The position numbers and the translations under genes are program-made. A stretch of DNA of 64,000 bases from Fidelibacterota bacterium (lineage in GTDB: Bacteria; Fidelibacterota; UBA8477; JABMPR01), in NCBI GenBank assembly GCA_018650795.1, contig JABIFG010000095.1, forward strand, positions 1 to 64,000. Direction: 5' to 3'. Shown in pieces: positions 1 through 64,000 of the stretch (its first letter is position 1; each line of letters starts with the position of its first letter). Below the pieces are notes generated by a model. It was not told the origin of the DNA, did not search any database, and worked only from the letters and a program-made list of their open reading frames with translations.

Positions 1-64
1 ATTTTGAATGTGCACATTTTTATGACATGTCTATCTGATTGTTTTCTTTAGCTTTATCCACTGT

Positions 65-1081
65 TTGATTTTTGGCACAGCATTTGAATATATAATAGGC
101 ATGTTAGTAGCCGTCCTCATGATCTTCACAATCTTTTCCTTCACCGGTGTTGCCGTATTGAATGTGTCGTATCTGTCTAACTCTACCTCAATGGAAACCA
201 TCAACAACATCAAACTTCAGTATGCTACTGAGTCTACCATTAACGAAGCCTTATGGCGCATTAACACTGGTGTTGACTCTTTAGTAGATTCAGATGTTGA
301 TGGTATTGTCACTATATGGGACGCATCATTAAACATCCTTTCAGTAAACGTTGATAAATTTGAGATGGAAGCTGAGATTTCATTAGACCTTTCTGAAGAT
401 ACTCACTTTGATAGAGCGCTTGCTTCTGATGAAACCATCACAACCAATGGTTATGATACAGAAATTGAAGATGAGAATCGCAGCCGCTTCTTTACCTTCA
501 TGCCTGAAGTAGATCTTGATTACTTCATTGACAATGCAGTGGCCATTCACAATGAGAGTTATAAAACGTGGGATTATTGGTGGGAAGTAGAGATGGGTGG
601 CGAGGGAATCCATGTTTTTACTGGTGATTATGTTGAGTTAAAGAATTGCAGATTTTTAAACAGCACACTGGTATTCACTGGTACAAATATCACCTTTGAG
701 CATCAAATTCAAATCGATGCTCCTGTTCCTGTTGATAGTGCTGATGCCATGCCCGCCCTGGTTTTCACTAACGAGGACAATTACTTCGAGATCGAAGCTG
801 AAGGTAAGAATTATGATCGTGAAGATAAGATCAATGGCGCCATCTACACTGCTGGAACTATCGTACTGAAGAAGGGCCAGCTCAGCGGACCCATCGTTGG
901 TAAGACCATCACCATGGAACACGGTGTTGAGTATAACAACCAGATCGATTTTAAAGATACCGAACATCCTAAGCATTATCGCTGGCACAAAGGCTTCAAG
1001 CATAAAAAGCATTATGACTGGCCCAAACAGATTGGTCGCTGGAAAACTAAGAAGTGGGGAAAAAAGCATCACCACGCCTAA
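65..1081 (+). CDS. PilX-like membrane-anchored protein with His-rich basic tail
   Basis: No close family is recognised beyond the N-terminus. Residues about 11-33 form one hydrophobic helix followed by a polar stretch ending in an INEALWRINTG-type motif, which resembles the N-terminus of PilX-type minor pilins and other type IV pilus accessory proteins; the rest (about 300 residues) would then be extracytoplasmic. The last 35 residues are strongly basic and rich in His, Lys and Trp, ending in KKHHHA, which is unusual and could bind metal or polyanions. The frame opens with TTG at 65; an ATG at 101 is the alternative and keeps the hydrophobic helix. Neither start has a clear ribosome binding site. 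The gene sits alone, is followed by a good terminator, and upstream context is cut by the window edge. The pilin-like role is inference from the N-terminus only. Confidence 0.6.
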   Translation: MIFGTAFEYIIGMLVAVLMIFTIFSFTGVAVLNVSYLSNSTSMETINNIKLQYATESTINEALWRINTGVDSLVDSDVDGIVTIWDASLNILSVNVDKFEMEAEISLDLSEDTHFDRALASDETITTNGYDTEIEDENRSRFFTFMPEVDLDYFIDNAVAIHNESYKTWDYWWEVEMGGEGIHVFTGDYVELKNCRFLNSTLVFTGTNITFEHQIQIDAPVPVDSADAMPALVFTNEDNYFEIEAEGKNYDREDKINGAIYTAGTIVLKKGQLSGPIVGKTITMEHGVEYNNQIDFKDTEHPKHYRWHKGFKHKKHYDWPKQIGRWKTKKWGKKHHHA

Positions 1082-1115
1082 ACAACTCTGCTAAACAACC
1101 CGCATAAGCCCCCAG

Positions 1116-1144
1116 AGCCCTCCATTGATGAGGGCTTTCTTTAT
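1116..1144 (+). terminator. Rho-independent terminator after the PilX-like gene
   Basis: Perfect 7-bp stem AGCCCTC / GAGGGCT with a 7-nt loop, followed by TTTCTTTAT on the plus strand, 35 nt after the stop codon at 1081. Confidence 0.8.
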
Positions 1145-1449
1145 GTCCCAAACAAGCTACCTCTACCCCACCACCGAGAAACCCTCAGGGCGCACAAGGA
1201 CGGCCATAGGGAAGGCTATCACTACTGAAGTCTACTTAGACAGATTGATTGCCTGAAAACACAACCGAGCAATCAAAATACCTAGATTTTCTAGGAGTAT
1301 TTTATCATCCCAAAAGGCTTTCGATCCATTGTGCTTCCTGAGATACGAAAGTATATTCGCAGCACTTCCACGTTCGTTCTCGAGCCGCATCATCTGAGAC
1401 TACATCTCACTACTCAAAATTTGTGACATCCAACCAAGACGGGGGAATT
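1145..1449 (+). other. Non-coding stretch with hairpins
   Basis: No gene is seen. At 1275-1303 AAAATAC-CTAGA pairs with TCTAG-(GA)-GTATTTT around a TTT loop, giving a 12-bp stem with a 2-nt bulge followed by T-rich sequence; it may be a second terminator or a leader structure. Around 1330-1367 GTGCT/AGCAC encloses an ATAC-GAAA-GTAT tetraloop stem. No known riboswitch was recognised. Confidence 0.35.
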
Positions 1450-4400
1450 ATGTGTATACTAGCTCATACTAACGCTTTTTCAATCATGAGTATGGCCAGC
1501 ATGTCATTACATCGTTTGCTGCTATTAACCGTGTTGTTCACCTTTCCTCTGATAGCTGTTGGGCAGTGGGAGTATGAAACTGTCACGACTGGAGGACATA
1601 AATGTGACATTGCTGTCGATGCAATTGGCAATCCACATATTAGTTATCGAGAACAAGCCGATGGGTGGGATCTAAAATATGTCCGTTGGGATGGTTCTGA
1701 TTGGTACATAACGCCAGTTGAGACCACTTTAGATGTTTATGGGGCACCATCTATCGCTATCGATGAATCTGGAATCCCTCATATTGCATTTAAGGTCGTG
1801 AATAGTTTCTGGAGCATTCTCTATCACGCATGGTGGAATGATTCATCATGGCAACAGGCAGGCGTGGATTCATTAGCTTGGGGTGATCTCGGTGAATGGA
1901 GTTCGATTGATATTGCCAGTGATGGCTACCCCCATATAGCCTATTCAGTATATACAGAGGACTATGATTGTTACTTAAAATATGCTTATCAGGATGCTTC
2001 CGGTTGGCACTATGAAATTGCTGACAGTCTACTCAGCGAGGAATATCGATATGTATCCCTTGCGTTAGACGCAGATAATCACCCTCATATAAGCTATTAT
2101 CTGACTACTGCAGAAGAACTCAGATATGCTTTTTGGAATGAATCAATTTGGCAAAAGGAGACTGTAGATGCTGCAGATGACGTCGGTCAATATTCATCTA
2201 TTGCTGTTGATGGCGGGGGAAATCCGCATATTAGCTATACGGACTACTGGGGCGTACCACCCACGAAATACACATATTGGGATGGTGAAGTGTGGCAGAT
2301 AGAAGCTGTTGACCCTACTGAAGATGCGTTGGAGTTGTACACTTCCTTAGCTCTAGATGCTGATGACCAGCCACATATGAGCTATGGTGAATACAACGGA
2401 CCTTTGAAGTATGCATTCAAAGATGAATCCTGGGAAACTGAAATCGTAGATGAGACTGTAGAGTGTGGTTGGACATCGATCTCCGTGGATGACAGTGGTT
2501 CCACTCATATAGCATATTTTGATGCGAATCAAGTGGTGCTCAAATATGCCAAAAAGAGCCCTGTTCCTGCTGATATAACGCCACCACCTGCACCCCAATC
2601 TCTGTCTACCACCTCGGGTCTAAACCAGATTTCGCTTGAGTGGTTAAGGAACATGGAAGCTGATGCAGCTGGTTATCGGATTTACGGCGGAAATTCTGCT
2701 GGCCCCACCACCTTAATCGACTCCACCACCAACAGCAGCGATACGACAACAACCATCCAGAATCTGTCCGGTGACACCACCTACTATTTTCGGATAACAG
2801 CTGTGGATACTGCCGGTAATGAGAGTGGATATTCAAACGAGGTTAGTGCGATTCCTGTCGGTATAAGCATGTGGCATGTTTCAACCACCGGCTCTGATGA
2901 AACTGGAGATGGAACTGAGGGTAATCCCTTCGCATCCATTCAATACACAATCAATTATGCAGGTAACGGTGACACTGTCCTGGTAAATCCGGGTACCTAC
3001 ATTGAAAATATCAACTACAACGGGAGAAACATTGTTTTGGGGTCACTGTTTTTGACAACGCTGGATACTTCCCACATATCCCAGACGGTGATTGATGGTA
3101 ACAGTACTGGGAGAGTGGTAACTTTTGAAAATGGTGAGGATTCGACTGCAGTTTTAAGTGGATTTTTAATTATAAACGGAAACACTGTTGGTGATGGTGG
3201 CGGGATTTATGTTTATACAAGTAACCCCACGTTAAATCATTTAATAATTCAAAATAATCAAAGCGGAAGAGGCGGTGGTATTGCATGTATCAACAATTCC
3301 AATCCCATTATCTTTAGCGTACAAATAAAGAACAACTCGAGCAGTGAGGGTGGTGGTATCTATTGTAGAACCAATTCAAGTCCAAGAATCTATAATACAC
3401 TCGTTTCATCAAATGTCAGTACAACAGAGGGTGGTGGTTTTAGTCTTGAGTGGGATTGTAATCCAAGTATAGAAAACGTTACGGTTTCGGGAAATATATC
3501 AATAGCGGGAGGTGGAATTAGAACAAATAATAGTTCCAATCCAATATTAACTAATGTGATTATATATGGGAATACAGCCCTCGAAAGTGGTGGTGGTTTC
3601 CATATTTATAATTCTAACCCAATATTAACTGATGTGACTATAAGTGGGAATACAGCAGTCAGCTATGGTGGTGGAATTTCCTGTGATGGTCAATCTAGCC
3701 CCATTTTGGAGAATGTAACTATCGAAAATAATGCTGCCGTAGATGGTGGTGGAATATTTCTTAGTTCTTCCAGCCCCAGTTTAATAGATGTTACTGTACG
3801 TTGGAATACGGCTGAACTGACTGGCGGTGGCATTGTATGTGATAATTGGTCAAACCCTAGTTTGGTAAATGTTACGGTGAGTGAGAATATGGCTATTGGC
3901 AATGGTGGTGGAATTCGTTGTCGAGAGAATTCTAGTCCAAGTATGGTCAATGTTACTATAAGTGGGAACACGGCTAATTACGGTGGCGGGATACACTGCC
4001 TAAATAATTCCAATCCAATTATCCAGGAGGCTTTTATAAGTGGGAATTCTACGCAAAATGGAGGAGGTATAGCCTGCAATTCATCCAGTCCCAGATTAAT
4101 AGATGTTATTCTGTCTGGAAACTCAGCACTTAATCATGGTGGCGGAATTAACTGTTATAATAATTCTAGTCCAAGCTTGATAAACGTAACAATTAGTGAT
4201 AATACAGCCGGTTGGGGTGGTGGGGTTGCCGTTTCGGCTAACAGCAATCCAGTATTAGTGAACACCATACTCTGGAACAATACCCCTGAGGAGATTGGAT
4301 CTGGAGAGGGTCTAGATTCTATCACTATTGCCTATTCAAATGTATCTGGTGGACAAGAAAACATCACATTTGAGGACGGTGACACAATAATCTGGTTGCA

Positions 4401-6132
4401 GGGGAATATTGATGTCGATCCCCTGTTTGTTGATGGTGTATATGGTGATTTCCAACTACAGGATGAGTCACCCTGTATCGATGCTGGGACATCATTCTTT
4501 ATCTGGGGAGCTGACACCCTGATTAATTCCGGCCTGGAAGATTATATTGGCTGGGCACCTGATATGGGTGCCCTTGAGAACCAATCAGGTATCAATAACG
4601 GGGATGGCTTACTTGCCTATTACCCTTTCAATGGCAACGCGGATGATGGAAGCGGGATGGGGCATGATGGAGAAGTCAACGGATCATCTTTGACCCGTGA
4701 TAGATTCGGTCATTATAATAGTGCCTACAGCTTCGATGGCGTGGATGACTACATAGACCTGGGTGAAGCTGCAAGTATTATTCCTGAGAACGCTTCACTA
4801 TCCATTTCTATTTGGGTTGTGCCACATGATGTTTCTGCTATTTATACCTTACTGAGCTGTGAAACTAACGACCGGGGATTCAAGCTGTACTATCGCCCCT
4901 ACGATGGTGACATGATAAACGCATACATTGACGAGGTTCCCATCCATGGTGATGCAGCCAACACTCCAGCGGGTAGGTGGAGTCATCTCGTTATGACCTG
5001 GTCGTCTGAAACGGGTTTTAATCTATATATCAATGGCACTTTTGCAGGCGGGGCAGATATGGACGCCTGGGGGTATTACAGTGCCGCTGATCCTCTTTTT
5101 CTCGGTGCCCATTGGGAAGGGGGAGTGACCAATGCTCCTTATGATGGGATTCTCGATGATATCCGTATCTATGACCGTGCTCTGACCCTGGGGGAAATTA
5201 ATTCTCTTTATCACGAGGGTGGTTGGCCTCCGGAACCTCAGATCATATCAATCGTTGACCTTCCGGAAGATCAAGGTGGTTGGGTTTGGATTGAGTTTGA
5301 AAAATGTCTGTTGGATCAAGGCTCACTAACTGCAGGATCATACACCATTGAAAGACTTGATCCACATAGTTGGACTGCTGTCCAATCTATTACGGCAGTT
5401 GGTCTGGAAAACTACCTGGCAGAAGCTCGAACTCTTGTTGATTCTTCCCACACAGGTGATGGAATTACACAGTTTAGAGTTCAAGTCTCCACCACCATGG
5501 GTGATTACGTCAGTGCTCCGGCCGAAGGCTACTCCGTTGATAATATCGCACCAGCGGTCCCCACGAGCATCATTGCGATTGTTGATCATAACTGGGATGT
5601 GACAGTGAATTGGTCCCCGGCTATCGATCAGGATTTCGCCAGTTTCAAAGTATATCGCAGCATAACGGCTGAATTTGAATTATCAGACGAACTGCTCATT
5701 GAGGAAACTGCAGACAACTTCCTGGTAGATCCCTTATCTGAAATCGGTGAGTTTTACTATCGTGTCTCAGCGGTGGATGTCCATGGCAATGAGAGTGGTG
5801 GTTCTGAAGCGGCTTCTGTAGTAGTCGTTTCATTGGATACTCAGATAATCCCTGTGGAATTCACGCTGGAGCAGAACTATCCAAATCCATTTAATCCAAG
5901 TACAAATATTTGCTATGGGATACCCGAAGATTCACAAGTTTCTCTGATCATTTATGATGTCCAGGGAAATGTCATTCAGACCTTGGAATCAAGCAGACGA
6001 TCAGCTGGCTGGTACAAGGTTGTATGGGATGGTGAAACTGCTAAAGGTAAATCCATTAGTACAGGTATTTATTTTGCCAGACTCGTGGCAGGCGATTACA
6101 CTCAGGTGATTAAGCTCGTTTATCTGAAATAA
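1450..6132 (+). CDS. Giant secreted beta-helix / LamG surface protein with type IX-style sorting tail
   Basis: About 1560 residues. A signal peptide (MSLHRLLLLT...AVGQ, residues about 18-39) is followed by beta-propeller-like repeats with a recurring PHI(S/A)Y motif (about 45-370), a fibronectin type III domain (about 376-470), and a right-handed parallel beta-helix (about 473-965) opened by a DUF1565-like segment. The helix carries fourteen GGG(I/F/V) rungs alternating with VT(I/V)SGNTA-like strands, as in polymorphic autotransporter-type surface proteins. A LamG/concanavalin-like domain (about 1050-1257), another FN3 (about 1365-1457) and a sorting domain with NYPNPFNPST (about 1467-1560) follow. 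The ATG at 1450 is chosen because GGGGGAATT precedes it; GTG 1423, ATG 1486 and ATG 1501 are alternatives. Known of the family: such proteins are exported and surface-attached or released. A carbohydrate or adhesive role is inference. Confidence 0.85.
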   Translation: MCILAHTNAFSIMSMASMSLHRLLLLTVLFTFPLIAVGQWEYETVTTGGHKCDIAVDAIGNPHISYREQADGWDLKYVRWDGSDWYITPVETTLDVYGAPSIAIDESGIPHIAFKVVNSFWSILYHAWWNDSSWQQAGVDSLAWGDLGEWSSIDIASDGYPHIAYSVYTEDYDCYLKYAYQDASGWHYEIADSLLSEEYRYVSLALDADNHPHISYYLTTAEELRYAFWNESIWQKETVDAADDVGQYSSIAVDGGGNPHISYTDYWGVPPTKYTYWDGEVWQIEAVDPTEDALELYTSLALDADDQPHMSYGEYNGPLKYAFKDESWETEIVDETVECGWTSISVDDSGSTHIAYFDANQVVLKYAKKSPVPADITPPPAPQSLSTTSGLNQISLEWLRNMEADAAGYRIYGGNSAGPTTLIDSTTNSSDTTTTIQNLSGDTTYYFRITAVDTAGNESGYSNEVSAIPVGISMWHVSTTGSDETGDGTEGNPFASIQYTINYAGNGDTVLVNPGTYIENINYNGRNIVLGSLFLTTLDTSHISQTVIDGNSTGRVVTFENGEDSTAVLSGFLIINGNTVGDGGGIYVYTSNPTLNHLIIQNNQSGRGGGIACINNSNPIIFSVQIKNNSSSEGGGIYCRTNSSPRIYNTLVSSNVSTTEGGGFSLEWDCNPSIENVTVSGNISIAGGGIRTNNSSNPILTNVIIYGNTALESGGGFHIYNSNPILTDVTISGNTAVSYGGGISCDGQSSPILENVTIENNAAVDGGGIFLSSSSPSLIDVTVRWNTAELTGGGIVCDNWSNPSLVNVTVSENMAIGNGGGIRCRENSSPSMVNVTISGNTANYGGGIHCLNNSNPIIQEAFISGNSTQNGGGIACNSSSPRLIDVILSGNSALNHGGGINCYNNSSPSLINVTISDNTAGWGGGVAVSANSNPVLVNTILWNNTPEEIGSGEGLDSITIAYSNVSGGQENITFEDGDTIIWLQGNIDVDPLFVDGVYGDFQLQDESPCIDAGTSFFIWGADTLINSGLEDYIGWAPDMGALENQSGINNGDGLLAYYPFNGNADDGSGMGHDGEVNGSSLTRDRFGHYNSAYSFDGVDDYIDLGEAASIIPENASLSISIWVVPHDVSAIYTLLSCETNDRGFKLYYRPYDGDMINAYIDEVPIHGDAANTPAGRWSHLVMTWSSETGFNLYINGTFAGGADMDAWGYYSAADPLFLGAHWEGGVTNAPYDGILDDIRIYDRALTLGEINSLYHEGGWPPEPQIISIVDLPEDQGGWVWIEFEKCLLDQGSLTAGSYTIERLDPHSWTAVQSITAVGLENYLAEARTLVDSSHTGDGITQFRVQVSTTMGDYVSAPAEGYSVDNIAPAVPTSIIAIVDHNWDVTVNWSPAIDQDFASFKVYRSITAEFELSDELLIEETADNFLVDPLSEIGEFYYRVSAVDVHGNESGGSEAASVVVVSLDTQIIPVEFTLEQNYPNPFNPSTNICYGIPEDSQVSLIIYDVQGNVIQTLESSRRSAGWYKVVWDGETAKGKSISTGIYFARLVAGDYTQVIKLVYLK

Positions 6133-6176
6133 TCTGCTGATCATAAAACACTGAAACATCGTCTAGGGGTCAGCTG

Positions 6177-8183
6177 CTAATACCCTGGTGACCACAATGC
6201 GATTAATGATCTGGCTTGTTTGTACACATTCTCCACAGTAATACCAAATTTTTCAGCAAGGATGGCTCCAGGGGCTGATGCACCAAAATGATCGATGCCA
6301 ATAATCTTGCCCTCGCGACCTACAAATTTTTCCCACCCTATAGAACAACCGGCCTCCACAGCGAGACGCGCATGGCATTCTGCTGGAAAAACAGAGACTT
6401 TATAGGCATCATCCTGCTGTTCGAAAAGCTCCCAGGACGGAAAACTTACCACGCGGACCTTTTTGCCTTCCTGGGCAAGCCTTTTACCAGCCTCCAGCGA
6501 GACCCACACTTCTGAACCACTGGCCATAATAATGATATCATGACATGCAGCTGAATTTTCCCAAATCGTGTAGGCTCCCTGCTTAAGGTTTTCAGCCGAG
6601 GCCAAGACCTTGCGATCAAAAATGGGCAGATTTTGGCGTGTTAAAAGCAGGGCTGTCGGTCCGGATTTATTTTCCAGGGCAGCCACCCACGCCTCCTTGG
6701 TCTCAGTCGCATCCGCAGGACGAATAACTGTCACATCAGGTGTAATGCGTAGACTCATGAGTGTTTCCACAGGCTGGTGAGTAGGTCCATCTTCACCGAC
6801 ATAAATGCTGTCATGCGTATAAACATAAATCACAGGTAAATTCATCAATGCAGCCACCCGGGTTGTTGGTCGCACATAGTCAGCAAAGACCAAAAATGTG
6901 GCTCCGTAAACACGAAATCCACCATGCAGCTGGATGCCATTCATGATAGCGCCCATACCCGTTTCCCGTACTCCATAATGCAGGTTACGACCTTCGAATG
7001 AATCCTTGCCGATATCACCCCAGCCTTTGAGATACGTGTTGTTGGAAGGTGCCAGATCAGCAGATCCACCTACGAGGTATGGAACAGCCTTCGCAAGGTC
7101 CTGCAAGACCTTTCCAGAAGCGGATCGAGTTGCCATGGAGCCACCAGCTTCGAAATCCTCTATCTTACTGGCCAGATCAGTTGGAACATCTCCTCGCAAG
7201 CATAACTCCCATTCAGCAGCTTTTTCTGGGTGAGTCGATAAGTATGCAGTGAAAAGATCATTCCACGCTTGCTCGCGCTGCAGGTTTACGGTCGCAAGTT
7301 CAGTGAAGGTTGTCCTAACCTCTTCAGGCACGAAGAATTTCTCAGGTGACATATCAAGAGCTGCCTTGGTGAGTGCGATTTCATCTTCTCCCAGGGGTGC
7401 ACCATGTGCCTCGTGTGACCCCGCCTTGTTGGGAGATCCAAAAGCGATAGTTGTATTACAGATGATCACTGAAGGCTTACTGGTTTCATCCTGAGCCATT
7501 TGAATGGCAGCGCTGATGTCATCATAGTCATGCCCATTGACGCGTTGCACGTGCCAGTCATAGGCCTCCATGCGCTTTTCAACATCATCGGTGTAGGTGA
7601 TGCGGGTATCACCCTCAATGCTGATATAATTCTCATCATAAAACAGGATCAGCTTCCCCAATTGATGATTTCCGGCCAGCGAGAAAGCTTCGTGGGAAAT
7701 ACCTTCCATAAATTCACCCTCAGAAGCGATAACATAGGTAAAATGATCTACGATCTTGTGCTCCGGAGTATTGAAACGTGCTGCCAGCATTTTCTCGGCG
7801 AGTGCCATACCAACCGCATTGCCACAACCTTGACCCAGGGGCCCCGTTGTTACTTCCACACCTGGTGTATGTCCATATTCAGGATGACCAGCAGTTTTAC
7901 TGCCCCACTGGCGGAAGCTCTTAAGCTCATCCATGGATAGATCATAGCCTGAGAGATGCAGCAAGCTGTATATCAGCATTGAACCATGGCCGGCAGAAAG
8001 AACAAAGCGATCGCGATCAGCCCATTCAGAATTCTGGGGATTATGCTTTAAATATTTTGTCCATAAGACACTGGCGACATCTGCCATTCCCATAGGAAGA
8101 CCGGGGTGACCGGAGTTAGCGGCTTGAATACCATCCATAGCAAGTCCGCGTATTGTGTTGGCGACATGTTGAAGATTCAGCAT
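6177..8183 (-). CDS. tkt: Transketolase
   Basis: Full-length transketolase (668 residues; family usually about 660-670), a thiamine-diphosphate enzyme moving two-carbon units between sugar phosphates in the non-oxidative pentose phosphate pathway. Visible motifs: NSGHPG with H26, AGHGS with H66, TAGHPE with H100, [16 protein letters not shown] with the cofactor-activating Glu, and [11 protein letters not shown]. The metal-binding motif usually written GDG (or SDG) reads SEG at 154-156, so the Mg ligand Asp155 is Glu here; N185 and I187 of the same motif are kept. The start follows ACAGGAGTAGAA, a strong ribosome binding site. It lies 65 nt downstream of an organophosphate antiporter on the same strand and may be co-transcribed, which would link imported sugar or glycerol phosphates to the pentose phosphate pathway. 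Confidence 0.95.
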
Positions 8184-8248
8184 TTCTACTCCTGTAATTT
8201 CTCTCTGATAAATCAGTAATAATATCTATAAATCATATTTCCAGAGAT

Positions 8249-9601
8249 CTAGGCTCGGGGTTTGATCTTCCAGGTAAATGCCAATAGGATTATCCCCATG
8301 ACTGTGGAAGCTAAGATACTAAAAATAACAAAATTCCAACCGGTCTCGAGACCATAAAGCTCACCATAATGATCAACCATCCAGCCAAAGCCCTTCGCCT
8401 GAACTGAACGACCGATATAACCAAAAAGGCCGATAAACCCAGCAGCCGTACCGACGGCTTTTTTAGAAGTAAGGTCAAGACCTGATAAAGCCAGTAACAT
8501 GACTGGTGGATAGATAAAAAAGCCAATGATGACGAGCATAGCCATGTCAAAATTCAAATTGCCCGGGGGGTTCGCATAGAGACCATAAAAGGCAAAGAGG
8601 ATGGGGATCATACACAAAAGACTTACCATACCACGGCGACCTCCCAGACGGTCGGACAGCCAGCCCATGAGCAGGGTTGAAGGTATTGCCCCGAATTCAA
8701 TGAATAGAATGGCAACGCCACCACTCATGAGGGTAGCTCCCTTCATTTCCCTGAGATACATGGGACCCCAATCCAGCATACTATAGCGTACGATATAAAC
8801 AAAAAAGTTGGCGATGGCTACGATCCACAGCATCTTGTTCTTTAGAATATTGTCAATAAAAAGTGCACGCGTTGAGAGCTCTTCTTCGTGTTTGAGCCCC
8901 TCTTTTTTCTCAAGCTCTGAATAGTCATTCTTGTACTCTTCAATCGGTGGTAATCCCAATGATTGAGGGGTATCACGTAAACGCCAGTACAGATAAGCCG
9001 AACCCAATAATGCAATGGTTCCCGGGAAGTAGAAAGCAGCCTGCCAGCCAAAACTGGACGCCGCATAGGCCGCCATGATTCCTGCCAGCCCCCCTCCTAC
9101 ATTCGTCGCAACATTCCAGATGGCGAACATAGAACCACGTTCTCTTAAACTATACCAGTGACCAAGTGAGCGACCACAAGGTGGCCAGCCCATACCCTGG
9201 ATAAAGCCATTCAGGGACCATAAAAGGAGGTGGATCCAGTATACTTCCATCCCACCAAAGGCAAAATTCACCAGCCCAGATAGTAAGAGACCCGTAGCCA
9301 TAAATTTCCGAGGATCAGAACGATCTGAAAGCGAGCCCATAAAAAATTTCCCAAGACCATAAGCAATAGCCGAAAGCGCCAGGATATTTCCGATCATATT
9401 GTGATCGTAGGACAGGGCGGACCCAATATCTTTGCTCACCGTAGACAGATTGTTACGTACCAGATAGAACATCACATAACCCATAAATGTGGATTCCATG
9501 GTACTCCAGCGATAGCGCGTATAGGTCTTCGCGATTTTATCTTCAGCTATACGGTCAATATGTGGAGCAGGTGCGTAAAACTTTTTAATCCAATCTAGCA
9601 T
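8249..9601 (-). CDS. OPA-family organophosphate:phosphate antiporter (GlpT/UhpT-like) 1
   Basis: 450 residues, twelve predicted membrane segments, major facilitator superfamily, organophosphate:inorganic phosphate antiporter branch. The two phosphate-binding arginines of GlpT have clear counterparts: R49 in FYLVRNN (GlpT R45) and R272 in VRYSMLDWGP (GlpT R269). The central-loop motif GRSLGHWYSLRERG holds H148, matching GlpT H165, followed by WNVATNVGGG. The residue after the first Arg is Asn, where GlpT and the second copy in this window have Lys, so the substrate may differ. Known role: uptake of glycerol-3-phosphate or sugar phosphates in exchange for phosphate across the inner membrane; exact substrate cannot be read. 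It precedes transketolase and follows a beta-propeller lipoprotein gene. The second copy at 30635-31987 is a clear paralogue. Confidence 0.9.
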   Translation of the reverse strand: MLDWIKKFYAPAPHIDRIAEDKIAKTYTRYRWSTMESTFMGYVMFYLVRNNLSTVSKDIGSALSYDHNMIGNILALSAIAYGLGKFFMGSLSDRSDPRKFMATGLLLSGLVNFAFGGMEVYWIHLLLWSLNGFIQGMGWPPCGRSLGHWYSLRERGSMFAIWNVATNVGGGLAGIMAAYAASSFGWQAAFYFPGTIALLGSAYLYWRLRDTPQSLGLPPIEEYKNDYSELEKKEGLKHEEELSTRALFIDNILKNKMLWIVAIANFFVYIVRYSMLDWGPMYLREMKGATLMSGGVAILFIEFGAIPSTLLMGWLSDRLGGRRGMVSLLCMIPILFAFYGLYANPPGNLNFDMAMLVIIGFFIYPPVMLLALSGLDLTSKKAVGTAAGFIGLFGYIGRSVQAKGFGWMVDHYGELYGLETGWNFVIFSILASTVMGIILLAFTWKIKPRA

Positions 9602-9641
9602 ATTTAATTCCTAACATATTCTATTACAACGCTATGCTTAA

Positions 9642-9660
9642 TCACCTGATCATCTGGTGA
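9642..9660. promoter_or_regulatory. Interrupted dyad upstream of antiporter 1
   Basis: TCACC-t-GAT-c-ATC-t-GGTGA, a 19-bp dyad with two unpaired positions, 41 nt upstream of the antiporter start at 9601 and inside the only sizeable gap (120 nt) in this part of the run. It could be an operator or a weak processing hairpin; no T tract follows. Confidence 0.3.
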
Positions 9661-9721
9661 ATGAGCTCAAGTTAGATAACAGCCAACCCATGCTGGGTGC
9701 CACTCGATCATGTATCAATTT

Positions 9722-10621
9722 TCAACGCTGAATCTGGTATATATAAACCTCGTGTATCTCGTGATCATAACCCGGGTAAAATCCCTGGGGAATTCCCTGA
9801 ATGATCCTGGCGCCACGATTCATCAAGACGGCCATTTTTTCCGCCTGTGGTAAAATGCATAATCCTTCAACTTCCCCAGCGCGCTGGAATTCGGCCAGAG
9901 TCTTTTCAAGCACAACAGATGAAGACGCCTCTGAATCCACTTCCCCTAGTTGAATGATATAGACATGATCCGGATTATTAAGCTCAGCATCACCATCGTC
10001 CGCAGTCAAATACAGGTATTCTCCGGCAACATTAATGCCCTGGATCTGGAAGGGAATAGGATCCAGGCTCAGATGGCCGAGATAGTCTCCTGTAATCAGA
10101 TCGTAGCGATACAGACGCTCACCCTTCAGCCAGTCAGCTAACCAGATGCACTGGTTCAGCGTATCCACGGCAATGCCACAGACCTCTACCTGGCCAGAGT
10201 TTGCTTCCCAGGGGATGGAGCGTTTGACCCTGAGCGTTTCCAGATCATAAATAACGATCTGTATGTTTTCTCCACGTCCATTGACAAAGTTTTCAGCTCC
10301 GGCATAGAGCTCACCATTGAAGACATCTATGTCTCCAAGATGATTCATGGCTCCCTCCAGCCCCTCAAATGGTGAGGTGTTACTCAGGAGCAGCTCACCG
10401 GACATCGAGTATTTATACAGAGCTTTGCTGCCACTGATATAATAGGCCTTGCCATCACTGGCCACACCCTGCCGACCTTCTACCTGAAAAACAGTATCCA
10501 GGGTATAGTTAGACGGGCTGTGTGGTCGGTGATCTGGCCGTGGTGTACAGGTCCAGAAGACCATGAGACCGATCAATAATCCTGAGAGCTGTAGGCCCCT
10601 TTTGAGGCTATAAATAGCCAA
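9722..10621 (-). CDS. Beta-propeller lipoprotein
   Basis: 299 residues. The N-terminus (GLLIGLMVFWTC) is a lipoprotein-type signal with the lipid Cys at about residue 26; the -1 residue is Thr, which is a weak lipobox. The rest shows repeated strands typical of a six-bladed beta-propeller of the NHL/SdiA-regulated kind: GVASDGKAYYIS, LGDIDVFNGELY, CGIAVDTLNQCIW, IQGINVAGEYLYL, VEGLCIL. The start is TTG at 10621, only 1 nt after the stop of the upstream phosphodiesterase gene, and the next in-frame ATG would destroy the signal, so TTG with translational coupling is preferred. Function is unknown; the location suggests a periplasmic or outer-membrane partner of the phosphodiesterase, for instance in ligand binding. 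That is inference. Confidence 0.75.
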   Translation of the reverse strand: MAIYSLKRGLQLSGLLIGLMVFWTCTPRPDHRPHSPSNYTLDTVFQVEGRQGVASDGKAYYISGSKALYKYSMSGELLLSNTSPFEGLEGAMNHLGDIDVFNGELYAGAENFVNGRGENIQIVIYDLETLRVKRSIPWEANSGQVEVCGIAVDTLNQCIWLADWLKGERLYRYDLITGDYLGHLSLDPIPFQIQGINVAGEYLYLTADDGDAELNNPDHVYIIQLGEVDSEASSSVVLEKTLAEFQRAGEVEGLCILPQAEKMAVLMNRGARIIQGIPQGFYPGYDHEIHEVYIYQIQR

Positions 10622-10622
10622 A

Positions 10623-11408
10623 TTATTTCTTCTCGCTCAAGAATGTCCTCCAGCGATCGGGATGATTGGTAATTGGGCTATCAATTTTCAGTTTGTACAA
10701 TCGTTCCATCTCTTCCGGCTCATCAACTTTGCCCCAGACATGAACTTTTTTGCCAGCAGCATGGGCTTTTTCCACAAATTCTTTGGTGACCAACTTATTC
10801 TTGACACTTAAAAGGTCCACATCAGCTACAAATACATCCCTGTCTTTAGGCATCTTTGAAAAAATGTATCCCACAGTAAAAGATGGATCGAGGGCTCTGA
10901 TCTTGTCCACAGCATCCAGATTAAAGGATGTGATGATACACTGATCGGCAAAATTCTTTTCCTGAAGTACTTCCAATACATGCTCGGTGAGACCGTCCTG
11001 ATGACCATTCATCTTGATCTCAACATTTAGCTTCATACGTCCGTTTACCGAATCAATAATATCCGCAAATAAGGGGATGGGTTCGCCTGCATAGGCTTCA
11101 CTCTTCCAGGATCCCACGTCAAATCCTACAATACTGTCATAAGGCATATCCCAAACATTGGATGAATCCCCTGCAGTACGGATATAATTTTTATCATGGA
11201 AGAGGACCAATACATCATCGGCAGTTTCTTGAACATCCAGTTCGGCATATTCAGCGTTCATCTCCATGGCCAGAAGATAGGCTGACATTGTGTTTTCAGG
11301 AGCCACTCCTGAGGCGCCCCGATGGGCTGTTATAAGAATCTCATGTTGACTACATCCAGTCATGATAATGAGCATAAGACTAATAATTATAGATTTGATG
11401 ATGTTCAT
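10623..11408 (-). CDS. Glycerophosphodiester phosphodiesterase lipoprotein 1
   Basis: Hydrolyses glycerophosphodiesters to glycerol phosphate plus an alcohol. Starting at ATG 11408 (preceded by CGGAGATCGT) the protein has a clean lipoprotein signal MNIIKS...IIMTGC with lipid Cys19. The GDPD motifs follow: HRGASG..PENT (catalytic H29, E38), YAELDV (E56, D58) and FHDK (second catalytic H71). The TIM-barrel length, about 260 residues, is normal. An upstream in-frame start at 11489 would bury the signal and overlap the neighbouring gene, so it was not chosen. The gene lies between a SurA-like lipoprotein gene and the propeller lipoprotein gene, 1 nt from the latter. A second GDPD is at 34365-35255. 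The export signal implies that the substrate is met outside the cytoplasm. Confidence 0.93.
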   Translation of the reverse strand: MNIIKSIIISLMLIIMTGCSQHEILITAHRGASGVAPENTMSAYLLAMEMNAEYAELDVQETADDVLVLFHDKNYIRTAGDSSNVWDMPYDSIVGFDVGSWKSEAYAGEPIPLFADIIDSVNGRMKLNVEIKMNGHQDGLTEHVLEVLQEKNFADQCIITSFNLDAVDKIRALDPSFTVGYIFSKMPKDRDVFVADVDLLSVKNKLVTKEFVEKAHAAGKKVHVWGKVDEPEEMERLYKLKIDSPITNHPDRWRTFLSEKK

Positions 11409-11451
11409 ACGATCTCCGTTTTTTATCAATTTTCTTGTCTGAGGGTTTTCT

Positions 11452-12981
11452 CTACAGCCCCCAAATGGGATCCGGTGTAGCAAAAGCACTTCTTAAATAT
11501 GGCAGGCCCAACTTAAAGAAATAGGTATCAAGTCCCTGCGCCTTACCGGGATTATCAATTTCAAGTTTACTTAACTCATCAGAGAATACTTCGATTTCAA
11601 CGTCACTTTTTAAGCTGTCGACTCTTTCATCCAAAACTTCTTTGGACCTCAAAATGGTCAGACGTTGCTGCAGTTGATTCCAACGTGCATCCCCGGGTTT
11701 GAGGGAGAGCTGTTGAGCCTGAATATAGTTTTGCATTTCCAGGTCGTCAGGTGTTGTCACGAGCTTAACTTGCTCAATGAAAGCCTGAACTATCAGCTTC
11801 TCTTCCCAGCTTGCCAACTCAGACTGAATGGTACGATCCCGATCAAAGCCGCGTTGGATACCTTCCTTTTCAAGATAATAGTCCCGTAGGGCAATACCGA
11901 TCTCCTGACGAAGCTCAGCGGCAAAATCGTGTTTACTCTCAGCCTCGATATAAAAGGGTTTGAGCAGGAGTTGTTCCAGTAGAATCTGGACCGTGATATC
12001 ACCCTGATTGCTGCGAACCGCTACTTCTTCCCCACGGCGGTCAATTTCATTAAGAATTGCTTCTGCTGTGATCTCATATTCGGGATTTTGGTGATTGGAG
12101 AACGCCTGTTCCTCCAAGGGCAGGTTCACATACAAATCGTAGAGTGAGTTAACCATAAAGGCGAAGACTTCACCCTCTACTTGGATATCCAGTGGGTCCA
12201 TGAAGTCTTTAATAAAAAGGCGTGACGACGCGAGGCGTTTGCGATGATCCAGTACCTTGTAGAATCGATCATGATATTTTTGATAATCATTGGGGTCAAT
12301 GATCTCTTGAAGCCGATCATTGCAGTATGCTATGGCATAAGCATTCCCGATGGAGATGATGTCTGAATAGGTGTTGACCTTCAAGTCGAATAGTTGAGCG
12401 TTGAGAGGTTCTGGTAATTCACCTTCTCGTACATAATCCGTTGAATCAAAAATAATGATGGATCGTATGTCGTTATCAAGTGCTGACTGCACACGATCAA
12501 ATTCAAGCCCGCCGTCCAGTTTTTGCAGGCACTGCATCATAGCATTCCTGTCCTGGCTGATGATAAAATTGGCACGTATACTCAAGCGAGACTTTTCAAT
12601 CGCTTCTTTTATTTCCTCATCAGTCACTACGATTTGATCATGCACTTCGCTTTTGAACATCTGCTCAACCACGAGCTCTTGTTTTAACAGACGCAAGGCC
12701 TTGGTGATGCGCATATTCGAACTATAGATACTGTCATTTTTAAGCTCTGCCGCCAACAGTTCCTCAGCGATCATGGCATCCAGGAAACTTTGCATTGGGT
12801 GGTCAATATCTTTCAGTGATGAGGAACCCGCGTTGTAGCTGTTGATGAATTCCTGGGTTCTTATCTCGGTCTGTCCAACTTTTGCCAGAATTTCCCCGCC
12901 CAGTTGATCCGTTTTCTGCTCACAGGCAGTGAGTAGCATAAGCAGTAAGATGGGCAAGCGTTTAAATTTGCATAAGGTCAT
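11452..12981 (-). CDS. SurA/PpiC-like periplasmic chaperone lipoprotein
   Basis: About 509 residues. From ATG 12981 the protein begins with a lipoprotein signal (KRLPILLLMLLTAC, Cys at about residue 20). A SurA-N-like segment follows (VGQTEIRTQEFINSY...LLAAELKND) and then a degenerate parvulin-like region (about 125-230) with TDEEIKEAIEK, GELPEPLNAQLFDLKVNTYSD and an AYCNDRL strand, and a long C-terminal helical part. Known of the family: chaperones or prolyl isomerases for outer-membrane and exported proteins. The parvulin core is divergent, so catalytic activity is doubtful. The start lies 4 nt after the stop of the upstream phosphatase, suggesting coupling. A plausible job is folding the exported enzymes encoded next to it; this is inference. 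Confidence 0.72.
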   Translation of the reverse strand: MTLCKFKRLPILLLMLLTACEQKTDQLGGEILAKVGQTEIRTQEFINSYNAGSSSLKDIDHPMQSFLDAMIAEELLAAELKNDSIYSSNMRITKALRLLKQELVVEQMFKSEVHDQIVVTDEEIKEAIEKSRLSIRANFIISQDRNAMMQCLQKLDGGLEFDRVQSALDNDIRSIIIFDSTDYVREGELPEPLNAQLFDLKVNTYSDIISIGNAYAIAYCNDRLQEIIDPNDYQKYHDRFYKVLDHRKRLASSRLFIKDFMDPLDIQVEGEVFAFMVNSLYDLYVNLPLEEQAFSNHQNPEYEITAEAILNEIDRRGEEVAVRSNQGDITVQILLEQLLLKPFYIEAESKHDFAAELRQEIGIALRDYYLEKEGIQRGFDRDRTIQSELASWEEKLIVQAFIEQVKLVTTPDDLEMQNYIQAQQLSLKPGDARWNQLQQRLTILRSKEVLDERVDSLKSDVEIEVFSDELSKLEIDNPGKAQGLDTYFFKLGLPYLRSAFATPDPIWGL

Positions 12982-12985
12982 TGGC

Positions 12986-15055
12986 TTAATTCTGCACTTC
13001 GATATCAATTTGGGCTGTTGCGCTGGTGGTCTTAACCTGACACGTATAGGTGCCTGCAGGGACCAATATCCCATCCAAATCATCTTTTTTCCAGTGTAGC
13101 CAATAGCGGCCCTGCTGAGCGTGACCATCAATGAGAGATTTGATCAATTTTCCCTGACTGTTGTGAATACTTATATCATAATCGCTTTCGCTGGGCAGGT
13201 CCAGACGAATCATCAGGGGGACCTTCTGAGAGCGTGCCGGATTAACGGTTAGCATTAACACCTCCGGGGGTGTCATATCCACATTTGACAGTTTTCTCGG
13301 ATGCTTATTGATGACGAACTCATCCATGATGTTTTGATCTTTATCCCTGACAGTAAAGCTGAGTTCTGAACTGTCAACATCGATTATACAGTAGTGATAA
13401 TTGTTTTTTCGCTTCCTGATATCAACAATATTGCGGACATTCGTATTCTGGGGACCACCACCGCCACCACTGACGATATGGGTAATGCCATCCACGTAAG
13501 CGCGTTCGTAATCATGAATGTGTCCAGAGAAGTACATGTCCACATCATATTTTTTGAATAGCGGCCAGAGGTACTCCCTGTTCAAAATGTAATCAACAGG
13601 GTAGACTGCTGAGAATATGGGAATATGCCCGGCGACCAACAACCACTCTGCAGCCTGTGCTTCTGGTGATTTGAGCTGTTCTTCAAGCCAGCGAAATTGA
13701 GCACTGCCAGGGGTGATATCAGGAAAATCTCTTTCTGAGTAAGCCGCTAAATTATTATCAATAAAGATGAAAAAGGTATTACCATAAGTAAAACTGTAGT
13801 AGACCTCATGCTCATTCTCCGGGAAAGAAAAGTATTCCTTAAAATACCTGGAATAGGCCGGATTTTGTTCTGGCGAGTCTGCGTACTTTTGACCATAAAG
13901 TGTATTATTCTCATGATTACCAAGAGCTACGTAAACCGGGGTTGAACTGATAAGATCCTGCAGTGGGTTGAAATATTCTGTGTCCCAGTCAGGGCGTAGA
14001 CCACTGTTCACCACATCTCCGGAATTAATCACAAAGTCTGGAGCTTCCTCGGTAATGCTGGCAACAATCTCCTGATGGCGCAGAAAATTCGTTCGATTGT
14101 CTCCGTATAGTGCAAAACGGAAGGGTTCAGAGGCCGATTTTGCTGCCTGGAATTGGACCCAGTCACTCATTAATGTTCCAGAGGTTACCCGGTAGAAATA
14201 CTGCGCTCCAGCTTGTAGACCCGTCAAGGTGAGCTCATGATTGAAGGCCAGGTTTTGAGAGCTGACTACTTGCGTTTCAGTCACTGACAGACCAAATTCA
14301 ACCTGGGAATTCTGAACAAGGTTTGTGCGCCACATAACCACAGCACTGTCACCCAATACATTCTGTAGATAGGGTTTACGATCAAACTGCAGAGCTTGCT
14401 CATCATGTTTGATTTCAAATTTGTCATAAACGCTTATATCATCAAGAAATGAAGCATCATTATGATAGGATGAGAAGCCCACATTACCATGATCAAAACT
14501 GGTATCAGCAATAGCGAAATAGATTTGCCCGTCGAGATAAACTTTGATGGAATCCCCACGGACATCGATACTGATATTAAAGCGACATTCCGGCCACATT
14601 TCTTCAATATGCCCAAGCGTGTGGAACTCTCCATTGATTCGTTTTTCCAGGCGAATCTTGGAAACCTGTGAGGAGAGACTGAATCGGTAATAATTCTGAG
14701 GATCCTGATAGCGAAATAAAACACCAATATAATCGTCATCCGTAGAGACAACATTTGCCGAGAGGGTATAATCCGTCCACTCAGTTTCTCCGGCCACAGC
14801 ATGGGTGCCGAGTTTTCCTTTGCCAATATTGCTGGTCTGAATCAAATATCCCTGATCAACGAACCAGTTGGAGATCTCATCCTCCACATCATCATGGATG
14901 ACCCAGTCGGAGAAGTCAGCATCTTCAAAATCTTCATGCCACAATAGTTTTGGCTCAGCTGTTGTTCGATGGTGATCTATCCAGATAGCGCAGGTGTTTA
15001 TCCCGGCAAGGATGAGGGTCACCATGATGCTGAAGAGAAAGAACTTCCGGCTCAT
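12986..15055 (-). CDS. Secreted purple-acid-phosphatase-like metallophosphoesterase, copy A
   Basis: 689 residues. A signal peptide or anchor is followed by a LamG/DUF1080-like beta sandwich (about 37-212), a purple-acid-phosphatase N-terminal FN3-like domain (about 225-315; VMWRTN, QYFYRV) and a calcineurin-like metallophosphoesterase domain with GDNR, SGDVVN, GNHEN, AGHIP and GHIHDYER in order (about 315-560). These supply the two-metal site residues of the superfamily, although the first motif reads GDN rather than the usual DxG. The C-terminal beta sandwich (about 610-689) matches the FlgD-like part of a sorting tail but has lost the YPNPFN core found in copy B, so it may be retained differently. 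It lies 5 nt after copy B. Likely role: release of phosphate from extracellular phosphoesters; the substrate is unknown. Confidence 0.88.
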   Translation of the reverse strand: MSRKFFLFSIMVTLILAGINTCAIWIDHHRTTAEPKLLWHEDFEDADFSDWVIHDDVEDEISNWFVDQGYLIQTSNIGKGKLGTHAVAGETEWTDYTLSANVVSTDDDYIGVLFRYQDPQNYYRFSLSSQVSKIRLEKRINGEFHTLGHIEEMWPECRFNISIDVRGDSIKVYLDGQIYFAIADTSFDHGNVGFSSYHNDASFLDDISVYDKFEIKHDEQALQFDRKPYLQNVLGDSAVVMWRTNLVQNSQVEFGLSVTETQVVSSQNLAFNHELTLTGLQAGAQYFYRVTSGTLMSDWVQFQAAKSASEPFRFALYGDNRTNFLRHQEIVASITEEAPDFVINSGDVVNSGLRPDWDTEYFNPLQDLISSTPVYVALGNHENNTLYGQKYADSPEQNPAYSRYFKEYFSFPENEHEVYYSFTYGNTFFIFIDNNLAAYSERDFPDITPGSAQFRWLEEQLKSPEAQAAEWLLVAGHIPIFSAVYPVDYILNREYLWPLFKKYDVDMYFSGHIHDYERAYVDGITHIVSGGGGGPQNTNVRNIVDIRKRKNNYHYCIIDVDSSELSFTVRDKDQNIMDEFVINKHPRKLSNVDMTPPEVLMLTVNPARSQKVPLMIRLDLPSESDYDISIHNSQGKLIKSLIDGHAQQGRYWLHWKKDDLDGILVPAGTYTCQVKTTSATAQIDIEVQN

Positions 15056-15060
15056 GCTCT

Positions 15061-17037
15061 TTACTTCACATAACTTATTTTGATCTGGCTGTTGCCATAA
15101 TCGGTGGTAATTAAACAGGTATAAATACCACTGGGAGCCACTCTCCCATTTGCATCGTCACCATCCCAATGCAGCCAGTATGTTCCTGCTTGTGCGAAGC
15201 CATCAGCCAACACTTTAACGGGATGACCCATAATATCATATATGGTAATCGTGTATTCGCCTGCCTCGGGCAATGAAAACTCAACCATTGTGGAGGCATT
15301 GAATGGATTGGGATAATTGAACAATTTCAAGCGCTGGGGCTGCACGGGTTCTTTACCGGATACAGCGACTGGATCTTTGTTGATGATAAATTGATCTAAT
15401 AAAATTTGATTTTGATCTTTGATCTGAAAGCCAAGCAGCGAACCATTCACCTGAATCATGCAGTAATGATAATTGGCTTCATGTATGGTGATCTCAGGGA
15501 TCGACCGTACCCGAGGGCTCAAGGGACCACCTCCCCCACCACTAATAATATGATGGAGACCTTCTGAATAGCCTCTTTCATAGTCATGAATATGACCGGC
15601 AAAGTATATATCTACACCATAGTCAAGGAGCAGGGGTAAAATCACCTCTCGATTAAGCGGATAATTATTGCTGGTGCCCACGGAATAAACAGGGACATGA
15701 CCCAGGACAAACAGCCATTCCGCCTCTTGTGCAGCAGCTGATCCCAACTGTTCCTCGAGCCATGAATATTGGTCACTCTCTTCATCAAGAGCAGGGTAAT
15801 TAGCGTCGGGATACGCCGCAATATTGTTGTCCAAAAAGATGAAGAAGGTATTTCCATATTCGAAGGAGTAATAATGTTCATGATCTGGATCAGGAAAGGC
15901 AAAGTATTCACTAAAATGAGAGGATTCCTTCTCATGGTTTCCAATGGAAACGTAGATGGGCATGGTTTTGATCAGATCCGCCATGGGATTAAAAAACTCC
16001 GTGTCCCAGTCCGATCGGTGTCCATACTGGACCACATCACCCACATTGATCAAAAAGTCTGGAGTCTCCTCGGCAATAGCTGCTGAGATTTCTCCATGCC
16101 GTAAAAAATTTGTACGATTGTCCCCCAGCAAGGCAAAACTAAACGGATCATCGGGAAGACTGGCCGACCTGAAGGAGGACCACTCACTGACCTGAGCATT
16201 TGAAAACACACGGTAGACATATTCCTCATCTCTAAGCAGACCCCTGAGTACAATCTCATGATTTTTGGTGGCAGTCGTTAGCCCTATCAATTCTGACTCG
16301 GTCGTGGACAATCCATATTCAACAATCGAGTTTGTATGCAGATTGGTTCTCCACATCACCGTGGCACTATCACCCAGAACGTTCTGCAGATAAGGTCCCC
16401 GGTTGATGACCAGACTATTGTCTAATGGTTGTATGCTCAGGCGATCATAAACCTCAATATCATCAAAGAACGATCCATTGTTATTGATGGTGGTAAAACC
16501 AACCCGTCCTGCTGCAAAACTGGTATCAATTACAGCGAAGTATGGTTGATTGTTCAAATAGACTGAGATTGAATCATTCTGGACATCAATAGAGATGTTA
16601 TAGGTGCATAGCGGCCACATCATGTTGACTTGATCCATGGTTTCCAGGATACCAGCTACCCGTTTTTGAAGGCGAATTCTACCTGCTTGTGAAGAGACCA
16701 CAAGACGATAATAGTTTCCGGCATTCTGATAGCGAAAAATCACACCAAGGTAATCATCATCCGTAGAAACAACATTTGCCGACAACGTATAGTTATCCCA
16801 GCTTGCCAACCCTGCCACAGCATGGGTACCCAATGAATTTTCACCTATATTGGTGATCTGATTCAGGTATCCGCCATCCACAAACCAGTTCGAGGGTCCG
16901 GTTGCGTCGTCATAGAAAAGCCACCCCTCAGCATCACCATCTTCAAAATCGTCAGACCAGAGTAAATTCGATGTGGTTTGCCCGTATAAACCAGCTAGTC
17001 CAATTACCAGATAAATCATTAATATTTTTTTAATCAC
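15061..17037 (-). CDS. Secreted purple-acid-phosphatase-like metallophosphoesterase, copy B, with sorting tail
   Basis: 658 residues, same architecture as copy A: signal peptide, LamG/DUF1080-like domain (about 25-200), FN3-like PAP domain (about 210-295), metallophosphoesterase with GDNR, GDVVQ, GNHEK, GHVP and GHIHDYER (about 300-530). Copy B keeps a full type IX-style tail, NYPNPFNAST followed by a sandwich ending in SYVK (about 575-658). The start is GTG at 17037 with AAGGATCATCCCA upstream. The very similar domain order and shared strings (THAVAG, YTLSANVVSTDDDY, RPLQNVLGDSA-like) show a tandem gene duplication. The enzyme is expected at the cell surface or in the medium, where it would dephosphorylate organic phosphates before uptake. 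Confidence 0.9.
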   Translation of the reverse strand: MIKKILMIYLVIGLAGLYGQTTSNLLWSDDFEDGDAEGWLFYDDATGPSNWFVDGGYLNQITNIGENSLGTHAVAGLASWDNYTLSANVVSTDDDYLGVIFRYQNAGNYYRLVVSSQAGRIRLQKRVAGILETMDQVNMMWPLCTYNISIDVQNDSISVYLNNQPYFAVIDTSFAAGRVGFTTINNNGSFFDDIEVYDRLSIQPLDNSLVINRGPYLQNVLGDSATVMWRTNLHTNSIVEYGLSTTESELIGLTTATKNHEIVLRGLLRDEEYVYRVFSNAQVSEWSSFRSASLPDDPFSFALLGDNRTNFLRHGEISAAIAEETPDFLINVGDVVQYGHRSDWDTEFFNPMADLIKTMPIYVSIGNHEKESSHFSEYFAFPDPDHEHYYSFEYGNTFFIFLDNNIAAYPDANYPALDEESDQYSWLEEQLGSAAAQEAEWLFVLGHVPVYSVGTSNNYPLNREVILPLLLDYGVDIYFAGHIHDYERGYSEGLHHIISGGGGGPLSPRVRSIPEITIHEANYHYCMIQVNGSLLGFQIKDQNQILLDQFIINKDPVAVSGKEPVQPQRLKLFNYPNPFNASTMVEFSLPEAGEYTITIYDIMGHPVKVLADGFAQAGTYWLHWDGDDANGRVAPSGIYTCLITTDYGNSQIKISYVK

Positions 17038-17062
17038 TGGGATGATCCTTGCAATTGTAATA

Positions 17063-17098
17063 ATTATAATAGCACGACATGCCGGTCATATCAGTTCG
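17063..17098 (-). promoter_or_regulatory. Possible promoter before the phosphatase pair
   Basis: On the minus strand TGCTAT-TATAAT (TATAAT at 17063-17068) lies 26 nt before the GTG of copy B, in a 124-nt gap. The -35 region is poor (ATGACC at about 15 nt spacing). It could allow the phosphatase genes to be expressed apart from the genes upstream. Confidence 0.3.
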
Positions 17099-17161
17099 AT
17101 TTTAAGAAAGTCATCATTATGCAGCTTCCCTGGACCTGGCTTGTTCAAGAGTCGCCTCAAT

Positions 17162-19150
17162 CTATTTGATTGAGACAATTTTCTTCGTCATCAATGGCTG
17201 GCCATAGCTCTCAAAGATCACGAGATAGATCCCACTGGAGAGGTTCTGGGATGACCAGTTTATTTGGTAACTACCCTGGGAATGGGAATGTTCTTCAAGA
17301 AGGGTATCAATCAGACATCCCCGCACATCAAAAACTTTTACACCGATACTCATATCTGATTCCAGGTCATAACGAATGGTGATGCCAGCGTTAAATGGAT
17401 TTGGAAAGGCTGAGACCAATAGATGATCGGGGAGTTGGACGTATTCATCTTCTTCGATAGCCACAGCGCTTGTGTCAACATCCTCAAAAAGGACATCCTG
17501 GGTAATCTCAAAGATATAAGGGTAGAACTGATTCCAAGGCGAATAATAGGTGCGCAACTGGTAGGTCCGTGAACTTGATTCAGAAACGGTGATCATATCG
17601 CCCGCCGTATTAAATGACAGATCTTCTCCCCCAGCTGGCAAATCAAAAACACGCTCTGCCACACTTAAATCCTGGGGTCGCAGTTGGTCTTTCCGGAATC
17701 GATGTATCTTACTAAAATTGGTCCCACCATAGCTGGTGTGTACAAATAAATACTGTTCACCCCCATATTCTGTCCAACCAGCTCCTTGATTGGTATTGGG
17801 AATCTCATAGCGTGAAGGTGATCCACTGAGATCAATATCTCCATTTTCATTAATAGGATATCCCAGTAGGAAGGCGCGGTCTGCAGTATTATAACGACCC
17901 CAGCTTGCTACCCACAGCGTATCATTAAAATAATCCAGGTTTGAGGAAAGCATGGAGTATTCATGGATAGGATTCAGGTCAAAATATTTGCCGCCTGTTG
18001 GATCATATTCGGGTAATTCACATTTGTAAACGACATTCTCTGAGCCCACATAAAGATAGCCGGCACAATACGCCATTGAAGGCACATGTCCATAAACTGG
18101 ACCTGAGGTAAATCTGAAACACCTCCGAACACGATAATTTTCGGCTGGATTCATTTCAACTACAATGGAATTATTGCCACCAATATCGCCATCAATATCC
18201 TTGTGATACATCGACATGTAGACCATGTTCTCCTCAACTGGAGCACGTCTATCCTCATAGGTGGAAGCCAATCCCTGGGGAATATAAAAATCGTTTGAAT
18301 ATGGCACAAAAGCGCGCTTCCCCACTTCAGTGGGGCTGGATGTGATCAGCTTATCAAAGTTACGCTCGAGGTAGAGTGGCATGCCAAAAAATTCGCTCCC
18401 ATCGAAGACCGGAAAAGCGGTGAGATATTCTTCTGAACGGCTGTATCCATTTAGGCTGACACCCATCATCTTACCCTTAAAGGAAGATCCATATGACCGT
18501 GGATCAGGTGAAGCACCAACAATGACCTGTGAATTAATCATGGTGAAGGCAGGGGGAATATCCACAATGAGTTCTGTATCATGAACCAGAGAAACGCCGT
18601 TAACGTAAACCTCGAATTCGGCATAAGAATTCGCAATACGATTTATCCAGTGAATTTGACTCCAGGTTGCCGTTTCAATTTCTACTTCTGATTGCAGGAC
18701 GAATAATGAATCCACATAATAACGGTGAATATTCAGAAAATTATTTTCCAGAAATACTGTAATAAAATGGAAACTCGAACTATCACCCCAGCTGATGATG
18801 GTCCCGTCTTCCGCCTCTGGTTTGATCCAGAGATCACCATTGATTTCATGATTTCCAATATAACTCATGACCACTGCATTATTTGAGATCATGCTGGATG
18901 AATCGGAAAGAAATTGAGCACTTTTAGGTTTACTAAGCCCCCACCCCCCAGAACCACGAGCCGGTACTTCTACTGAATCCAATTCATCCGCAATAACAAT
19001 ATCCACCATGCTGACCTGATCGTGATAAATGGAAGCCAGGGGCAAGGATGGGGCAAATCTAAAGAGGGGATGATTTTGAGCGAAGATAGTTGAACTCGCT
19101 AGGAGTGTTAGAAGTAGTAATAAAAGGACGGGGTGTTGCGAAGATTTCAA
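17162..19150 (-). CDS. Secreted LamG / beta-propeller surface protein with sorting tail
   Basis: About 662 residues. A Leu-rich signal peptide (HPVLLLLLLTLLASSTIFAQ) precedes a LamG-like region (about 95-240), a propeller-like region (about 250-540) and a sorting tail with SAFPNPFNAG...IVSIK (about 575-662). The start is set at TTG 19150, because CGAGGAAAAA lies directly upstream and the signal peptide begins there; the longer frame to ATG 19195 would start inside a perfect hairpin (19172-19207) and add a non-signal leader. No enzymatic motif was found. It follows another LamG/sorting-tail gene and precedes the phosphatase pair. The protein probably sits on the cell surface; a binding role is inference. 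Confidence 0.82.
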   Translation of the reverse strand: MKSSQHPVLLLLLLTLLASSTIFAQNHPLFRFAPSLPLASIYHDQVSMVDIVIADELDSVEVPARGSGGWGLSKPKSAQFLSDSSSMISNNAVVMSYIGNHEINGDLWIKPEAEDGTIISWGDSSSFHFITVFLENNFLNIHRYYVDSLFVLQSEVEIETATWSQIHWINRIANSYAEFEVYVNGVSLVHDTELIVDIPPAFTMINSQVIVGASPDPRSYGSSFKGKMMGVSLNGYSRSEEYLTAFPVFDGSEFFGMPLYLERNFDKLITSSPTEVGKRAFVPYSNDFYIPQGLASTYEDRRAPVEENMVYMSMYHKDIDGDIGGNNSIVVEMNPAENYRVRRCFRFTSGPVYGHVPSMAYCAGYLYVGSENVVYKCELPEYDPTGGKYFDLNPIHEYSMLSSNLDYFNDTLWVASWGRYNTADRAFLLGYPINENGDIDLSGSPSRYEIPNTNQGAGWTEYGGEQYLFVHTSYGGTNFSKIHRFRKDQLRPQDLSVAERVFDLPAGGEDLSFNTAGDMITVSESSSRTYQLRTYYSPWNQFYPYIFEITQDVLFEDVDTSAVAIEEDEYVQLPDHLLVSAFPNPFNAGITIRYDLESDMSIGVKVFDVRGCLIDTLLEEHSHSQGSYQINWSSQNLSSGIYLVIFESYGQPLMTKKIVSIK

Positions 19151-19171
19151 TTTTTCCTCGGTTCTTAGATA

Positions 19172-19207
19172 ACAGGTGGATGATTGCTGATGCAATCATC
19201 CACCTGT
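19172..19207. terminator. Perfect 16-bp stem-loop between two surface-protein genes
   Basis: ACAGGTGGATGATTGC and its exact reverse complement enclose a TGAT loop. It lies 30 nt after the stop at 19237 and 22 nt before the TTG start at 19150. On the minus strand only a weak T-rich tail (TTATCT) follows, so it may attenuate, or protect the 3' end of the upstream message, more than terminate. Confidence 0.6.
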
Positions 19208-19236
19208 GTTACAATGAAATTTATTCCAATGATGGA

Positions 19237-21831
19237 TTATTTCATCAAGATCATTTTCTTGGTCTCAGAGAATCCAATGGAATTCAGTGAGTACAAATAC
19301 ACACCCGATGGTGCCAGATTACCGGCATGGTCAAGACCATTCCAGGTAAATTCATAGTGACCAGGGGTGACCTTCTGGTCCATCAACTGTGCAACAATCT
19401 GTCCCTTGATATTATAGATCGTCATGGTGACATAAGTGAAAGTCGGCACTTCAAAACCAATGGTCGTTGATGGATTAAAGGGGTTGGGATAACAATCTTC
19501 CAGACGCCACTGAGCTGGAAGTTCACCATTTCCATCATCGACTGCAAGAAGGGTACAGATATTGTCTACCTCATCGAATGATGTTGAGGGCGAATTCTCC
19601 AAATCAGAAATGGTCAAATGCTGAACAAATGCATCCACGACAGACATGTCTCCATCTGGATAACGTGTAATGGATGTATTCTGACCTGCATTCGCTGCTG
19701 ATTCAACACGCATATTAAAATAGATATCCACTGTAGAGGCTGATTTGGGAACTCCACGACCAAAGTGACTGCCATAGTTCACATACATGGCATATGACGT
19801 GTCAGGAGAAATCAAGACAACACATTCACCTGCATTGGGAAGACCATTACCGATATCATTCATGTGAGAACTATCTGATAAGAAGGCATGGGTCAGCAGT
19901 GGGTCGGAATTCCAACCAACAGCAGGTCCAATGGATAGATCTCCACCACCAAAGACGGTCACGAACTCACCACATCCCAAGATATAGCCATCGGGGAAGG
20001 TGAAGCTAAACTGTTCATCATCACCCAGTCTCCAGCCACTCATGTCAACATCTTCGCTGCTAACATTGAGCAATTCGATATACTCATCCTGTTCGGCATG
20101 TCGAATCCAATCACGATTAGCATCCCCATAGATGGGATCTGTAGACGGATCAGCATTGATCTCATTGACAATGATGGAGGGTGGAAGCTGGAAGGCGGGT
20201 AGAAAATTTGCTGTGATCGTTTTGGACTTCGTCATGGCAGTATAAATTGGATTTACCAGGGCAATTTCATCGCCTTCCCAACCTGAGAAGACAAAGCCTT
20301 CTGCAGGAACGGCAGTCAAAGTAACAAAATCACCGTAGCCAAACTCTGTCATAGTTGCGCTGACTGAATCGAGCTCAACTGTTCCTCCACCAACCGGAGA
20401 ACTCAACAAAGTGAGCGTAAATGCAAGTCGATCCACACCATCAAGACTTAGACCAGGAGAATAATCACCTGCAGCTACTGTGTTGTGCTCAACAAATGGA
20501 TCGTCTCCTTCAAAACTGGCATCGGGGAAACGGGTAAGCGAATTATCATTGGCTGCGTTGGCTGTGGTCACTCCGGAAAATTCCCAGGTTACATCTCCAA
20601 CCACAGGTGTAGCACTGCCGCCCCAGGCCAGATATGCATCGTCAACACCGTTATCTGAAAGTACAACGACGGCATCTCCAGCATCATTCAGGCCATTTCC
20701 GATCATTCCTCCTGCAGTAAAGACTTTAGTGAGTAGCGGGTCGCTATTATAGCCGGCAAAACCACTTACATCTCCTCCGCCAAAGATGGTAATAAATTGG
20801 AAGGGTTGAACAGTATAGCCAGATGGGAAGCTAAAATTTTGAACCTCACTATCACCCGCGGTCCATCCAGTAAGATCAACTGGATTTGAGCTAAGATTGA
20901 TGAGCTCAATAAATTCATCCTGAGCAGCATCTGTGGTCCCGTCCCCATTAGCATCACCATCAGTAGCAGGGTCTGCAAGCACCTCATTGATCACGATCTT
21001 GGGATCGCGTTGTACAGTTACCCATTCAGGGATGGCTGGGACATCACCTTCGTATCCAGCAACATCAGCCCCTCCTAGAATTCCGTCAAATCCATAGCCG
21101 GTGGCATCGGTGGCGATAAGACCTTCACCATCATCAAAATGCCAGAGTGCGACGGTGTAACCGTCAACAGTGAATGGTTCCTCAGCGGGGATAAAATCTT
21201 CAGTGTATCTTGCAGTAGCAGAAATCCGAACCTCATCGATCATGCCTCTCCAGGTTTCGTAACGATCAAAATGATGATCCTGGGCACCTGAACCGATGGT
21301 AATGATTTGATCACCATTGGTTACTGGCAGGCAAACTTCACCATCGGAGTTGGGTTCTACATCTGGAGATTGAACACCGTTGATAAAAAGACGCATAGAA
21401 TCAGCGACATCCCAGACGTAGGCCACATGATACCAGCGGGGTAAGAACACTGGTGTAATCGATGAAAGATCCTGGGTGGGATAATTGACAGCGTCTCCAC
21501 TTTGAACAAAGCATTTCATATCACCTTGACCTCGAATCCAGTGCATTCCCATATCACCAGGCCAATTACCAGAGATATTCTTGCAAAATAGATAGGTATA
21601 ATCAGGGTCATGTGTATCTGACTTAAAAATTGAATCGGGTTTGAACCACATCTCCACGGTGCCAGCGTCAAGCTGACCAGGCCACAGGAGGGGTGTATCC
21701 GGTACAATGACACGATCATGTTCCCACCAGCTAAAATGTAGAGCACCATCCCACTGTGCCTGACTCGTCATGGGGAATGACAGAACCAGCATAAAAACTG
21801 CCAGGTGAATCATTCGAATGGTTGATTTCAT
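19237..21831 (-). CDS. Secreted LamG / double lamin-tail-domain protein with sorting tail
   Basis: 864 residues. Signal peptide (MKSTIRMIHLAVFMLVLSFP...AQ), a LamG/concanavalin-like domain (about 27-250), a lamin tail domain (about 275-415; IVINEVLADP, DEFIELINLSS, LTGWTAGD), an InlB/bacterial-repeat-like segment (about 470-545; GGTVELDS, FSGWEGDE, ITANF), a second lamin tail domain (about 552-700; IIVNEINADPSTD, DEYIELLNVSS, MSGWRLGDD) and a YPNPFNPST sorting tail ending in KMILMK. The start is supported by AAGGAGATGGTGTT. Bacterial lamin-tail domains occur in secreted or cell-surface proteins and often accompany nucleases or phosphatases; no catalytic domain is present here. Downstream comes the hairpin at 19172-19207. 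Confidence 0.87.
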   Translation of the reverse strand: MKSTIRMIHLAVFMLVLSFPMTSQAQWDGALHFSWWEHDRVIVPDTPLLWPGQLDAGTVEMWFKPDSIFKSDTHDPDYTYLFCKNISGNWPGDMGMHWIRGQGDMKCFVQSGDAVNYPTQDLSSITPVFLPRWYHVAYVWDVADSMRLFINGVQSPDVEPNSDGEVCLPVTNGDQIITIGSGAQDHHFDRYETWRGMIDEVRISATARYTEDFIPAEEPFTVDGYTVALWHFDDGEGLIATDATGYGFDGILGGADVAGYEGDVPAIPEWVTVQRDPKIVINEVLADPATDGDANGDGTTDAAQDEFIELINLSSNPVDLTGWTAGDSEVQNFSFPSGYTVQPFQFITIFGGGDVSGFAGYNSDPLLTKVFTAGGMIGNGLNDAGDAVVVLSDNGVDDAYLAWGGSATPVVGDVTWEFSGVTTANAANDNSLTRFPDASFEGDDPFVEHNTVAAGDYSPGLSLDGVDRLAFTLTLLSSPVGGGTVELDSVSATMTEFGYGDFVTLTAVPAEGFVFSGWEGDEIALVNPIYTAMTKSKTITANFLPAFQLPPSIIVNEINADPSTDPIYGDANRDWIRHAEQDEYIELLNVSSEDVDMSGWRLGDDEQFSFTFPDGYILGCGEFVTVFGGGDLSIGPAVGWNSDPLLTHAFLSDSSHMNDIGNGLPNAGECVVLISPDTSYAMYVNYGSHFGRGVPKSASTVDIYFNMRVESAANAGQNTSITRYPDGDMSVVDAFVQHLTISDLENSPSTSFDEVDNICTLLAVDDGNGELPAQWRLEDCYPNPFNPSTTIGFEVPTFTYVTMTIYNIKGQIVAQLMDQKVTPGHYEFTWNGLDHAGNLAPSGVYLYSLNSIGFSETKKMILMK

Positions 21832-21863
21832 AACACCATCTCCTTGTATTTTCTTTTTCTGAC

Positions 21864-22928
21864 CTAAAATTTAAGGTCTATTGAAAAGCGTTGTACTGTT
21901 CCCAGTAAGCCCCAGGCTGACCAGGCATAATTAAAACCTACTTGCATTGAATTGCCGATTTGCGGGGCAAGCCCAAAACCAGCTGATAGACCATTTTCGG
22001 TATGGTCGTCAAATAATGATTGATACCCCATGCGAGCCACGATCATACTACCCACGGCCCACTCCAATCCCAGATCCAACGATTCTACACTATTGCTGGG
22101 GTGGTTTAGATCTGCTGCCAGGGTTACATGTTGTCCCAGGAATGGGGAAAATGAATATGCCAGGCCAAAACGAAAAAGCAGGGGTAATGGAAACTGATCC
22201 GTTTCCAGCAAAATATTCAGACGATCATTTGAATAATGGGTCTCATCTGCATCAAAGGGGCGTCTCAGGTCCCGACCGGTCATTTGCAGTTCGGAACCAT
22301 AGTTGGCAATGGTGGTACCGATTCGGAGACCTTCAATCTGAGTATTATAGAGGACACCCACATCGATGGCGAAGGCGCTGGCAGATTCATGCCAGAGTTG
22401 CTGCAGGATATATTTCGTCGTTAACCCAAAGGAAAATTTATCTGTAACCGTTGCTGCAACAGTGGCAGCCAGAGCCATATCAGAAGCCGCATAGAACTCA
22501 CCTGTCCCCTCGGGTAGTTGGATGGTTCTTACAGGTTGTTTATCCGCATAATTCAGGACATTCATACTCAGGCCAACAGCAAAACGTCCTCCCATGGGAA
22601 TCACAGCACCAAAATATTCGTGTGCTGTACCTGCCAGCCATTCAGTATAGTTGGCAGAAATGGATATTTTCTTCAATTGCGTGATCCCGGCAGGATTCCA
22701 GTACAGAGCGGATACATCATTTGCGATGGCTGTGAAAGCACCGCCCATAGCCTGCGAATTTGCACCGACACCGATCTCTAAGAAGGCTGCTGCCGACGTT
22801 CCTACATTTGAAACTTCCTCAGTATAGTTCGCTCCACCAAATGATTCGTCATCAGTTTGTGAAAAGAGGGTCACGCAAAACATGCTCAAGAGCAGGATCA
22901 ATGTGTTTGCAGTTTTATTAATTTTCAT
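21864..22928 (-). CDS. PorV/PorQ-family outer-membrane beta-barrel protein
   Basis: About 354 residues. Signal peptide, then the hallmark start of the PorV/PorQ (UPF0164) family: GTSAAAFLEIGVGANSQAMGG, ANDVSALYWNPAGI, followed by alternating barrel strands to a terminal FSIDLKF. In Bacteroidota, PorV is the outer-membrane shuttle of the type IX secretion system that carries sorting-tail cargo to the sortase. Its position directly between the TonB receptor pair and several sorting-tail proteins fits that role. ATG at 22928 is preferred, with AGGTGCTGGTG upstream; GTG at 22937 is possible. Family membership is secure; the type IX function in this lineage is inference because no other secretion component lies in the window. 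Confidence 0.87.
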   Translation of the reverse strand: MKINKTANTLILLLSMFCVTLFSQTDDESFGGANYTEEVSNVGTSAAAFLEIGVGANSQAMGGAFTAIANDVSALYWNPAGITQLKKISISANYTEWLAGTAHEYFGAVIPMGGRFAVGLSMNVLNYADKQPVRTIQLPEGTGEFYAASDMALAATVAATVTDKFSFGLTTKYILQQLWHESASAFAIDVGVLYNTQIEGLRIGTTIANYGSELQMTGRDLRRPFDADETHYSNDRLNILLETDQFPLPLLFRFGLAYSFSPFLGQHVTLAADLNHPSNSVESLDLGLEWAVGSMIVARMGYQSLFDDHTENGLSAGFGLAPQIGNSMQVGFNYAWSAWGLLGTVQRFSIDLKF

Positions 22929-22969
22929 CACCAGCACCTATTGCTTCATTTGAGAATATTTGATTCATC

Positions 22970-25900
22970 CTATTTGATCAGGGCAAACTTTCCAACTTTG
23001 TTCCCTACCCCATCTGCTTCTACATGGAAAATGTACATACCAAACGAAACACTGAGTCCATCTTCTGAGATAAGATCCCAGGGCTCACTTCCCTTGGTCA
23101 TCGTGCTGGAGTGTTCCAGTGTTCTTACCAATTTGCCACTCATGGTGTAGATCCTGATGGTACACTCCTGGGGAAGATTGACAAAATCAACACGCCGTTC
23201 ACCGCGACCACTTGCATAAAATAGAGGCTTTTCCCAGCTGGCATTGACCACGTATGGATCGGGGACGACATATATATTGTCCATATCTGCAGTCTCTTTC
23301 ACTGGATCCATACTCGAGGCGCGAGAGGTAAATCTCAAGGTATCATCTGAGTTGAAGGGCTTGCTCACTGTTAAGGAATACACATCTCCAGGCTGAGGAA
23401 TACGCACCTCAGTCAATGAGGAGTCATCTCTGAAATAGAATTCCCAGGCCGTATTGTACAAAAATCCCTGGGGATTAATGACGACATTGACTCTATCGCC
23501 TCCATTCAGGGTACTATCCTTATGAATAGCTTCAGAAAACTCAAATGGAACCTTCACGTTGAGTGTGGTATTCCAGAGTTGAAAGTTCACAGGTGTCCTT
23601 AAAAAGGGCAATGCATTATAGGAAGTATCCATAAACGCTTGACCTATCCTGATCTCATAGTCTTCGGGGACAGGAATCGATTTTGATGACCACAGTAATT
23701 GTGTCTCTACGGGAATGTTGCTATTCCCAACCAGCCATTCAGAGTGCATAACTTCAGCGGAATCATTAAAAAACTCCAGCTGCATGCCCTTGACTATCTC
23801 ACTACTGATGACGAATTCATCATAAGGTTCCACTTCATAGATCAGCTTATTCGTAGTCAAATCTTTTACAGTCAAACTATTGGTATAGCGTCCCAGGGTT
23901 GTGTCTGTAAAGGTGATTTCATAATTATGATTTTCTTCAATACTGTCCGGTATGATCACATTTATCTGAAAATCTCCTGTAGCCAGACCCTGATGTTCTA
24001 TTTCCGTCAGATATCCAGCAGTGTAACCAGCGCTGGGGGCGTTGGGCACCACGACAGCACAGTTTCTATCAATGAATCTGACTTGACCCACTGAATTGGT
24101 CTGTATGATCTTGGTACATTCAACGGGGGCAATGGGGGCCAGTAATTCTACATCTACGATACCTTTGTCATAGAAATCATCATCATAACCCTTATCGTAG
24201 GAGCAAACTGCATAGTAATAGGTTCGACCATTCTGAACTTCTGTATCTTCGTAGAAATACACAAGATCAGTATTTCGACCGGTGTAAAAGTGCGCTCCTG
24301 TCCCGGTGATTTCTACGGGATGAGGCCCTTCAAGCTCATTCACCAGATCATATTGGGCCAGGGGTTTCCAGAATATTGGACTCCCAAACGCGTCTGTGAC
24401 AGTTTTGATCTCGTTGAATGAGGGGTCTGTGGAACGGTAGATCAGATAGCCCTCAAAATCCCTTCCATAAATAGGATCGATTGATTTCTCGGCGGAATGA
24501 TCCCATTTCAGGACGACCTTTCCGTCACCGGCTACAGCAGTCAATACCGGTTTCAAGGGTGGCTTTGCAAAATTGTAATCCGCATCATAAATACGCTGCA
24601 TTGTTCGTTTATTGCGAAAAATGTCCTGCTCATCGGTTCCAAATAGATTGGCGATGGCAAATTTGCGGGTTTCGTCCTGAGGTAAAGCGAAATATCCTGA
24701 ACCATACATAAAAGCCAGGTTTGCAGGATCAACATAGGTAAAAAGGTCCGGGGTCATTTGGTTAAATGTTCGGTCGTCATACTTGAGAGATTGAGGTTCA
24801 AGCAAGATCACGCTGGTCAAACCAATCTGGTCTGATTCATCATTGTCCTGTTTTCCAAAGTTAGGTTCACCAGGATCTGGAACACCATTGACCTCTGATC
24901 CATCAGCATCAGGAGCTACATAGTCTTGATCATATGGACCAATACCATCATTCCCAATATCATCCAGTATGGCCTCACCCATATCCCATATCCCGTTAGC
25001 GTTAAAATCTTCATAAATACGCCAGTCACCATCCTCGTCACCGCTCCAGTGCTCCTTGGGATCACCATAATTACCGATGGGGCCCATGATGAATTCACCA
25101 CGATCATTATCCTGACGTTCATCAATCAAACCATTCTCATCATCATCAAGTCCATTAAGCGGATCCCCAGGACTTTCCAGGAAAGCGTATCCAAAATAGC
25201 CCAACCCTGGTATGCCCCGATTATCAATGCCGTCATAATCCCAGCAGTAGGTAATATCATCAAATTGATCAAATCTGGCGTAATCCGGATTGTCGCTGGT
25301 GCCACCGACCATGGCATCGACATACATGCCAAAGACAACGGTCTCAAGGTCCTTGTCACTCACATTGGCAATATCATAGCGAACAATAAGGATGTCTTCT
25401 GCTTCGACTGCAGCCCATTCATAACCACGGACCTTAACTTCTAGACCCAAGCCTCTGCGTCCGTCTGGATAACCTGCAGAATCCTCACTACTACCGATGA
25501 AGGGGAAATAGTCGAACTCATCATTGTCTCGGTCATCCATGACGTAATAGCTTTCCTGATCAGCGCGTGTGTAAGCGCCAAATTCACCATTCCATAGACC
25601 ATCACGGCTCCCTGCATTTCCAGGGTAATCATGAGGCCAGAACATGGGCCAGGTCTCTGGTTTGTGACTCATCGCAGGATATTCATCTATATTTTCTATA
25701 CCGGCGTTGAAATAATTTTCCAGGGGTTGCCAATTCCAGAGATGCGATCCATCGGGAGAAATATCATGACTGGTGGGATGGGAGTAGCTTTCTGAACAAA
25801 TCTTTACAGGATCACCGTTAGCATCCTCAACCTCTGCCGCGGCGATCATGATAAACTCAAAACCATAGACCATACCTGAGCCTTTGGGCCACTCCATGCG

Positions 25901-26071
25901 GGGATTTTCGTAGCGATCACCAAGATTTCCAAAATTTGAAAAACGGGTATAGACCAGGTTACCGTCATGAATTCCGGTCCGACGGTCCTGGGCGCCTGCA
26001 AACACGATACTATGGGCCAAGAGCACCAACATGATGGTTTGAAGAGTCCGAATGTATAAATAGCGGTTCAT
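22970..26071 (-). CDS. Large exported partner of the TonB receptor, FN3-containing, with sorting-like tail
   Basis: 1033 residues. A signal peptide (MNRYLYIRTLQTIMLVLLAHSIVFAG) leads into a domain with RYENPRMEWPKGSG and YGFEFIMIAA that I do not recognise by name. An Asp/Gly/Asn-rich segment (about 297-413; LDDDENGLID, DGDWRIYEDFNANGIWD) has the spacing of calcium-binding thrombospondin-3-like loops. A fibronectin type III domain follows (about 505-640; KVVLKWDHS, RTYYYAVCSYD), then beta-rich domains and a C-terminal FlgD-like tail (VDFVNLPQECTIRIYT...GKFALIK) without a full YPNPFN core. It starts 16 nt after the TonB receptor gene, with GAGGAATTTAC before the ATG, so the two are co-translated. 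By analogy with SusD next to SusC it could be the ligand-capturing partner, but there is no sequence resemblance to SusD; that role is inference. Confidence 0.75.
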   Translation of the reverse strand: MNRYLYIRTLQTIMLVLLAHSIVFAGAQDRRTGIHDGNLVYTRFSNFGNLGDRYENPRMEWPKGSGMVYGFEFIMIAAAEVEDANGDPVKICSESYSHPTSHDISPDGSHLWNWQPLENYFNAGIENIDEYPAMSHKPETWPMFWPHDYPGNAGSRDGLWNGEFGAYTRADQESYYVMDDRDNDEFDYFPFIGSSEDSAGYPDGRRGLGLEVKVRGYEWAAVEAEDILIVRYDIANVSDKDLETVVFGMYVDAMVGGTSDNPDYARFDQFDDITYCWDYDGIDNRGIPGLGYFGYAFLESPGDPLNGLDDDENGLIDERQDNDRGEFIMGPIGNYGDPKEHWSGDEDGDWRIYEDFNANGIWDMGEAILDDIGNDGIGPYDQDYVAPDADGSEVNGVPDPGEPNFGKQDNDESDQIGLTSVILLEPQSLKYDDRTFNQMTPDLFTYVDPANLAFMYGSGYFALPQDETRKFAIANLFGTDEQDIFRNKRTMQRIYDADYNFAKPPLKPVLTAVAGDGKVVLKWDHSAEKSIDPIYGRDFEGYLIYRSTDPSFNEIKTVTDAFGSPIFWKPLAQYDLVNELEGPHPVEITGTGAHFYTGRNTDLVYFYEDTEVQNGRTYYYAVCSYDKGYDDDFYDKGIVDVELLAPIAPVECTKIIQTNSVGQVRFIDRNCAVVVPNAPSAGYTAGYLTEIEHQGLATGDFQINVIIPDSIEENHNYEITFTDTTLGRYTNSLTVKDLTTNKLIYEVEPYDEFVISSEIVKGMQLEFFNDSAEVMHSEWLVGNSNIPVETQLLWSSKSIPVPEDYEIRIGQAFMDTSYNALPFLRTPVNFQLWNTTLNVKVPFEFSEAIHKDSTLNGGDRVNVVINPQGFLYNTAWEFYFRDDSSLTEVRIPQPGDVYSLTVSKPFNSDDTLRFTSRASSMDPVKETADMDNIYVVPDPYVVNASWEKPLFYASGRGERRVDFVNLPQECTIRIYTMSGKLVRTLEHSSTMTKGSEPWDLISEDGLSVSFGMYIFHVEADGVGNKVGKFALIK

Positions 26072-26087
26072 GTAAATTCCTCTTTAC

Positions 26088-28796
26088 CTAATACTGGATT
26101 TCAATACCCAGCAGGACTCTGCGTGGTTCAGAATAGTAGTCGGGTCGTAGATCAACTTCATCGGCAGTAAAATTGGGGTTCTGTGATAACACATAGGCTG
26201 CCGGGATCGTACGGTAGGGTGATTCTGAATTTCCGGTACTGGAAAAGACGTACCGCTGATTCAGCTGATCCGTGAGATTGAATATTTTGCAATACAGTTT
26301 CATTTTGACTTTGTCAAACCTGACGGTCTTATAAAGGTTCAGGTCAAAGTTATAGCTGGCGGGTTTTCGATCACTGTTCTCAAACTGAGTATCCAGAGCG
26401 GAACCGGGGCTAGATGGTGTGTAGGGTTGTCCCGTGGCGAATCGACCGATGAGACCCACTTTAACGCCACCAGGTTTTCCAATAGAAAGCGAGGTGTTCA
26501 GCGTATGGGTTTGATCCCAATCCAAAGGCAGTACCTGCTTCTCAACTTCTTTATTGTCATTGTAGTCATTAAAGACTGCATTGGGATCAGACGCATTGCC
26601 TTTGGCAGTTTGATAAGTATAATCAATACTGCCGGAGAACAGATCGGAATAAAGCTTGTTCAAGGTGAAGGTAATTCCCCGGACATTTCCATAATCTCTA
26701 TTGATGTATCGGGCATAAACTTTTTCATCAATCGTACTGATGATCTCCTGGCTCAAGAGGTTGCTGATATCCTTGTAGTACATGGTCAACTCCAGGCCAT
26801 ACACCAGGCTAAGTTGCTGCTGTATACCGATCTCATAGCCAATGGTCTTCTCTGGTTTCAGATTCACATTGCCCATGGTCGTTTGCAGACCACCCAGCTT
26901 GATCTCATACTCATAATTGTTATAGATGGCATTAAATCTGGGGAGTTGAAAAAAGTGACCATATGAGACGTGAATAGCACCATTGTCAGAAATGGGGTAA
27001 GCCAGCCCAAACCGTGGGCTTAGCTGTGAGCGAGCGACTCCGGCTTCCAATTCAGAGTCCAAACGGATACCATTATCTGTATCTGTTTTGGCACGAAGAT
27101 TTACTGGAAGCAGGGCATTGGGATCCCAATAGTCATACCGTAGACCTGCATTGACAATGATATCATCATATTCGAATACATTCTGGACATATGCTGACCC
27201 TTCCAATGGCTTGACATGATAGGCATTATACCCAGATGTGTTCTGGTCGGGCAAGCGCAAGATAGGTTCCTCATAAAGCGAGCCTTCAGCCACAGTGGTT
27301 AGCGAATAATAATCCAGATCATGTCTCTTAATCTCGCCACCAATTTTCATCTGACTCGCCTGGGTGAGTTGTGAGGTCAAGTCAAATTTGGCAGAAAGTG
27401 CCGAACGCACAATGTCATATCTACCGTTCTGAGTTCCGCCAAAATTAAAGCTTTCATCAGAATAGGGACTTGAGCGATGGCGTGAGTCCAGGGGGTCCTC
27501 AAACAGATAGGCTTGAGTGTTTTTAGAATACTTCGAAAAATTGATGGTGTAGAAACTCTTATTTGAGAGTACTTGGTTGAAACTGACAATGTGATTATAA
27601 CTATTATCATACCAGGTGCGAATGCCTTCTGGTGAATAGCGGCGTCTGTCACTGTAAGATCTTCCAGTGGCTTCAGTATAAAAAATGGAGTAGCGCAGCT
27701 TTACGGATGGCAGAATCTTTGTGCTTATCTTTCCATAGAATGAAAGCTTTGAATCACCATCAATAGCATGATAGGCGCCATCACCGGTCTGGAGTGAATC
27801 CGGCACCTTGATACCATAACTCTGCTCTTCCTGGGTTTGTGTGTTTTGGGCCTCGTTAATATAGTTTTGAATGGGTACAGTATCATCGATGAGGACCAGG
27901 TTTTTTCCATACAGCCAGCCATCAGTAGTTTTGCGACGCAGTGATGAATAAAAGGATCCATCTGGTAGAAATGAAATCGGTCCTTGAAGACTAAGTGCCA
28001 GATTCTTCTCGTTTAAATCAACCGTTTTAATATTCCAGAAGATATGATCCGCTGTGGAAACATGATCTCCAGTCGAGAATGAAAGTTTCCCGGAGAATTT
28101 CTTGGCCCCCTCCTTAGTAACTACGTTGACAATACCTGATTGGGCTTGGCCGTATTCGGCATTGAAGGTTCCGCTTATGACCTGTAATTCCTGGACCCAA
28201 CTATTTTCCAAACCAATGGAACTTCCCCCATTGTACTGATCAGTTATGGGGACACCATCAATGAGATAGGCGATCTCACCACCACGGCCACCGCGGATAT
28301 GAAAGCTTCCTCCAGCATCCTGGACAACTCCAGCCTGCAGCTGGATCAGATCACTTACTTCTTGAACGGGCATGGCTGCGATCTTTTCAGAGGAGACATA
28401 GGCTGTGGTATTGGTACGTCCCTTTTCAACTACGAGACGTTTACTGACGACAACAACCTCTTCACCTTCGATAATCTCCACACCCAGCTCAATATTCTTG
28501 ACCGTGGAGAGATCGATGTTTACACGAGTATCCTGGATGATAGTTTTTTTATAGCCAATATAGGAACAGACCAGGTTATAAGAGCCGGGTCGGACACCAA
28601 TTATAAAGTACTCACCGCTGAGATCCGTCATGGATCCCATCCCTGTATCTTCCAGATAGACATTCGCACCAATGATTGGTTCTCCTGTCAGTTCATCTGT
28701 AACCTTACCTAAAATTTTACCTGTCGTTCCGGCTATCACGGAGCTACCGAGCAGCATGAGCAGAACCATTTTATAGATCATCAGCTTACTACGCAT
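26088..28796 (-). CDS. TonB-dependent outer-membrane receptor with carboxypeptidase-regulatory-like domain
   Basis: About 902 residues. Signal peptide, then a CarboxypepD_reg-like beta sandwich (about 20-100; KVTDELTGEPIIGANVYLE, DLSGEYFIIGVRPGSY), a plug domain (about 105-225; SDLIQLQAGVV, FHIRGGRGGEIAYLIDGVPI, SGTFNAEYGQAQSGIVNVVTK) and a 22-strand-type barrel closing with LLGIEIQY. These receptors import ligands across the outer membrane using TonB energy. ATG 28796 is chosen because AAGGAATGTGT precedes it and the signal peptide begins there; a frame extension to 28871 has no such support. It heads the long minus-strand run that contains phosphatases, a glycerophosphodiesterase and an antiporter, and it is divergent from a SorC-type regulator. 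The substrate is probably a phosphorylated organic compound; this is inference from context. Confidence 0.93.
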   Translation of the reverse strand: MRSKLMIYKMVLLMLLGSSVIAGTTGKILGKVTDELTGEPIIGANVYLEDTGMGSMTDLSGEYFIIGVRPGSYNLVCSYIGYKKTIIQDTRVNIDLSTVKNIELGVEIIEGEEVVVVSKRLVVEKGRTNTTAYVSSEKIAAMPVQEVSDLIQLQAGVVQDAGGSFHIRGGRGGEIAYLIDGVPITDQYNGGSSIGLENSWVQELQVISGTFNAEYGQAQSGIVNVVTKEGAKKFSGKLSFSTGDHVSTADHIFWNIKTVDLNEKNLALSLQGPISFLPDGSFYSSLRRKTTDGWLYGKNLVLIDDTVPIQNYINEAQNTQTQEEQSYGIKVPDSLQTGDGAYHAIDGDSKLSFYGKISTKILPSVKLRYSIFYTEATGRSYSDRRRYSPEGIRTWYDNSYNHIVSFNQVLSNKSFYTINFSKYSKNTQAYLFEDPLDSRHRSSPYSDESFNFGGTQNGRYDIVRSALSAKFDLTSQLTQASQMKIGGEIKRHDLDYYSLTTVAEGSLYEEPILRLPDQNTSGYNAYHVKPLEGSAYVQNVFEYDDIIVNAGLRYDYWDPNALLPVNLRAKTDTDNGIRLDSELEAGVARSQLSPRFGLAYPISDNGAIHVSYGHFFQLPRFNAIYNNYEYEIKLGGLQTTMGNVNLKPEKTIGYEIGIQQQLSLVYGLELTMYYKDISNLLSQEIISTIDEKVYARYINRDYGNVRGITFTLNKLYSDLFSGSIDYTYQTAKGNASDPNAVFNDYNDNKEVEKQVLPLDWDQTHTLNTSLSIGKPGGVKVGLIGRFATGQPYTPSSPGSALDTQFENSDRKPASYNFDLNLYKTVRFDKVKMKLYCKIFNLTDQLNQRYVFSSTGNSESPYRTIPAAYVLSQNPNFTADEVDLRPDYYSEPRRVLLGIEIQY

Positions 28797-28941
28797 ACAC
28801 ATTCCTTGTTTGCAATCCACATCGCTTAGCAACACCCAAAAATCGTTTTGTTTGACATCTGGTAACCACAAATCTTAACCTAACAAAAGGTAGCTTGACT
28901 CATGCAAATATCTCACCATCAGTTTTCAATTTTTTTAATCT

Positions 28942-28955
28942 TGAATAAATATTCA
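28942..28955 (+). promoter_or_regulatory. Candidate operator, site A (TGAATAAATATTCA)
   Basis: Near-palindrome GAATA-AA-TATTC. The flanks extend the match with the glpD copy: TTGAATAAATATTCACTAAT here against TTGCATAATTATTCACTATT there. The same 14-mer recurs on the other strand at 39444-39457. Likely bound by the adjacent SorC-family regulator (inference). Confidence 0.5.
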
Positions 28956-29103
28956 CTAATATTGATTCTACCGCTAGATTGCACATTTATTCGTCGAAAG
29001 TCAATAAAAATTTTAGAGGCACATGTACTTGTTTATTGGTACATACGCATTCAGCTGCCACCAGTCTGATATTAAAATAATCAACATATCAAATTAAATA
29101 TCT

Positions 29104-29117
29104 TGCATATATATTCA
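29104..29117 (+). promoter_or_regulatory. Candidate operator, site B (TGCATATATATTCA)
   Basis: Matches the consensus TGMATAWWTATTCA and lies 74 nt upstream of the regulator start, where autoregulation would be expected. Confidence 0.42.
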
Positions 29118-29190
29118 ATATTGTACACATTCGGACGTTTCTTGATCGGCAATAGGTTGGTACTTTATCTCATACATCGGGGAGATCAAT

Positions 29191-30150
29191 GTGGCAAATA
29201 AACAGTCAATAAAAGAAGAGCTGCTGATTCTGGTGGCTTCTCTGTATTATATGGAAAATCTGGGCCAGGCCAAAGTGGCTCAACTTGCCGGCATTTCGCA
29301 GGCAAATGTTTCTCGACTTCTCAGTGAAGCCCGGAAACGAGGCATCGTTACAATCAATGTCAAGCCCTTCTCACCTCGCAATGAATCCCTTGAGCAACAA
29401 CTTGTTGATAAATTTGACTTGAACCACGCTATCGTCATCAATTCATCTGCCCATAGAAACCCGGTTCAACAAAGACAAGCCATTGGCTATTTTGCCGCCC
29501 CATACGTTGGCGATATGATAAAACTAAATCATACGGTTTGCCTGGCAGCTGGAAGACATATTCAAGCACTTGTGGAGAATATGAGGCCCGTTTCTACCAA
29601 CTCTAATGTGATTTTTATCCAGGCCATGGGTCACATTCGAAGTGATATCCATGATGATGATGCCTTTGAAATTACTCGGAAGATGGCAAAAATCTGGAAT
29701 GGCACATCACGCAGTATGCAAGCACCGGCCATCACCCAGGACATGGACACCTATAAGGCCTTCACTTCTCACCAACAGATCAAATCCATCATCAATCAGA
29801 TGGATTATGCTGATCTGGCTATAATTGGTGTGGGTATCAGTTCTGATTCAGTTTTTCTGGATAGGGAATTCATATCCGCAAAAGCCATGAATCATTTATT
29901 CAAGCAGGGTGTCGTCGGCGAGATTTGTGGACATTTCTTTGATGATAATGGCATTGAAGTAGATACTGCCTACAAAGACCGTGTTATTGGCATCACCCTG
30001 GATCAACTAAGAGATACACCTGATGTTATTGCCATTGCCAGTAATGCTAATCGTGCAAAGTCGATTCGTGCCGGTATCCGCGGTGGGATGATCAAATCCC
30101 TGGTTCTAGACGATAATTGCGCTGAGGAACTTGTCACCCTGGATAAGTGA
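29191..30150 (+). CDS. SorC-family transcriptional regulator
   Basis: 319 residues with an N-terminal helix-turn-helix (about 18-45; LGQAKVAQLAGISQANVSRLLSEARKRG) of the SorC/DeoR-Bsu type and a C-terminal sugar-phosphate-binding domain of the SorC family (about 55-315), including the VGISSDS, GEICGHFFD and IGITLDQLR motifs. Known of the family: these repressors or activators respond to phosphorylated sugars or intermediates such as dihydroxyacetone phosphate or fructose bisphosphate. The start is GTG at 29191, supported by GGGGAG. It is divergent from the TonB operon and converges on the antiporter/isomerase genes. Its effector is probably a glycerol or sugar phosphate brought in by the neighbouring transporters, and the repeated TGMATAWWTATTCA sites are its likely targets; both are inference. 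Confidence 0.88.
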   Translation: MANKQSIKEELLILVASLYYMENLGQAKVAQLAGISQANVSRLLSEARKRGIVTINVKPFSPRNESLEQQLVDKFDLNHAIVINSSAHRNPVQQRQAIGYFAAPYVGDMIKLNHTVCLAAGRHIQALVENMRPVSTNSNVIFIQAMGHIRSDIHDDDAFEITRKMAKIWNGTSRSMQAPAITQDMDTYKAFTSHQQIKSIINQMDYADLAIIGVGISSDSVFLDREFISAKAMNHLFKQGVVGEICGHFFDDNGIEVDTAYKDRVIGITLDQLRDTPDVIAIASNANRAKSIRAGIRGGMIKSLVLDDNCAEELVTLDK

Positions 30151-30157
30151 TCCTCTT

Positions 30158-30185
30158 GGTTGGTTAGAAAAGGATTCAATCAACC
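30158..30185. terminator. Hairpin between convergent genes
   Basis: GGTTGGTT pairs with AATCAACC (one G-U pair) around a 12-nt loop, overlapping the end of the RpiB-like gene. It could terminate both convergent transcripts, but lacks a T tract. Confidence 0.35.
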
Positions 30186-30638
30186 GAAGGACTGGCTTTC
30201 AAGCTCCACGATCTGATCAACTTTTGGCTGTGAGCCACCCCCTAAAAATTCTGAAGCTATCCAGGCATCGAGAATCGTCTTCGCAAGCTCTGCTCCAATG
30301 ACACGGGACCCCATGGTTAGAACCTGGGCATCATTGCTTTTTCTGAGACGTTCAGCAGAGTACACATCGTGGCACAATCCAGCATAAACACCCCTCACTT
30401 TATTAGCAATAATGGACATGCCGATACCTGTACCACAAATTAGAATCCCCCGGTCATATTCTCCTGACTGGATCTTCTTCGCCAGGTTGTATCCAATTTC
30501 CGGATACATGGCTTCTTTATCAGCAGCATAAGCCAGGTCGGTGACAGCACATTCTCGCACTTGCAAGTGGTCGAAAACAATATTTTTCAATTCAATGGCA
30601 GCATCATCACAATCGATGGCGATTCTAATATTTCTCAT
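30180..30638 (-). CDS. rpiB: RpiB/LacAB-family sugar-phosphate isomerase with altered active site
   Basis: 152 residues, the usual length for RpiB. Fold and core motifs are kept: the catalytic Cys68 in GILICGTGIGMSI, SNDAQVLTMGSRVIG and a C-terminal GG loop. Several ligands known from E. coli RpiB differ: the Asp-His pair near the N-terminus is D11-D12, the ring-opening His99 position is S101, and the two phosphate-binding arginines (133, 137) are G135 and K139. This pattern argues against plain ribose-5-phosphate isomerase; a tetrulose-phosphate isomerase (EryI/DerI-like) or another aldose-ketose pair is possible. The ATG overlaps the stop of the upstream antiporter by 4 bp (ATGA), so isomerase and transporter form an operon and probably act on the same imported phosphate ester. 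Confidence 0.85.
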   Translation of the reverse strand: MRNIRIAIDCDDAAIELKNIVFDHLQVRECAVTDLAYAADKEAMYPEIGYNLAKKIQSGEYDRGILICGTGIGMSIIANKVRGVYAGLCHDVYSAERLRKSNDAQVLTMGSRVIGAELAKTILDAWIASEFLGGGSQPKVDQIVELESQSFG

Positions 30639-31987
30639 TTCGCATACACCCTATTCTTTTTTATGTGTGGTCCGACAGCATTCCAGGTCAAGGCGAATAA
30701 AATTGTCCCCGCCAATCCGGCAAAGATCAAAATTAGATAGCCCTGACTCCAGCCTCTGGAATCAACGATGGCTCCCAAGCCCCAGCCGGAAAGTATTCCG
30801 CTGAGATAGCCAAATAGACCCGTTAGGCCTATAGCTGCGGCAGCAACCTTTTTTGTGGCCAGATTAGCAGCCATAGTCCCCACAAGAGCCTGGGGTCCGT
30901 ATATAAAAAACCCAATAGCAGAAAGCAGAGAGGCATAGACATAGGGAGAGTCTGAAGGCAGTCGCCAGAACAGATAGATAGCAATAGTACAGGCCAGCAT
31001 GTAAAAGAAAGCTGCTCGTCCACCGCGACCCTTAAAAACCCGATCCATCAGCCAACCACTTACCAGCATTCCGGCAATTCCGAATACTTCATAGCCTGCG
31101 ACTATCCACCCGGCCTGGGTAATATCCACACCCTTCATCTCGATCAAAAAAGAGGGTCCCCAGTCAAGAATTGCAAAGCGGATGGTGTAGAGGAAAAAAT
31201 TTGCGAAGGCCAATACCCAGATCATGGGATTCTTAACGACATACTTGATAAGATACTGTTTCTGTTCCCGCCACTTCACCTGATGCGCAGGTTCACTGTC
31301 AGCAATTTCATTTCGATAGACTTCTACAGCAGGCAATCCAAGTGATTCCGGTGTATCACGTAGCCACCAGGCTAAAAAGAAGGACCCGAATAAAGCAATA
31401 CCAGCTGGAACATAAAATGCCAGGCGCCAATCATAGACAACCAGAAAACTGGTGAGAACCAGTACCAACGAGGCTCCAATGGAGTGTGATGTATTCCAGA
31501 TGGCGAATTTGGTCCCTCGTTCACTGGCTGAGAACCAGTGTGTGATGCTGCGGGCACAGGGCGGGAATCCCATCCCCTGAAAATAGCCATTGAGCATCCA
31601 AAAAAGTCCAAAAGCCAGTACCGTACTGCTCATTCCGAATAGAATGTTCATCAATGCAGATAGCGCTAGACCAGCTGCCATGAAGTATCTTGGATTGGCT
31701 CTATCTCCCAGTATACCATTGAACAATTTCGATAAACCATACAGCAAACCATGAAGTGTGAGGAATAGCCCCAACTGGGCCTTGGTAATACCGAGTTCCG
31801 CCTCCATTCCTGGTAGTGCCAGAGACATATTTTTGCGAACAAAATAGAAAAGCGCATATCCAATCATGGTTGTGTACATGATACGGATACGATAATAACG
31901 ATAGGTTTTTCGATACTCCTCAGTGTCGGTATCGAGGGGTTCGACTGGCGGAGCTGCATCAAATATTTTGAGGAACTTCAGCTTCAT
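30635..31987 (-). CDS. OPA-family organophosphate:phosphate antiporter (GlpT/UhpT-like) 2
   Basis: 450 residues, twelve predicted membrane helices. The GlpT phosphate-site arginines are kept as R51 in FYFVRKN and R270 in YTIRFAILDWGP, and H150 lies in SITHWFSASERG. The VRKN signature is closer to GlpT than that of antiporter 1 (VRNN). Paralogous to 8249-9601, with which it shares QGMG(F/W)PPC and DTP(E/Q)SLGLP. The start follows GGAAGGTAAGCAT. It is the first gene of a two-gene unit with the RpiB-like isomerase (4-bp overlap). Role: import of glycerol-3-phosphate or a sugar phosphate in exchange for phosphate; the link to the isomerase hints at a sugar phosphate. Confidence 0.9.
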   Translation of the reverse strand: MKLKFLKIFDAAPPVEPLDTDTEEYRKTYRYYRIRIMYTTMIGYALFYFVRKNMSLALPGMEAELGITKAQLGLFLTLHGLLYGLSKLFNGILGDRANPRYFMAAGLALSALMNILFGMSSTVLAFGLFWMLNGYFQGMGFPPCARSITHWFSASERGTKFAIWNTSHSIGASLVLVLTSFLVVYDWRLAFYVPAGIALFGSFFLAWWLRDTPESLGLPAVEVYRNEIADSEPAHQVKWREQKQYLIKYVVKNPMIWVLAFANFFLYTIRFAILDWGPSFLIEMKGVDITQAGWIVAGYEVFGIAGMLVSGWLMDRVFKGRGGRAAFFYMLACTIAIYLFWRLPSDSPYVYASLLSAIGFFIYGPQALVGTMAANLATKKVAAAAIGLTGLFGYLSGILSGWGLGAIVDSRGWSQGYLILIFAGLAGTILFALTWNAVGPHIKKNRVYAK

Positions 31988-32036
31988 ATATGCTTACCTT
32001 CCCAAAGGCTGTAAAAGTCTGTTTGGAGCTTGTTTT

Positions 32037-32879
32037 TCAATTCGAATTCCCCCGGGCTAAAGCAAGTTGCTCACCCAACTCCTTGACACTTGGGAACACA
32101 GCATCCGGCTTGAAGGGACTATCATCAACATCTTCAAGGGTGGCTTCACCGGTGAGCACCAATATCCCGACTGATCCACAGTCATAGGCCATGGCAATAT
32201 CTGTATAGAGTCGATCACCGACCATACCCAGCTCGTGCTTCTCAAGACCATGTTCAGCCATAAGACCTTCAAGCATGAGGGCATTGGGTTTTCCTGGGAC
32301 TGCTTCAGGCGTTTTTCCTGTAGCGGCCTCGATGGCAGCACAAACAGCTCCACAATCTACCAGGACCAATTTTTCATCTGTGGGACAAATATTATCGGGA
32401 TGAGTTGCAATATAAGGTTTCCCTTGATCGATCCAGTAGCTTGCAACAGTAAGCTTGGCATAGTTCAGTGTAGTATCAAAACCAACGATAACCAGCTCAG
32501 GTTCATATCCAGGTTCATCGGGAACAACCTCATAACCAGCATCCCGAAATTCCTGCTTGAGACCTTCTGTCCCCAGGATCATAACGCGTTTGGAGGCAGG
32601 ATGTATTTTTTCCAGATATTTCAGGGTCGCCAGAGCGGAAGTGAAAATACTTTCTGTTGAAGTCTTCAGCCCCAGTTTTGCGAGTTTTTCTGCATACTCA
32701 CTGACGCTCCTTGAGCTATTGTTGGTCAAAAAGGTGTAACCGACCCCAATCGCTGTAAGACCTTCAAGAAAACGCTTTGTAAAGGGAAACAGGGTTGTGC
32801 CTTTGTAGATCGTCCCGTCCATATCCAGGGCGAGATGCTTGATCCTCTTAAGTTTTGCAAGGGCTTCAGAAGATAACAT
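32037..32879 (-). CDS. araL: HAD-IIA (NagD/AraL-type) sugar-phosphate phosphatase
   Basis: About 280 residues. HAD motifs are clear: motif I DMDGTIYKG with nucleophile D19 and acid D21, TNNSS (motif II), GKPNALML with the Lys of motif III, and MVGDRLYTDI (motif IV). The C2-type cap region carries VDCGAVCAAIEAATGK. The start is ATG 32879 inside the upstream araM gene, preceded by GGAGTCTGAAG, so the two genes overlap by 14 bp and are translationally coupled. In Bacillus subtilis araL (NagD-type phosphatase of low specificity) and araM (glycerol-1-phosphate dehydrogenase) are also adjacent, in the arabinose operon. Likely role: removing excess glycerol or sugar phosphate; the substrate is inference. 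Phosphoglycolate phosphatase is an alternative. Confidence 0.85.
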   Translation of the reverse strand: MLSSEALAKLKRIKHLALDMDGTIYKGTTLFPFTKRFLEGLTAIGVGYTFLTNNSSRSVSEYAEKLAKLGLKTSTESIFTSALATLKYLEKIHPASKRVMILGTEGLKQEFRDAGYEVVPDEPGYEPELVIVGFDTTLNYAKLTVASYWIDQGKPYIATHPDNICPTDEKLVLVDCGAVCAAIEAATGKTPEAVPGKPNALMLEGLMAEHGLEKHELGMVGDRLYTDIAMAYDCGSVGILVLTGEATLEDVDDSPFKPDAVFPSVKELGEQLALARGNSN

Positions 32880-34278
32880 CTTCAGACTCCAATACTTTGT
32901 GACTGTCTTGATTTTTAGATGACCAGTAAGCACCACCAGAAAAGATTTGAGATACACAGGTTTCCATCACATCTGTTTCGTGGGCCACATCAAGGAGTGT
33001 GTAGCGCGTGCGAATATAACGGGCAAATTCAAAACTATCCTTCAAGCGAGTTAACTCGATGCCAATATCCTCAGGTTTTTCTGGGCCGTTGACTAATCCC
33101 AGTTTGGTCTTTAACTCGATAAACGGGATTACTTGCGCTTCGAGGCGTGGCTTTAATTCTGGCCAGAGTGCGCTGAGTTGCTGAAGTCGCTTGAACAAAA
33201 CTTCAGCGGTAATGTATTTGGCACGCACCTGATCCACAATCTGTTGAGCAACCGTCTCATCTGAATATCTTGAGCGAATTCTTTTCTCAGTTTGGTCAAA
33301 AGAGACCCAACGCGATTGTATCTCTCCAAGCGACCAGTTTCTGTTCTGTAGATCCATTGGCAACACCTTTTCATATAGTGCCAGTGAGGACAAGGATCCA
33401 ATAGCGACCTTAAAGCCATGGGAGGGGGCAATACCGTGATGAGTGTGGTGTTCAATATCCCAAAGGTGACTAAACTGATGTTCTGCACCAGAGGCTGGTC
33501 TAGATGATCCCAGGGACTGCATGGCCAACCCACTCATGATCAGACCTTCAATGAGCAAACAGAGTGCTTTGCCATCTCCAGAACGTACGCCAACAGGATC
33601 TCTTATCATATCTCTAAGGGGTCCCTGGACCAATTCCCAGGCCACGCTATCAATCGCCTCAATTCCCAGAGCATCAGCGATGATCCAATCAGCACCAGCA
33701 GGTATTTTCGCGATGAGATCAGCATAGCCCCAGGCATTCATTTCAACGGGTGCCTGGGATAAAACATCCAGATCAGCGAGAACTCCCCTGGGTGCTGGAC
33801 ACTGAAATGTCTGTTTAAAACCACCCGCGGTGATAGAGGCTCCAAAAGCAGTATATCCGTCAACAGATGCTGCAGTAACAACAACCATGTATTGTCTATG
33901 GTTACGATAAGCGGATAGCTTGGTAAGATCATTGATCGTGCCTGATCCAACTGCCACAGGAATGGCATCAACAGACCTGAGAAATTCTGTAAGGGCATCG
34001 ACGTGCTGCATCTCTGCATGCATGTCTTCTACATCAAAAACATGTGGAGGTAACACCATGTCCAGTTGAGCTTCAAGCACTTCCTGAACTTGTTTACCAG
34101 CAGCTTTAAATGTATTCACGTCAGCTATCACCACTGCTCGCTTGCCAGGGAAGCATTGTTTGAACATATCAGCGACACCCTGGATGGCATTGTGCCCCAC
34201 CTGAATATGCTGAGTTGTATCAGCCTTTTTCAATGCGATTTGCAGCCGGTCGCGGGTATCTATTTCAAATCTTTGCAT
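32866..34278 (-). CDS. araM: sn-Glycerol-1-phosphate dehydrogenase (AraM/EgsA family)
   Basis: 470 residues, iron-containing-alcohol-dehydrogenase-like fold. NAD-binding GSGTINDLTKLSAY (111-124), TAASVDGYTAFGASIT (135-150) and the metal ligands D187 (YADLIAKIP), H267 (ASGAEHQFSHLWD) and H287 (APSHGFK) are all present. The enzyme interconverts sn-glycerol-1-phosphate and dihydroxyacetone phosphate using NAD(P)(H); bacterial AraM is a Ni or Zn enzyme. In Archaea and Bacillus it works towards lipid synthesis. Here no prenyl-transferase (PcrB/GGGPS) gene is next to it, and the neighbours are phosphodiesterases, antiporters and GlpD, so a catabolic direction (glycerol-1-phosphate to DHAP) is an attractive inference. 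The gene is slightly longer than Bacillus AraM owing to its C-terminal extension. The ribosome binding site is AAAGGTAAGATT. Confidence 0.92.
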   Translation of the reverse strand: MQRFEIDTRDRLQIALKKADTTQHIQVGHNAIQGVADMFKQCFPGKRAVVIADVNTFKAAGKQVQEVLEAQLDMVLPPHVFDVEDMHAEMQHVDALTEFLRSVDAIPVAVGSGTINDLTKLSAYRNHRQYMVVVTAASVDGYTAFGASITAGGFKQTFQCPAPRGVLADLDVLSQAPVEMNAWGYADLIAKIPAGADWIIADALGIEAIDSVAWELVQGPLRDMIRDPVGVRSGDGKALCLLIEGLIMSGLAMQSLGSSRPASGAEHQFSHLWDIEHHTHHGIAPSHGFKVAIGSLSSLALYEKVLPMDLQNRNWSLGEIQSRWVSFDQTEKRIRSRYSDETVAQQIVDQVRAKYITAEVLFKRLQQLSALWPELKPRLEAQVIPFIELKTKLGLVNGPEKPEDIGIELTRLKDSFEFARYIRTRYTLLDVAHETDVMETCVSQIFSGGAYWSSKNQDSHKVLESEDVIF

Positions 34279-34291
34279 AATCTTACCTTTT

Positions 34292-34307
34292 ACCTACACC
34301 TGTAGGT
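34292..34307. promoter_or_regulatory. Inverted repeat just upstream of araM
   Basis: ACCTACA-CC-TGTAGGT, perfect 7-bp arms, 13 nt upstream of the araM start and next to its ribosome binding site. It could be an operator or an RNA hairpin controlling translation. Confidence 0.45.
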
Positions 34308-34364
34308 GAGAAAACATACGGTGTGTCTGTGCGATTATCGCGTCGTCTGCTGTAGGTTCAATAT

Positions 34365-35255
34365 CTATTTTTTCATAAAATTCTGGTACAGCTCTACCGT
34401 CATCAGCGGATAATCTGTAGCAAAGGAGCGAACGCCCAGTTCCATAAGTTGTACATAGACCTCTGGTTCCACCATTTTCCAGGGCAGCACCTGAAAAAGG
34501 ATTCCCTGGCCACTGACCTCCTCCCGTCTTTCCTCAAGAAATTTAGGTGACGGCTTGAAGGGCTGATCACTCTCGGCATCAACTTCCATCACATGTATCT
34601 GGAGGGTTGTAATGCCTAGATAATTATTCTCACGGATGGAAGCGAAAGTCTTTTCAATGTTCTCCTGACTACCACCAATCCACAGCAAGGAAAGAGATTC
34701 TGGAATTCTAGAGTGCCAGTCCATGATCAAGTTATGATGCTTGGTCGTAAATATTATCTGTCTTTCCAAGCCGTAGGACCTGACCATCAATGCCAGACGA
34801 TCCATATCAATTTTTTTATAATCGAGATAGATAAACCGTTCAGGATGACCTGACATGGCTTCAAAGACACTTTCCAGAGTCGGGATTCGTTGGGTCTGGC
34901 CACCACGAGAAATACCGACATCAAGGGTTTGGGCAACTTCCAGGGTCATTTCCTCAAAGGGAACATCAATGAGAGAATCTGAAGTTGTAGGAGCCAGACG
35001 CTTTGCCGTTTTATCATGCATGCAGATGATGATATCATCTTGAGTCGTTCGAATATCTGCTTCAGGAATAATGCCCATTTCCCAAGTTTCGATGAAGGTC
35101 TCAAGTGTATTTTCAGGAATTCTCAGACCACCACCACGATGTGCCTGGATAGGCATAACACCTTGTTCAGAATACACTTTTACAGGTGACCCGCTAGGCA
35201 CGGCGCAGCCTATCAATAAAACAATCACCACGAAAATTAAATTCAACCATTTCAC
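34365..35255 (-). CDS. Glycerophosphodiester phosphodiesterase lipoprotein 2
   Basis: 296 residues. Lipoprotein signal IVVIVLLIGC with lipid Cys17, then GDPD motifs AHRGGG..PENT (catalytic H39, E48), PEADIRT (E65, D67) and MHDK (H80). Only about 260 residues of TIM barrel remain, typical for the family. The start is GTG at 35255, with TGGGAGATATGGTTC upstream. Unlike GDPD 1 its central part (KKIDMDRLALM, TTKHHNLIMDW) is divergent, so substrates may differ. It has its own promoter region with a long dyad (35317-35352) and is upstream of the araM/araL pair on the same strand, so a glycerol phosphate released outside the cytoplasm could be processed by the next gene after import. Confidence 0.92.
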   Translation of the reverse strand: MKWLNLIFVVIVLLIGCAVPSGSPVKVYSEQGVMPIQAHRGGGLRIPENTLETFIETWEMGIIPEADIRTTQDDIIICMHDKTAKRLAPTTSDSLIDVPFEEMTLEVAQTLDVGISRGGQTQRIPTLESVFEAMSGHPERFIYLDYKKIDMDRLALMVRSYGLERQIIFTTKHHNLIMDWHSRIPESLSLLWIGGSQENIEKTFASIRENNYLGITTLQIHVMEVDAESDQPFKPSPKFLEERREEVSGQGILFQVLPWKMVEPEVYVQLMELGVRSFATDYPLMTVELYQNFMKK

Positions 35256-35316
35256 GAACCATATCTCCCACAGTTACTCAATTCATTAAAATTTTTATTT
35301 GAGATTCAACACAATC

Positions 35317-35360
35317 GTTATCGCGGAAACAATTCGAAATCGTTGCGATAACCTTGTCAA
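35317..35360 (-). promoter_or_regulatory. Promoter with operator-like dyad for glycerophosphodiesterase 2
   Basis: A perfect consensus -35 TTGACA (35355-35360, minus strand) is followed directly by GTTATCGC-N20-GCGATAAC (35317-35352; 8-bp perfect arms). The dyad covers the spacer and the expected -10, the classical place for a repressor site. Confidence 0.5.
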
Positions 35361-35378
35361 TAAGGATCTTACAATGAA

Positions 35379-35407
35379 AAGCGGCCGGCAGACTGCACCG
35401 GCCGCTT
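35379..35407 (-). terminator. Rho-independent terminator after the lamin-tail-domain gene
   Basis: Perfect 10-bp stem AAGCGGCCGG / CCGGCCGCTT with a 9-nt loop, followed on the minus strand by TTCATTG, 23 nt after the stop at 35431. Confidence 0.8.
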
Positions 35408-35430
35408 GTTCATGCTACTAGCTAACCAAT

Positions 35431-38400
35431 TTACTTCAAGTACATCATTTTGATGACTTCGGTATACTCTCCTGCTTGAATTCTTGCAAAGTACATTCCG
35501 GCAGCCAGGTTATATCCCCGGGCATCTTGACCAGTCCAGTGCAGATCATACCATCCTGCTTGCTGGGTGCTGTTCACCAGAACATTTACCTGTCTTCCAG
35601 TGATATCAAATATCTGCAATCTCACATCAGCGACTTCCGGTAAAGCATAACGGATCGTCGTTGTAGGATTGAAGGGATTCGGGAAGTTTTGATCCAATGC
35701 ATATACTGTTGGCAGCACACCATCATGGATACCCACAAAGGTTGAGACGAAGCTTACCGTTGAATTTGCTTCAATGGCATTGCCAAGCATATCCCAGATA
35801 TTGCTCATGGTAATGGTGTACTCAAGATCCACTGTGAGCGGTGTTGTCACCAACAGAACAGTGGCACCATCAGCTTCGGCATCCAGAGGTTCACCAATTC
35901 CATTATTGAATGAGTAGTTGGCGAGACGCTCACCAGTAGCAGGATGGACGATCTCTGAGAAGGTCAGCATCACACTGGTGTCACTGGTTGCAACAGCAGA
36001 TACAATTGTGGGTCCGGTAACATCGAAGTTCTCCCAACCTGGAGTACCGCCTTCTTCAAGACTGGGTATCCAACTCAATATGGTCCAGTTGAGACCGGAA
36101 TTATCAGCCAGAGCCAGTGAAGGACCCGTTCCATCCGCTTCAGGAGCGTGGACAAAGTCATCTGTTGATTCTGCGGTTCCATCGTCATAGTGCATGAATG
36201 ACATCATGATATCATCAGCATTGAACAGAATACAGTTGTCCTTTGAATCACTAAACCCGATTGCTGCATCAGTAATGTCGAGATCTGATTCAAAATCATC
36301 TGGCAGAGCAGATGGGGAACCAGCATAGCTCAATAGGACATAGTAGTCACCGGGTTCCAAAATCGTTCCCGCTGGAACGCCAGCACGACCGTGTGTAGGA
36401 TTGTCATCCATGATATACCAGCCACTAATATCAACACTGACATCATCAGCATTGTACAATTCAACAAACTCATATTCCAGGGTATCTGCGCCCAGGGCGT
36501 TGTACATGATCTCATTAACCAGTACTCTTGGATAATCGGGTGCAACAGTGACATTTGCAGCACCAGGTGTGCCACCGTAGAAGTAACTGGGCTGCCAGCT
36601 TTCAGCATCATTGCGATCCATTGAAGGATCGATGAGTTCTACTGAACATCCTGTACCCCAGCGTGCTGGTGCAGGAAATGTAGTGACATCATAGTCGACG
36701 AAATCTGTGAGGTTACCTAGATCATCCCATAGATAGATCATGTCACCACCACCATTGTTCAGGTTCCAGATATGGTTACGAGTGGTATCAGTATAGTCGA
36801 TGGCAGCCTGCAAATTTGGTGTAAAGTGCAGTGGCCAGCCCTTTTCCTCGCCCTCACCATAAACATAGATTGTGAAATATTCACCGGGAGGTATGACTGT
36901 ATCAATACTATCAGGTATCACCATCAAGGCATGTGATTCAGGTTCATCTCTCAATGACCACCCCAGAATATCTATCGTATCAGCGGAAGCATTGAAAAGT
37001 TCAATAAATTCATTGTCATAGTATTCCGAATTATACTGGAATTCATTGATCACAATCTTATCGACATAGGTCTGATAAGTGAATGAAACCACACTGCCAG
37101 CAGCAATGATATTTCCAGAAACATCAGCGACGTTGCTAACCGTGACTTCGTAATCAGTAGCATGTGTTAAATAAGCTACAGACAACTCAACTTTATAGTC
37201 ACTCCAAACGACTGCTGTGGGTGTGCCAATAGCATTGTTCACTGAATAGTTGGCCATGACTACAGCAGAAGTTGAGTCAATGGATTCAGAAAAAACTACT
37301 GTGATAATGGAATCACCTAAAGCATAGGCTGAAACCAGGGTTGGAGGAAACTCATCCAGGGGTTCATCACCTGGTGTACCACCAATTCCACCACTGGCTT
37401 TCCAGTTGAGGGGATCATGATTTGATAGCAGGGGATCTATTAATTCCAGTGAATATCCAAGACCATCTGCTCCAGCTGCATGTTCAAACATCTCACCGGC
37501 ACCACCATCATCATAATACATATAGCTAACAAGATTACTGTCTGCATCAAATAGAAGTGGATTGTCTTGAGAATCACTAAAATCAACATCACTGGCCCGG
37601 AAATCAAAATCAGCTGTAAATGGGACAGTAAATGTATCAGAGGATACATTGTTCATAATAGTCAGATATTCTCCAGGACCGATTTTCGTCCCTTCAGGAA
37701 ATGGAATTCTCTCATGTAGTGGATTATCATCTAAGGTAAACCAGCCACTAATATCTACAGTGTCAGTTTCAGTATTCAGAATCTCAATCCATTCCACTTG
37801 AGCAGAATCAACAAGTGAAGAGTGATACATAACCTCGCTGATCACAACACCAGGATATACAGGGGCTACAGTAATGTTCTCAATACCAGGCGTTCCACCA
37901 TAGAAATAACTGGCTTGCCAGTTGGTAGGATCATCATTGCTCAGCGCAGGGTTGATCACTTCAACAGTTTGTCCCATACCTCTATAGGCTTCAACTGGCA
38001 CGGTTCCTTCGATACTTTGGTCATACGCAATACTATCGACCAGATTACCCGCTTTGTCCCACATATAAATAATGTCATTACTATTATTCAAATTCCATAA
38101 ATGGAATCTGCTGGTGTCTGCGTAATTGATCGCGGCATTCAAATCGGGTGTAAACTGAATGGGCCATCCATTTTCTTCGCCTTCACCATATGCATATACC
38201 GTAAAATAATCGCCAGGGGCCAGCACATTGTCTGAGGTAACACCAGCAATTATAGGTTCATGAGAGGTGGGTTCATCCCTGAACATCCAACCCGTGATAT
38301 CAATGGTCTCAGCAGAGGCATTATAAATTTCAAACCACTCATTATCACTGCCTTCTCCATTATATACAAATTCGGTAAGTACAATTTTTCCCGTGTAGTC

Positions 38401-39291
38401 ATAATAGGAATAGTCAATTGTGCTATTGGCACTAATTGTTAAGCTACTGTCAAGGTTCTTAACATTATTTACGGTAAGTGTATATACTGTCTCATGAACC
38501 ATTGCAGCTGTAAAACCCAATTCTACTGTATTCGCTCCGCTAAGAACTGCAGTTGTAGGGGCACCATAGGCGCCTGCGTCATAATTTGCAAGCATCTCTG
38601 CTGTCACAGTATCCACAGGGTGAGAAAAGGTTACATTAATGGTTGAAATATCGAGTGTCTGAACATTTTTCAGGCTAAAATCAGTTGCTGAATGAGTAAA
38701 CCATACTCTGGGGTCAAAGCCATCTGGTGCGTTCACAGTTCCAGCGCCTGCACCACCATCATTATCTATTTCCCATTCTGTAGGGTCAAAAACTGGATTG
38801 CCAGTTGTTACAGTTGAAACTCTTTGGGCCCGACCATCTTCAAATTCATGATCTGTACCTGAACCATCTTCACCAGGCCGTCCATAAAAATCGACAACTT
38901 CCCAGGCTGGGTTCAGTAAAAGAATGTTATCGTCACCGTTGCTATCTGCGGGTCCAGCGTTTACATCACTTTGATCTGCAGCCATTCCATAGATTTCCAG
39001 GAAAGGACCTGCGTTGTTACAGACAATGAAAAAGCCACCTGCAGGAATCACACCGCGCAGTGGAATTCTTGATGTCGTGGTCATGGTGGTATTTCCATTT
39101 GTGTATCTACCCAGTGACCAACCGTCGCTCAAATTGACGGCTTCGGTGCCATTATTGAATAGCTCAACAAATCGTGCAGTCGACTCATTATTTGGATCTG
39201 CAAGCTCTGTGATAAAAATATCACCCATTGCGATGCTCGTCAGGGCAAACATCAATACTGAAGAACATAGTCCTCGTAGCAGTGTTTTCAC
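35431..39291 (-). CDS. Five-lamin-tail-domain secreted protein with Ig-like repeats and sorting tail
   Basis: 1286 residues. A signal peptide is followed by lamin tail domain 1 (about 22-170), an SbsA-type Ig-like domain (about 197-290), LTD2 (about 297-430), LTD3 (about 479-620), Ig 2 (about 654-735), LTD4 (about 744-880), LTD5 (about 919-1060), Ig 3 (about 1092-1170) and a type IX-style tail with NFPNPFNPTT ending in KMMYLK (about 1192-1286). The LTD2-LTD3-Ig and LTD4-LTD5-Ig blocks are evident internal duplicates; YFYGGTPG..N(I/V)TVAP.YP occurs in both. The start is GTG at 39291, fixed by a near-perfect ribosome binding site AAAGGAGGAAAAC. No catalytic domain is seen. A shared operator-like 14-mer upstream links it to glpD and the TonB operon, so it may be a surface component of the same system (inference). 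Confidence 0.88.
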   Translation of the reverse strand: MKTLLRGLCSSVLMFALTSIAMGDIFITELADPNNESTARFVELFNNGTEAVNLSDGWSLGRYTNGNTTMTTTSRIPLRGVIPAGGFFIVCNNAGPFLEIYGMAADQSDVNAGPADSNGDDNILLLNPAWEVVDFYGRPGEDGSGTDHEFEDGRAQRVSTVTTGNPVFDPTEWEIDNDGGAGAGTVNAPDGFDPRVWFTHSATDFSLKNVQTLDISTINVTFSHPVDTVTAEMLANYDAGAYGAPTTAVLSGANTVELGFTAAMVHETVYTLTVNNVKNLDSSLTISANSTIDYSYYDYTGKIVLTEFVYNGEGSDNEWFEIYNASAETIDITGWMFRDEPTSHEPIIAGVTSDNVLAPGDYFTVYAYGEGEENGWPIQFTPDLNAAINYADTSRFHLWNLNNSNDIIYMWDKAGNLVDSIAYDQSIEGTVPVEAYRGMGQTVEVINPALSNDDPTNWQASYFYGGTPGIENITVAPVYPGVVISEVMYHSSLVDSAQVEWIEILNTETDTVDISGWFTLDDNPLHERIPFPEGTKIGPGEYLTIMNNVSSDTFTVPFTADFDFRASDVDFSDSQDNPLLFDADSNLVSYMYYDDGGAGEMFEHAAGADGLGYSLELIDPLLSNHDPLNWKASGGIGGTPGDEPLDEFPPTLVSAYALGDSIITVVFSESIDSTSAVVMANYSVNNAIGTPTAVVWSDYKVELSVAYLTHATDYEVTVSNVADVSGNIIAAGSVVSFTYQTYVDKIVINEFQYNSEYYDNEFIELFNASADTIDILGWSLRDEPESHALMVIPDSIDTVIPPGEYFTIYVYGEGEEKGWPLHFTPNLQAAIDYTDTTRNHIWNLNNGGGDMIYLWDDLGNLTDFVDYDVTTFPAPARWGTGCSVELIDPSMDRNDAESWQPSYFYGGTPGAANVTVAPDYPRVLVNEIMYNALGADTLEYEFVELYNADDVSVDISGWYIMDDNPTHGRAGVPAGTILEPGDYYVLLSYAGSPSALPDDFESDLDITDAAIGFSDSKDNCILFNADDIMMSFMHYDDGTAESTDDFVHAPEADGTGPSLALADNSGLNWTILSWIPSLEEGGTPGWENFDVTGPTIVSAVATSDTSVMLTFSEIVHPATGERLANYSFNNGIGEPLDAEADGATVLLVTTPLTVDLEYTITMSNIWDMLGNAIEANSTVSFVSTFVGIHDGVLPTVYALDQNFPNPFNPTTTIRYALPEVADVRLQIFDITGRQVNVLVNSTQQAGWYDLHWTGQDARGYNLAAGMYFARIQAGEYTEVIKMMYLK

Positions 39292-39402
39292 GTTTTCCTC
39301 CTTTAGGATATTTTGCTTTCAATCAGGCTGCGGGCAGACCAAACATCTGTTCACATCCTGAAAGACAAATCATTTTCCCACAATTATGTGTGACATACGG
39401 CA

Positions 39403-39431
39403 TATTTAATGTTCTTTGCACACATTGTCAA
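39403..39431 (-). promoter_or_regulatory. Promoter of the lamin-tail-domain gene
   Basis: On the minus strand, consensus -35 TTGACA (39426-39431), 17-nt spacer, -10 TAAATA (39403-39408). The candidate operator at 39444-39457 lies directly upstream. Confidence 0.5.
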
Positions 39432-39443
39432 TATATCAATTCA

Positions 39444-39457
39444 TGAATATTTATTCA
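39444..39457 (-). promoter_or_regulatory. Candidate operator, site D (TGAATAAATATTCA on minus strand)
   Basis: Identical over 14 bp to site A when read on the minus strand, and placed just upstream of a TTGACA promoter, which would suit activation. Confidence 0.45.
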
Positions 39458-39472
39458 TATAATGATTGCTAT

Positions 39473-41236
39473 TTATGCTAAAACCATTTTTTCCGTTTGG
39501 CCTGGCACCTTGACCTGATGCCGATATCCTTGTCTGGCCATAGTATCGAGCAAGGTTTTTTCCTGGATCCTTGCTTGTTCTGGCGTCCAACCCAGCAAGG
39601 ATGATACCAGCTCAATAACAGGAGGATTGACAGAGCCAATACTCCCATCCTCGTGAGAGCCCAGATCAGTCCGTCTGAAAAAGATATCTGTCAGAGATTG
39701 CGCGTGTTCCCATTCAACGGCGTAGGCTATCTCTGCGAATATTTCTGGACGTTTGGGGTGGATTAAATGCGTCAGATCTCGGCGCTTGCCAATATTCATG
39801 AGCACATTCAGAGCTCGTGATCCGTAGAAATCAATTAAATGAGCGATAGTTGCATCGGTGATTTTGTGGGTCGCTTGAAGATCCTTGATCTGGTTTCGGA
39901 TTTCAGTCGTCATCCGTGCCCCAGGTAATTTATAGCTTCTTGTGGAACACTTTGCTCTCACATTGAGGTGCTTGCAGATAAGGTCGCCCGTTTCCTCTGC
40001 CAGGCTTCTGTAGGTAGTCAGCTTCCCACCAATGATTGAATATACACCTGTAGTACCCGTGACTTTCTGATGATCGAGGATGATGTGTTTACGGGTTACG
40101 CTGCGTTCCTTTTTGCCGGGCTCATAGAATAGGGGGCGAATTCCAGAATAAGTATAAACAACATCTTCTTCAGAGAATGATTTTCCTGGAATGAGGAAAT
40201 TCAGTTCATCCAATAGATATTTTATCTCATCATCGCCAGCATGGACATTGTCCATATCACCATCATAAAATATGTCCGTGGTACCAACCAGATAGTAATC
40301 CCGCCAGGGTATAATGAAGTAGGGGCGAAAGTCTTGTCTGGCTTCAACATATATGGCGTCAGTTGGACCGCCTTCGAATTTTTTAATCAGGAGGTGACTA
40401 CCCTTTGTACCCCCCATTTTACGTCCAACAGCTTCACCCAATGATACATTCACCAGATCCACGAAGGGTCCACCTGCATTGATAACTTTTTGAGCCTGAA
40501 TCTGGAAATTATCACCAGTAAGCACATCTTTGACTTCCAGCAAATGAGGGCGATTACTCGTACCCGTATCCAAATCCACGACTTCACTATAATTCAATAC
40601 CTGTGCCCCGGCTTCCCCGGCACCCTCAATCAACTCTGCAGCTAGCCTTTCAGGAAAGGGAACCTGGCAATCGTAGTATGATAATACGGCAGACAAGCCA
40701 TCAGGATTGATGGCAGGATCGATCTTCCCCTTGTTACGATTCTTTTTGCTATTGCGCATAAACTTGTGATTCGGAAGAGATTTGTCGAATGATAGAATGT
40801 CATACAGAGTCAAACCTGCATGTACCATCCAAGCTGGGCGTTTGCTGTGCTTAAAGACTGGAACATTCAGGTTTAGCGGGTGCACCAAATGAGAAGCATT
40901 TGATAACAGGCGCTCACGTTCAGCCATGGACTCACGCACAAGCGATAGCTCGAAATACTCCAGATACCGCAATCCTCCATGAATGAGCTTGGTGGAGGCG
41001 CTGGTTGCATACCAGCCAAAGTCTTTCTTTTCAAGCAGAATGGTCTTTACACCCCGTAATGCCAGATCAAGTGCAATTCCTGCTCCATTGATACCGCCAC
41101 CAATAATGGCTACATCAAAAACCTGATCTTCTATATGTCCTATTCGAGATTTATTGGGCTTGATGATTTTATTCCCCTCCCTTGGAGTATCTTCTACTGC
41201 TTTTTGGTTCTGGTCGTATTTGCTTGAATCTTGCAT
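39473..41236 (-). CDS. glpD: FAD-dependent glycerol-3-phosphate dehydrogenase
   Basis: 587 residues. Oxidises sn-glycerol-3-phosphate to dihydroxyacetone phosphate at the inner membrane and passes electrons to quinone. The FAD motif GGGINGAG (46-53), LLEKKDFGWYATSASTKLIHGGLRYLE (split across 67-93), the KGSHLL, DFRPYFIIPW and GTTDIFYDGD motifs, GGKLTTYR and the C-terminal helical domain are all present. The N-terminus has about 35 extra polar residues before the Rossmann fold. Site C of the shared 14-mer overlaps the first codons, and the promoter (TTGACT-N17-GAAAAT) lies just upstream. No glpF or glpK accompanies it, so the glycerol-3-phosphate is presumably imported or released from phosphodiesters. 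Divergent from the SGNH hydrolase gene. Confidence 0.95.
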   Translation of the reverse strand: MQDSSKYDQNQKAVEDTPREGNKIIKPNKSRIGHIEDQVFDVAIIGGGINGAGIALDLALRGVKTILLEKKDFGWYATSASTKLIHGGLRYLEYFELSLVRESMAERERLLSNASHLVHPLNLNVPVFKHSKRPAWMVHAGLTLYDILSFDKSLPNHKFMRNSKKNRNKGKIDPAINPDGLSAVLSYYDCQVPFPERLAAELIEGAGEAGAQVLNYSEVVDLDTGTSNRPHLLEVKDVLTGDNFQIQAQKVINAGGPFVDLVNVSLGEAVGRKMGGTKGSHLLIKKFEGGPTDAIYVEARQDFRPYFIIPWRDYYLVGTTDIFYDGDMDNVHAGDDEIKYLLDELNFLIPGKSFSEEDVVYTYSGIRPLFYEPGKKERSVTRKHIILDHQKVTGTTGVYSIIGGKLTTYRSLAEETGDLICKHLNVRAKCSTRSYKLPGARMTTEIRNQIKDLQATHKITDATIAHLIDFYGSRALNVLMNIGKRRDLTHLIHPKRPEIFAEIAYAVEWEHAQSLTDIFFRRTDLGSHEDGSIGSVNPPVIELVSSLLGWTPEQARIQEKTLLDTMARQGYRHQVKVPGQTEKMVLA

Positions 41237-41245
41237 AATTATTCA
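41232..41245 (+). promoter_or_regulatory. Candidate operator, site C (TGCATAATTATTCA) at the glpD start
   Basis: Fits TGMATAWWTATTCA, with flanks that continue the match to site A. It overlaps the ATG of glpD (minus strand), a position compatible with repression. Confidence 0.45.
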
Positions 41246-41255
41246 CTATTATTTA

Positions 41256-41293
41256 TTCGCGTTTATTTTCGCGAAAAGTTTGCCGAAAGTCAA
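41256..41293 (-). promoter_or_regulatory. glpD promoter with a TTCGCG dyad
   Basis: Minus strand: -35 TTGACT (41288-41293), 17-nt spacer, -10 GAAAAT (41265-41270). TTCGCG-N8-CGCGAA (arms 41256-41261 and 41270-41275) brackets the -10. The -35 neighbourhood TTGACTTTCG is shared with the TonB-operon control region. Confidence 0.5.
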
Positions 41294-41370
41294 GTGCTAT
41301 GTCGGATGAAATTTTGAGACGGATTTAAAATGACTCAAAGCACGAAATTATTATGAAGGAGAAAATCTCC

Positions 41371-42036
41371 ATGCGCCTACTAAGCCTACTCATTCTTGGC
41401 TTCCTGATCATCCCTCCTGGATTTTCCCAGGAAGCCGCAGTACCCACATCCGTTTATTATGAACGGAAATCTGACCTTTTTCGCTTTTTACCCAATGGAC
41501 CGGATGAGATTATCCTGCTGGGCAACAGTATTACAGATGGCGGCAACTGGTTTGAGCTATTGCGCGATCCCCGTATCAAAAATCGCGGTATTAGTGCTGA
41601 TGTGACCCGCGGAATCCTGAATAGAGCCGATGAAGTTCTGGAATCAAAGCCCCTGAAAATCTTTTTGCTCATTGGCATTAATGATCTGGCCAAAGGGGCA
41701 TCACAGGAGAACATCCTGGACAATATTGGGACCTTTGTTAAACGGGTTAAGTCTGAATCTCCCCGGACACAGACCTATATCCAAAGCATCTTACCCGTCA
41801 ATCCTGATTACACATCCTATCCCAAACATGTTTCTAAAGGTGAGGCGATAGTTGAGCTAAATAAGAAAATTGCACTGCTGTGTCAGGATATGGATGTGGA
41901 GTATCTCAATCTGTATCCATATTTCATTACTCAGGATGGAGTACTCAACCCGGAATACACCAACGATGGCCTCCATCTTTCTGGTAGTGGGTATATCGTG
42001 TGGAGCGAAATTTTAAAGCCTTACTTAAAAGACTAA
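41371..42036 (+). CDS. Secreted SGNH/GDSL-type hydrolase
   Basis: About 221 residues. Signal peptide MRLLSLLILGFLIIPPGFSQ, then SGNH block I GNSITDGG (51-58, nucleophile S53), the block II Gly in RGISADVTRG, block III LLIGINDLAKG with the Asn, and block V DGLHLSGSGY with the catalytic Asp/His. This resembles the sialate-O-acetylesterase / platelet-activating-factor acetylhydrolase-like branch. ATG 41371 is chosen because GAAGGAGAAAATCTCC precedes it; an ATG at 41353 lies within that ribosome binding site. The enzyme would cleave acyl or acetyl esters outside the cytoplasm. Divergent from glpD, so deacylation of lipids or acylated glycerols is a tempting link; this is inference. Confidence 0.88.
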   Translation: MRLLSLLILGFLIIPPGFSQEAAVPTSVYYERKSDLFRFLPNGPDEIILLGNSITDGGNWFELLRDPRIKNRGISADVTRGILNRADEVLESKPLKIFLLIGINDLAKGASQENILDNIGTFVKRVKSESPRTQTYIQSILPVNPDYTSYPKHVSKGEAIVELNKKIALLCQDMDVEYLNLYPYFITQDGVLNPEYTNDGLHLSGSGYIVWSEILKPYLKD

Positions 42037-42382
42037 TTTCGCAGATCAGGTCGCTAGCTGCAGTGAGAAGTGCATGTTGCAGTTTTTAGCCATCCCGAGT
42101 CAATTTAGTCGGCGGATATTGTTTTCAGACATAGCCCATACAGCCTCAAGCACACAGCCCTTGACTAATTAGCCCAATAGGCTACATTCTATTATTCACT
42201 GTGGTGACATGATCTATTCATCTTAGGTGGTCAGGAGAAACCCCCAGCGCTAAGAAGAACCGGGGTAATAATTTGAGTATCAAAAACTTACAAATTTTTC
42301 AAAAATTGTTTATTCAGGCGCATCAGGAAATGTTCGTCAAAGAGTTGACTGTATCAACATTGCTAGCCATGCGAGGATATAA
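42037..42382 (+). other. Non-coding stretch with a possible promoter
   Basis: No gene seen. TTGACT (42161-42166), 16-nt spacer and TACATT (42183-42188) could form a plus-strand promoter; the spacer holds a small dyad TAGCC-CAATA-GGCTA. The ribosome binding site of the next gene is GAGGATATAA at its end. Confidence 0.3.
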
Positions 42383-42808
42383 ATGATTAGAAAATGTATA
42401 CTTCTTTTGCAGATAATCATGATTGTTAGCCTGAACGCATGCCTGCTTTCCAAAACACTCATGCTGGACAATGCTCCACCAAATACTATATGGGATCCAG
42501 ACTTTGAGACTGGTTTAATTTTTGAATCAAGCAAACCAAAGAGTATTTTAATAGTACATGGTCCTCAAGTCACTATTCGTGAATTTCTAACCAGAACGAT
42601 CGTTTATGATGAAGAGGTGAATTGGCATACCAACACTTCAATTGCTTTAGACCCGGGTAAGTATATAGTAGATTTCCATGTGAAATATTTTGGTAGTCAC
42701 ATCTGGAAATATAAGGGGTTTTTTATGGTTGATGAAAATGCGCCAACGCACTTGATTTTAAAGACTCCAAGATTTGTCACGGCTCAACCTAAAGTTGTTT
42801 TTAGGTAG
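42383..42808 (+). CDS. Small lipoprotein of unknown function
   Basis: 141 residues, not recognised. The N-terminus MIRKCILLLQIIMIVSLNAC is a lipoprotein signal with lipid Cys at position 20 and lipobox LNAC. The remainder is mostly beta strand with a segment ALDPGKYIVDFHVKYFG that resembles the PEGA-like or transthyretin-like folds used in surface proteins, followed by a basic end. The start has GAGGATATAA upstream. It is followed 99 nt later by another lipoprotein-like gene on the same strand. Confidence 0.65.
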   Translation: MIRKCILLLQIIMIVSLNACLLSKTLMLDNAPPNTIWDPDFETGLIFESSKPKSILIVHGPQVTIREFLTRTIVYDEEVNWHTNTSIALDPGKYIVDFHVKYFGSHIWKYKGFFMVDENAPTHLILKTPRFVTAQPKVVFR

Positions 42809-42916
42809 ATACCATTGATAGCAAATATGGACTTTGAGCCCATCTACGCTCATCCTGAACTATGATGAACCTAAAGCAGTATACTGGCTAAAATTTTCGA
42901 AGAGGGGGTGGACAGA

Positions 42917-43813
42917 ATGAATAGATTCTTAAGGGCAACAATCATTCGCACAGCAAATCCTAGGTGTCGAGAGGTTGGGTCAAAATGTAGAAGTTCGTAT
43001 ACCCGTGAAATGATGAGATTAGCTATTGGGATCCTTCTGCTGTCTTCATTCCTTGCATGTACGTACCAGGCCCCAATTACCGTACCCCTTCATTCTTCTC
43101 GGCTGGATCCACCTGAACTGTCCAGTAAGCCTCAGGAGGTTTCCGTCGGATTTAGCGTAAGATTTCCGAATGAGATTGTCATCATCCCTGATGGCATTGC
43201 TGATCCGCCAATATTAAACAATCCAAAATTGGGTAGTAGAAAACCACCGCTATATATTTCGCCTCATTTGGGGGTGAGTGTTATTAAGCGTCTTGAACTA
43301 TCATATGATATTTATAGCGGGTTACTTTTGCGAACTCAGTTATTCGGTAAAAGACGTGAAGAAGCAACTGTTGGAAACAAAAGTATTGCTCTGTCACTTG
43401 GGTACAACTTTACTTCTAATTCTCATGAGCTCACCAAGTCAGATAGACCTAATTCAGATCAACTATTAGCTGAATATGATTGGCGGTTGAACTCCACTCG
43501 GTCGAATCTCCTGTTCGGTTATCGATTCCATAGAAGTGTTCTGTATTATTGTGGTGTGTACTATGAATCATATTCCTTGAGGGGTCAATTAGATCAGTAT
43601 GCTTTTCCAAATATAATCGAAAGTGATCAGAAGTATTCGCTCAATAGTCAAGGGTATGAGCAAGGATTCGGAATGGGGGTTGAATTTCTATTTGACGCTA
43701 AAGTTGCCGAACAATCAATTATTTACACACTTCAGGTTTCTGAGATTTCATGGGGTACCCTATCAACTGATACTGTTCTGAGTCATAGCCTAATTGTTAA
43801 GTATTACTTTTAA
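42917..43813 (+). CDS. Lipoprotein-like putative outer-membrane barrel protein
   Basis: About 298 residues from ATG 42917, which follows GAGGGGGTGGACAGA. A classical lipoprotein signal (MMRLAIGILLLSSFLAC) begins only at ATG 43010, so either the leader is unusually long or the true start is 43010 without an obvious ribosome binding site. The mature part shows alternating strands ending in an aromatic residue (LIVKYYF), as in outer-membrane barrels; motifs such as LGVSVIKRLELSYDIYSG and NLLFGYRFHRS are typical of that pattern. No named family was recognised. Confidence 0.6.
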   Translation: MNRFLRATIIRTANPRCREVGSKCRSSYTREMMRLAIGILLLSSFLACTYQAPITVPLHSSRLDPPELSSKPQEVSVGFSVRFPNEIVIIPDGIADPPILNNPKLGSRKPPLYISPHLGVSVIKRLELSYDIYSGLLLRTQLFGKRREEATVGNKSIALSLGYNFTSNSHELTKSDRPNSDQLLAEYDWRLNSTRSNLLFGYRFHRSVLYYCGVYYESYSLRGQLDQYAFPNIIESDQKYSLNSQGYEQGFGMGVEFLFDAKVAEQSIIYTLQVSEISWGTLSTDTVLSHSLIVKYYF

Positions 43814-43840
43814 GGTTGCTGGAATTTATACTTGAAAACT

Positions 43841-43895
43841 AAAGCAGTTTTTACCCCACGGCTAAAACTTGTGGGGAGGCTCGGAACGCTGCTTT
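43841..43895. ncRNA. Structured element between convergent genes
   Basis: Outer stem AAAGCAG (43841-43847) / CTGCTTT (43889-43895) encloses an inner stem CCCCAC (43854-43859) / GTGGGG (43871-43876). It may be the transcript end of the lipoprotein gene or a structured RNA; there is no strong T tract. Confidence 0.25.
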
Positions 43896-43987
43896 CCCAA
43901 TTTTGATTCGCTATAACTTTTGAGAATACACACACTTACATGAATGGCTCGAGGTCTGGGACCTAGTCGTTTCAAAACTGCTGAATT

Positions 43988-44323
43988 CTACCCAGTGATC
44001 TTATCACTTTTATAGGCCTCTAGAGCTTCCTTTATTTTCATATCACCTGCACCAGTTATAATTTTGATCTCACTGGTACTCATAACTTCAGCCGCATTCT
44101 TTCCAGGACCATTTCCAGTAATCAAAATATCAGGATTGAGATCAATTATTTTCTGTACTGTTAAAGGACCAGCACCGTGAGCTTGCTGGGTTATCTCAGA
44201 ATTTGAGTATGCGGATAATTCATTTTTTTTATCATCATAAATCAGGATAAATTCAGTCCGACCCAGACGTGGGTCGATCTCTGAATCCCAGGATTCCCCT
44301 TTAGCTGTAAATGCATATTTCAT
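43988..44323 (-). CDS. NifX/NifB-like dinitrogenase-cofactor-domain protein 1
   Basis: About 111 residues, the single-domain NifX/NafY-like fold that binds iron-sulfur or FeMo-cofactor precursors. Family features: MKYAFTAKG..WDSEIDPRLGRTEFILIYD at the N-terminus, QKIIDLNPDILITGNGPGKNA and a final AYKSDKITG. The start is set at ATG 44323 because it overlaps the upstream stop by 4 bp (ATGA) with GAGGGATGTTTGAA before it; ATG 44332 is less likely. It is the last gene of the iron-sulfur locus, behind two MinD-type ferredoxin ATPases. Known members outside nitrogen fixation are of unknown function; binding of a cluster made by the neighbouring ATPases is inference. Confidence 0.85.
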   Translation of the reverse strand: MKYAFTAKGESWDSEIDPRLGRTEFILIYDDKKNELSAYSNSEITQQAHGAGPLTVQKIIDLNPDILITGNGPGKNAAEVMSTSEIKIITGAGDMKIKEALEAYKSDKITG

Positions 44324-45213
44324 TTCAAACATCCCTCAGTTTCTGCGAATTGCTTTATTTTTTCCCAGCTTTTAATCAAAACCTGACTTGCTGGACCTTT
44401 ATCATATTCTACCAATGTTTTTCCTTCCAACATGGCAGCTGTAAATGTTTCATCATAGGGAATGCTGGCGATATGCTCAATACCAGCATCTGCCATAAAT
44501 GTGATGAGCTCATCAAGCATTTGGGAATTGAGATCACATTTATTGATGATGCAACCACTCCTGATGGAAAACCCCTTCACCAGTTCAGTTACCCGTTTTA
44601 GATCATGAATTCCGGAGACGCTGGGTTCTGTAACAAACACCACATAATCTGCTCCGCTGAGTGCAGAATTCACCGCACAACCAATTCCGGGAGATCCATC
44701 AATGAGAATGATCTCCTTCCCCTCTTTTTTTGCATGACGACGTGCCTCATTCTTTACCTGGGCCACCAGACGACCAGAGTTCTCAGCTCCAACTCCCAAC
44801 TTCGCGTGCACCATGGTACTTCCCACCTTCGAGCTTGAAGTGTACCACTCACCAACCTTTTGCGTTTCCATCTGAATGGCATTGGTTGGACAAACGCGCT
44901 GGCAATATCCACACCCCTCACAGTTCATTGCTTCAATGCGAAATGTTCCGTTTTCTGACTGTATTCCGTCAAATTGGCAAACCGATAGGCAGGCCCCGCA
45001 ATTGATACATTTATCCTGATCAAGGATGGCCAACTCGCCGCTGTAGTAGTCCTCAGACCTCTGGTAGTCAGGCCCCAGCAACATATGCAGATCTGCTGCA
45101 TCAACATCACAGTCCGCGATCACCAGATCAGACTTCCCCAAATATGAGAATGAGCCCATGACAGAAGTCTTTCCTGTTCCGCCCTTTCCAGATATTACAA
45201 CTATCTCTTTCAT
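44320..45213 (-). CDS. MinD/Mrp-type ATPase with inserted two-[4Fe-4S] ferredoxin domain, copy 2
   Basis: 297 residues. Deviant Walker A SGKGGTGKTS (8-17), ADCDVDAADLH switch region and IDGSPGIGCAV near the Walker B. Two CxxCxxCxxxC clusters sit in an insert: C69/C72/C75/C79 and C98/C101/C104/C108, a bacterial-ferredoxin-like pair. Proteins with this layout are common in anaerobic bacteria and archaea next to NifX-like genes and are annotated as P-loop ATPases with ferredoxin domain; their biochemical role is unsettled, probably iron-sulfur or metal-cluster assembly or transfer. The ATG overlaps the stop of copy 1 by 4 bp, and the stop overlaps the NifX-like gene by 4 bp, so all three are co-translated. 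Confidence 0.93.
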   Translation of the reverse strand: MKEIVVISGKGGTGKTSVMGSFSYLGKSDLVIADCDVDAADLHMLLGPDYQRSEDYYSGELAILDQDKCINCGACLSVCQFDGIQSENGTFRIEAMNCEGCGYCQRVCPTNAIQMETQKVGEWYTSSSKVGSTMVHAKLGVGAENSGRLVAQVKNEARRHAKKEGKEIILIDGSPGIGCAVNSALSGADYVVFVTEPSVSGIHDLKRVTELVKGFSIRSGCIINKCDLNSQMLDELITFMADAGIEHIASIPYDETFTAAMLEGKTLVEYDKGPASQVLIKSWEKIKQFAETEGCLK

Positions 45214-46073
45214 ACTGGATCAACCACGGTGCTCAGTTCAAGAGACCGCTCCAGGAGCAGGAGTTGCTCCTTGAACTCAGGAATAGTGCTAAAAATTAAT
45301 TCTCCTGCTGCATAAAGTTCTGCAATTCGTCTGTCATTCGAAATCCTTGCCAGAACAGGGATAGTTTCCATGTCACAGTAGTCGAGTACATCATTATTTC
45401 CCAGCCCATCACGATTTACTACTACTCCAAAGTCTTTCTTCATTTTACGCATGACCTCAACGGCCAACTTTAAGTCATACAACCCAAAAGGTGTCGGTTC
45501 GGTTACCAGGATCACAAAATCTGCATCTTTAGATGCTTCTATTACAGGACAGGAAGTACCGGGTGGGGAATCATAAATTATTATATAACTTTCATCAAAA
45601 TGATTATCGATATAGTCTTTTGTTTGAGAGATTAGCGGGACTGCCTGTTGCTCACCAATTTCCAGACGACTCTCTACAAAAATCAAATTCCCTGCCTGTA
45701 TTTGATTCAGCATTCCAATTTTTCTTGGTTTCAGGGGTAGTGCAGATTCTGGACATAGCTCTGAACAGGCTCGACAGCTATGGCACAATTCAGGAAACAA
45801 CATGATTTGTGTGCCAACTTTTATCACTGCATTAAAGTTGCAGATTTCCTGACACTGACCACACAGCGAGCAATCTCCTGTCCATTCTGGAACCTGCTTA
45901 CAGATTGATTGACTATGGGTTTGATCACCCCTGATAAACAGACGAGAATTTGGTTCCTCAACATCCAGATCAACTAAAACAACATCCTGGGTTTCTGATA
46001 AATGACTTGAAAGACTGGTGGCCAGCGTAGTTTTACCAGTGCCCCCCTTTCCGCTGGCTATGGCGATTTTCAT
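45210..46073 (-). CDS. MinD/Mrp-type ATPase with inserted two-[4Fe-4S] ferredoxin domain, copy 1
   Basis: 287 residues. Walker A SGKGGTGKTT (7-16), VLVDLDVEEPN, IIYDSPPGTSCPV. The ferredoxin insert carries C68/C71/C74/C78 and C97/C100/C103/C107. The two ATPases share order and spacing but are diverged in sequence, so they could form a heterodimer, as in paired MinD-like proteins elsewhere. It lies 12 nt downstream of a NifX-like gene and overlaps copy 2 by 4 bp. Acts in the cytoplasm. Function inferred as in copy 2. Confidence 0.93.
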   Translation of the reverse strand: MKIAIASGKGGTGKTTLATSLSSHLSETQDVVLVDLDVEEPNSRLFIRGDQTHSQSICKQVPEWTGDCSLCGQCQEICNFNAVIKVGTQIMLFPELCHSCRACSELCPESALPLKPRKIGMLNQIQAGNLIFVESRLEIGEQQAVPLISQTKDYIDNHFDESYIIIYDSPPGTSCPVIEASKDADFVILVTEPTPFGLYDLKLAVEVMRKMKKDFGVVVNRDGLGNNDVLDYCDMETIPVLARISNDRRIAELYAAGELIFSTIPEFKEQLLLLERSLELSTVVDPV

Positions 46074-46085
46074 GGAAAATCCAAC

Positions 46086-46424
46086 CTACTGATCACACAG
46101 ATTTGTGCCGCTACTTAGCTGCCCTGATATGTAATTATTTACCAGTTCAGGAGGCGTCATGGAGGTGGCACCAATACAAATGCCAATGCCCTGCTGAGCA
46201 AACAATTGTTGGGCTTTGACCCCCAGACCACCACAGATCACAACATCCACGCTATTGTCTTTCAAAAATTTTGGATAAACACCTGGTTCATGGACAGGCG
46301 GTGTCAGAATCTTCTCTTCAACAATATTGTCATTCTCAGTTACAACTATTGAAAATTTCTCACAACGACCAAAATGTTCACATACAATACCATCCTCGGT
46401 TGGGATGGCAAACAACTTCTTCAT
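46086..46424 (-). CDS. NifX/NifB-like dinitrogenase-cofactor-domain protein 2
   Basis: 112 residues. Typical signature MKKLFAIPTEDG..CEHFGRCEKFSIV, VHEPGVYPKFL, DVVICGGLGVKAQQLFAQQGI and a C-terminal PELVNNYISGQL. The HFGRC motif and the GG(L/M)G loop are shared by the MTH1175-like branch. AAAGGAGCCAGTAT precedes the ATG. It is followed within 12 nt by the first ferredoxin-ATPase, which suggests delivery of a cluster from ATPase to NifX-like carrier; this is inference. It differs clearly from NifX-like protein 1, so the locus has two distinct carriers. Confidence 0.88.
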   Translation of the reverse strand: MKKLFAIPTEDGIVCEHFGRCEKFSIVVTENDNIVEEKILTPPVHEPGVYPKFLKDNSVDVVICGGLGVKAQQLFAQQGIGICIGATSMTPPELVNNYISGQLSSGTNLCDQ

Positions 46425-46509
46425 ATACTGGCTCCTTTCAGGACCTTTATGTTCTCACGACTTTGAGCAACCCCCTGACCCTCAAAACAGGTCAGTAGGA
46501 ATTGTCTTT

Positions 46510-46758
46510 CTATTCATCTGATGAAAGATTATCCCTTACAAGTTCTTCTCTAACCATCCTGTGTCCACATTTTGGACATGACAGGGTAGTGCACTTTGAT
46601 CCGACTTGATGAGGCTCCTTGGTGCCACATTTTACACAAATGCAGAAACCTCCAGGGCCAAATGCTCCGCCCTGATTTCTGCCCCTGCCACCTTGACTAG
46701 GACGCAAATTTCGTCCGCCACCCTGACCTGATTGCCTTTGTTCTCTTTGTCGATCCAT
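46510..46758 (-). CDS. Small Gly/Arg-rich zinc-ribbon protein (DUF5320-associated type)
   Basis: 82 residues. The first half is Gly-, Gln- and Arg-rich (GGRNLRPSQGGRGRNQGG), the second half holds CVKCGTKE..GSKCTTLSCPKCGHRMVRE, a two-CxxC zinc ribbon or rubredoxin-like knuckle. Proteins of this build are habitually found beside NifX-like and ferredoxin-ATPase genes in anaerobes, which matches its position here. AAGGAAAGGAGCAAAG precedes the ATG. Function unknown; metal or cluster binding is suggested by the cysteines. Confidence 0.8.
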   Translation of the reverse strand: MDRQREQRQSGQGGGRNLRPSQGGRGRNQGGAFGPGGFCICVKCGTKEPHQVGSKCTTLSCPKCGHRMVREELVRDNLSSDE

Positions 46759-46804
46759 CTTTGCTCCTTTCCTTGTGCAGCGTGTTGGTATGTCCCAAGA
46801 CCCA

Positions 46805-47551
46805 CTACAATGAGTTAAAAAAATATTTAATTATCCACATCAGGCATAATCCCAGGACAAACATTCCTGTATTGATCAAATTACCCCTGGTGTGTTTTTG
46901 CTTGTTGACTTCAGGTATGAGATCTGTGGCACCTACATAGATGAAATTTCCGGCTGCAAATGGAATGAGGAAATCAAGGTTGATCTTGAAGGAAACCAAA
47001 TAGGCCAGGATTCCTCCCAATAGGTAAGTAAGTGCAGAAAGCGTATTAAAAAGCAGCGCCTTCTTCTTCCCCCAACCACCATGGATCAAAACGCCATAGT
47101 CACCTAATTCCTGTGGAATTTCATGAGCAATAGCCGCCAACCAGGCTATTTGCCCCAAGCGGATATCTATGAGGAATATTCCTGCGATGGCAATACCCCC
47201 AATAAAATTATGTAGACCGTCTCCTATCAAGATGAGATAGCTCAGGGGTTGCTTGCAATCACCATAGGCCTGATGGCAATGGTGCCAGTGCAATACCTGC
47301 TCCAACACCATAAATGAAGTGAAGCCTAGGAGTACCCACACAAAGACCATATGCGTATTTCCCATATCCATGAGACTAGCAGGAATCATATGGAAAAATG
47401 CTCCCCCTAAAAGTGATCCGGCTGACAGGGCTACCAAGGGTAATATGATCTTATGGAGGGTCGACTCTTTGAGAATAAAAGTCACCGTTCCTACCAGAGC
47501 AATAAAGCTCATTAATATCCCGGTTATCACTATCCAGGAAAGTGCACTCAT
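46805..47551 (-). CDS. ZIP-family divalent metal transporter
   Basis: 248 residues, eight predicted membrane helices. Hallmark metal-site helices: DGLHNFIGGIAIA (TM4) and AHEIPQELGDYGVLI (TM5). A His-rich stretch LHWHHCHQ lies in the central loop. ZIP proteins import zinc, iron or manganese across the inner membrane. Placed between an FGE-fold lipoprotein and the zinc-ribbon/NifX genes, it may supply metal for cluster formation; this is inference. No strong ribosome binding site is visible upstream. Confidence 0.9.
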   Translation of the reverse strand: MSALSWIVITGILMSFIALVGTVTFILKESTLHKIILPLVALSAGSLLGGAFFHMIPASLMDMGNTHMVFVWVLLGFTSFMVLEQVLHWHHCHQAYGDCKQPLSYLILIGDGLHNFIGGIAIAGIFLIDIRLGQIAWLAAIAHEIPQELGDYGVLIHGGWGKKKALLFNTLSALTYLLGGILAYLVSFKINLDFLIPFAAGNFIYVGATDLIPEVNKQKHTRGNLINTGMFVLGLCLMWIIKYFFNSL

Positions 47552-47684
47552 AAACTTTTTGCCTGGCCTCTCTGATCAGGTCCCATTGACCCGCGTAAAC
47601 CTGAATTCTTGAATAGAAACCGGGTCACGGGGCCAACAAAACCTGCGAGGCACTTTGAAGCATGGTCAACTTCACTAACAAACC

Positions 47685-48788
47685 TCAAATTGTTGATCTA
47701 CAAATTCTGAATCCAATGTTGCCGCAACCGGAACAGATGTCATGTGTTGTGATGGTTTTAACTTGACAATTCTCAGCAGGGCTACTCCAGGATCCGCCTT
47801 TGATTATCCTATTACATGAGGGGCAGTAAACATGGAATTCTTCCGGGCTGGAATCAGAATATTTACGTGAGTCCGATTCCATACACCATTCCCAAACGTT
47901 GCCACTCATGTCATAGATTCCCAGATGATTTGGGTTGTAGCTCCCCACTCGGGTGGTCGTATTTCGTTTGCGATATGGTGATGAACAGTCGAGGGTAACT
48001 TCAGTTGTATTGAAATTCATTTCAGTGTCTTTGGCGACGTTCTTCCCATTACCATACAGAATATCCTTACCTCTTTCTGTAGCTGCGTATTCCCATTCTG
48101 CAGAAGTGGGTAAGCGCCCTCCAGCCCAGGTACAATAGGCTTGTGCTCCATGCCATGAAACTTCAACAACAGGATGTTTCTGATAGCCGGATTTACATAC
48201 ATAGGTATCCTTCTTGTACTGTATTCTGCAGTATTTATCTGATAGATCAATGAGAAAGCCAGTTTCTTCAGGACTGAGTTGGCAGGCATTTAAAAATCCA
48301 CAGAACTGATAATTGGTAATTTCTTTCTTCCCAATCTCAAAATCTGGTATATCAATTATGTGTTTTTCTGTCCCATGTGCAGCATCGTCCAGTTCAGGAC
48401 TGTAATCCTGATACTCCCCACCGGTGACCTGGATCCATTCTGATTCAGGATAGGGCTGTTTCGGTTTGTCAGACATGAGTACATCGATAGGATTATTAAA
48501 AACGATGGAAGCCACATCGGCACCATTGATACTGATATGACTGGTAATCCTGGATACAGAGTTTTCGAAATATACAGGGTAGGTTCCAGGAGGAAGCCCA
48601 CCCACCTTAATGATCCAGGGTTCTGGCGAGACTGTCAATTGCAGCTCGGTCCCTTCCCGAACTTGAATTTCATCACTCGAGGTGTCTTTATGATTTGCAT
48701 TTGACAACGACATCGTTACCAAAAGCGCTGCAAACATGTAAATCATAACTCCTGGCTTTTTTTTCAACTTTCTAAACTCCTTGTTCAT
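47685..48788 (-). CDS. FGE-sulfatase-fold exported protein, Cys-rich C-terminus
   Basis: About 367 residues. From ATG 48788 (GAGAGGGGACATAAC upstream) the protein starts with a signal-anchor (GVMIYMFAALLVTMSLSNA). A beta domain (about 45-125) precedes an FGE/SUMF1-type fold (about 125-365): EWIQVTGGEYQDYS, EITNYQFCGFLNAC, HPVVEVSWHGAQAYCTWAGGRLPTSAEWEYAA, GIYDMSGNVWEWC, RIIKGGSWSS and GFRICRS. The copper-binding CHxSYCxRYR motif of true formylglycine-generating enzymes is absent; instead there is ENCQVKTITTHDICSGC, and CPSC just before. It is therefore probably not a sulfatase activator. It follows the CoA-disulfide-reductase-like gene by 31 nt; a role in thiol or metal chemistry outside the cytoplasm is only a guess. 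Confidence 0.82.
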   Translation of the reverse strand: MNKEFRKLKKKPGVMIYMFAALLVTMSLSNANHKDTSSDEIQVREGTELQLTVSPEPWIIKVGGLPPGTYPVYFENSVSRITSHISINGADVASIVFNNPIDVLMSDKPKQPYPESEWIQVTGGEYQDYSPELDDAAHGTEKHIIDIPDFEIGKKEITNYQFCGFLNACQLSPEETGFLIDLSDKYCRIQYKKDTYVCKSGYQKHPVVEVSWHGAQAYCTWAGGRLPTSAEWEYAATERGKDILYGNGKNVAKDTEMNFNTTEVTLDCSSPYRKRNTTTRVGSYNPNHLGIYDMSGNVWEWCMESDSRKYSDSSPEEFHVYCPSCNRIIKGGSWSSPAENCQVKTITTHDICSGCGNIGFRICRSTI

Positions 48789-48819
48789 GTTATGTCCCCT
48801 CTCAACTTCAATAATCGTT

Positions 48820-50175
48820 CTATGCCACATCCGCCTGATACCATTTACCAATGGCATCAACGGTGGCAGAAATAACTGGATATGCAATAGGTGAGGCTGT
48901 CAAAAGCGGATGCGTACCTATTTGCATGGTATCAATATCCATATCTGTCATCTTGTTCAGTATCATCACTGATAACATGTTCACCAATTCACCCACCGAG
49001 TCTCCCCCGTGCATTTCTGCACCAAGCAGTACATGTGAATATCTGGCAAATATTAATTTGAGGTGCAGCTGTGAGGCCCCTGGAACTCTACCTGGATGTC
49101 GATCAACCGTGATGGCTTCACCCACCGTATATTCCAGATTCATTTCCTTGGCTTTCATTTCAGTTAAACCGCTGATCCCAAAGGCTGTATTCCCGATTTT
49201 TGTTGAGAATGAGCCTAAAACTCCTCTGTACTTTCGAATAACTTTAATCTCAAAGAGATTTGATCCTACGAGACGTCCTTCAGCCATGGCAGTTGAAGCC
49301 AGACGTATGTCTGTTAGCTCCCCGGTAAAGAAATCATGTTTTGCAGCAGCGTCACCAACAACAAAAATATCTTTTTCAGATGAGCGTAAATATTCATCGA
49401 CTTTAATTCCATATTTTGGGTCATGTTTAAGTTCAAAAGTCTCCGCAAGTTTGATATTGGGTTTGCATCCCACGCAGGTCACCACCAGATCGGCAAGTAA
49501 TACAGTTCCATCATCCAGGACCACACCATCTACCTGACTCTTGCCGGAGATAGATTTGACATAGCGGCCTAGCACGATATTGGCACCATTCTCTTTCAGG
49601 ATACCTTCCAATTTGCTACCAAACTCAGGATCCATGGTTGCAGGCAGCAGTCGTTTCTCAACCTCTACAATGGAAACATTTTTTTTATGCTTAAGAAATT
49701 CATCCACCAGCTCCACGCCAATATATCCACCACCTATGATGACAATATTTGAGCTGTCCAACATTTTCTGGCGAAGTTTTTCCAGATACTTCACATCTTT
49801 CTGAATCAGAAATACGCCTTCCTTTTCAATGCCTTTAATGGGTGGTAGCGATGGATGTGAGCCGGTCGCCAACACCAATTTTGAGTAGGCGATCTCTTCT
49901 CCACTTCCTAGTTTCAGGATATTGCCGTCTCGACCCACTACCTCATCAATAATGAGCTCTGCTCCTGCTTTTTCAGTAACCAGACCATCAGGAAGCGTAT
50001 TGCTCAGAATATCTGGCAACGTATGTTGTGTGTAAGGTATGCCACAGGGAATCAGAGCGATTGCTTCTTTTCTGATCAATGCCAGAGTCTTGCCTGGATA
50101 GGTGTTGTGGGCAGAAATTGCCGCACTTACGCCGGCGGGTCCGCCGCCTACAATAACTACATCAAATGACTTCAT
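48820..50175 (-). CDS. CoA-disulfide-reductase / NADH-oxidase-type flavoprotein
   Basis: 451 residues, two-dinucleotide-binding pyridine nucleotide-disulfide oxidoreductase. FAD motif VIVGGGPAG (7-15), redox Cys44 in IPCGIPY as in CoA-disulfide reductases and NADH oxidases (one cysteine rather than the CxxxxC pair), NAD(P)H motif VIIGGGYIGVE (about 145-155), FVVGDAAA (about 285) and a C-terminal dimerisation domain. It has no rhodanese or DsrE fusion. TTTGGAGAAAAA precedes the ATG. Known relatives reduce CoA disulfide, persulfides or oxygen. Between DUF134/Mrp and the FGE-fold gene it fits redox or sulfur chemistry supporting cluster assembly; the substrate is uncertain. Confidence 0.9.
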   Translation of the reverse strand: MKSFDVVIVGGGPAGVSAAISAHNTYPGKTLALIRKEAIALIPCGIPYTQHTLPDILSNTLPDGLVTEKAGAELIIDEVVGRDGNILKLGSGEEIAYSKLVLATGSHPSLPPIKGIEKEGVFLIQKDVKYLEKLRQKMLDSSNIVIIGGGYIGVELVDEFLKHKKNVSIVEVEKRLLPATMDPEFGSKLEGILKENGANIVLGRYVKSISGKSQVDGVVLDDGTVLLADLVVTCVGCKPNIKLAETFELKHDPKYGIKVDEYLRSSEKDIFVVGDAAAKHDFFTGELTDIRLASTAMAEGRLVGSNLFEIKVIRKYRGVLGSFSTKIGNTAFGISGLTEMKAKEMNLEYTVGEAITVDRHPGRVPGASQLHLKLIFARYSHVLLGAEMHGGDSVGELVNMLSVMILNKMTDMDIDTMQIGTHPLLTASPIAYPVISATVDAIGKWYQADVA

Positions 50176-50266
50176 TTTTTCTCCAAATATTGATAACTAT
50201 TTCATGAGGAATCTGGATGGCAGACTATCCTACCCTTTTCCTGAATACTTATTAGATTTCATTTTC

Positions 50267-50695
50267 TCAGTCCGAATCGAGATGTTTATCAGCCAGATTT
50301 TCTGTATTTGAGGACCCACATTCCTGACAATCCTTCAGGGGGGCCTCGATACTCTGTTTTACAGTTTCTCCGCAATCCTGACATTCATGTACTGTGCTTC
50401 TAAATTCGATATTGCCTCCCTCAATCTTTAGGACGCAGCCTTCAAGTAGTAACTGAGCAAGCTTATGTCTGGCTTTGCTGATTAGCCGCGTAAAAGTAGG
50501 TCGCGAAATATTCATTTTTTGGGAGGCTTCAAGGTGTTCCAACTGTCGATAATCAGCAAATCTTAGCGCTTCTAGCTCATCGAGTGTCAAAATGACCTTT
50601 TGGGCTGTTCTCATTGAAGTACCAACTGGTTTAAAAAGATCCAACGTCGGTGGCTCCTTGACGATCCGTTTCCTGTAAGCACTCCTTTTATTCAT
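50267..50695 (-). CDS. DUF134/UPF0251-family HTH regulator with zinc-ribbon end
   Basis: 142 residues. N-terminal UPF0251 domain with VILTLDELEALRFADYRQLEHLEAS, MNISRPTFTRLISKARHKLA (helix-turn-helix, about 55-80) and ALLEG-like end, then CQDCGE...CQECGS, a four-Cys motif that could bind zinc or a cluster. Members are small DNA-binding proteins typically beside NifX-like and Mrp-type genes. Located between Mrp and the flavoprotein gene, it likely regulates this locus; the effector is unknown. Confidence 0.88.
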   Translation of the reverse strand: MNKRSAYRKRIVKEPPTLDLFKPVGTSMRTAQKVILTLDELEALRFADYRQLEHLEASQKMNISRPTFTRLISKARHKLAQLLLEGCVLKIEGGNIEFRSTVHECQDCGETVKQSIEAPLKDCQECGSSNTENLADKHLDSD

Positions 50696-50755
50696 TTATT
50701 GTTCCAATAAACATTTGATATTAACAATGTATAATTTTCTCTTTTGATAATTTCA

Positions 50756-51628
50756 TCATACATGTAATTCGCGGTCTACTATGGAGGACTGATTATCCAA
50801 CCACAAATCACTGGAGATATCCAACATCGCGTGGATTTTGCGAGCGAGATATTTAAAGATACGACTTACTTTTTTATCGGGACAGGCCAGAACTACGGGC
50901 ATGCCCTCATCAGCCAACACGCGAGTTCCAATATCCATAGGTACATCCCCCATGAAGATAATCTCATGTTCAAGGGCTTGACGGTTTCCCCCACCCATGC
51001 CGAAAACATCAATAAGTTTGTGACATTCAGGACAAATCATTCCTGACATATTCTCTATCAGTCCAATGTGTGGAATTTGCATGCGTTTGGCCATGTCAAT
51101 TGCCCGTCCCGAATCTAGAAGCGCCAGGTCCTGGGGTGTCGTTACTACCAGAGCCAGGTCAGGTTTTATATTCTCAACGGAGGTGATTACTTCGTCACCT
51201 GTGCCTGGTGGGAGATCCACGATGAGATAGTCTAACTCGCCCCACTCCACATCGCGGAGGAACTGCTTGAGCAGTTTTGAGCGTCGAGGTCCACGCCAGA
51301 TCACAGCTTGAGTATTTGAGATGAGACTGGCAGTAGAAATAATTTTTACTCCCTCATGTTCGTGTGGCTGAAAACGTCCCTTGGAAATGGGAGTCCTCTC
51401 ATTGACACCAAGCATTTTAGGAACATTGTGGCCAGTGATGTCAGCATCCAGGATGGCTGAGTTAAATCCTAGTGCCTTGAGAGCATATGCGAGGTTTACA
51501 CTGACGGTGGTTTTACCAACTCCACCTTTGCCACTGAACACCACAATTCGGTGTTTGATTGTTGCCAGATTTTCTATAGCTGATGCATCCTGGTTTGAGG
51601 GTGAAAGTTCATTCTGTTTTTCAGTCAC
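50756..51628 (-). CDS. mrp: Mrp/NBP35-family iron-sulfur carrier ATPase
   Basis: 290 residues. Walker A FSGKGGVGKTT (31-41), DADITGHNVPKMLG switch, IVDLPPGTGDE (137-146) and the bridging-cluster CPEC motif at C199/C202. Mrp proteins form dimers that hold a [4Fe-4S] cluster between CxxC motifs and pass it to target proteins. The start is GTG at 51628 with CAGGGAGTGTGAT before it. It is the first gene of the minus-strand iron-sulfur run, 463 nt from the next gene upstream, so its leader probably holds the operon promoter. No N-terminal DUF59 domain is present, in line with the shorter type seen in anaerobes. Confidence 0.94.
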   Translation of the reverse strand: MTEKQNELSPSNQDASAIENLATIKHRIVVFSGKGGVGKTTVSVNLAYALKALGFNSAILDADITGHNVPKMLGVNERTPISKGRFQPHEHEGVKIISTASLISNTQAVIWRGPRRSKLLKQFLRDVEWGELDYLIVDLPPGTGDEVITSVENIKPDLALVVTTPQDLALLDSGRAIDMAKRMQIPHIGLIENMSGMICPECHKLIDVFGMGGGNRQALEHEIIFMGDVPMDIGTRVLADEGMPVVLACPDKKVSRIFKYLARKIHAMLDISSDLWLDNQSSIVDRELHV

Positions 51629-51731
51629 ATCACACTCCCTGGGTTGTGGTGATGGTCTCGATAATTACATGCGTTACGCAATTCATAACAATCCTCAAGT
51701 GATCTCATGTGCAATTCACGTGCCCACTGTT

Positions 51732-51747
51732 ATGAACATGTGTTCAT
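51732..51747. promoter_or_regulatory. Inverted repeat near the iron-sulfur operon start
   Basis: ATGAACA-TG-TGTTCAT, perfect 7-bp arms, overlapping the expected transcription start of the operon. A possible target for the DUF134 regulator. Confidence 0.45.
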
Positions 51748-51779
51748 TTATACAATTATTATTTGTTAATTAGCACGTA

Positions 51780-51796
51780 TTGTGACAAATGTCACA
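51780..51796. promoter_or_regulatory. FNR/CRP-family binding site
   Basis: TGTGACA-AA-TGTCACA, perfect palindrome matching TGTGA-N6-TCACA, with an extra T at the left as in HcpR/FNR-type sites. It lies about 150 nt upstream of mrp and about 45 nt upstream of the likely transcription start. Confidence 0.55.
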
Positions 51797-52048
51797 TATC
51801 TGCGTATTGGCAAATATTGTTAATGGCGATTTCCTGGATAATATTCCTGTGGAGGTTCACTTCTCGGTTGATATCGATCAGGAAGTATATATAAATGACT
51901 ATACGTTCCCAATGTCGAGAATTTGGATTGAATCATCTTGGAAGCAAGTCGGCTTACTCAGGATGCTTTTAAAGTGAATCTATCACCTTGCAAAATATAA
52001 AGCTCTGAAATTTGATCTGGATGTCTGAAATGTTCCCTGCACGTAATG

Positions 52049-52078
52049 GCTTTTGAGACAGACCTCAAAAGCTTTTCT
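52049..52078 (+). terminator. Hairpin with T-rich tail
   Basis: Perfect 9-bp stem GCTTTTGAG / CTCAAAAGC, 6-nt loop, then TTTTCT on the plus strand. Just beyond the end of the methyltransferase gene (minus strand); as the T tract is on the plus strand, a plus-strand transcript from the control region is possible. Confidence 0.5.
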
Positions 52079-52091
52079 GGAATCAGAAAGA

Positions 52092-52793
52092 TTACCTCTT
52101 TTGACCCACCAAGATTAAGTTTTTTCCTATGGGTGGTGGTATGAATTGCTCTAATTTTCTGCCGATAGGCACCACAATTTTGTCATAAATGGAAACATTA
52201 GACGGTTTGGCTTTTTGCTTTAATAGTACAAAGGCGAGATACCAGGGAATGATGCCGAAAATGTCAAAATATTTCAGCTCTTTTATATGAAACCCGGCAC
52301 CCGTCACTTTATCGAACAAATCCATTTTTGAATAACGTCTAAAATGACCTACGATTTTATCTTGTTCGCTGAACAGAAAAGCAAGAGCAGGTACAAAAAT
52401 GAGTACATGGCCTTGTGGTGCGAGCGCCTGATAGGCATCTGCCAGTGTTTTTTTATCATCCTCGATATGTTCAAGAACATTTACATAACATATTGAATTA
52501 AATTTGTTCTGACTCTGAATGGCTTTTTCATCAAAAAAACCATTAATTGTTTGAACTTGTGTGTGGGTCTCAAATTTCTCTCCCAACGATTGATACATCT
52601 TGCTGGATGGCTCAAACGCAACGAGAGATTCTATCTTCGCCTCGATTAAAAATTTTGAAAAGTCCCCAATCCCGGCACCAACTTCTGCCACATTCTGCCC
52701 CAGGAAGGGATAGAATTCATCAAGAATCCAGCGATGGTAATTCTCGGCAAATGACATTGCCTCTAAATCTTTTCCAGCGTATTGAAATTCCAT
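52092..52793 (-). CDS. SAM-dependent methyltransferase
   Basis: 233 residues, class I Rossmann fold. Motif I VAEVGAGIGDFS (about 36-47), acidic strand-2 end AFEPSS, CYVNVLEHIEDDKK (motif IV-post) and HVLIFVPA. The C-terminal part has a hydrophobic stretch IIPWYLAFVLL and a region PIGRKLEQFIPPPIGKNLILVG, common in methyltransferases that act next to membrane glycosyltransferases. It is the third gene of a run with a GT2 and a GT-C-like protein. Target unknown; a glycan or lipid-linked sugar is likely from context. Confidence 0.87.
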   Translation of the reverse strand: MEFQYAGKDLEAMSFAENYHRWILDEFYPFLGQNVAEVGAGIGDFSKFLIEAKIESLVAFEPSSKMYQSLGEKFETHTQVQTINGFFDEKAIQSQNKFNSICYVNVLEHIEDDKKTLADAYQALAPQGHVLIFVPALAFLFSEQDKIVGHFRRYSKMDLFDKVTGAGFHIKELKYFDIFGIIPWYLAFVLLKQKAKPSNVSIYDKIVVPIGRKLEQFIPPPIGKNLILVGQKR

Positions 52794-52822
52794 GTTGATT
52801 GACTAAGAATTCAGCTCTTGAT

Positions 52823-53779
52823 TCAATCTCGTCCCAAGTCGCGATTGAGTTTTTTCATCTGTATCTGGTGGTAATATCTAATTGAATCGAGTACAAGCCC
52901 TATGGAGAAGAATATGATACTTATGATTATCAAGCTAGCAGCCAGCAGGGACAAGGGAATATGATAGACATACTTATATTCTAGATAATCACTGATGGGC
53001 ACCCATCCTATGACTAAACCAGAAATGGCGAAAATAGCACTCATTAGGTTAAAGAAGAATAGGGGCCTATAGTATCTAACCAATAGCGCAATCGTTTTTA
53101 AGATGAGGAATCCATCTCGCCATGTATTGAGTTTTGAGTAACTCCCGCTGGGCCGTGCATAGTAGGGTGTTGATACTTCTACTACTGGTACTTTTAAGGC
53201 CACTACCTGCAGTGTCATTTCGGTCTCCACTTCAAAACTCTGAGAATTGAGCCCCAGACTTTTATATAGTGATTTAGGGAAAACCCGATATCCTGACAAC
53301 ACATCAGTGAGGGGATAATTAAAGCTCAGGGCTATGAGCCAGCTAATTAGACGATTGCCCAATATATGAAGGGGTCGAAACGCTTTTTTTGCAAAAACTT
53401 TTCGGCGGGTTCCTACGATCATGGCACCAGGCATCTTGTACTGGTTTTCAAGGAGTTCAAGTACAGAATCAGCAGAATAGGTTGCATCACCATCAGCCAT
53501 AATTACAAAATCTTCATCACTCTCGTTAAAAATGCTTCTAATCACATAACCCTTACCCCGTAAATGAACTTTTCGGACGTCAGCTCCGGCAGCCTGGGCT
53601 ACTCCACTTGTATTATCTGTTGAATTGTTATCGTAGACTCGAATCCTGGCCTGGGGAATAGCTTTCCGAAAATCATTGATAACTTGTTCTATGGTTGTTT
53701 CTTCATTGAGACAGGGGATGCAAATTGCAACCGTTTTTGAGGATAACCACGTTTCAAAATCGGTGTATTCTTTGGTCAT
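52823..53779 (-). CDS. GT2-family polyprenyl-phosphate glycosyltransferase
   Basis: 318 residues. GT-A domain with VAICIPCLNEETTI (about 15-28), RVYDNNSTDNT, and the metal-binding DxD in MADGDATYS; acceptor-side LTDVLSGYRVF and FEVETEMTLQ resemble dolichol-phosphate-mannose synthase and DPM1-like proteins. Two C-terminal membrane helices (about 237-258 and 275-300) anchor it. Known relatives transfer a sugar from a nucleotide donor to polyprenyl phosphate. Its ATG overlaps the stop of the upstream membrane protein by 4 bp (ATGA), pairing donor synthesis with a GT-C-type enzyme. Confidence 0.92.
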   Translation of the reverse strand: MTKEYTDFETWLSSKTVAICIPCLNEETTIEQVINDFRKAIPQARIRVYDNNSTDNTSGVAQAAGADVRKVHLRGKGYVIRSIFNESDEDFVIMADGDATYSADSVLELLENQYKMPGAMIVGTRRKVFAKKAFRPLHILGNRLISWLIALSFNYPLTDVLSGYRVFPKSLYKSLGLNSQSFEVETEMTLQVVALKVPVVEVSTPYYARPSGSYSKLNTWRDGFLILKTIALLVRYYRPLFFFNLMSAIFAISGLVIGWVPISDYLEYKYVYHIPLSLLAASLIIISIIFFSIGLVLDSIRYYHQIQMKKLNRDLGRD

Positions 53780-55413
53780 TTTCTATTAACCTTCCAAATT
53801 TGTAGTCTTGGCTCATGTGGGTTATTAAAGCGCCAACTCCGGCGTGTATCGATTTCAAAATCAAGAGCTTGGAACATACGTTGCTCTTGCGGGATGAAAT
53901 TTCCCCAGGATAGCAGATAAAAGTTGCCCTGATGGGATGCTAACAAATCAAATATCTGTTGGCTGAATCTTGAGTTCGCTGAAATATAATGGTGCATATT
54001 ACTTGATAATCGCATAAACTTTGTTGTAGGAGGGAAAAGCGGGGCAAAACAGGCCGTGGGTCGCTTACCTCCTAATATGACAACGGAGCTATCCAGCCCT
54101 TCAAGAGCGGGGAAGGATGCATTAATATAATTCTCTTGCCATGGTATGCGATGATGTCTCGGAAATGATCCATAGAGAGCAGTCAAAATGATAAATCCAA
54201 CAATAAATGTCGTGCCGATTTTTTTTGATGGAAAAAGTTGGTACACGAGTATCGTGATGGGAAGAAAGGCCAGTGCTTCAAGCATAAATAGGTATCGGTA
54301 AATTGAAAATTGGACTAGCCAAATTACGTAAGCAGTAGAAAAGAAAATTAGCAAAAATGTAAATTCCTTTGAGAGAGTTGGCTGCTTAACACCTTTAGTC
54401 CGGTCAAAAATAATTTTTAGACCCCAGACGATAATAATTACAAATAATATTGCGAACCTCAGATCAGAAAAACTGCCCTGGCCATAGGTGTATGCTGAGT
54501 TATACATGAAATAAAAGGGATATAACAGGCCATCGATAAAAGATGTGGGCAAATAGCGAGCGTCTCTAATGGCAACATTAAAAACATCGGGTGCTTTGAA
54601 AATATTATTAAAAAAAGGGAAAATGGGGTTACCATATGTTTCCCACATCCTCCAATACCAGAAACCACCCGAGAAGAGTGCTCCAGTAATAATTCCACCT
54701 CCATAAATTGCCACGCCCTGCAATTTCGTCCATAGCTTTGGAAGTACGATGAACATAGCGACAGTACTGGCAAGAATAATAATCAGAGACGTCATCTTTA
54801 TGCCAAAACTGATGCCCGCTGCAATACCACCCAAGAAAAGGAGGAGCAGTAATCTGTTCTCTTGAGCGTCCAGTGCTTTGATTATAAAGAAAATGGAAAG
54901 CAGGAGAGGAATGCTTACGAAATTATCATGATAGCTGGTTCCCAACAAATTGAAGGATGCTGGAGCCACAAATGCTGCAAAGCTTACCAGAAGCGCCAAT
55001 TTAAAAGATGTGATCTGTAAGGAAAATGATCTGAATGCTAGCGAGTGCGATTCTATTCTAGAAAAACTGGCTTCAGTGATTTTAAAAACCAAAAAATAAT
55101 TTAACCCATGGATCATTCCCAGAATAGCCCCGACAGTTATCGGCCTAAAATTTACGATTAAAACATATAGAAAATTATCGAGGATGGGATTAAAAAAGGA
55201 CTGAAGCTGAGCAGCGAGAATATCCAGGCCACTCCTATCGTTAAAATAAGCAAAGGCATTATAAAAGTGATAATTACGTAAATCCCAGTTATTGTCCTGG
55301 GTAAAGAGAACTGAGCTTACAGCTGCAATTAACATATATAGTATGAGAACACCTGACGAGGGAAGTAAGCCCGGAGGGAGGGAAAGCGATCTCTTTTGCA
55401 GTTTTTTAATCAT
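53776..55413 (-). CDS. GT-C-like multi-span membrane glycosyltransferase
   Basis: 545 residues, about ten to twelve hydrophobic helices. The first periplasmic loop contains DNNWDLRNYHFYNAFAY and LDILAAQLQSFFNPILD, where acidic residues would provide the GT-C-type metal or catalytic site. The C-terminal part is soluble (ILGGKRPTACFAP, LLSWGNFIPQEQRMF). I recognise only resemblance to bacterial polyprenyl-phosphate-sugar-dependent transferases, not a named family. With the DPM1-like GT2 and the methyltransferase it probably assembles or decorates an envelope polysaccharide or glycoprotein; this is inference. Confidence 0.75.
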   Translation of the reverse strand: MIKKLQKRSLSLPPGLLPSSGVLILYMLIAAVSSVLFTQDNNWDLRNYHFYNAFAYFNDRSGLDILAAQLQSFFNPILDNFLYVLIVNFRPITVGAILGMIHGLNYFLVFKITEASFSRIESHSLAFRSFSLQITSFKLALLVSFAAFVAPASFNLLGTSYHDNFVSIPLLLSIFFIIKALDAQENRLLLLLFLGGIAAGISFGIKMTSLIIILASTVAMFIVLPKLWTKLQGVAIYGGGIITGALFSGGFWYWRMWETYGNPIFPFFNNIFKAPDVFNVAIRDARYLPTSFIDGLLYPFYFMYNSAYTYGQGSFSDLRFAILFVIIIVWGLKIIFDRTKGVKQPTLSKEFTFLLIFFSTAYVIWLVQFSIYRYLFMLEALAFLPITILVYQLFPSKKIGTTFIVGFIILTALYGSFPRHHRIPWQENYINASFPALEGLDSSVVILGGKRPTACFAPLFPPTTKFMRLSSNMHHYISANSRFSQQIFDLLASHQGNFYLLSWGNFIPQEQRMFQALDFEIDTRRSWRFNNPHEPRLQIWKVNRK

Positions 55414-55742
55414 TTACAGAACCCATAATCCCTACTTCTAAATCATTAGTGCTATTGCTCAATTGGGTATTTGCACTGCTAAATAAAAAGTCATGACTTA
55501 TTTTTTTTATCGCGATAAGATCAACCATTTTGCTAAAAAGCCAAGGACCTTGTTTTGGCTAGACTCAAAAAACATTATCTGGGAAATCTGACGAGAAGCA
55601 TAAGTTGGATGAAGCCAATTACAGAACGATCCAGATTGATAGGTAGGGTTTTGGTAAACAGAATAACATGAGTTATACAGTCATTCTCAACGGCGTGGTC
55701 GCTTCTATTATGTTCAGTGAGCAATTGGGACAAACGAAAAAT
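55414..55742 (-). promoter_or_regulatory. Intergenic region upstream of the glycosyltransferase run, with two palindromes
   Basis: No gene. Two perfect 12-bp palindromes lie 7 nt apart: AAGTCATGACTT (55488-55499) and TTATCGCGATAA (55507-55518), about 80 nt upstream of the start at 55413. A further hairpin AGCCAA-N10-TTGGCT is at 55539-55560. The second palindrome shares the TTATCGCG half-site with the dyad at 35317-35352. Confidence 0.4.
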
Positions 55743-56825
55743 TTAGCCTTCAACAAGAGGTTTTATCAGGTCCTGAAATTTATCCAGGGTTGACCCCATC
55801 ATTTCATCGTTTGTATCTGGCAAGGCCGTCATGATGATGACCAAGTCCTGATCAGGTTTTACAAATATATAATTACCACCATGACCCCAGGCTGTGTAAG
55901 CATCCCATTCAGGGATCAACCACCAATAATAACCATACTCCCAGCCGTTTTCATCACCCCAATCACCCATATCTGTTTGCAGGCTGGTTGATTGAGCAAT
56001 CCAGGTTGAATCAACGACTTGAATACCATTCCACTTGCCATTATTAAGGCTGAGCTGACCAATTTTGGCTAGGTCTCGGGGACGAAGATGAAGACCATGC
56101 CCACCCATGCTGGTGCCAATTGGATCTGAACCCCAATAATAGTCACTTATTCCAAGTGGGCTAAAAAGCCGCTCTGAAGCCCATTCTTCCAGAGATTTCC
56201 CTGAGATATGCCCAATGGTGTAGCTCAATAAGTGGGGATCACAATCGCGGTAATAGAAGGATTCGCCGGGTTGGGCATAAAGGTTTTTCTCCAGGATATA
56301 CTTGATGGGATCATCTGGTTTCCCAACATACATCTCCATGGAAAAGTCACCATTGTCAAAATCCAGACCCGATTTCATGGTCATAAGATGACGAAGGGTA
56401 ATCTTCCTTTTGTCTGGATTATCAGGAAATTTATCAGGGAAAAGGTTATACAGTTTCTGATCCAATGAGTCCAGATATCCCTCTGAGAATACTATTCCCG
56501 TGATGAGGGAGTTAATACTTTTGGCAACCGACTGAACATGTCCATAGCGATCTCTATCTGCAGGGTCACGCACATAGCTTTCAAAAACCAGTCTCCCCTG
56601 CTTAATGATCAACAAACTTTTAGCATTATAAAATTCGTCTTCAGAGCTAATGCGAGCATTGATTTCTTCCAGGATATTCACAGATATTCCAAGGGATTCA
56701 GGCGATGCAATCTCCCAGCCATCCGACATTTGCTCTGGCACATAATCTGAATTGATTTTAAATGAGTCATCTGGGACACAAGATGACAATATTATCAAAA
56801 TGTTTAAGAGGATTACTTGTCTCAT
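55743..56825 (-). CDS. Serine hydrolase (beta-lactamase / class C-like) lipoprotein
   Basis: About 360 residues. Lipoprotein signal MRQVILLNILIILSSC (Cys16). The S-x-x-K motif is SVAK (S99, K102), the second motif is YRD (Y192 with Asp in place of the Asn of YxN), and a late GHGG serves as the KTG-like triad. Family members include esterases, D-aminopeptidases and transpeptidase-like enzymes; true beta-lactamase activity is unlikely. The ATG at 56825 shares one base with the upstream TGA (TGATG), fixing the start; a longer frame to 56876 is not needed. Periplasmic or outer-membrane location. Confidence 0.9.
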   Translation of the reverse strand: MRQVILLNILIILSSCVPDDSFKINSDYVPEQMSDGWEIASPESLGISVNILEEINARISSEDEFYNAKSLLIIKQGRLVFESYVRDPADRDRYGHVQSVAKSINSLITGIVFSEGYLDSLDQKLYNLFPDKFPDNPDKRKITLRHLMTMKSGLDFDNGDFSMEMYVGKPDDPIKYILEKNLYAQPGESFYYRDCDPHLLSYTIGHISGKSLEEWASERLFSPLGISDYYWGSDPIGTSMGGHGLHLRPRDLAKIGQLSLNNGKWNGIQVVDSTWIAQSTSLQTDMGDWGDENGWEYGYYWWLIPEWDAYTAWGHGGNYIFVKPDQDLVIIMTALPDTNDEMMGSTLDKFQDLIKPLVEG

Positions 56826-57604
56826 CACCAGCTCCGAAATTTCCGTGCATATCTCAAGGAGGTACTGATTGCCCAAGCCTCTTTTGGCATAGTGGCATGA
56901 TCATACTCAAACTCCAGAATCCAGCTAGATTTAGGTGTAGAAACATACTCACCACTGATCCTTACACTTTGATAGTCTGCCCAGGAAACTGTTTTGTAGT
57001 TTCGTTTAGCTTCAGTGCTTTTGAACCCCCCCCAGGCCAGTCCCGGATCCTGCTTATTGTGTCGATAAGCAGGTGGTCTGGAAATTTGATTCAGAAGTGG
57101 GATTTCCAGGTGCAGGGTAATCGCTCTATCTGAAGCAGCAGGTGTTGTCCACTCCATGGCCAGGGCAATGCCTCTGATGGTGAACCAGTAGAGGTGGGCA
57201 TCATCCCAAGAAAAGGGAAAGTAATTATTAATTTTGAATGGGAATGCCAGACCACCTTTGAAGTGACCCTGATTCTCCGCCAGGTCAATTGATTTAAGCA
57301 AACTGGGGTTAATATCCAGAGAAAATGCCATACCCATATGTGAATATCGATTGAACACAAAATCGAACTTGTAACTCAGGGGTAAATCAAATTGCCATTC
57401 CCCTCGGTTGTGTTGAAAAGAGCTTCCAATAATTACACCAGGTCCATGAAAACCAAGGGGCACAATCAAGTCATCCCTGAACGAGGCCAACTCAAGAGCA
57501 GCATGCCATTTAATGGTGTTGGGCATTTTTAAACTTGTTTCCTCGGGGAAAACAGTACTTCCCAGAAGAAACATGATAACTAAATATATAATGACTGCGC
57601 GCAT
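56825..57604 (-). CDS. Predicted outer-membrane beta-barrel protein
   Basis: 259 residues, not recognised. A signal peptide (MRAVIIYLVIMFLLGSTVFP) is followed by alternating strands rich in aromatic residues (LYWFTIRGIALAMEW, WILEFEYDH, ISTSLRYARKF), compatible with an eight- to ten-stranded barrel. It overlaps the serine hydrolase gene by a single base, so the two are translated together. Function unknown. Confidence 0.65.
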   Translation of the reverse strand: MRAVIIYLVIMFLLGSTVFPEETSLKMPNTIKWHAALELASFRDDLIVPLGFHGPGVIIGSSFQHNRGEWQFDLPLSYKFDFVFNRYSHMGMAFSLDINPSLLKSIDLAENQGHFKGGLAFPFKINNYFPFSWDDAHLYWFTIRGIALAMEWTTPAASDRAITLHLEIPLLNQISRPPAYRHNKQDPGLAWGGFKSTEAKRNYKTVSWADYQSVRISGEYVSTPKSSWILEFEYDHATMPKEAWAISTSLRYARKFRSW

Positions 57605-57797
57605 AAATATTTTGTATCCTATATCCCGGTTAAAACCATATGCAAAGTAGAACTAGATATCGGCATGATAAGCCCATTCAGAGACAACATTTTCTGTTTC
57701 ATTCATCATTCTAAATTGTCAAACAAACTATTGCAATTGTCAATTATGTTCAATAACATTAATCCACAAATATTATCGTATAACAGGAGTATGGCTT

Positions 57798-58382
57798 ATG
57801 TCTAAAAAGAGAAATCGAGCAATTGATTGGATGAAATATGCCTACGAAATGGTCTCTATTATCATTGGTGTTCTCATTGCTTTAGGAGTGGATGAGTGGA
57901 ATGAAGATCGTCAGAATCAGGAGCGTGCAAGAACTGCCCTCATAAATATCCAAAACGAAGCAAAGATGAATTTATCCATCCTTGAAGTCCTACATCCCAG
58001 AAATATGGAAGCCTTTGCTGTGGTTCAAACAGAATCGTCAGAGGATGATAGTGCCACGATCGTTCCGGGCCTGCAGCTACAGGATGTTGCCTGGAAAACA
58101 TTGATGAGCAACGGCATCTCAGTGCATGTGGACTACGATGAGTTGTACCAGGTTGCTGAAATTTATTCTATTCAGCAGATCTATAAGGATTTTGCCAACC
58201 AGTTTGTGGAGCAGATCATGGTTACGAGGAGCATGTCAATCGTCAATGGGAATCCGCTGAGTGACTCTGATATAATTACTGCAAGTGTCGAATTGCTGAC
58301 TTTGCTCATGGGAATAGAAGAACAGTTGCAAAATCATCTCACTGAGTTTCTGGATGAAAGGTCAAGCGAGCCTGCGAATTGA
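57798..58382 (+). CDS. DUF6090-like membrane protein
   Basis: 194 residues. The N-terminus has the conserved run KYAYEMVSIIIGVLIALGVDEWNEDR (in two parts), one membrane helix (about 17-33) followed by an amphipathic helix with RARTALINIQNEAKMNL, which matches the DUF6090-type proteins common in the FCB group. The rest is mostly helical. AACAGGAGTATGGCTT precedes the ATG. Function unknown; single-copy, alone on the plus strand. Confidence 0.78.
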   Translation: MSKKRNRAIDWMKYAYEMVSIIIGVLIALGVDEWNEDRQNQERARTALINIQNEAKMNLSILEVLHPRNMEAFAVVQTESSEDDSATIVPGLQLQDVAWKTLMSNGISVHVDYDELYQVAEIYSIQQIYKDFANQFVEQIMVTRSMSIVNGNPLSDSDIITASVELLTLLMGIEEQLQNHLTEFLDERSSEPAN

Positions 58383-58450
58383 TTGCTTAGTCGTCGATAG
58401 CCCCCTGACTCAAGCAAAATATCTGATGAATTGAATAAAATGACCAGCAT

Positions 58451-58476
58451 TGCTACCCCTGTGAGAAATGGTAGCA
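58451..58476. terminator. Hairpin between convergent genes
   Basis: TGCTACC / GGTAGCA with a 12-nt loop, then TTTAAAA on the plus strand. It ends the DUF6090-like transcript and lies just beyond the rhodanese stop. Confidence 0.5.
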
Positions 58477-58489
58477 TTTAAAACAGGTA

Positions 58490-58792
58490 TCAGGCAATTT
58501 TCCTAATATAAGTAGAAACCCCACCCCTCAGATTAATCAAATTATCAAAGCCATGTTGAGACTCCAGAAATTCGATAACCTTTTTTGATCTCACTGCATG
58601 CTGACAGATCACGACGAGGTCTTCTGTTCTGGGGATCATATCAATAGCTTGAGGAAGTTGATTTAATGGGATATTAATTACATTTTCACCCCGAATCATG
58701 GGTACTTCCCATGCTTCACGAACATCCAGTATTTGCATATCACCGCTTTCATAGATGCTAATAAATTGTGGCAATGTAATTTCCTTACCCAT
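58490..58792 (-). CDS. Single-domain rhodanese-like sulfurtransferase
   Basis: 100 residues. Core motifs: ILDVREAWEV, VINIPLNQLP, and the active-site loop CQHAVRS with Cys63, of the length used by GlpE/PspE-type enzymes. It transfers sulfane sulfur from a donor thiol in the cytoplasm. No signal peptide. It may serve sulfur supply for cluster assembly, but it stands alone here. Confidence 0.9.
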   Translation of the reverse strand: MGKEITLPQFISIYESGDMQILDVREAWEVPMIRGENVINIPLNQLPQAIDMIPRTEDLVVICQHAVRSKKVIEFLESQHGFDNLINLRGGVSTYIRKIA

Positions 58793-59189
58793 AACGGCAC
58801 CCTGGGTTTGGCTCTAATCTTTTATACTTTATCAACTGCTATATCCACCTAATTTTCGCTAGCCTGATATCTGACAATCCCTATGAATAAGGTATTCAGG
58901 GAGATCACAACGTGCAATGTGATTCTTTTTATCATGTTTATGCTTTATCAAAATATCATATCCAAATGCATTGAGAAGTCCACCAAACAGCGATGGCTCC
59001 ACATGTCGAGGAAATCATGGGAGCTTTGCCCCCATTCAATGGTTGGATTACTCTTTTAGATGAATAGCAAATTTTAAAATTGTCAGGCACTTCGAAGATA
59101 GTGATCAAGCCAAACCCAAAGAAAGGGATATCAGAAGTTGACCCCGGAAACGCCAGACGCGGGGATAGGGTTTATGATTCCATTTTGGT
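58793..59189. other. Non-coding stretch
   Basis: 397 bases with no gene. One imperfect hairpin at 58878-58902 (TCCCT-at-GAATA-agg-TATTC-AGGGA) is the only structure noted. Confidence 0.3.
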
Positions 59190-60494
59190 CTATTTTTGCC
59201 CATGCTCCTTCAATTCGACAGATTGCTTTCTCGGTTTTAGAAAGGGTAATAGTATGAGGGGTACAAAGGCGATCCAGCCATCCATAAACAGCACCTTTGC
59301 ATAGCCATGCAGATCAGCATGTTTTCCCTGCCATAGACTGGAATAAGAATAGACAAAATTATGGAGAGCCATATAGCCTGTAAATTGTGTAGCCGCCACT
59401 GCTGGACTGGTCAACCCCATGAATACAGCAGTACTGGTTCCTTGCTGTAACCCACTGGCGAAGCTGTAGGCTATGGAAACGTAGAAGAAAAGATCGATAG
59501 TCACACCGGCTGTTCCCTCAACTCCAATAAACTGACGAGCAAGATAGAAGGTAGGGATAGTCGTTAAAACATACCAGACGCCCAAAGCTTTTCGGTGCCC
59601 AACCCTATCTGAAATCCAGCCACCGATAATGCAACCTGCGGCTGCAAAAATAGTCCCGAACATGGTGAGTTTCGCAATCTGGTTTTCATCCATTCCAAGA
59701 TCCACTTGAATGGCACTCCCAAGAACAAGTCCTAGAGCCAGAGCTCCAAAGGGGAGCAAAGAGAAAACAACCCCAACTAATGGACCAGTTCCTGATTTGA
59801 AGAAGCCTTGATATAGCTCTTTTAAAAACAGTTTCATTTGACTTAGTATTTCTTGAAAGACACTAACACCTGACTGGATCTTTTCTTTTATCGGATCTGC
59901 CGGCTCCTGAAGTCTCAATGTCACGAAAACCAGAATGAGAGTGAGTGCGAGAAGGACAAAGGGGAAAGAAAATTCGAAGCCAAATTTACCAGCAATCAAC
60001 AAAGCCCCACTACCACCAATGGCCTGCCCCAAATAAGAAGAACCAAACATAAAGCCATTGGCTATACCACGCTCATTTTCAGGTAGCACTTTGATGGCCA
60101 GTGCATCGATGGCCACATCCTGGGTCGCAGCAAAAATATTGTGAATTATGATGAGTGTAGTTAGAAGCTGAATATTTGTAGAGTAGTCAAAGAATACCAC
60201 GATACCCAGTGTTCCAATCATGGCAGCCTGGGCGGAAGCAATCCAGGTTCGCTTTGCTCCAAAGCGTTTAAATTTTATAAGATCTACCAGGGGAGCCCAG
60301 GCCCATTTGAAACCCCATGGGGCATAAAGGGAAGCTGTAAAGAGGCCGATCTCGGTGAGCCCAACCCCGCTCATGCGCAGGTGAGTTGCCAGAGCAATGG
60401 CACTGAACCCAAACGGAATGCCTTCAGATAGATACAGAAGCGAGAATGTCAGTAATCTGCCGTTTTTTGTTTTGAGCGCGTTTTTAGACAGCAT
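59190..60494 (-). CDS. ampG: AmpG-like MFS transporter
   Basis: 434 residues, twelve predicted membrane helices. Hallmarks of the AmpG/SLC33 branch: LLYLSEGIPFGF in TM1, WGFKWAWAPLVD, TQDVAIDALA(I)KVLPENERGIANGFMFG and the LGQAIGGSGAL segment. AmpG imports anhydro-muropeptides in Gram-negative bacteria for peptidoglycan recycling; other members move acetyl-CoA or unknown solutes. No recycling genes lie beside it. The ATG lacks a strong ribosome binding site. Family is secure, the substrate is inferred. Confidence 0.85.
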   Translation of the reverse strand: MLSKNALKTKNGRLLTFSLLYLSEGIPFGFSAIALATHLRMSGVGLTEIGLFTASLYAPWGFKWAWAPLVDLIKFKRFGAKRTWIASAQAAMIGTLGIVVFFDYSTNIQLLTTLIIIHNIFAATQDVAIDALAIKVLPENERGIANGFMFGSSYLGQAIGGSGALLIAGKFGFEFSFPFVLLALTLILVFVTLRLQEPADPIKEKIQSGVSVFQEILSQMKLFLKELYQGFFKSGTGPLVGVVFSLLPFGALALGLVLGSAIQVDLGMDENQIAKLTMFGTIFAAAGCIIGGWISDRVGHRKALGVWYVLTTIPTFYLARQFIGVEGTAGVTIDLFFYVSIAYSFASGLQQGTSTAVFMGLTSPAVAATQFTGYMALHNFVYSYSSLWQGKHADLHGYAKVLFMDGWIAFVPLILLPFLKPRKQSVELKEHGQK

Positions 60495-60699
60495 ATATTT
60501 CCTTATCTGTTCCCCGCAATTTTCATCATTTGATGTCTAGAAGGAGTGATATCTCACTGGGACTTCGGTCTTAAGATAGACTTTGGTAATAAACATCAAA
60601 TCGAGATTTTACTGTTGGTAATATCAGGTCTCTTTTCTAGCATACAACCCTCAATTAATTGGTTCTATTTATAATAACTATACTTGGGAGGTATAAGAT

Positions 60700-60942
60700 A
60701 TGTTAAAAAATGTGGGTTTGATTGACAGGAGCTTAAGATTTCTCCTGGCCCTGTTGTTAATCTGGCTGGGACTGATTTTCATGAAAGGGATCGAAGGGAA
60801 TGTTTGGGGGATACTTGTTTCCTTGTCTTCTCTCTTGCCACTGTATATGGTTATAACTCGATCCTGTTTTGTGTTCCATTGGTTCAATATCCACACGCTT
60901 TCAAAGAAAGAAATCCTGCGTTTTGGAGATCCAAAAAAATAG
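60700..60942 (+). CDS. DUF2892 small membrane protein
   Basis: 80 residues. N-terminal NVGLIDRSLRFLLALLLIWLG and the C-terminal PLYMVITRSCFVFHWFNI mark the DUF2892 (YgaP transmembrane-like) family, with two membrane helices. GGGAGGTATAAGAT is a strong ribosome binding site. A TATAAT-like element lies about 30 nt upstream. Function unknown; in YgaP it is fused to a rhodanese, and a free-standing rhodanese is encoded 1.9 kb away here. Confidence 0.85.
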   Translation: MLKNVGLIDRSLRFLLALLLIWLGLIFMKGIEGNVWGILVSLSSLLPLYMVITRSCFVFHWFNIHTLSKKEILRFGDPKK

Positions 60943-60951
60943 CAGGATTAA

Positions 60952-61428
60952 TTAGCTCTCGATAACACTCCCTACAAATTCTCTTAACCTTGTTACTTGT
61001 TCGACTGCCTTCATCCTACCCACGGCTAAAACCCCAAAGGTGACCAGGATTAGGAGTCCGGAAAATAAGGTGACAACCAGGGCTAAAAGGGGTTGCTCTC
61101 CAATGGTCATCTGAGATAAAGACATCATCAGGGCGGCCAGTAATACAACTGAGCCCAGGATCACAAAAAACATTGCCAGGGTAAACATGGATGAGTTGGG
61201 ACCGACTGATTCATGGATGGTGGTCTCACTCCCCTCATTTTCAAGACGTAGCGTCATTTCTGGTGACCACCAGTGGTGTTCTTTCTGTTTCACATTCAGA
61301 GAGATTAAATGATTGGCGACCTGGAGGGTAAAAGAATCCCCCTCCTCCTTTTGGAAATTGATAAATTTTCCCATGAGGTCTGCTTGTGAAAGGGTGTGAC
61401 TATATGTTCTACGAAGATTAATTCCCAC
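60952..61428 (-). CDS. Two-helix membrane protein of unknown function
   Basis: 158 residues, not recognised. Residues about 1-78 are a soluble, beta-rich domain (MGKFINFQKEEG, WWSPEMTLRLENEGS), followed by two hydrophobic helices (about 83-104 and 113-135) and a short basic tail. The start at 61428 has only a weak ribosome binding site, but a strong promoter with an operator-like dyad lies 21-60 nt upstream. It converges on the DUF2892 gene. Confidence 0.65.
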   Translation of the reverse strand: MGINLRRTYSHTLSQADLMGKFINFQKEEGDSFTLQVANHLISLNVKQKEHHWWSPEMTLRLENEGSETTIHESVGPNSSMFTLAMFFVILGSVVLLAALMMSLSQMTIGEQPLLALVVTLFSGLLILVTFGVLAVGRMKAVEQVTRLREFVGSVIES

Positions 61429-61448
61429 TTAAACTCTCATCGATTCTA

Positions 61449-61487
61449 TACATGATACATTTTATCATGTACCAACCATAAAGTCAA
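61449..61487 (-). promoter_or_regulatory. Strong promoter with operator-like dyad
   Basis: Minus strand: -35 TTGACT (61482-61487), 17-nt spacer, -10 TAAAAT (61459-61464). A perfect inverted repeat TACATGATA-CATTT-TATCATGTA (61449-61471) covers the -10, so a repressor site is likely for the gene ending at 60952. Confidence 0.65.
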
Positions 61488-61551
61488 GTGGAGGGACGTC
61501 AATCTGCATCTGTTTTACCAGCCAATGAATGGGGGCTCATTGCCCAGGTCT

Positions 61552-61582
61552 AAAAAAAAAGGCCTCCATATGGAGGCCTTTT
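61552..61582 (-). terminator. Rho-independent terminator
   Basis: GGCCTCCATATGGAGGCC palindromic stem with nine T residues following on the minus strand (and TTTT on the plus strand). It ends the 33-residue peptide gene, 15 nt after its stop. Confidence 0.85.
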
Positions 61583-61596
61583 GAAGGAGGACGGCT

Positions 61597-61698
61597 CTAC
61601 TTCAGAAAACTTATTACTAATAAGCCAATTAAAAGCATGAATACCGCTGTACGTATAACTATTTGAATAGTTTTAGAATGTTTCTTTTGATCAGTCAT
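61597..61698 (-). CDS. Small single-span membrane peptide, 33 residues
   Basis: ATG 61698 to TAG 61597. The peptide has a short polar, basic N-terminus (MTDQKKHSKTIQIVIR) and a hydrophobic helix (TAVFMLLIGLLVISFL) ending in Lys. AGGAAT lies 11-16 nt upstream of the ATG. A very strong terminator follows the stop by 15 nt, which supports a real transcript. No family recognised. Confidence 0.55.
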   Translation of the reverse strand: MTDQKKHSKTIQIVIRTAVFMLLIGLLVISFLK

Positions 61699-62121
61699 AT
61701 TGTATAGATTCCTAATATTGTCATCAATAATTTCCAGGCATGTCTAATGCATTTTCTATGCCAGTGTAGCAAGTATGAGGAGTCAATCATTAAGAAACTT
61801 TGAAAAATATTCACTTAATCATTTATTGATAAGGTCAACGTGGGTGTCATCACCCCAGTATCTGTAATATTTCAATTTGTGGGTGACGGCTTTTTCCCGA
61901 GATACATGCTGATTGTAGTACTCATTTTGGTCCCCTTCATTTTGAAAGCGGGGTTTACCGGACTATATCCGACTATGAAATCAACGGCAGTCTCCACATA
62001 TAAAGGGGCATACTTCCTCCAAGTCAACTTATGAGCGGCATGAATCAATAGTTGGTTTACAATTGATTATCGCATCAAAATAACAGTTATTTCAATTGGA
62101 TTATTCTTCTATCTTATCTGA
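61699..62121 (+). other. Non-coding stretch before the histidine kinase gene
   Basis: 423 bases. A short frame at 61840-62034 lacks a ribosome binding site and is not called. Noted: a 13-nt variant of the shared operator (TGAAAAATATTCA, about 61802) and a small hairpin GGGTG-TCAT-CACCC near 61844. No other feature. Confidence 0.3.
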
Positions 62122-64000
62122 TTGTCTAAAAAACTGAGGGTTTATCTAATTACTCAATCCTGGCGAAGAATTTGTCTCCTGGTATCTCTAGGTCTCTTTG
62201 GTCTCATGCTTTCACCGGTTCACTTGCTGGCTGGGATAGACACGCTTAAAGTAGGTGGTGGTCTTGAAGCCCAAAACTTCTACTATCTTCATGATTTATC
62301 AACGGTACTACCTGACACTTCAGGAATCCTGAGTATACAGCAAATAACAACGCCTGAACAACAAGCACAATTTGTCCCCTATCACAGGGAGATCATGAGG
62401 GAAACGCCTGGAATCTCGAAATACTGGCATCAGGTCATCATTCAGAACACCCACTCAGTGGCTGTGGATTTATGGTTTTATTCTGGCGCAACCCACACAT
62501 TGATGTATGATGATGTTGGTGAGAATGATTTCACAGTTCACGCTGGTGGAAGAAACCTTCCGTACACTGAGGGACAAAAATACTTACCCAACAGTCTCTA
62601 CCCACACAGACTGCTCATCCTGGTTCATCTGGATGCTCATGAGATCAAGACACTTTACTGGCATTCGACCTTTCCAGATTTCTGGAAGCGCTACAGTAGA
62701 TCGCTGGCAGGCTACCTGGTAAATAATGAATATCTCCAACAAAGAGAGGATGTGGTTAACGGAGAGAACAATAGTTTTGCCTTCGTCATGGGAATCATCG
62801 TGGCCATTACAGCTTTCTTGTTCATTTTTTACTCCATTTACAGGGAGCCAGCCTTTTTTGCTCTGGCTCTGTTGGCGCTGACCGCTTTGATGTGGTACCT
62901 TTACACAAAGGGCCTTCTATTTACCACGCTCCTTGCTTCAACTTCCTCCAAAACCGGAGCCTATGAAGTTGGTGAATACATCTTAGTTGCCCTTAGGGTT
63001 ATAGCTTTCTACTTCTATGTCATCGTATTCCTGAACCTCAAAAAAATAGCCCCTGGTTGGTATCGTATTTTCAAATGGGCTACAGTCGTTTTGGTAGGCA
63101 TTATTGTGACTGACTTTCTCCTTCGCTTTTTCATTTTACCTCATCACTTTCAAATTCATATCCTGGGCTGGCAAATGGTCAATGGTGGGATTGCTTTAAT
63201 GTTAATTCCCTATCTGGGAGTGGGTATCCATCTGACCATCAAAAAGGTCCCCATGGCCGGCATATACCTGTTGGGAAACATTTTTAATGTTACCGGTCTC
63301 GTACTTCACACCCTCTCTATGAACTTCATTTCAGGTCCATTCCTGGGAACTATAGATCAATGGGGAACTGCTCTCATGCTGGTGACCTTTGCTCTGGCTC
63401 TGGCGCTTCGAATGCGTTCTATGGAAGGCGAGGTGGTGCGGATTGATGCAGATCTTCAGGCTGCCACCGAATTGGATGCCATGAAAACGTCCTTCTTTAC
63501 CTCCATCTCCCATGAATTCCGCACCCCTTTGACTCTGATTGTGAGTCCTCTGGAAAAACTAGTTGATGAGACAAAATCTACAAAAGCGAGGGATCGTTTG
63601 CAGATGATCCTGCGGAATGCCAGGCGTATGCAGAATCTGATTTCCCAAATCCTCGATCTGGCCAAGATTCAGAGCAGTAAAATGCAGCTCAGAGTATCTG
63701 AACACAATTTTTCCAAACACATCAGAACGATCTATTCAGCTCATGAATCTCTGGCAGACAGCAAGGGGATCAGTTTCAAGCTCAGTATCCCTGAAAGTGA
63801 ATTACCCCTTTACTATGATCGCGAAATGATGAACAAGATCGTCAATAACCTGCTTTCCAACGCCTTTAAGTATTGTAAGGCGGGCGGTGATGTGATCCTG
63901 TCAGTGCTTCAAAAAAAAGATACTGTCGATTTAAGGATTGAGAACAGCGGGGAGCCAATATCACCTAAAGACCAGGAGCGTATTTTTAATCATTTCCAAC
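62122..64000 (+). CDS. 7TMR-DISM sensor histidine kinase (3' end cut by window)
   Basis: At least 626 residues; the frame is open to the window end. A signal-type N-terminus (about 1-38) precedes a 7TMR-DISM extracellular domain (about 50-210; ISKYWHQVIIQN, YWHSTFPDFWKRY), seven membrane helices (about 215-435) and a HisKA domain with phospho-His H464 in SISHEFRTPLTLI. The HATPase N-box NKIVNNLLSNAFKY begins near residue 570, and ENSGEPISPKDQERIFNHF near the end. The start is put at TTG 62122, as the upstream codon is a stop and the next ATG (62206) would cut into the signal; the ribosome binding site is weak. DISM receptors sense carbohydrates or other extracellular ligands. A response-regulator output may follow beyond the window. 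Confidence 0.85.
   Translation, partial: MSKKLRVYLITQSWRRICLLVSLGLFGLMLSPVHLLAGIDTLKVGGGLEAQNFYYLHDLSTVLPDTSGILSIQQITTPEQQAQFVPYHREIMRETPGISKYWHQVIIQNTHSVAVDLWFYSGATHTLMYDDVGENDFTVHAGGRNLPYTEGQKYLPNSLYPHRLLILVHLDAHEIKTLYWHSTFPDFWKRYSRSLAGYLVNNEYLQQREDVVNGENNSFAFVMGIIVAITAFLFIFYSIYREPAFFALALLALTALMWYLYTKGLLFTTLLASTSSKTGAYEVGEYILVALRVIAFYFYVIVFLNLKKIAPGWYRIFKWATVVLVGIIVTDFLLRFFILPHHFQIHILGWQMVNGGIALMLIPYLGVGIHLTIKKVPMAGIYLLGNIFNVTGLVLHTLSMNFISGPFLGTIDQWGTALMLVTFALALALRMRSMEGEVVRIDADLQAATELDAMKTSFFTSISHEFRTPLTLIVSPLEKLVDETKSTKARDRLQMILRNARRMQNLISQILDLAKIQSSKMQLRVSEHNFSKHIRTIYSAHESLADSKGISFKLSIPESELPLYYDREMMNKIVNNLLSNAFKYCKAGGDVILSVLQKKDTVDLRIENSGEPISPKDQERIFNHFQ

Follow-up and report, generated by a model that had tools for sequence, protein, structure and literature searches.

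We tentatively propose, with somewhat less than even confidence, that the locus described here scavenges polyol phosphates and that its AraM arm would be a four-carbon one, taking D-erythritol 4-phosphate, with glycerol phosphates as extra substrates. The placement of an RpiB-family isomerase in the erythrulose-4-phosphate clade is what suggests a D-erythritol 4-phosphate route as the most likely function of the AraM arm. The DNA comes from a marine bacterium of the phylum Ca. Neomarinimicrobiota (Fidelibacterota bacterium, GCA_018650795.1, contig JABIFG010000095.1; genome G000). The window is the whole stretch analysed, positions 1-64,000 (64,000 nucleotides), and the gene block occupies 6177-41236, with a lipase gene just beyond. 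All the gene classes that an earlier note on this DNA had named were found where it had placed them.

Except for two genes given below as plus-strand, all genes lie on the minus strand. The core run has the order GDPD2-AraM-HAD phosphatase-GlpT2-isomerase. It begins with the glycerophosphodiesterase-family lipoprotein GDPD2 (34365-35255; PF03009, 59 bits) and AraM (32866-34278), a glycerol-1-phosphate-dehydrogenase-like polyol phosphate dehydrogenase whose score against PF13685 (112 bits, cut-off 28) places it in the Fe-ADH_2 domain family. There follow a HAD-IIA phosphatase of AraL/PGP-like type (32037-32957; TIGR01460, 120 bits, above cut-off), which, from visual inspection of its translation, probably starts at the inner ATG at 32879; the organophosphate antiporter GlpT2 (30635-31987); and, overlapping the GlpT2 gene by 4 bases, the DerI-like isomerase gene (30180-30638). 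A second antiporter, GlpT1 (8249-9601; 91% identity in G001, a second species of the genus), lies near the far end of the block. GlpT1 and GlpT2 score 422 and 379 bits with the glpT model, below its cut-off of 633. Both keep the two GlpT arginines, as had been claimed; GlpT2 retains R45, K80, H165 and R269, which we take to be the sites of E. coli GlpT, and GlpT1 has Thr at the His165 position.

The phosphoester-cleaving proteins include a further glycerophosphodiesterase-family lipoprotein, GDPD1 (10623-11489; PF03009, 139 bits); the N-termini of GDPD1 and GDPD2 both look lipoprotein-like by eye. Two secreted purple-acid-type phosphatases share PF00149 and PF16656, one with an FlgD_ig domain (12986-15055) and one with a T9SS tail (15061-17037). 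Around them are a lipoprotein-like protein with no Pfam, NCBIfam or PDB match and no assigned family (9722-10621; 62% in G001) and a protein with weak rotamase similarity (11452-13131; PF13145 under its cut-off; 48% in G001). Surface and envelope functions continue with a T9SS-tailed surface protein (17162-19195; PF18962), present in G001, G049, G076 and G093, a T9SS-tailed lamin-tail-domain protein (19237-21831; PF00932, PF13385), a PorV/PorQ-family outer-membrane protein (21864-22937; NF033709, 183 bits, above cut-off), and a large conserved exported protein without family match (22970-26071; 83% in G001) adjoining a TonB-dependent receptor (26088-28871; PF00593, PF07715; 78% in G001, 62% in G049). 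Divergent from the receptor gene is a plus-strand SorC/DeoR-type regulator (29191-30150; PF04198, 206 bits), found also in G001, G049 and G093. Upstream of the core run, a T9SS-tailed protein with five lamin-tail domains (35431-39291; PF00932), likewise near AraM in G001, G049, G076 and G093, is followed by GlpD, an FAD-dependent glycerol-3-phosphate dehydrogenase (39473-41236; NF008899, 367 bits, cut-off 360), and by a divergent plus-strand GDSL lipase/acylhydrolase (41353-42036; PF13472, 73 bits; 68% in G001). The regulator and the lipase were missing from the earlier gene list.

The earlier note had asked whether the neighbourhood is conserved in relatives, and it is: 20 of the 21 genes of block and lipase have same-order counterparts on one G001 contig (C17), and parts of the core are also found in four genomes from a different family of the phylum (family f9). 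The gene cluster is therefore more than chance. The one gene lacking a counterpart on the G001 contig is the transketolase (6177-8183; TIGR00232, 878 bits), probably only a neighbour. It scores above cut-off in two of eight genus members searched (G000 and G015) and is not tied to AraM, and we have dropped it from the locus. The core order is partly kept across the two families, which supports the proposed route. In G093, a genome 72% complete in which PF02502 gives zero matches, the order is AraM-HAD-GlpT-GlpT and then the regulator, with neither isomerase nor GDPD2. G039 carries an AraM remnant with stops, and both of its RpiB genes are of the other type.

The isomerase lacks His10, His99 and His134 (E. 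coli RpiB numbering) and has D10, S99, G133 and S134 instead, a peculiarity on which the earlier note was silent. Asp10 and Ser99 recur in the isomerases of this type from three relatives (G001, G049, G076). A survey of the RpiB family found 49 genes in 29 genomes, of which 38 were classified; only four carry Asp10 and Ser99, all in AraM genomes and three inside the locus, and the other 34 keep His10, His99 and His134. The genome itself holds three RpiB-family genes, two of them with His10 and His99, unlike the locus copy. In an 18-row tree, the isomerase falls with those of erythritol-type operons in an 11-row clade (support 100/98) whose internal branching is partly unsettled and which also includes the isomerases of two Rubrobacter cassettes. 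Since operon members of this clade make erythrose 4-phosphate, the placement hints at a four-carbon fuel. The score with the NCBIfam DerI model, 155 bits against a cut-off of 240, counts against a C4 substrate; the general RpiB model NF004051 gives 166 bits, over its cut-off of 135. Despite the latter score, residues and clade lead us to reject an ordinary RpiB. In the portions of PMC4783025 that describe Leishmania RpiB, a His11 mutant is still active and a His138 mutant retains some activity, so that only loss of the His99 counterpart argues strongly against ribose 5-phosphate. DerI activity may also be a property of ordinary RpiB from E. coli, according to passages of PMC10733421.

AraM shows the expected active site: D187, H267 and H287 are kept in 12 of 12 aligned sequences and R260 in 10 of 10 of another alignment, and all four line up with residues of 9h4x, the best match among relatives of known structure (2e-36). 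Also kept is SRPASGAEH, a motif of G1P dehydrogenases (family form SRPASG(A/G)EH). We take the Asp/His/His set to be the metal ligands and the motif to be the phosphate site of EgsA/AraM. The NCBIfam equivalog NF002022 gives 170 bits, under its cut-off of 413, and AraM shares 32% identity with a homologue from Priestia, the one full comparison made with a Bacillus-type sequence. The distribution, observed directly, is sporadic: AraM occurs in 6 of 245 genomes, that of G039 being the remnant. A scan of genome contigs with the single AraM protein gave zero matches, and one with AraM alignment A1 gave four loci, three of them Neomarinimicrobiota already known. Among plasmid records, 45 had an AraM match, and the neighbourhoods of nine were inspected. 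Seven more distant loci from other phyla have no DerI-like isomerase in the flanks examined, which tells against the C4 reading; support from the flanks amounts to one HAD-IIA gene, and in two of them an FAD-oxidase-type gene adjoins AraM.

It had been claimed that the cell oxidises both enantiomers of glycerol phosphate. GlpD and AraM do lie together here, but as a general rule the claim fails: GlpD (PF16901) was found in two of the six AraM genomes, G000 and G001, and the same search detected it in none of the other four, all of family f9. Oxidation of both enantiomers thus looks like an add-on. GlpD keeps R54, Y55, H233, T270, R317, R332 and K354, presumably the active-site residues in GlpD numbering; EryB keeps them all too, and the residues do not discriminate. 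The tree does not support an identification of GlpD as EryB, placing it outside the EryB clade. The reported lack of a glycerol kinase is true of the block (none in 20 ORFs scanned) but not of the genome, which encodes GlpK outside the window (G000:C184:61522-62955; 652 bits, cut-off 590). The idea that both arms lead to dihydroxyacetone phosphate is too narrow, as the isomerase suggests that a C4 ketose phosphate is formed as well.

The substrates, reaction directions and enzyme locations, as well as the role of the HAD phosphatase, are read here from gene content. Outside the cytoplasm, the two GDPDs, the two purple-acid phosphatases and the GDSL lipase would release polyol phosphates, which the GlpT-type antiporters would import in exchange for phosphate. 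AraM would oxidise substrates of sn-1 (D-glycerol-3-phosphate-like) handedness, GlpD in two species taking the sn-3 form. According to part of PMC7086022, sn-G1P is D-glycerol 3-phosphate; its C4 homologue would be D-erythritol 4-phosphate. This AraM may convert to D-erythrulose 4-phosphate, which the isomerase would turn into D-erythrose 4-phosphate, with the HAD phosphatase perhaps removing overflow or side products. A second triose-phosphate isomerase of LerI/EryH type was not found in the genome, which makes direct entry at erythrulose 4-phosphate the economical reading; matches to triose-phosphate isomerase number one each in seven of eight genomes and zero in the eighth, this genome having one. 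A bolder version, which we consider doubtful, is that AraM is a D-erythritol-4-phosphate dehydrogenase of opposite handedness to EryB which alone replaces EryB, EryC and EryH; the DerI-like isomerase would complete the route, fed by extracellular phosphodiester hydrolysis in Neomarinimicrobiota and by a kinase in Rubrobacter.

The view of the earlier note, that glycerol phosphates of both configurations reach dihydroxyacetone phosphate through AraM and GlpD and that the isomerase is unrelated or minor, seems to us unlikely, though several findings favour it. GDPD, GlpT with its arginines, GlpD and the GDSL lipase are functions of glycerophospholipid type that point first to glycerol phosphates and so tell against a C4 substrate; AraM retains the G1P dehydrogenase ligands and motif; and marine Phaeobacter sp. 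MED193 grows on G1P, as stated in part of PMC12718374. The occurrence of AraM without isomerase in G093 favours the same view, and both it and the remnant of G039 speak against a C4 route, as does the failure to identify a natural erythritol phosphate ester that could be the source. What the view leaves unexplained is a dedicated, residue-altered isomerase, and GlpD was not found in the family f9 AraM genomes. A C5 substrate such as D-ribitol 5-phosphate, which the same stereochemical rule would yield, could be oxidised by AraM to ribulose 5-phosphate and isomerised to ribose 5-phosphate. Membership of the isomerase in the RpiB family, its score with the general model and the presence of a transketolase at the block's far end would suit this, but we judge it improbable: the counterpart of His99, needed in ordinary RpiB, is lost together with other phosphate-site residues (roles as given in sections of PMC4783025), an ordinary RpiB is encoded elsewhere in the genome, and conservation of the locus does not extend to the transketolase.

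Might AraM instead make sn-glycerol 1-phosphate for lipids, either GGGPS ether lipids or PlsY ester lipids of opposite handedness? The earlier note had named GGGPS and ether-lipid genes, together with AraM reducing DHAP in vivo, beforehand as evidence that would count against scavenging, and about half of this was borne out: the genome has a GGGPS (G000:C348:292-966) resembling 4jej (1e-48) and, resembling DGGGPS, a UbiA that at 210 bits falls below the cut-off of 296. AraM is moreover the only G1PDH-type gene found in the genome; of four PF13685 matches, the three others were judged by eye to be AroB, an AroB-like enzyme and PurE. PlsY of E. coli and B. subtilis takes both glycerol phosphate enantiomers, according to parts of PMC13400652. 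Distribution decides against this role: a search of 100 genomes found GGGPS in 73, this one included, and AraM is rare; window-type AraM occurs in five of those 73 (one a remnant), and GGGPS is thus independent of AraM. Weak AraM matches of 20-25% identity were seen in two other GGGPS genomes, G030 and G048, and a strong G1P-dehydrogenase-type match in five of the 100. Four Cloacimonetes MAGs are reported, in the sections of PMC7852524 that concern them, to have GGGPS without araM or egsA, and AraM here sits in a phosphodiester uptake run away from GGGPS. We therefore reject lipid building as its main role, although the required genes exist, and hold the whole proposal to be very improbable; the claimed catabolic role of import and oxidation is better supported. 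Archaeal lipids, the suggested source, are possible but unnecessary, because sn-G1P is the head group of phosphatidylglycerol and occurs in B. subtilis lipoteichoic acid (parts of PMC7086022), and the lipase adjoining GlpD would fit ester lipids better than ether lipids.

Among the closest known systems is the erythritol pathway of Brucella, as described in portions of PMC5992420, PMC10190533 and PMC10733421. The ery operons compared, of Brucella, Ochrobactrum and rhizobia, comprise the EryA kinase, EryB dehydrogenase, EryC, EryH/LerI and EryI/DerI. They share with the locus a SorC-type regulator, a GlpD-family dehydrogenase (outside the EryB clade here) and an isomerase of the same clade, which would in both cases feed D-erythrose 4-phosphate. 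Unlike them, the locus has AraM instead of a kinase such as EryA, EryC and EryH, none of which turned up in a scan of 20 block ORFs; its substrate, released by hydrolysis outside the cell, would still carry its phosphate when the GlpT-type antiporters import it. The B. subtilis arabinose operon encodes a G1P dehydrogenase and a HAD-IIA phosphatase, AraM and AraL. These two families stand side by side in the locus too, but with uptake and isomerase genes as partners. The closest AraM found outside the phylum, at 45-46% identity, is that of the Rubrobacter plasmid cassettes (L066, L067), which read HAD-IIA/AraM/RpiB-like/FGGY kinase/GlpD-type (a GlpD/GlpO homologue); phosphatase type and isomerase clade are the same, which favours the C4 reading, whereas kinases replace the phosphodiesterases and antiporters in the stretch examined. 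Glycerophosphodiester use by E. coli GlpQ-GlpT-GlpD has phosphodiesterase, antiporter and FAD dehydrogenase in common with the locus and, to our knowledge, lacks AraM, the isomerase and the surface phosphatases. In 2025 a marine bacterium was reported to take up sn-G1P; as described in parts of PMC12718374, GpxB and UgpB let it use both glycerol phosphate enantiomers as carbon, as proposed here, but these are ABC importers, unlike the GlpT-type antiporters of the locus. Its abstract and the parts cited here assign no dehydrogenase to G1P catabolism.

Among the literature matches listed, none joins a G1P dehydrogenase with erythritol, and no title or abstract on erythrulose 4-phosphate or erythritol phosphate describes an AraM route. 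The locus is a candidate catabolic route for recycling sn-G1P, with AraM presumably working in the oxidising direction, and the contrast between GGGPS (73/100) and strong G1P-dehydrogenase-type matches (5/100) brings the origin of bacterial G1P into sharper focus. If the C4 reading is true, tetritols would reach the pentose phosphate pathway by a second and shorter path, and such a short tetritol phosphate route would imply that the environment holds a supply of tetritol phosphate esters that has gone unrecognised. The annotation of the AraM family would then change, many "G1P dehydrogenases" being polyol phosphate dehydrogenases.

The gene classes listed in the earlier note are all present in the window, each in the family named. 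Five of them form a tight minus-strand run: GDPD2 (34365-35255), AraM (32866-34278), a HAD-IIA phosphatase (32037-32957), a GlpT-family antiporter (30635-31987) and an RpiB-family isomerase (30180-30638). The gaps within the run are 86 and 49 bases, the AraM and phosphatase ORFs overlap by 92 bases as listed (14 if counted from the inner ATG of the phosphatase), and the antiporter and isomerase genes overlap by 4 bases. A SorC/DeoR-type regulator on the plus strand (29191-30150) separates this run from another on the minus strand, which is headed by the TonB receptor gene, and a GDSL lipase (41353-42036, plus strand) adjoins GlpD. Both antiporters of the locus keep the two GlpT arginines. The reported lack of a glycerol kinase holds locally only, as GlpK is encoded on another contig of this genome (4.42 Mb, 355 contigs, 91.5% complete; the window is contig C178). 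Outside the locus, positions 1423-6132 encode a 1569-aa surface protein with laminin G and polymorphic-membrane-protein repeats and a FlgD-like tail, and 44320-51628 encode Mrp/ParA-type Fe-S/P-loop ATPases, an FGE-sulfatase-domain protein and a pyridine nucleotide-disulphide reductase.

The neighbourhood is conserved in a species of the same genus (G001), in which 20 of the 21 genes compared, that is, the block and the lipase, occur in the same order on a single 52 kb contig; the transketolase is the one without a counterpart. Four genomes of another family (G039, G049, G076 and G093) carry subsets of the locus on broken contigs, comprising T9SS proteins, purple-acid phosphatase, lamin-tail protein, GDPD2, AraM, HAD phosphatase, GlpT, isomerase, regulator and receptor. 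Of 245 genomes of the phylum, six carry window-type AraM; the G039 copy is a remnant with in-frame stops (L055, G039:C205:8114-8419), and an intact-looking HAD phosphatase adjoins it. The AraM run of G093 (L053, on contig C132) contains a pair of GlpT-type genes, and the match to the second of them starts only at residue 209. A search of 29 genomes detected GlpD (PF16901) in four, of which the window's own genome and G001 have the locus and G020 and G021 do not; none of the four other-family AraM genomes gave a match. It thus seems that AraM and the genes of its run make up the core and that one genus has added GlpD and the lipase. The proposal that both enantiomers of glycerol phosphate are oxidised would fit the two genomes that have AraM and GlpD together, but does not seem to extend to the other family.

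The genome has three RpiB-family genes, one of them in the locus. The other two retain His10, His99, Arg133, His134 and Arg137 of E. coli RpiB; in one, fused to another domain, Asp replaces the catalytic Cys66. The fusion partner of this copy (L114, G000:C37) is, by eye, deoxyribose-phosphate aldolase-like, and Asp for Cys66 with Ala for Thr68 recurs across seven genomes (L114, L172, L173, L174, L179, L180 and L181). The locus isomerase carries Asp10, Ser99, Gly133, Ser134 and Lys137. According to the available text of PMC4783025, Leishmania RpiB anchors phosphate through His11, Arg137 and Arg141, loses activity when His102 is changed, is active after a His11 change and keeps some activity after a His138 change. 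Residues were matched to E. coli RpiB by counting from the catalytic Cys. On that match, the loss of the His99 counterpart weighs most, since changes of His11 and His138 leave activity.

Among the 38 of 49 RpiB-family genes from 29 genomes that were classified (ten long copies, in frames of 471-489 aa, and one G049 gene were left out), 34 retain His10, His99 and His134, and four, from G000 (the window's genome), G001, G049 and G076, have Asp10 with Ser99. The first three sit inside the locus; that of G076 is on a 3 kb contig and is 71% identical to the window copy. In a midpoint-rooted tree of 18 proteins, from which the G076 copy was left out, these three fall in one 11-member clade (100/98) with isomerases of operons that are, by gene content, of erythritol type (Labrenzia, R. 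leguminosarum and Shinella), and with those of a Rhizobium OiaX cluster, an unannotated S. fredii record, a Pantoea cluster with transketolase and two Rubrobacter plasmids. Throughout these 11, position 10 is Asp or Ser and positions 99 and 134 are Ser, although ambiguous bases make Ser134 of G001 uncertain. Each of the five annotated members without AraM shares its cluster with a triose-phosphate-isomerase-like gene, which is what a LerI-DerI sequence would predict (both enzymes as defined in the available text of PMC10733421).

The closest AraM found outside the phylum is on Rubrobacter plasmids (45-46% identity), where it follows genes for a dihydroxyacetone kinase and a HAD-IIA phosphatase and precedes the same-clade isomerase and FGGY kinases; downstream of these lies a GlpD/GlpO homologue. 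That two distant phyla share the trio is the best evidence that AraM, the HAD-IIA phosphatase and the altered isomerase act together. AraM matches occur on 45 plasmid records, nine of which were examined. On the six alphaproteobacterial ones, AraM has a SorC-type regulator and an FGGY kinase as neighbours in every case, a HAD-IIB phosphatase and a sugar importer in five each, and a GlpD homologue nearby in four, as read from incomplete gene tables; the setting is again catabolic. In Priestia, AraM lies in an arabinose cluster. A Boseongicola AraM (L060) adjoins a SorC regulator, an FGGY kinase fragment, a sugar ABC importer and a SIS-domain gene, some identified by eye. Three AraM relatives (L068, L069 and L071) have SHPGSMGEH or SNHGSMGEH in place of the SRPASG motif, which makes their annotation as sn-glycerol-1-phosphate dehydrogenase doubtful.

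DerI/EryI converts D-erythrulose 4-phosphate to D-erythrose 4-phosphate. We propose that, outside the cell, GDPDs, purple-acid phosphatases and lipase would cleave phosphodiesters and esters, and that antiporters at the inner membrane would exchange polyol phosphate inward for phosphate, the gain being carbon and not phosphorus. Inside, AraM would oxidise an sn-1-handed polyol phosphate, in the glycerol case G1P to DHAP. As sn-G1P is D-glycerol 3-phosphate (available text of PMC7086022), one more D-configured carbon would make it D-erythritol 4-phosphate, which AraM could oxidise at C2 to the DerI substrate. The Brucella route, as described in the part of PMC5992420 at hand, differs in starting from L-erythritol 4-phosphate and requiring EryB, EryC and EryH first. 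Since triose-phosphate isomerase has a single match in this genome, the route is most simply read as entering directly at erythrulose 4-phosphate.

Does the AraM-isomerase arm, then, handle C4 compounds, with glycerol phosphates as further substrates, or glycerol phosphates only, as the earlier note had it? GDPD, GlpT, GlpD and lipase all favour the latter, and several observations count against the former. In G093, whose assembly is 72% complete but contiguous over this stretch, AraM, HAD phosphatase and two antiporters are followed by the regulator, and isomerase and GDPD2 are absent; neither of the two RpiB genes of G039 has the locus-type residues. The isomerase scores below the NCBIfam DerI cut-off and above the general RpiB one, and ordinary RpiB may itself possess DerI activity (PMC10733421, in the text available). 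At seven distant AraM loci of other phyla, 29 reference proteins revealed no isomerase in the fetched flanks (one has a HAD-IIA neighbour), and no erythritol phosphate ester that occurs in nature was identified as a source. With these points weighed, we hold the C4 function tentatively, at a little under even chances, and rate a glycerol-only substrate as less likely than that.

Archaeal lipids, raised earlier as a candidate source, are possible but not required, because the phosphatidylglycerol head group and B. subtilis lipoteichoic acid are also sn-glycerol 1-phosphate (PMC7086022, same text). A marine Phaeobacter grows on G1P imported via GpxB and UgpB, and the main text of PMC12718374, as far as available, names no dehydrogenase for its catabolism.

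By the earlier note, finding GGGPS and ether-lipid genes in the genome would weigh against scavenging and favour a lipid-building role for AraM, and the genome does encode GGGPS (L048, G000:C348:292-966; 151 bits, best solved match 4jej). One of its five UbiA genes (L104:1435-2268, on G000:C231) resembles DGGGP synthase, with geranylgeranylglycerol-phosphate geranylgeranyltransferase as top model at 210 bits against a cut-off of 296. Two haem O synthase-like UbiA genes lie about 4 kb apart at L116 (G000:C216), both just below the model cut-off. GGGPS occurs in 73 of the 100 genomes searched, this one included, and window-type AraM in 5 of those 73, one copy being a remnant; the AraM matches in G030 and G048 are weak (20-25% identity), and PF13685 matches above 65 bits occur in 5 of the 100. 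So GGGPS in the phylum, if functional, operates mostly without AraM, which makes the lipid role unlikely. Four Cloacimonetes MAGs are likewise reported to have GGGPS without AraM (available part of PMC7852524). Imported or AraM-made G1P could still reach GGGPS, or PlsY, which accepts both glycerol phosphate enantiomers (PMC13400652, in the text available). Three further PF13685 hits in the genome are, by eye, AroB in a shikimate operon, an AroB-like enzyme in a sugar cluster, and PurE; at L046 (G000:C230), an AroB-like gene lies beside FGGY-like kinase, aldolase-like and radical-SAM-like genes, also by eye.

The idea of a scavenging, oxidising locus was right in kind, but its specifics (glycerol alone, both enantiomers, archaeal lipids) are too narrow or unproven. 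The most interesting part of the locus is the AraM-isomerase pair. The frequency of GGGPS, set against the rarity of strong PF13685 matches, raises the question of where these bacteria obtain their G1P.
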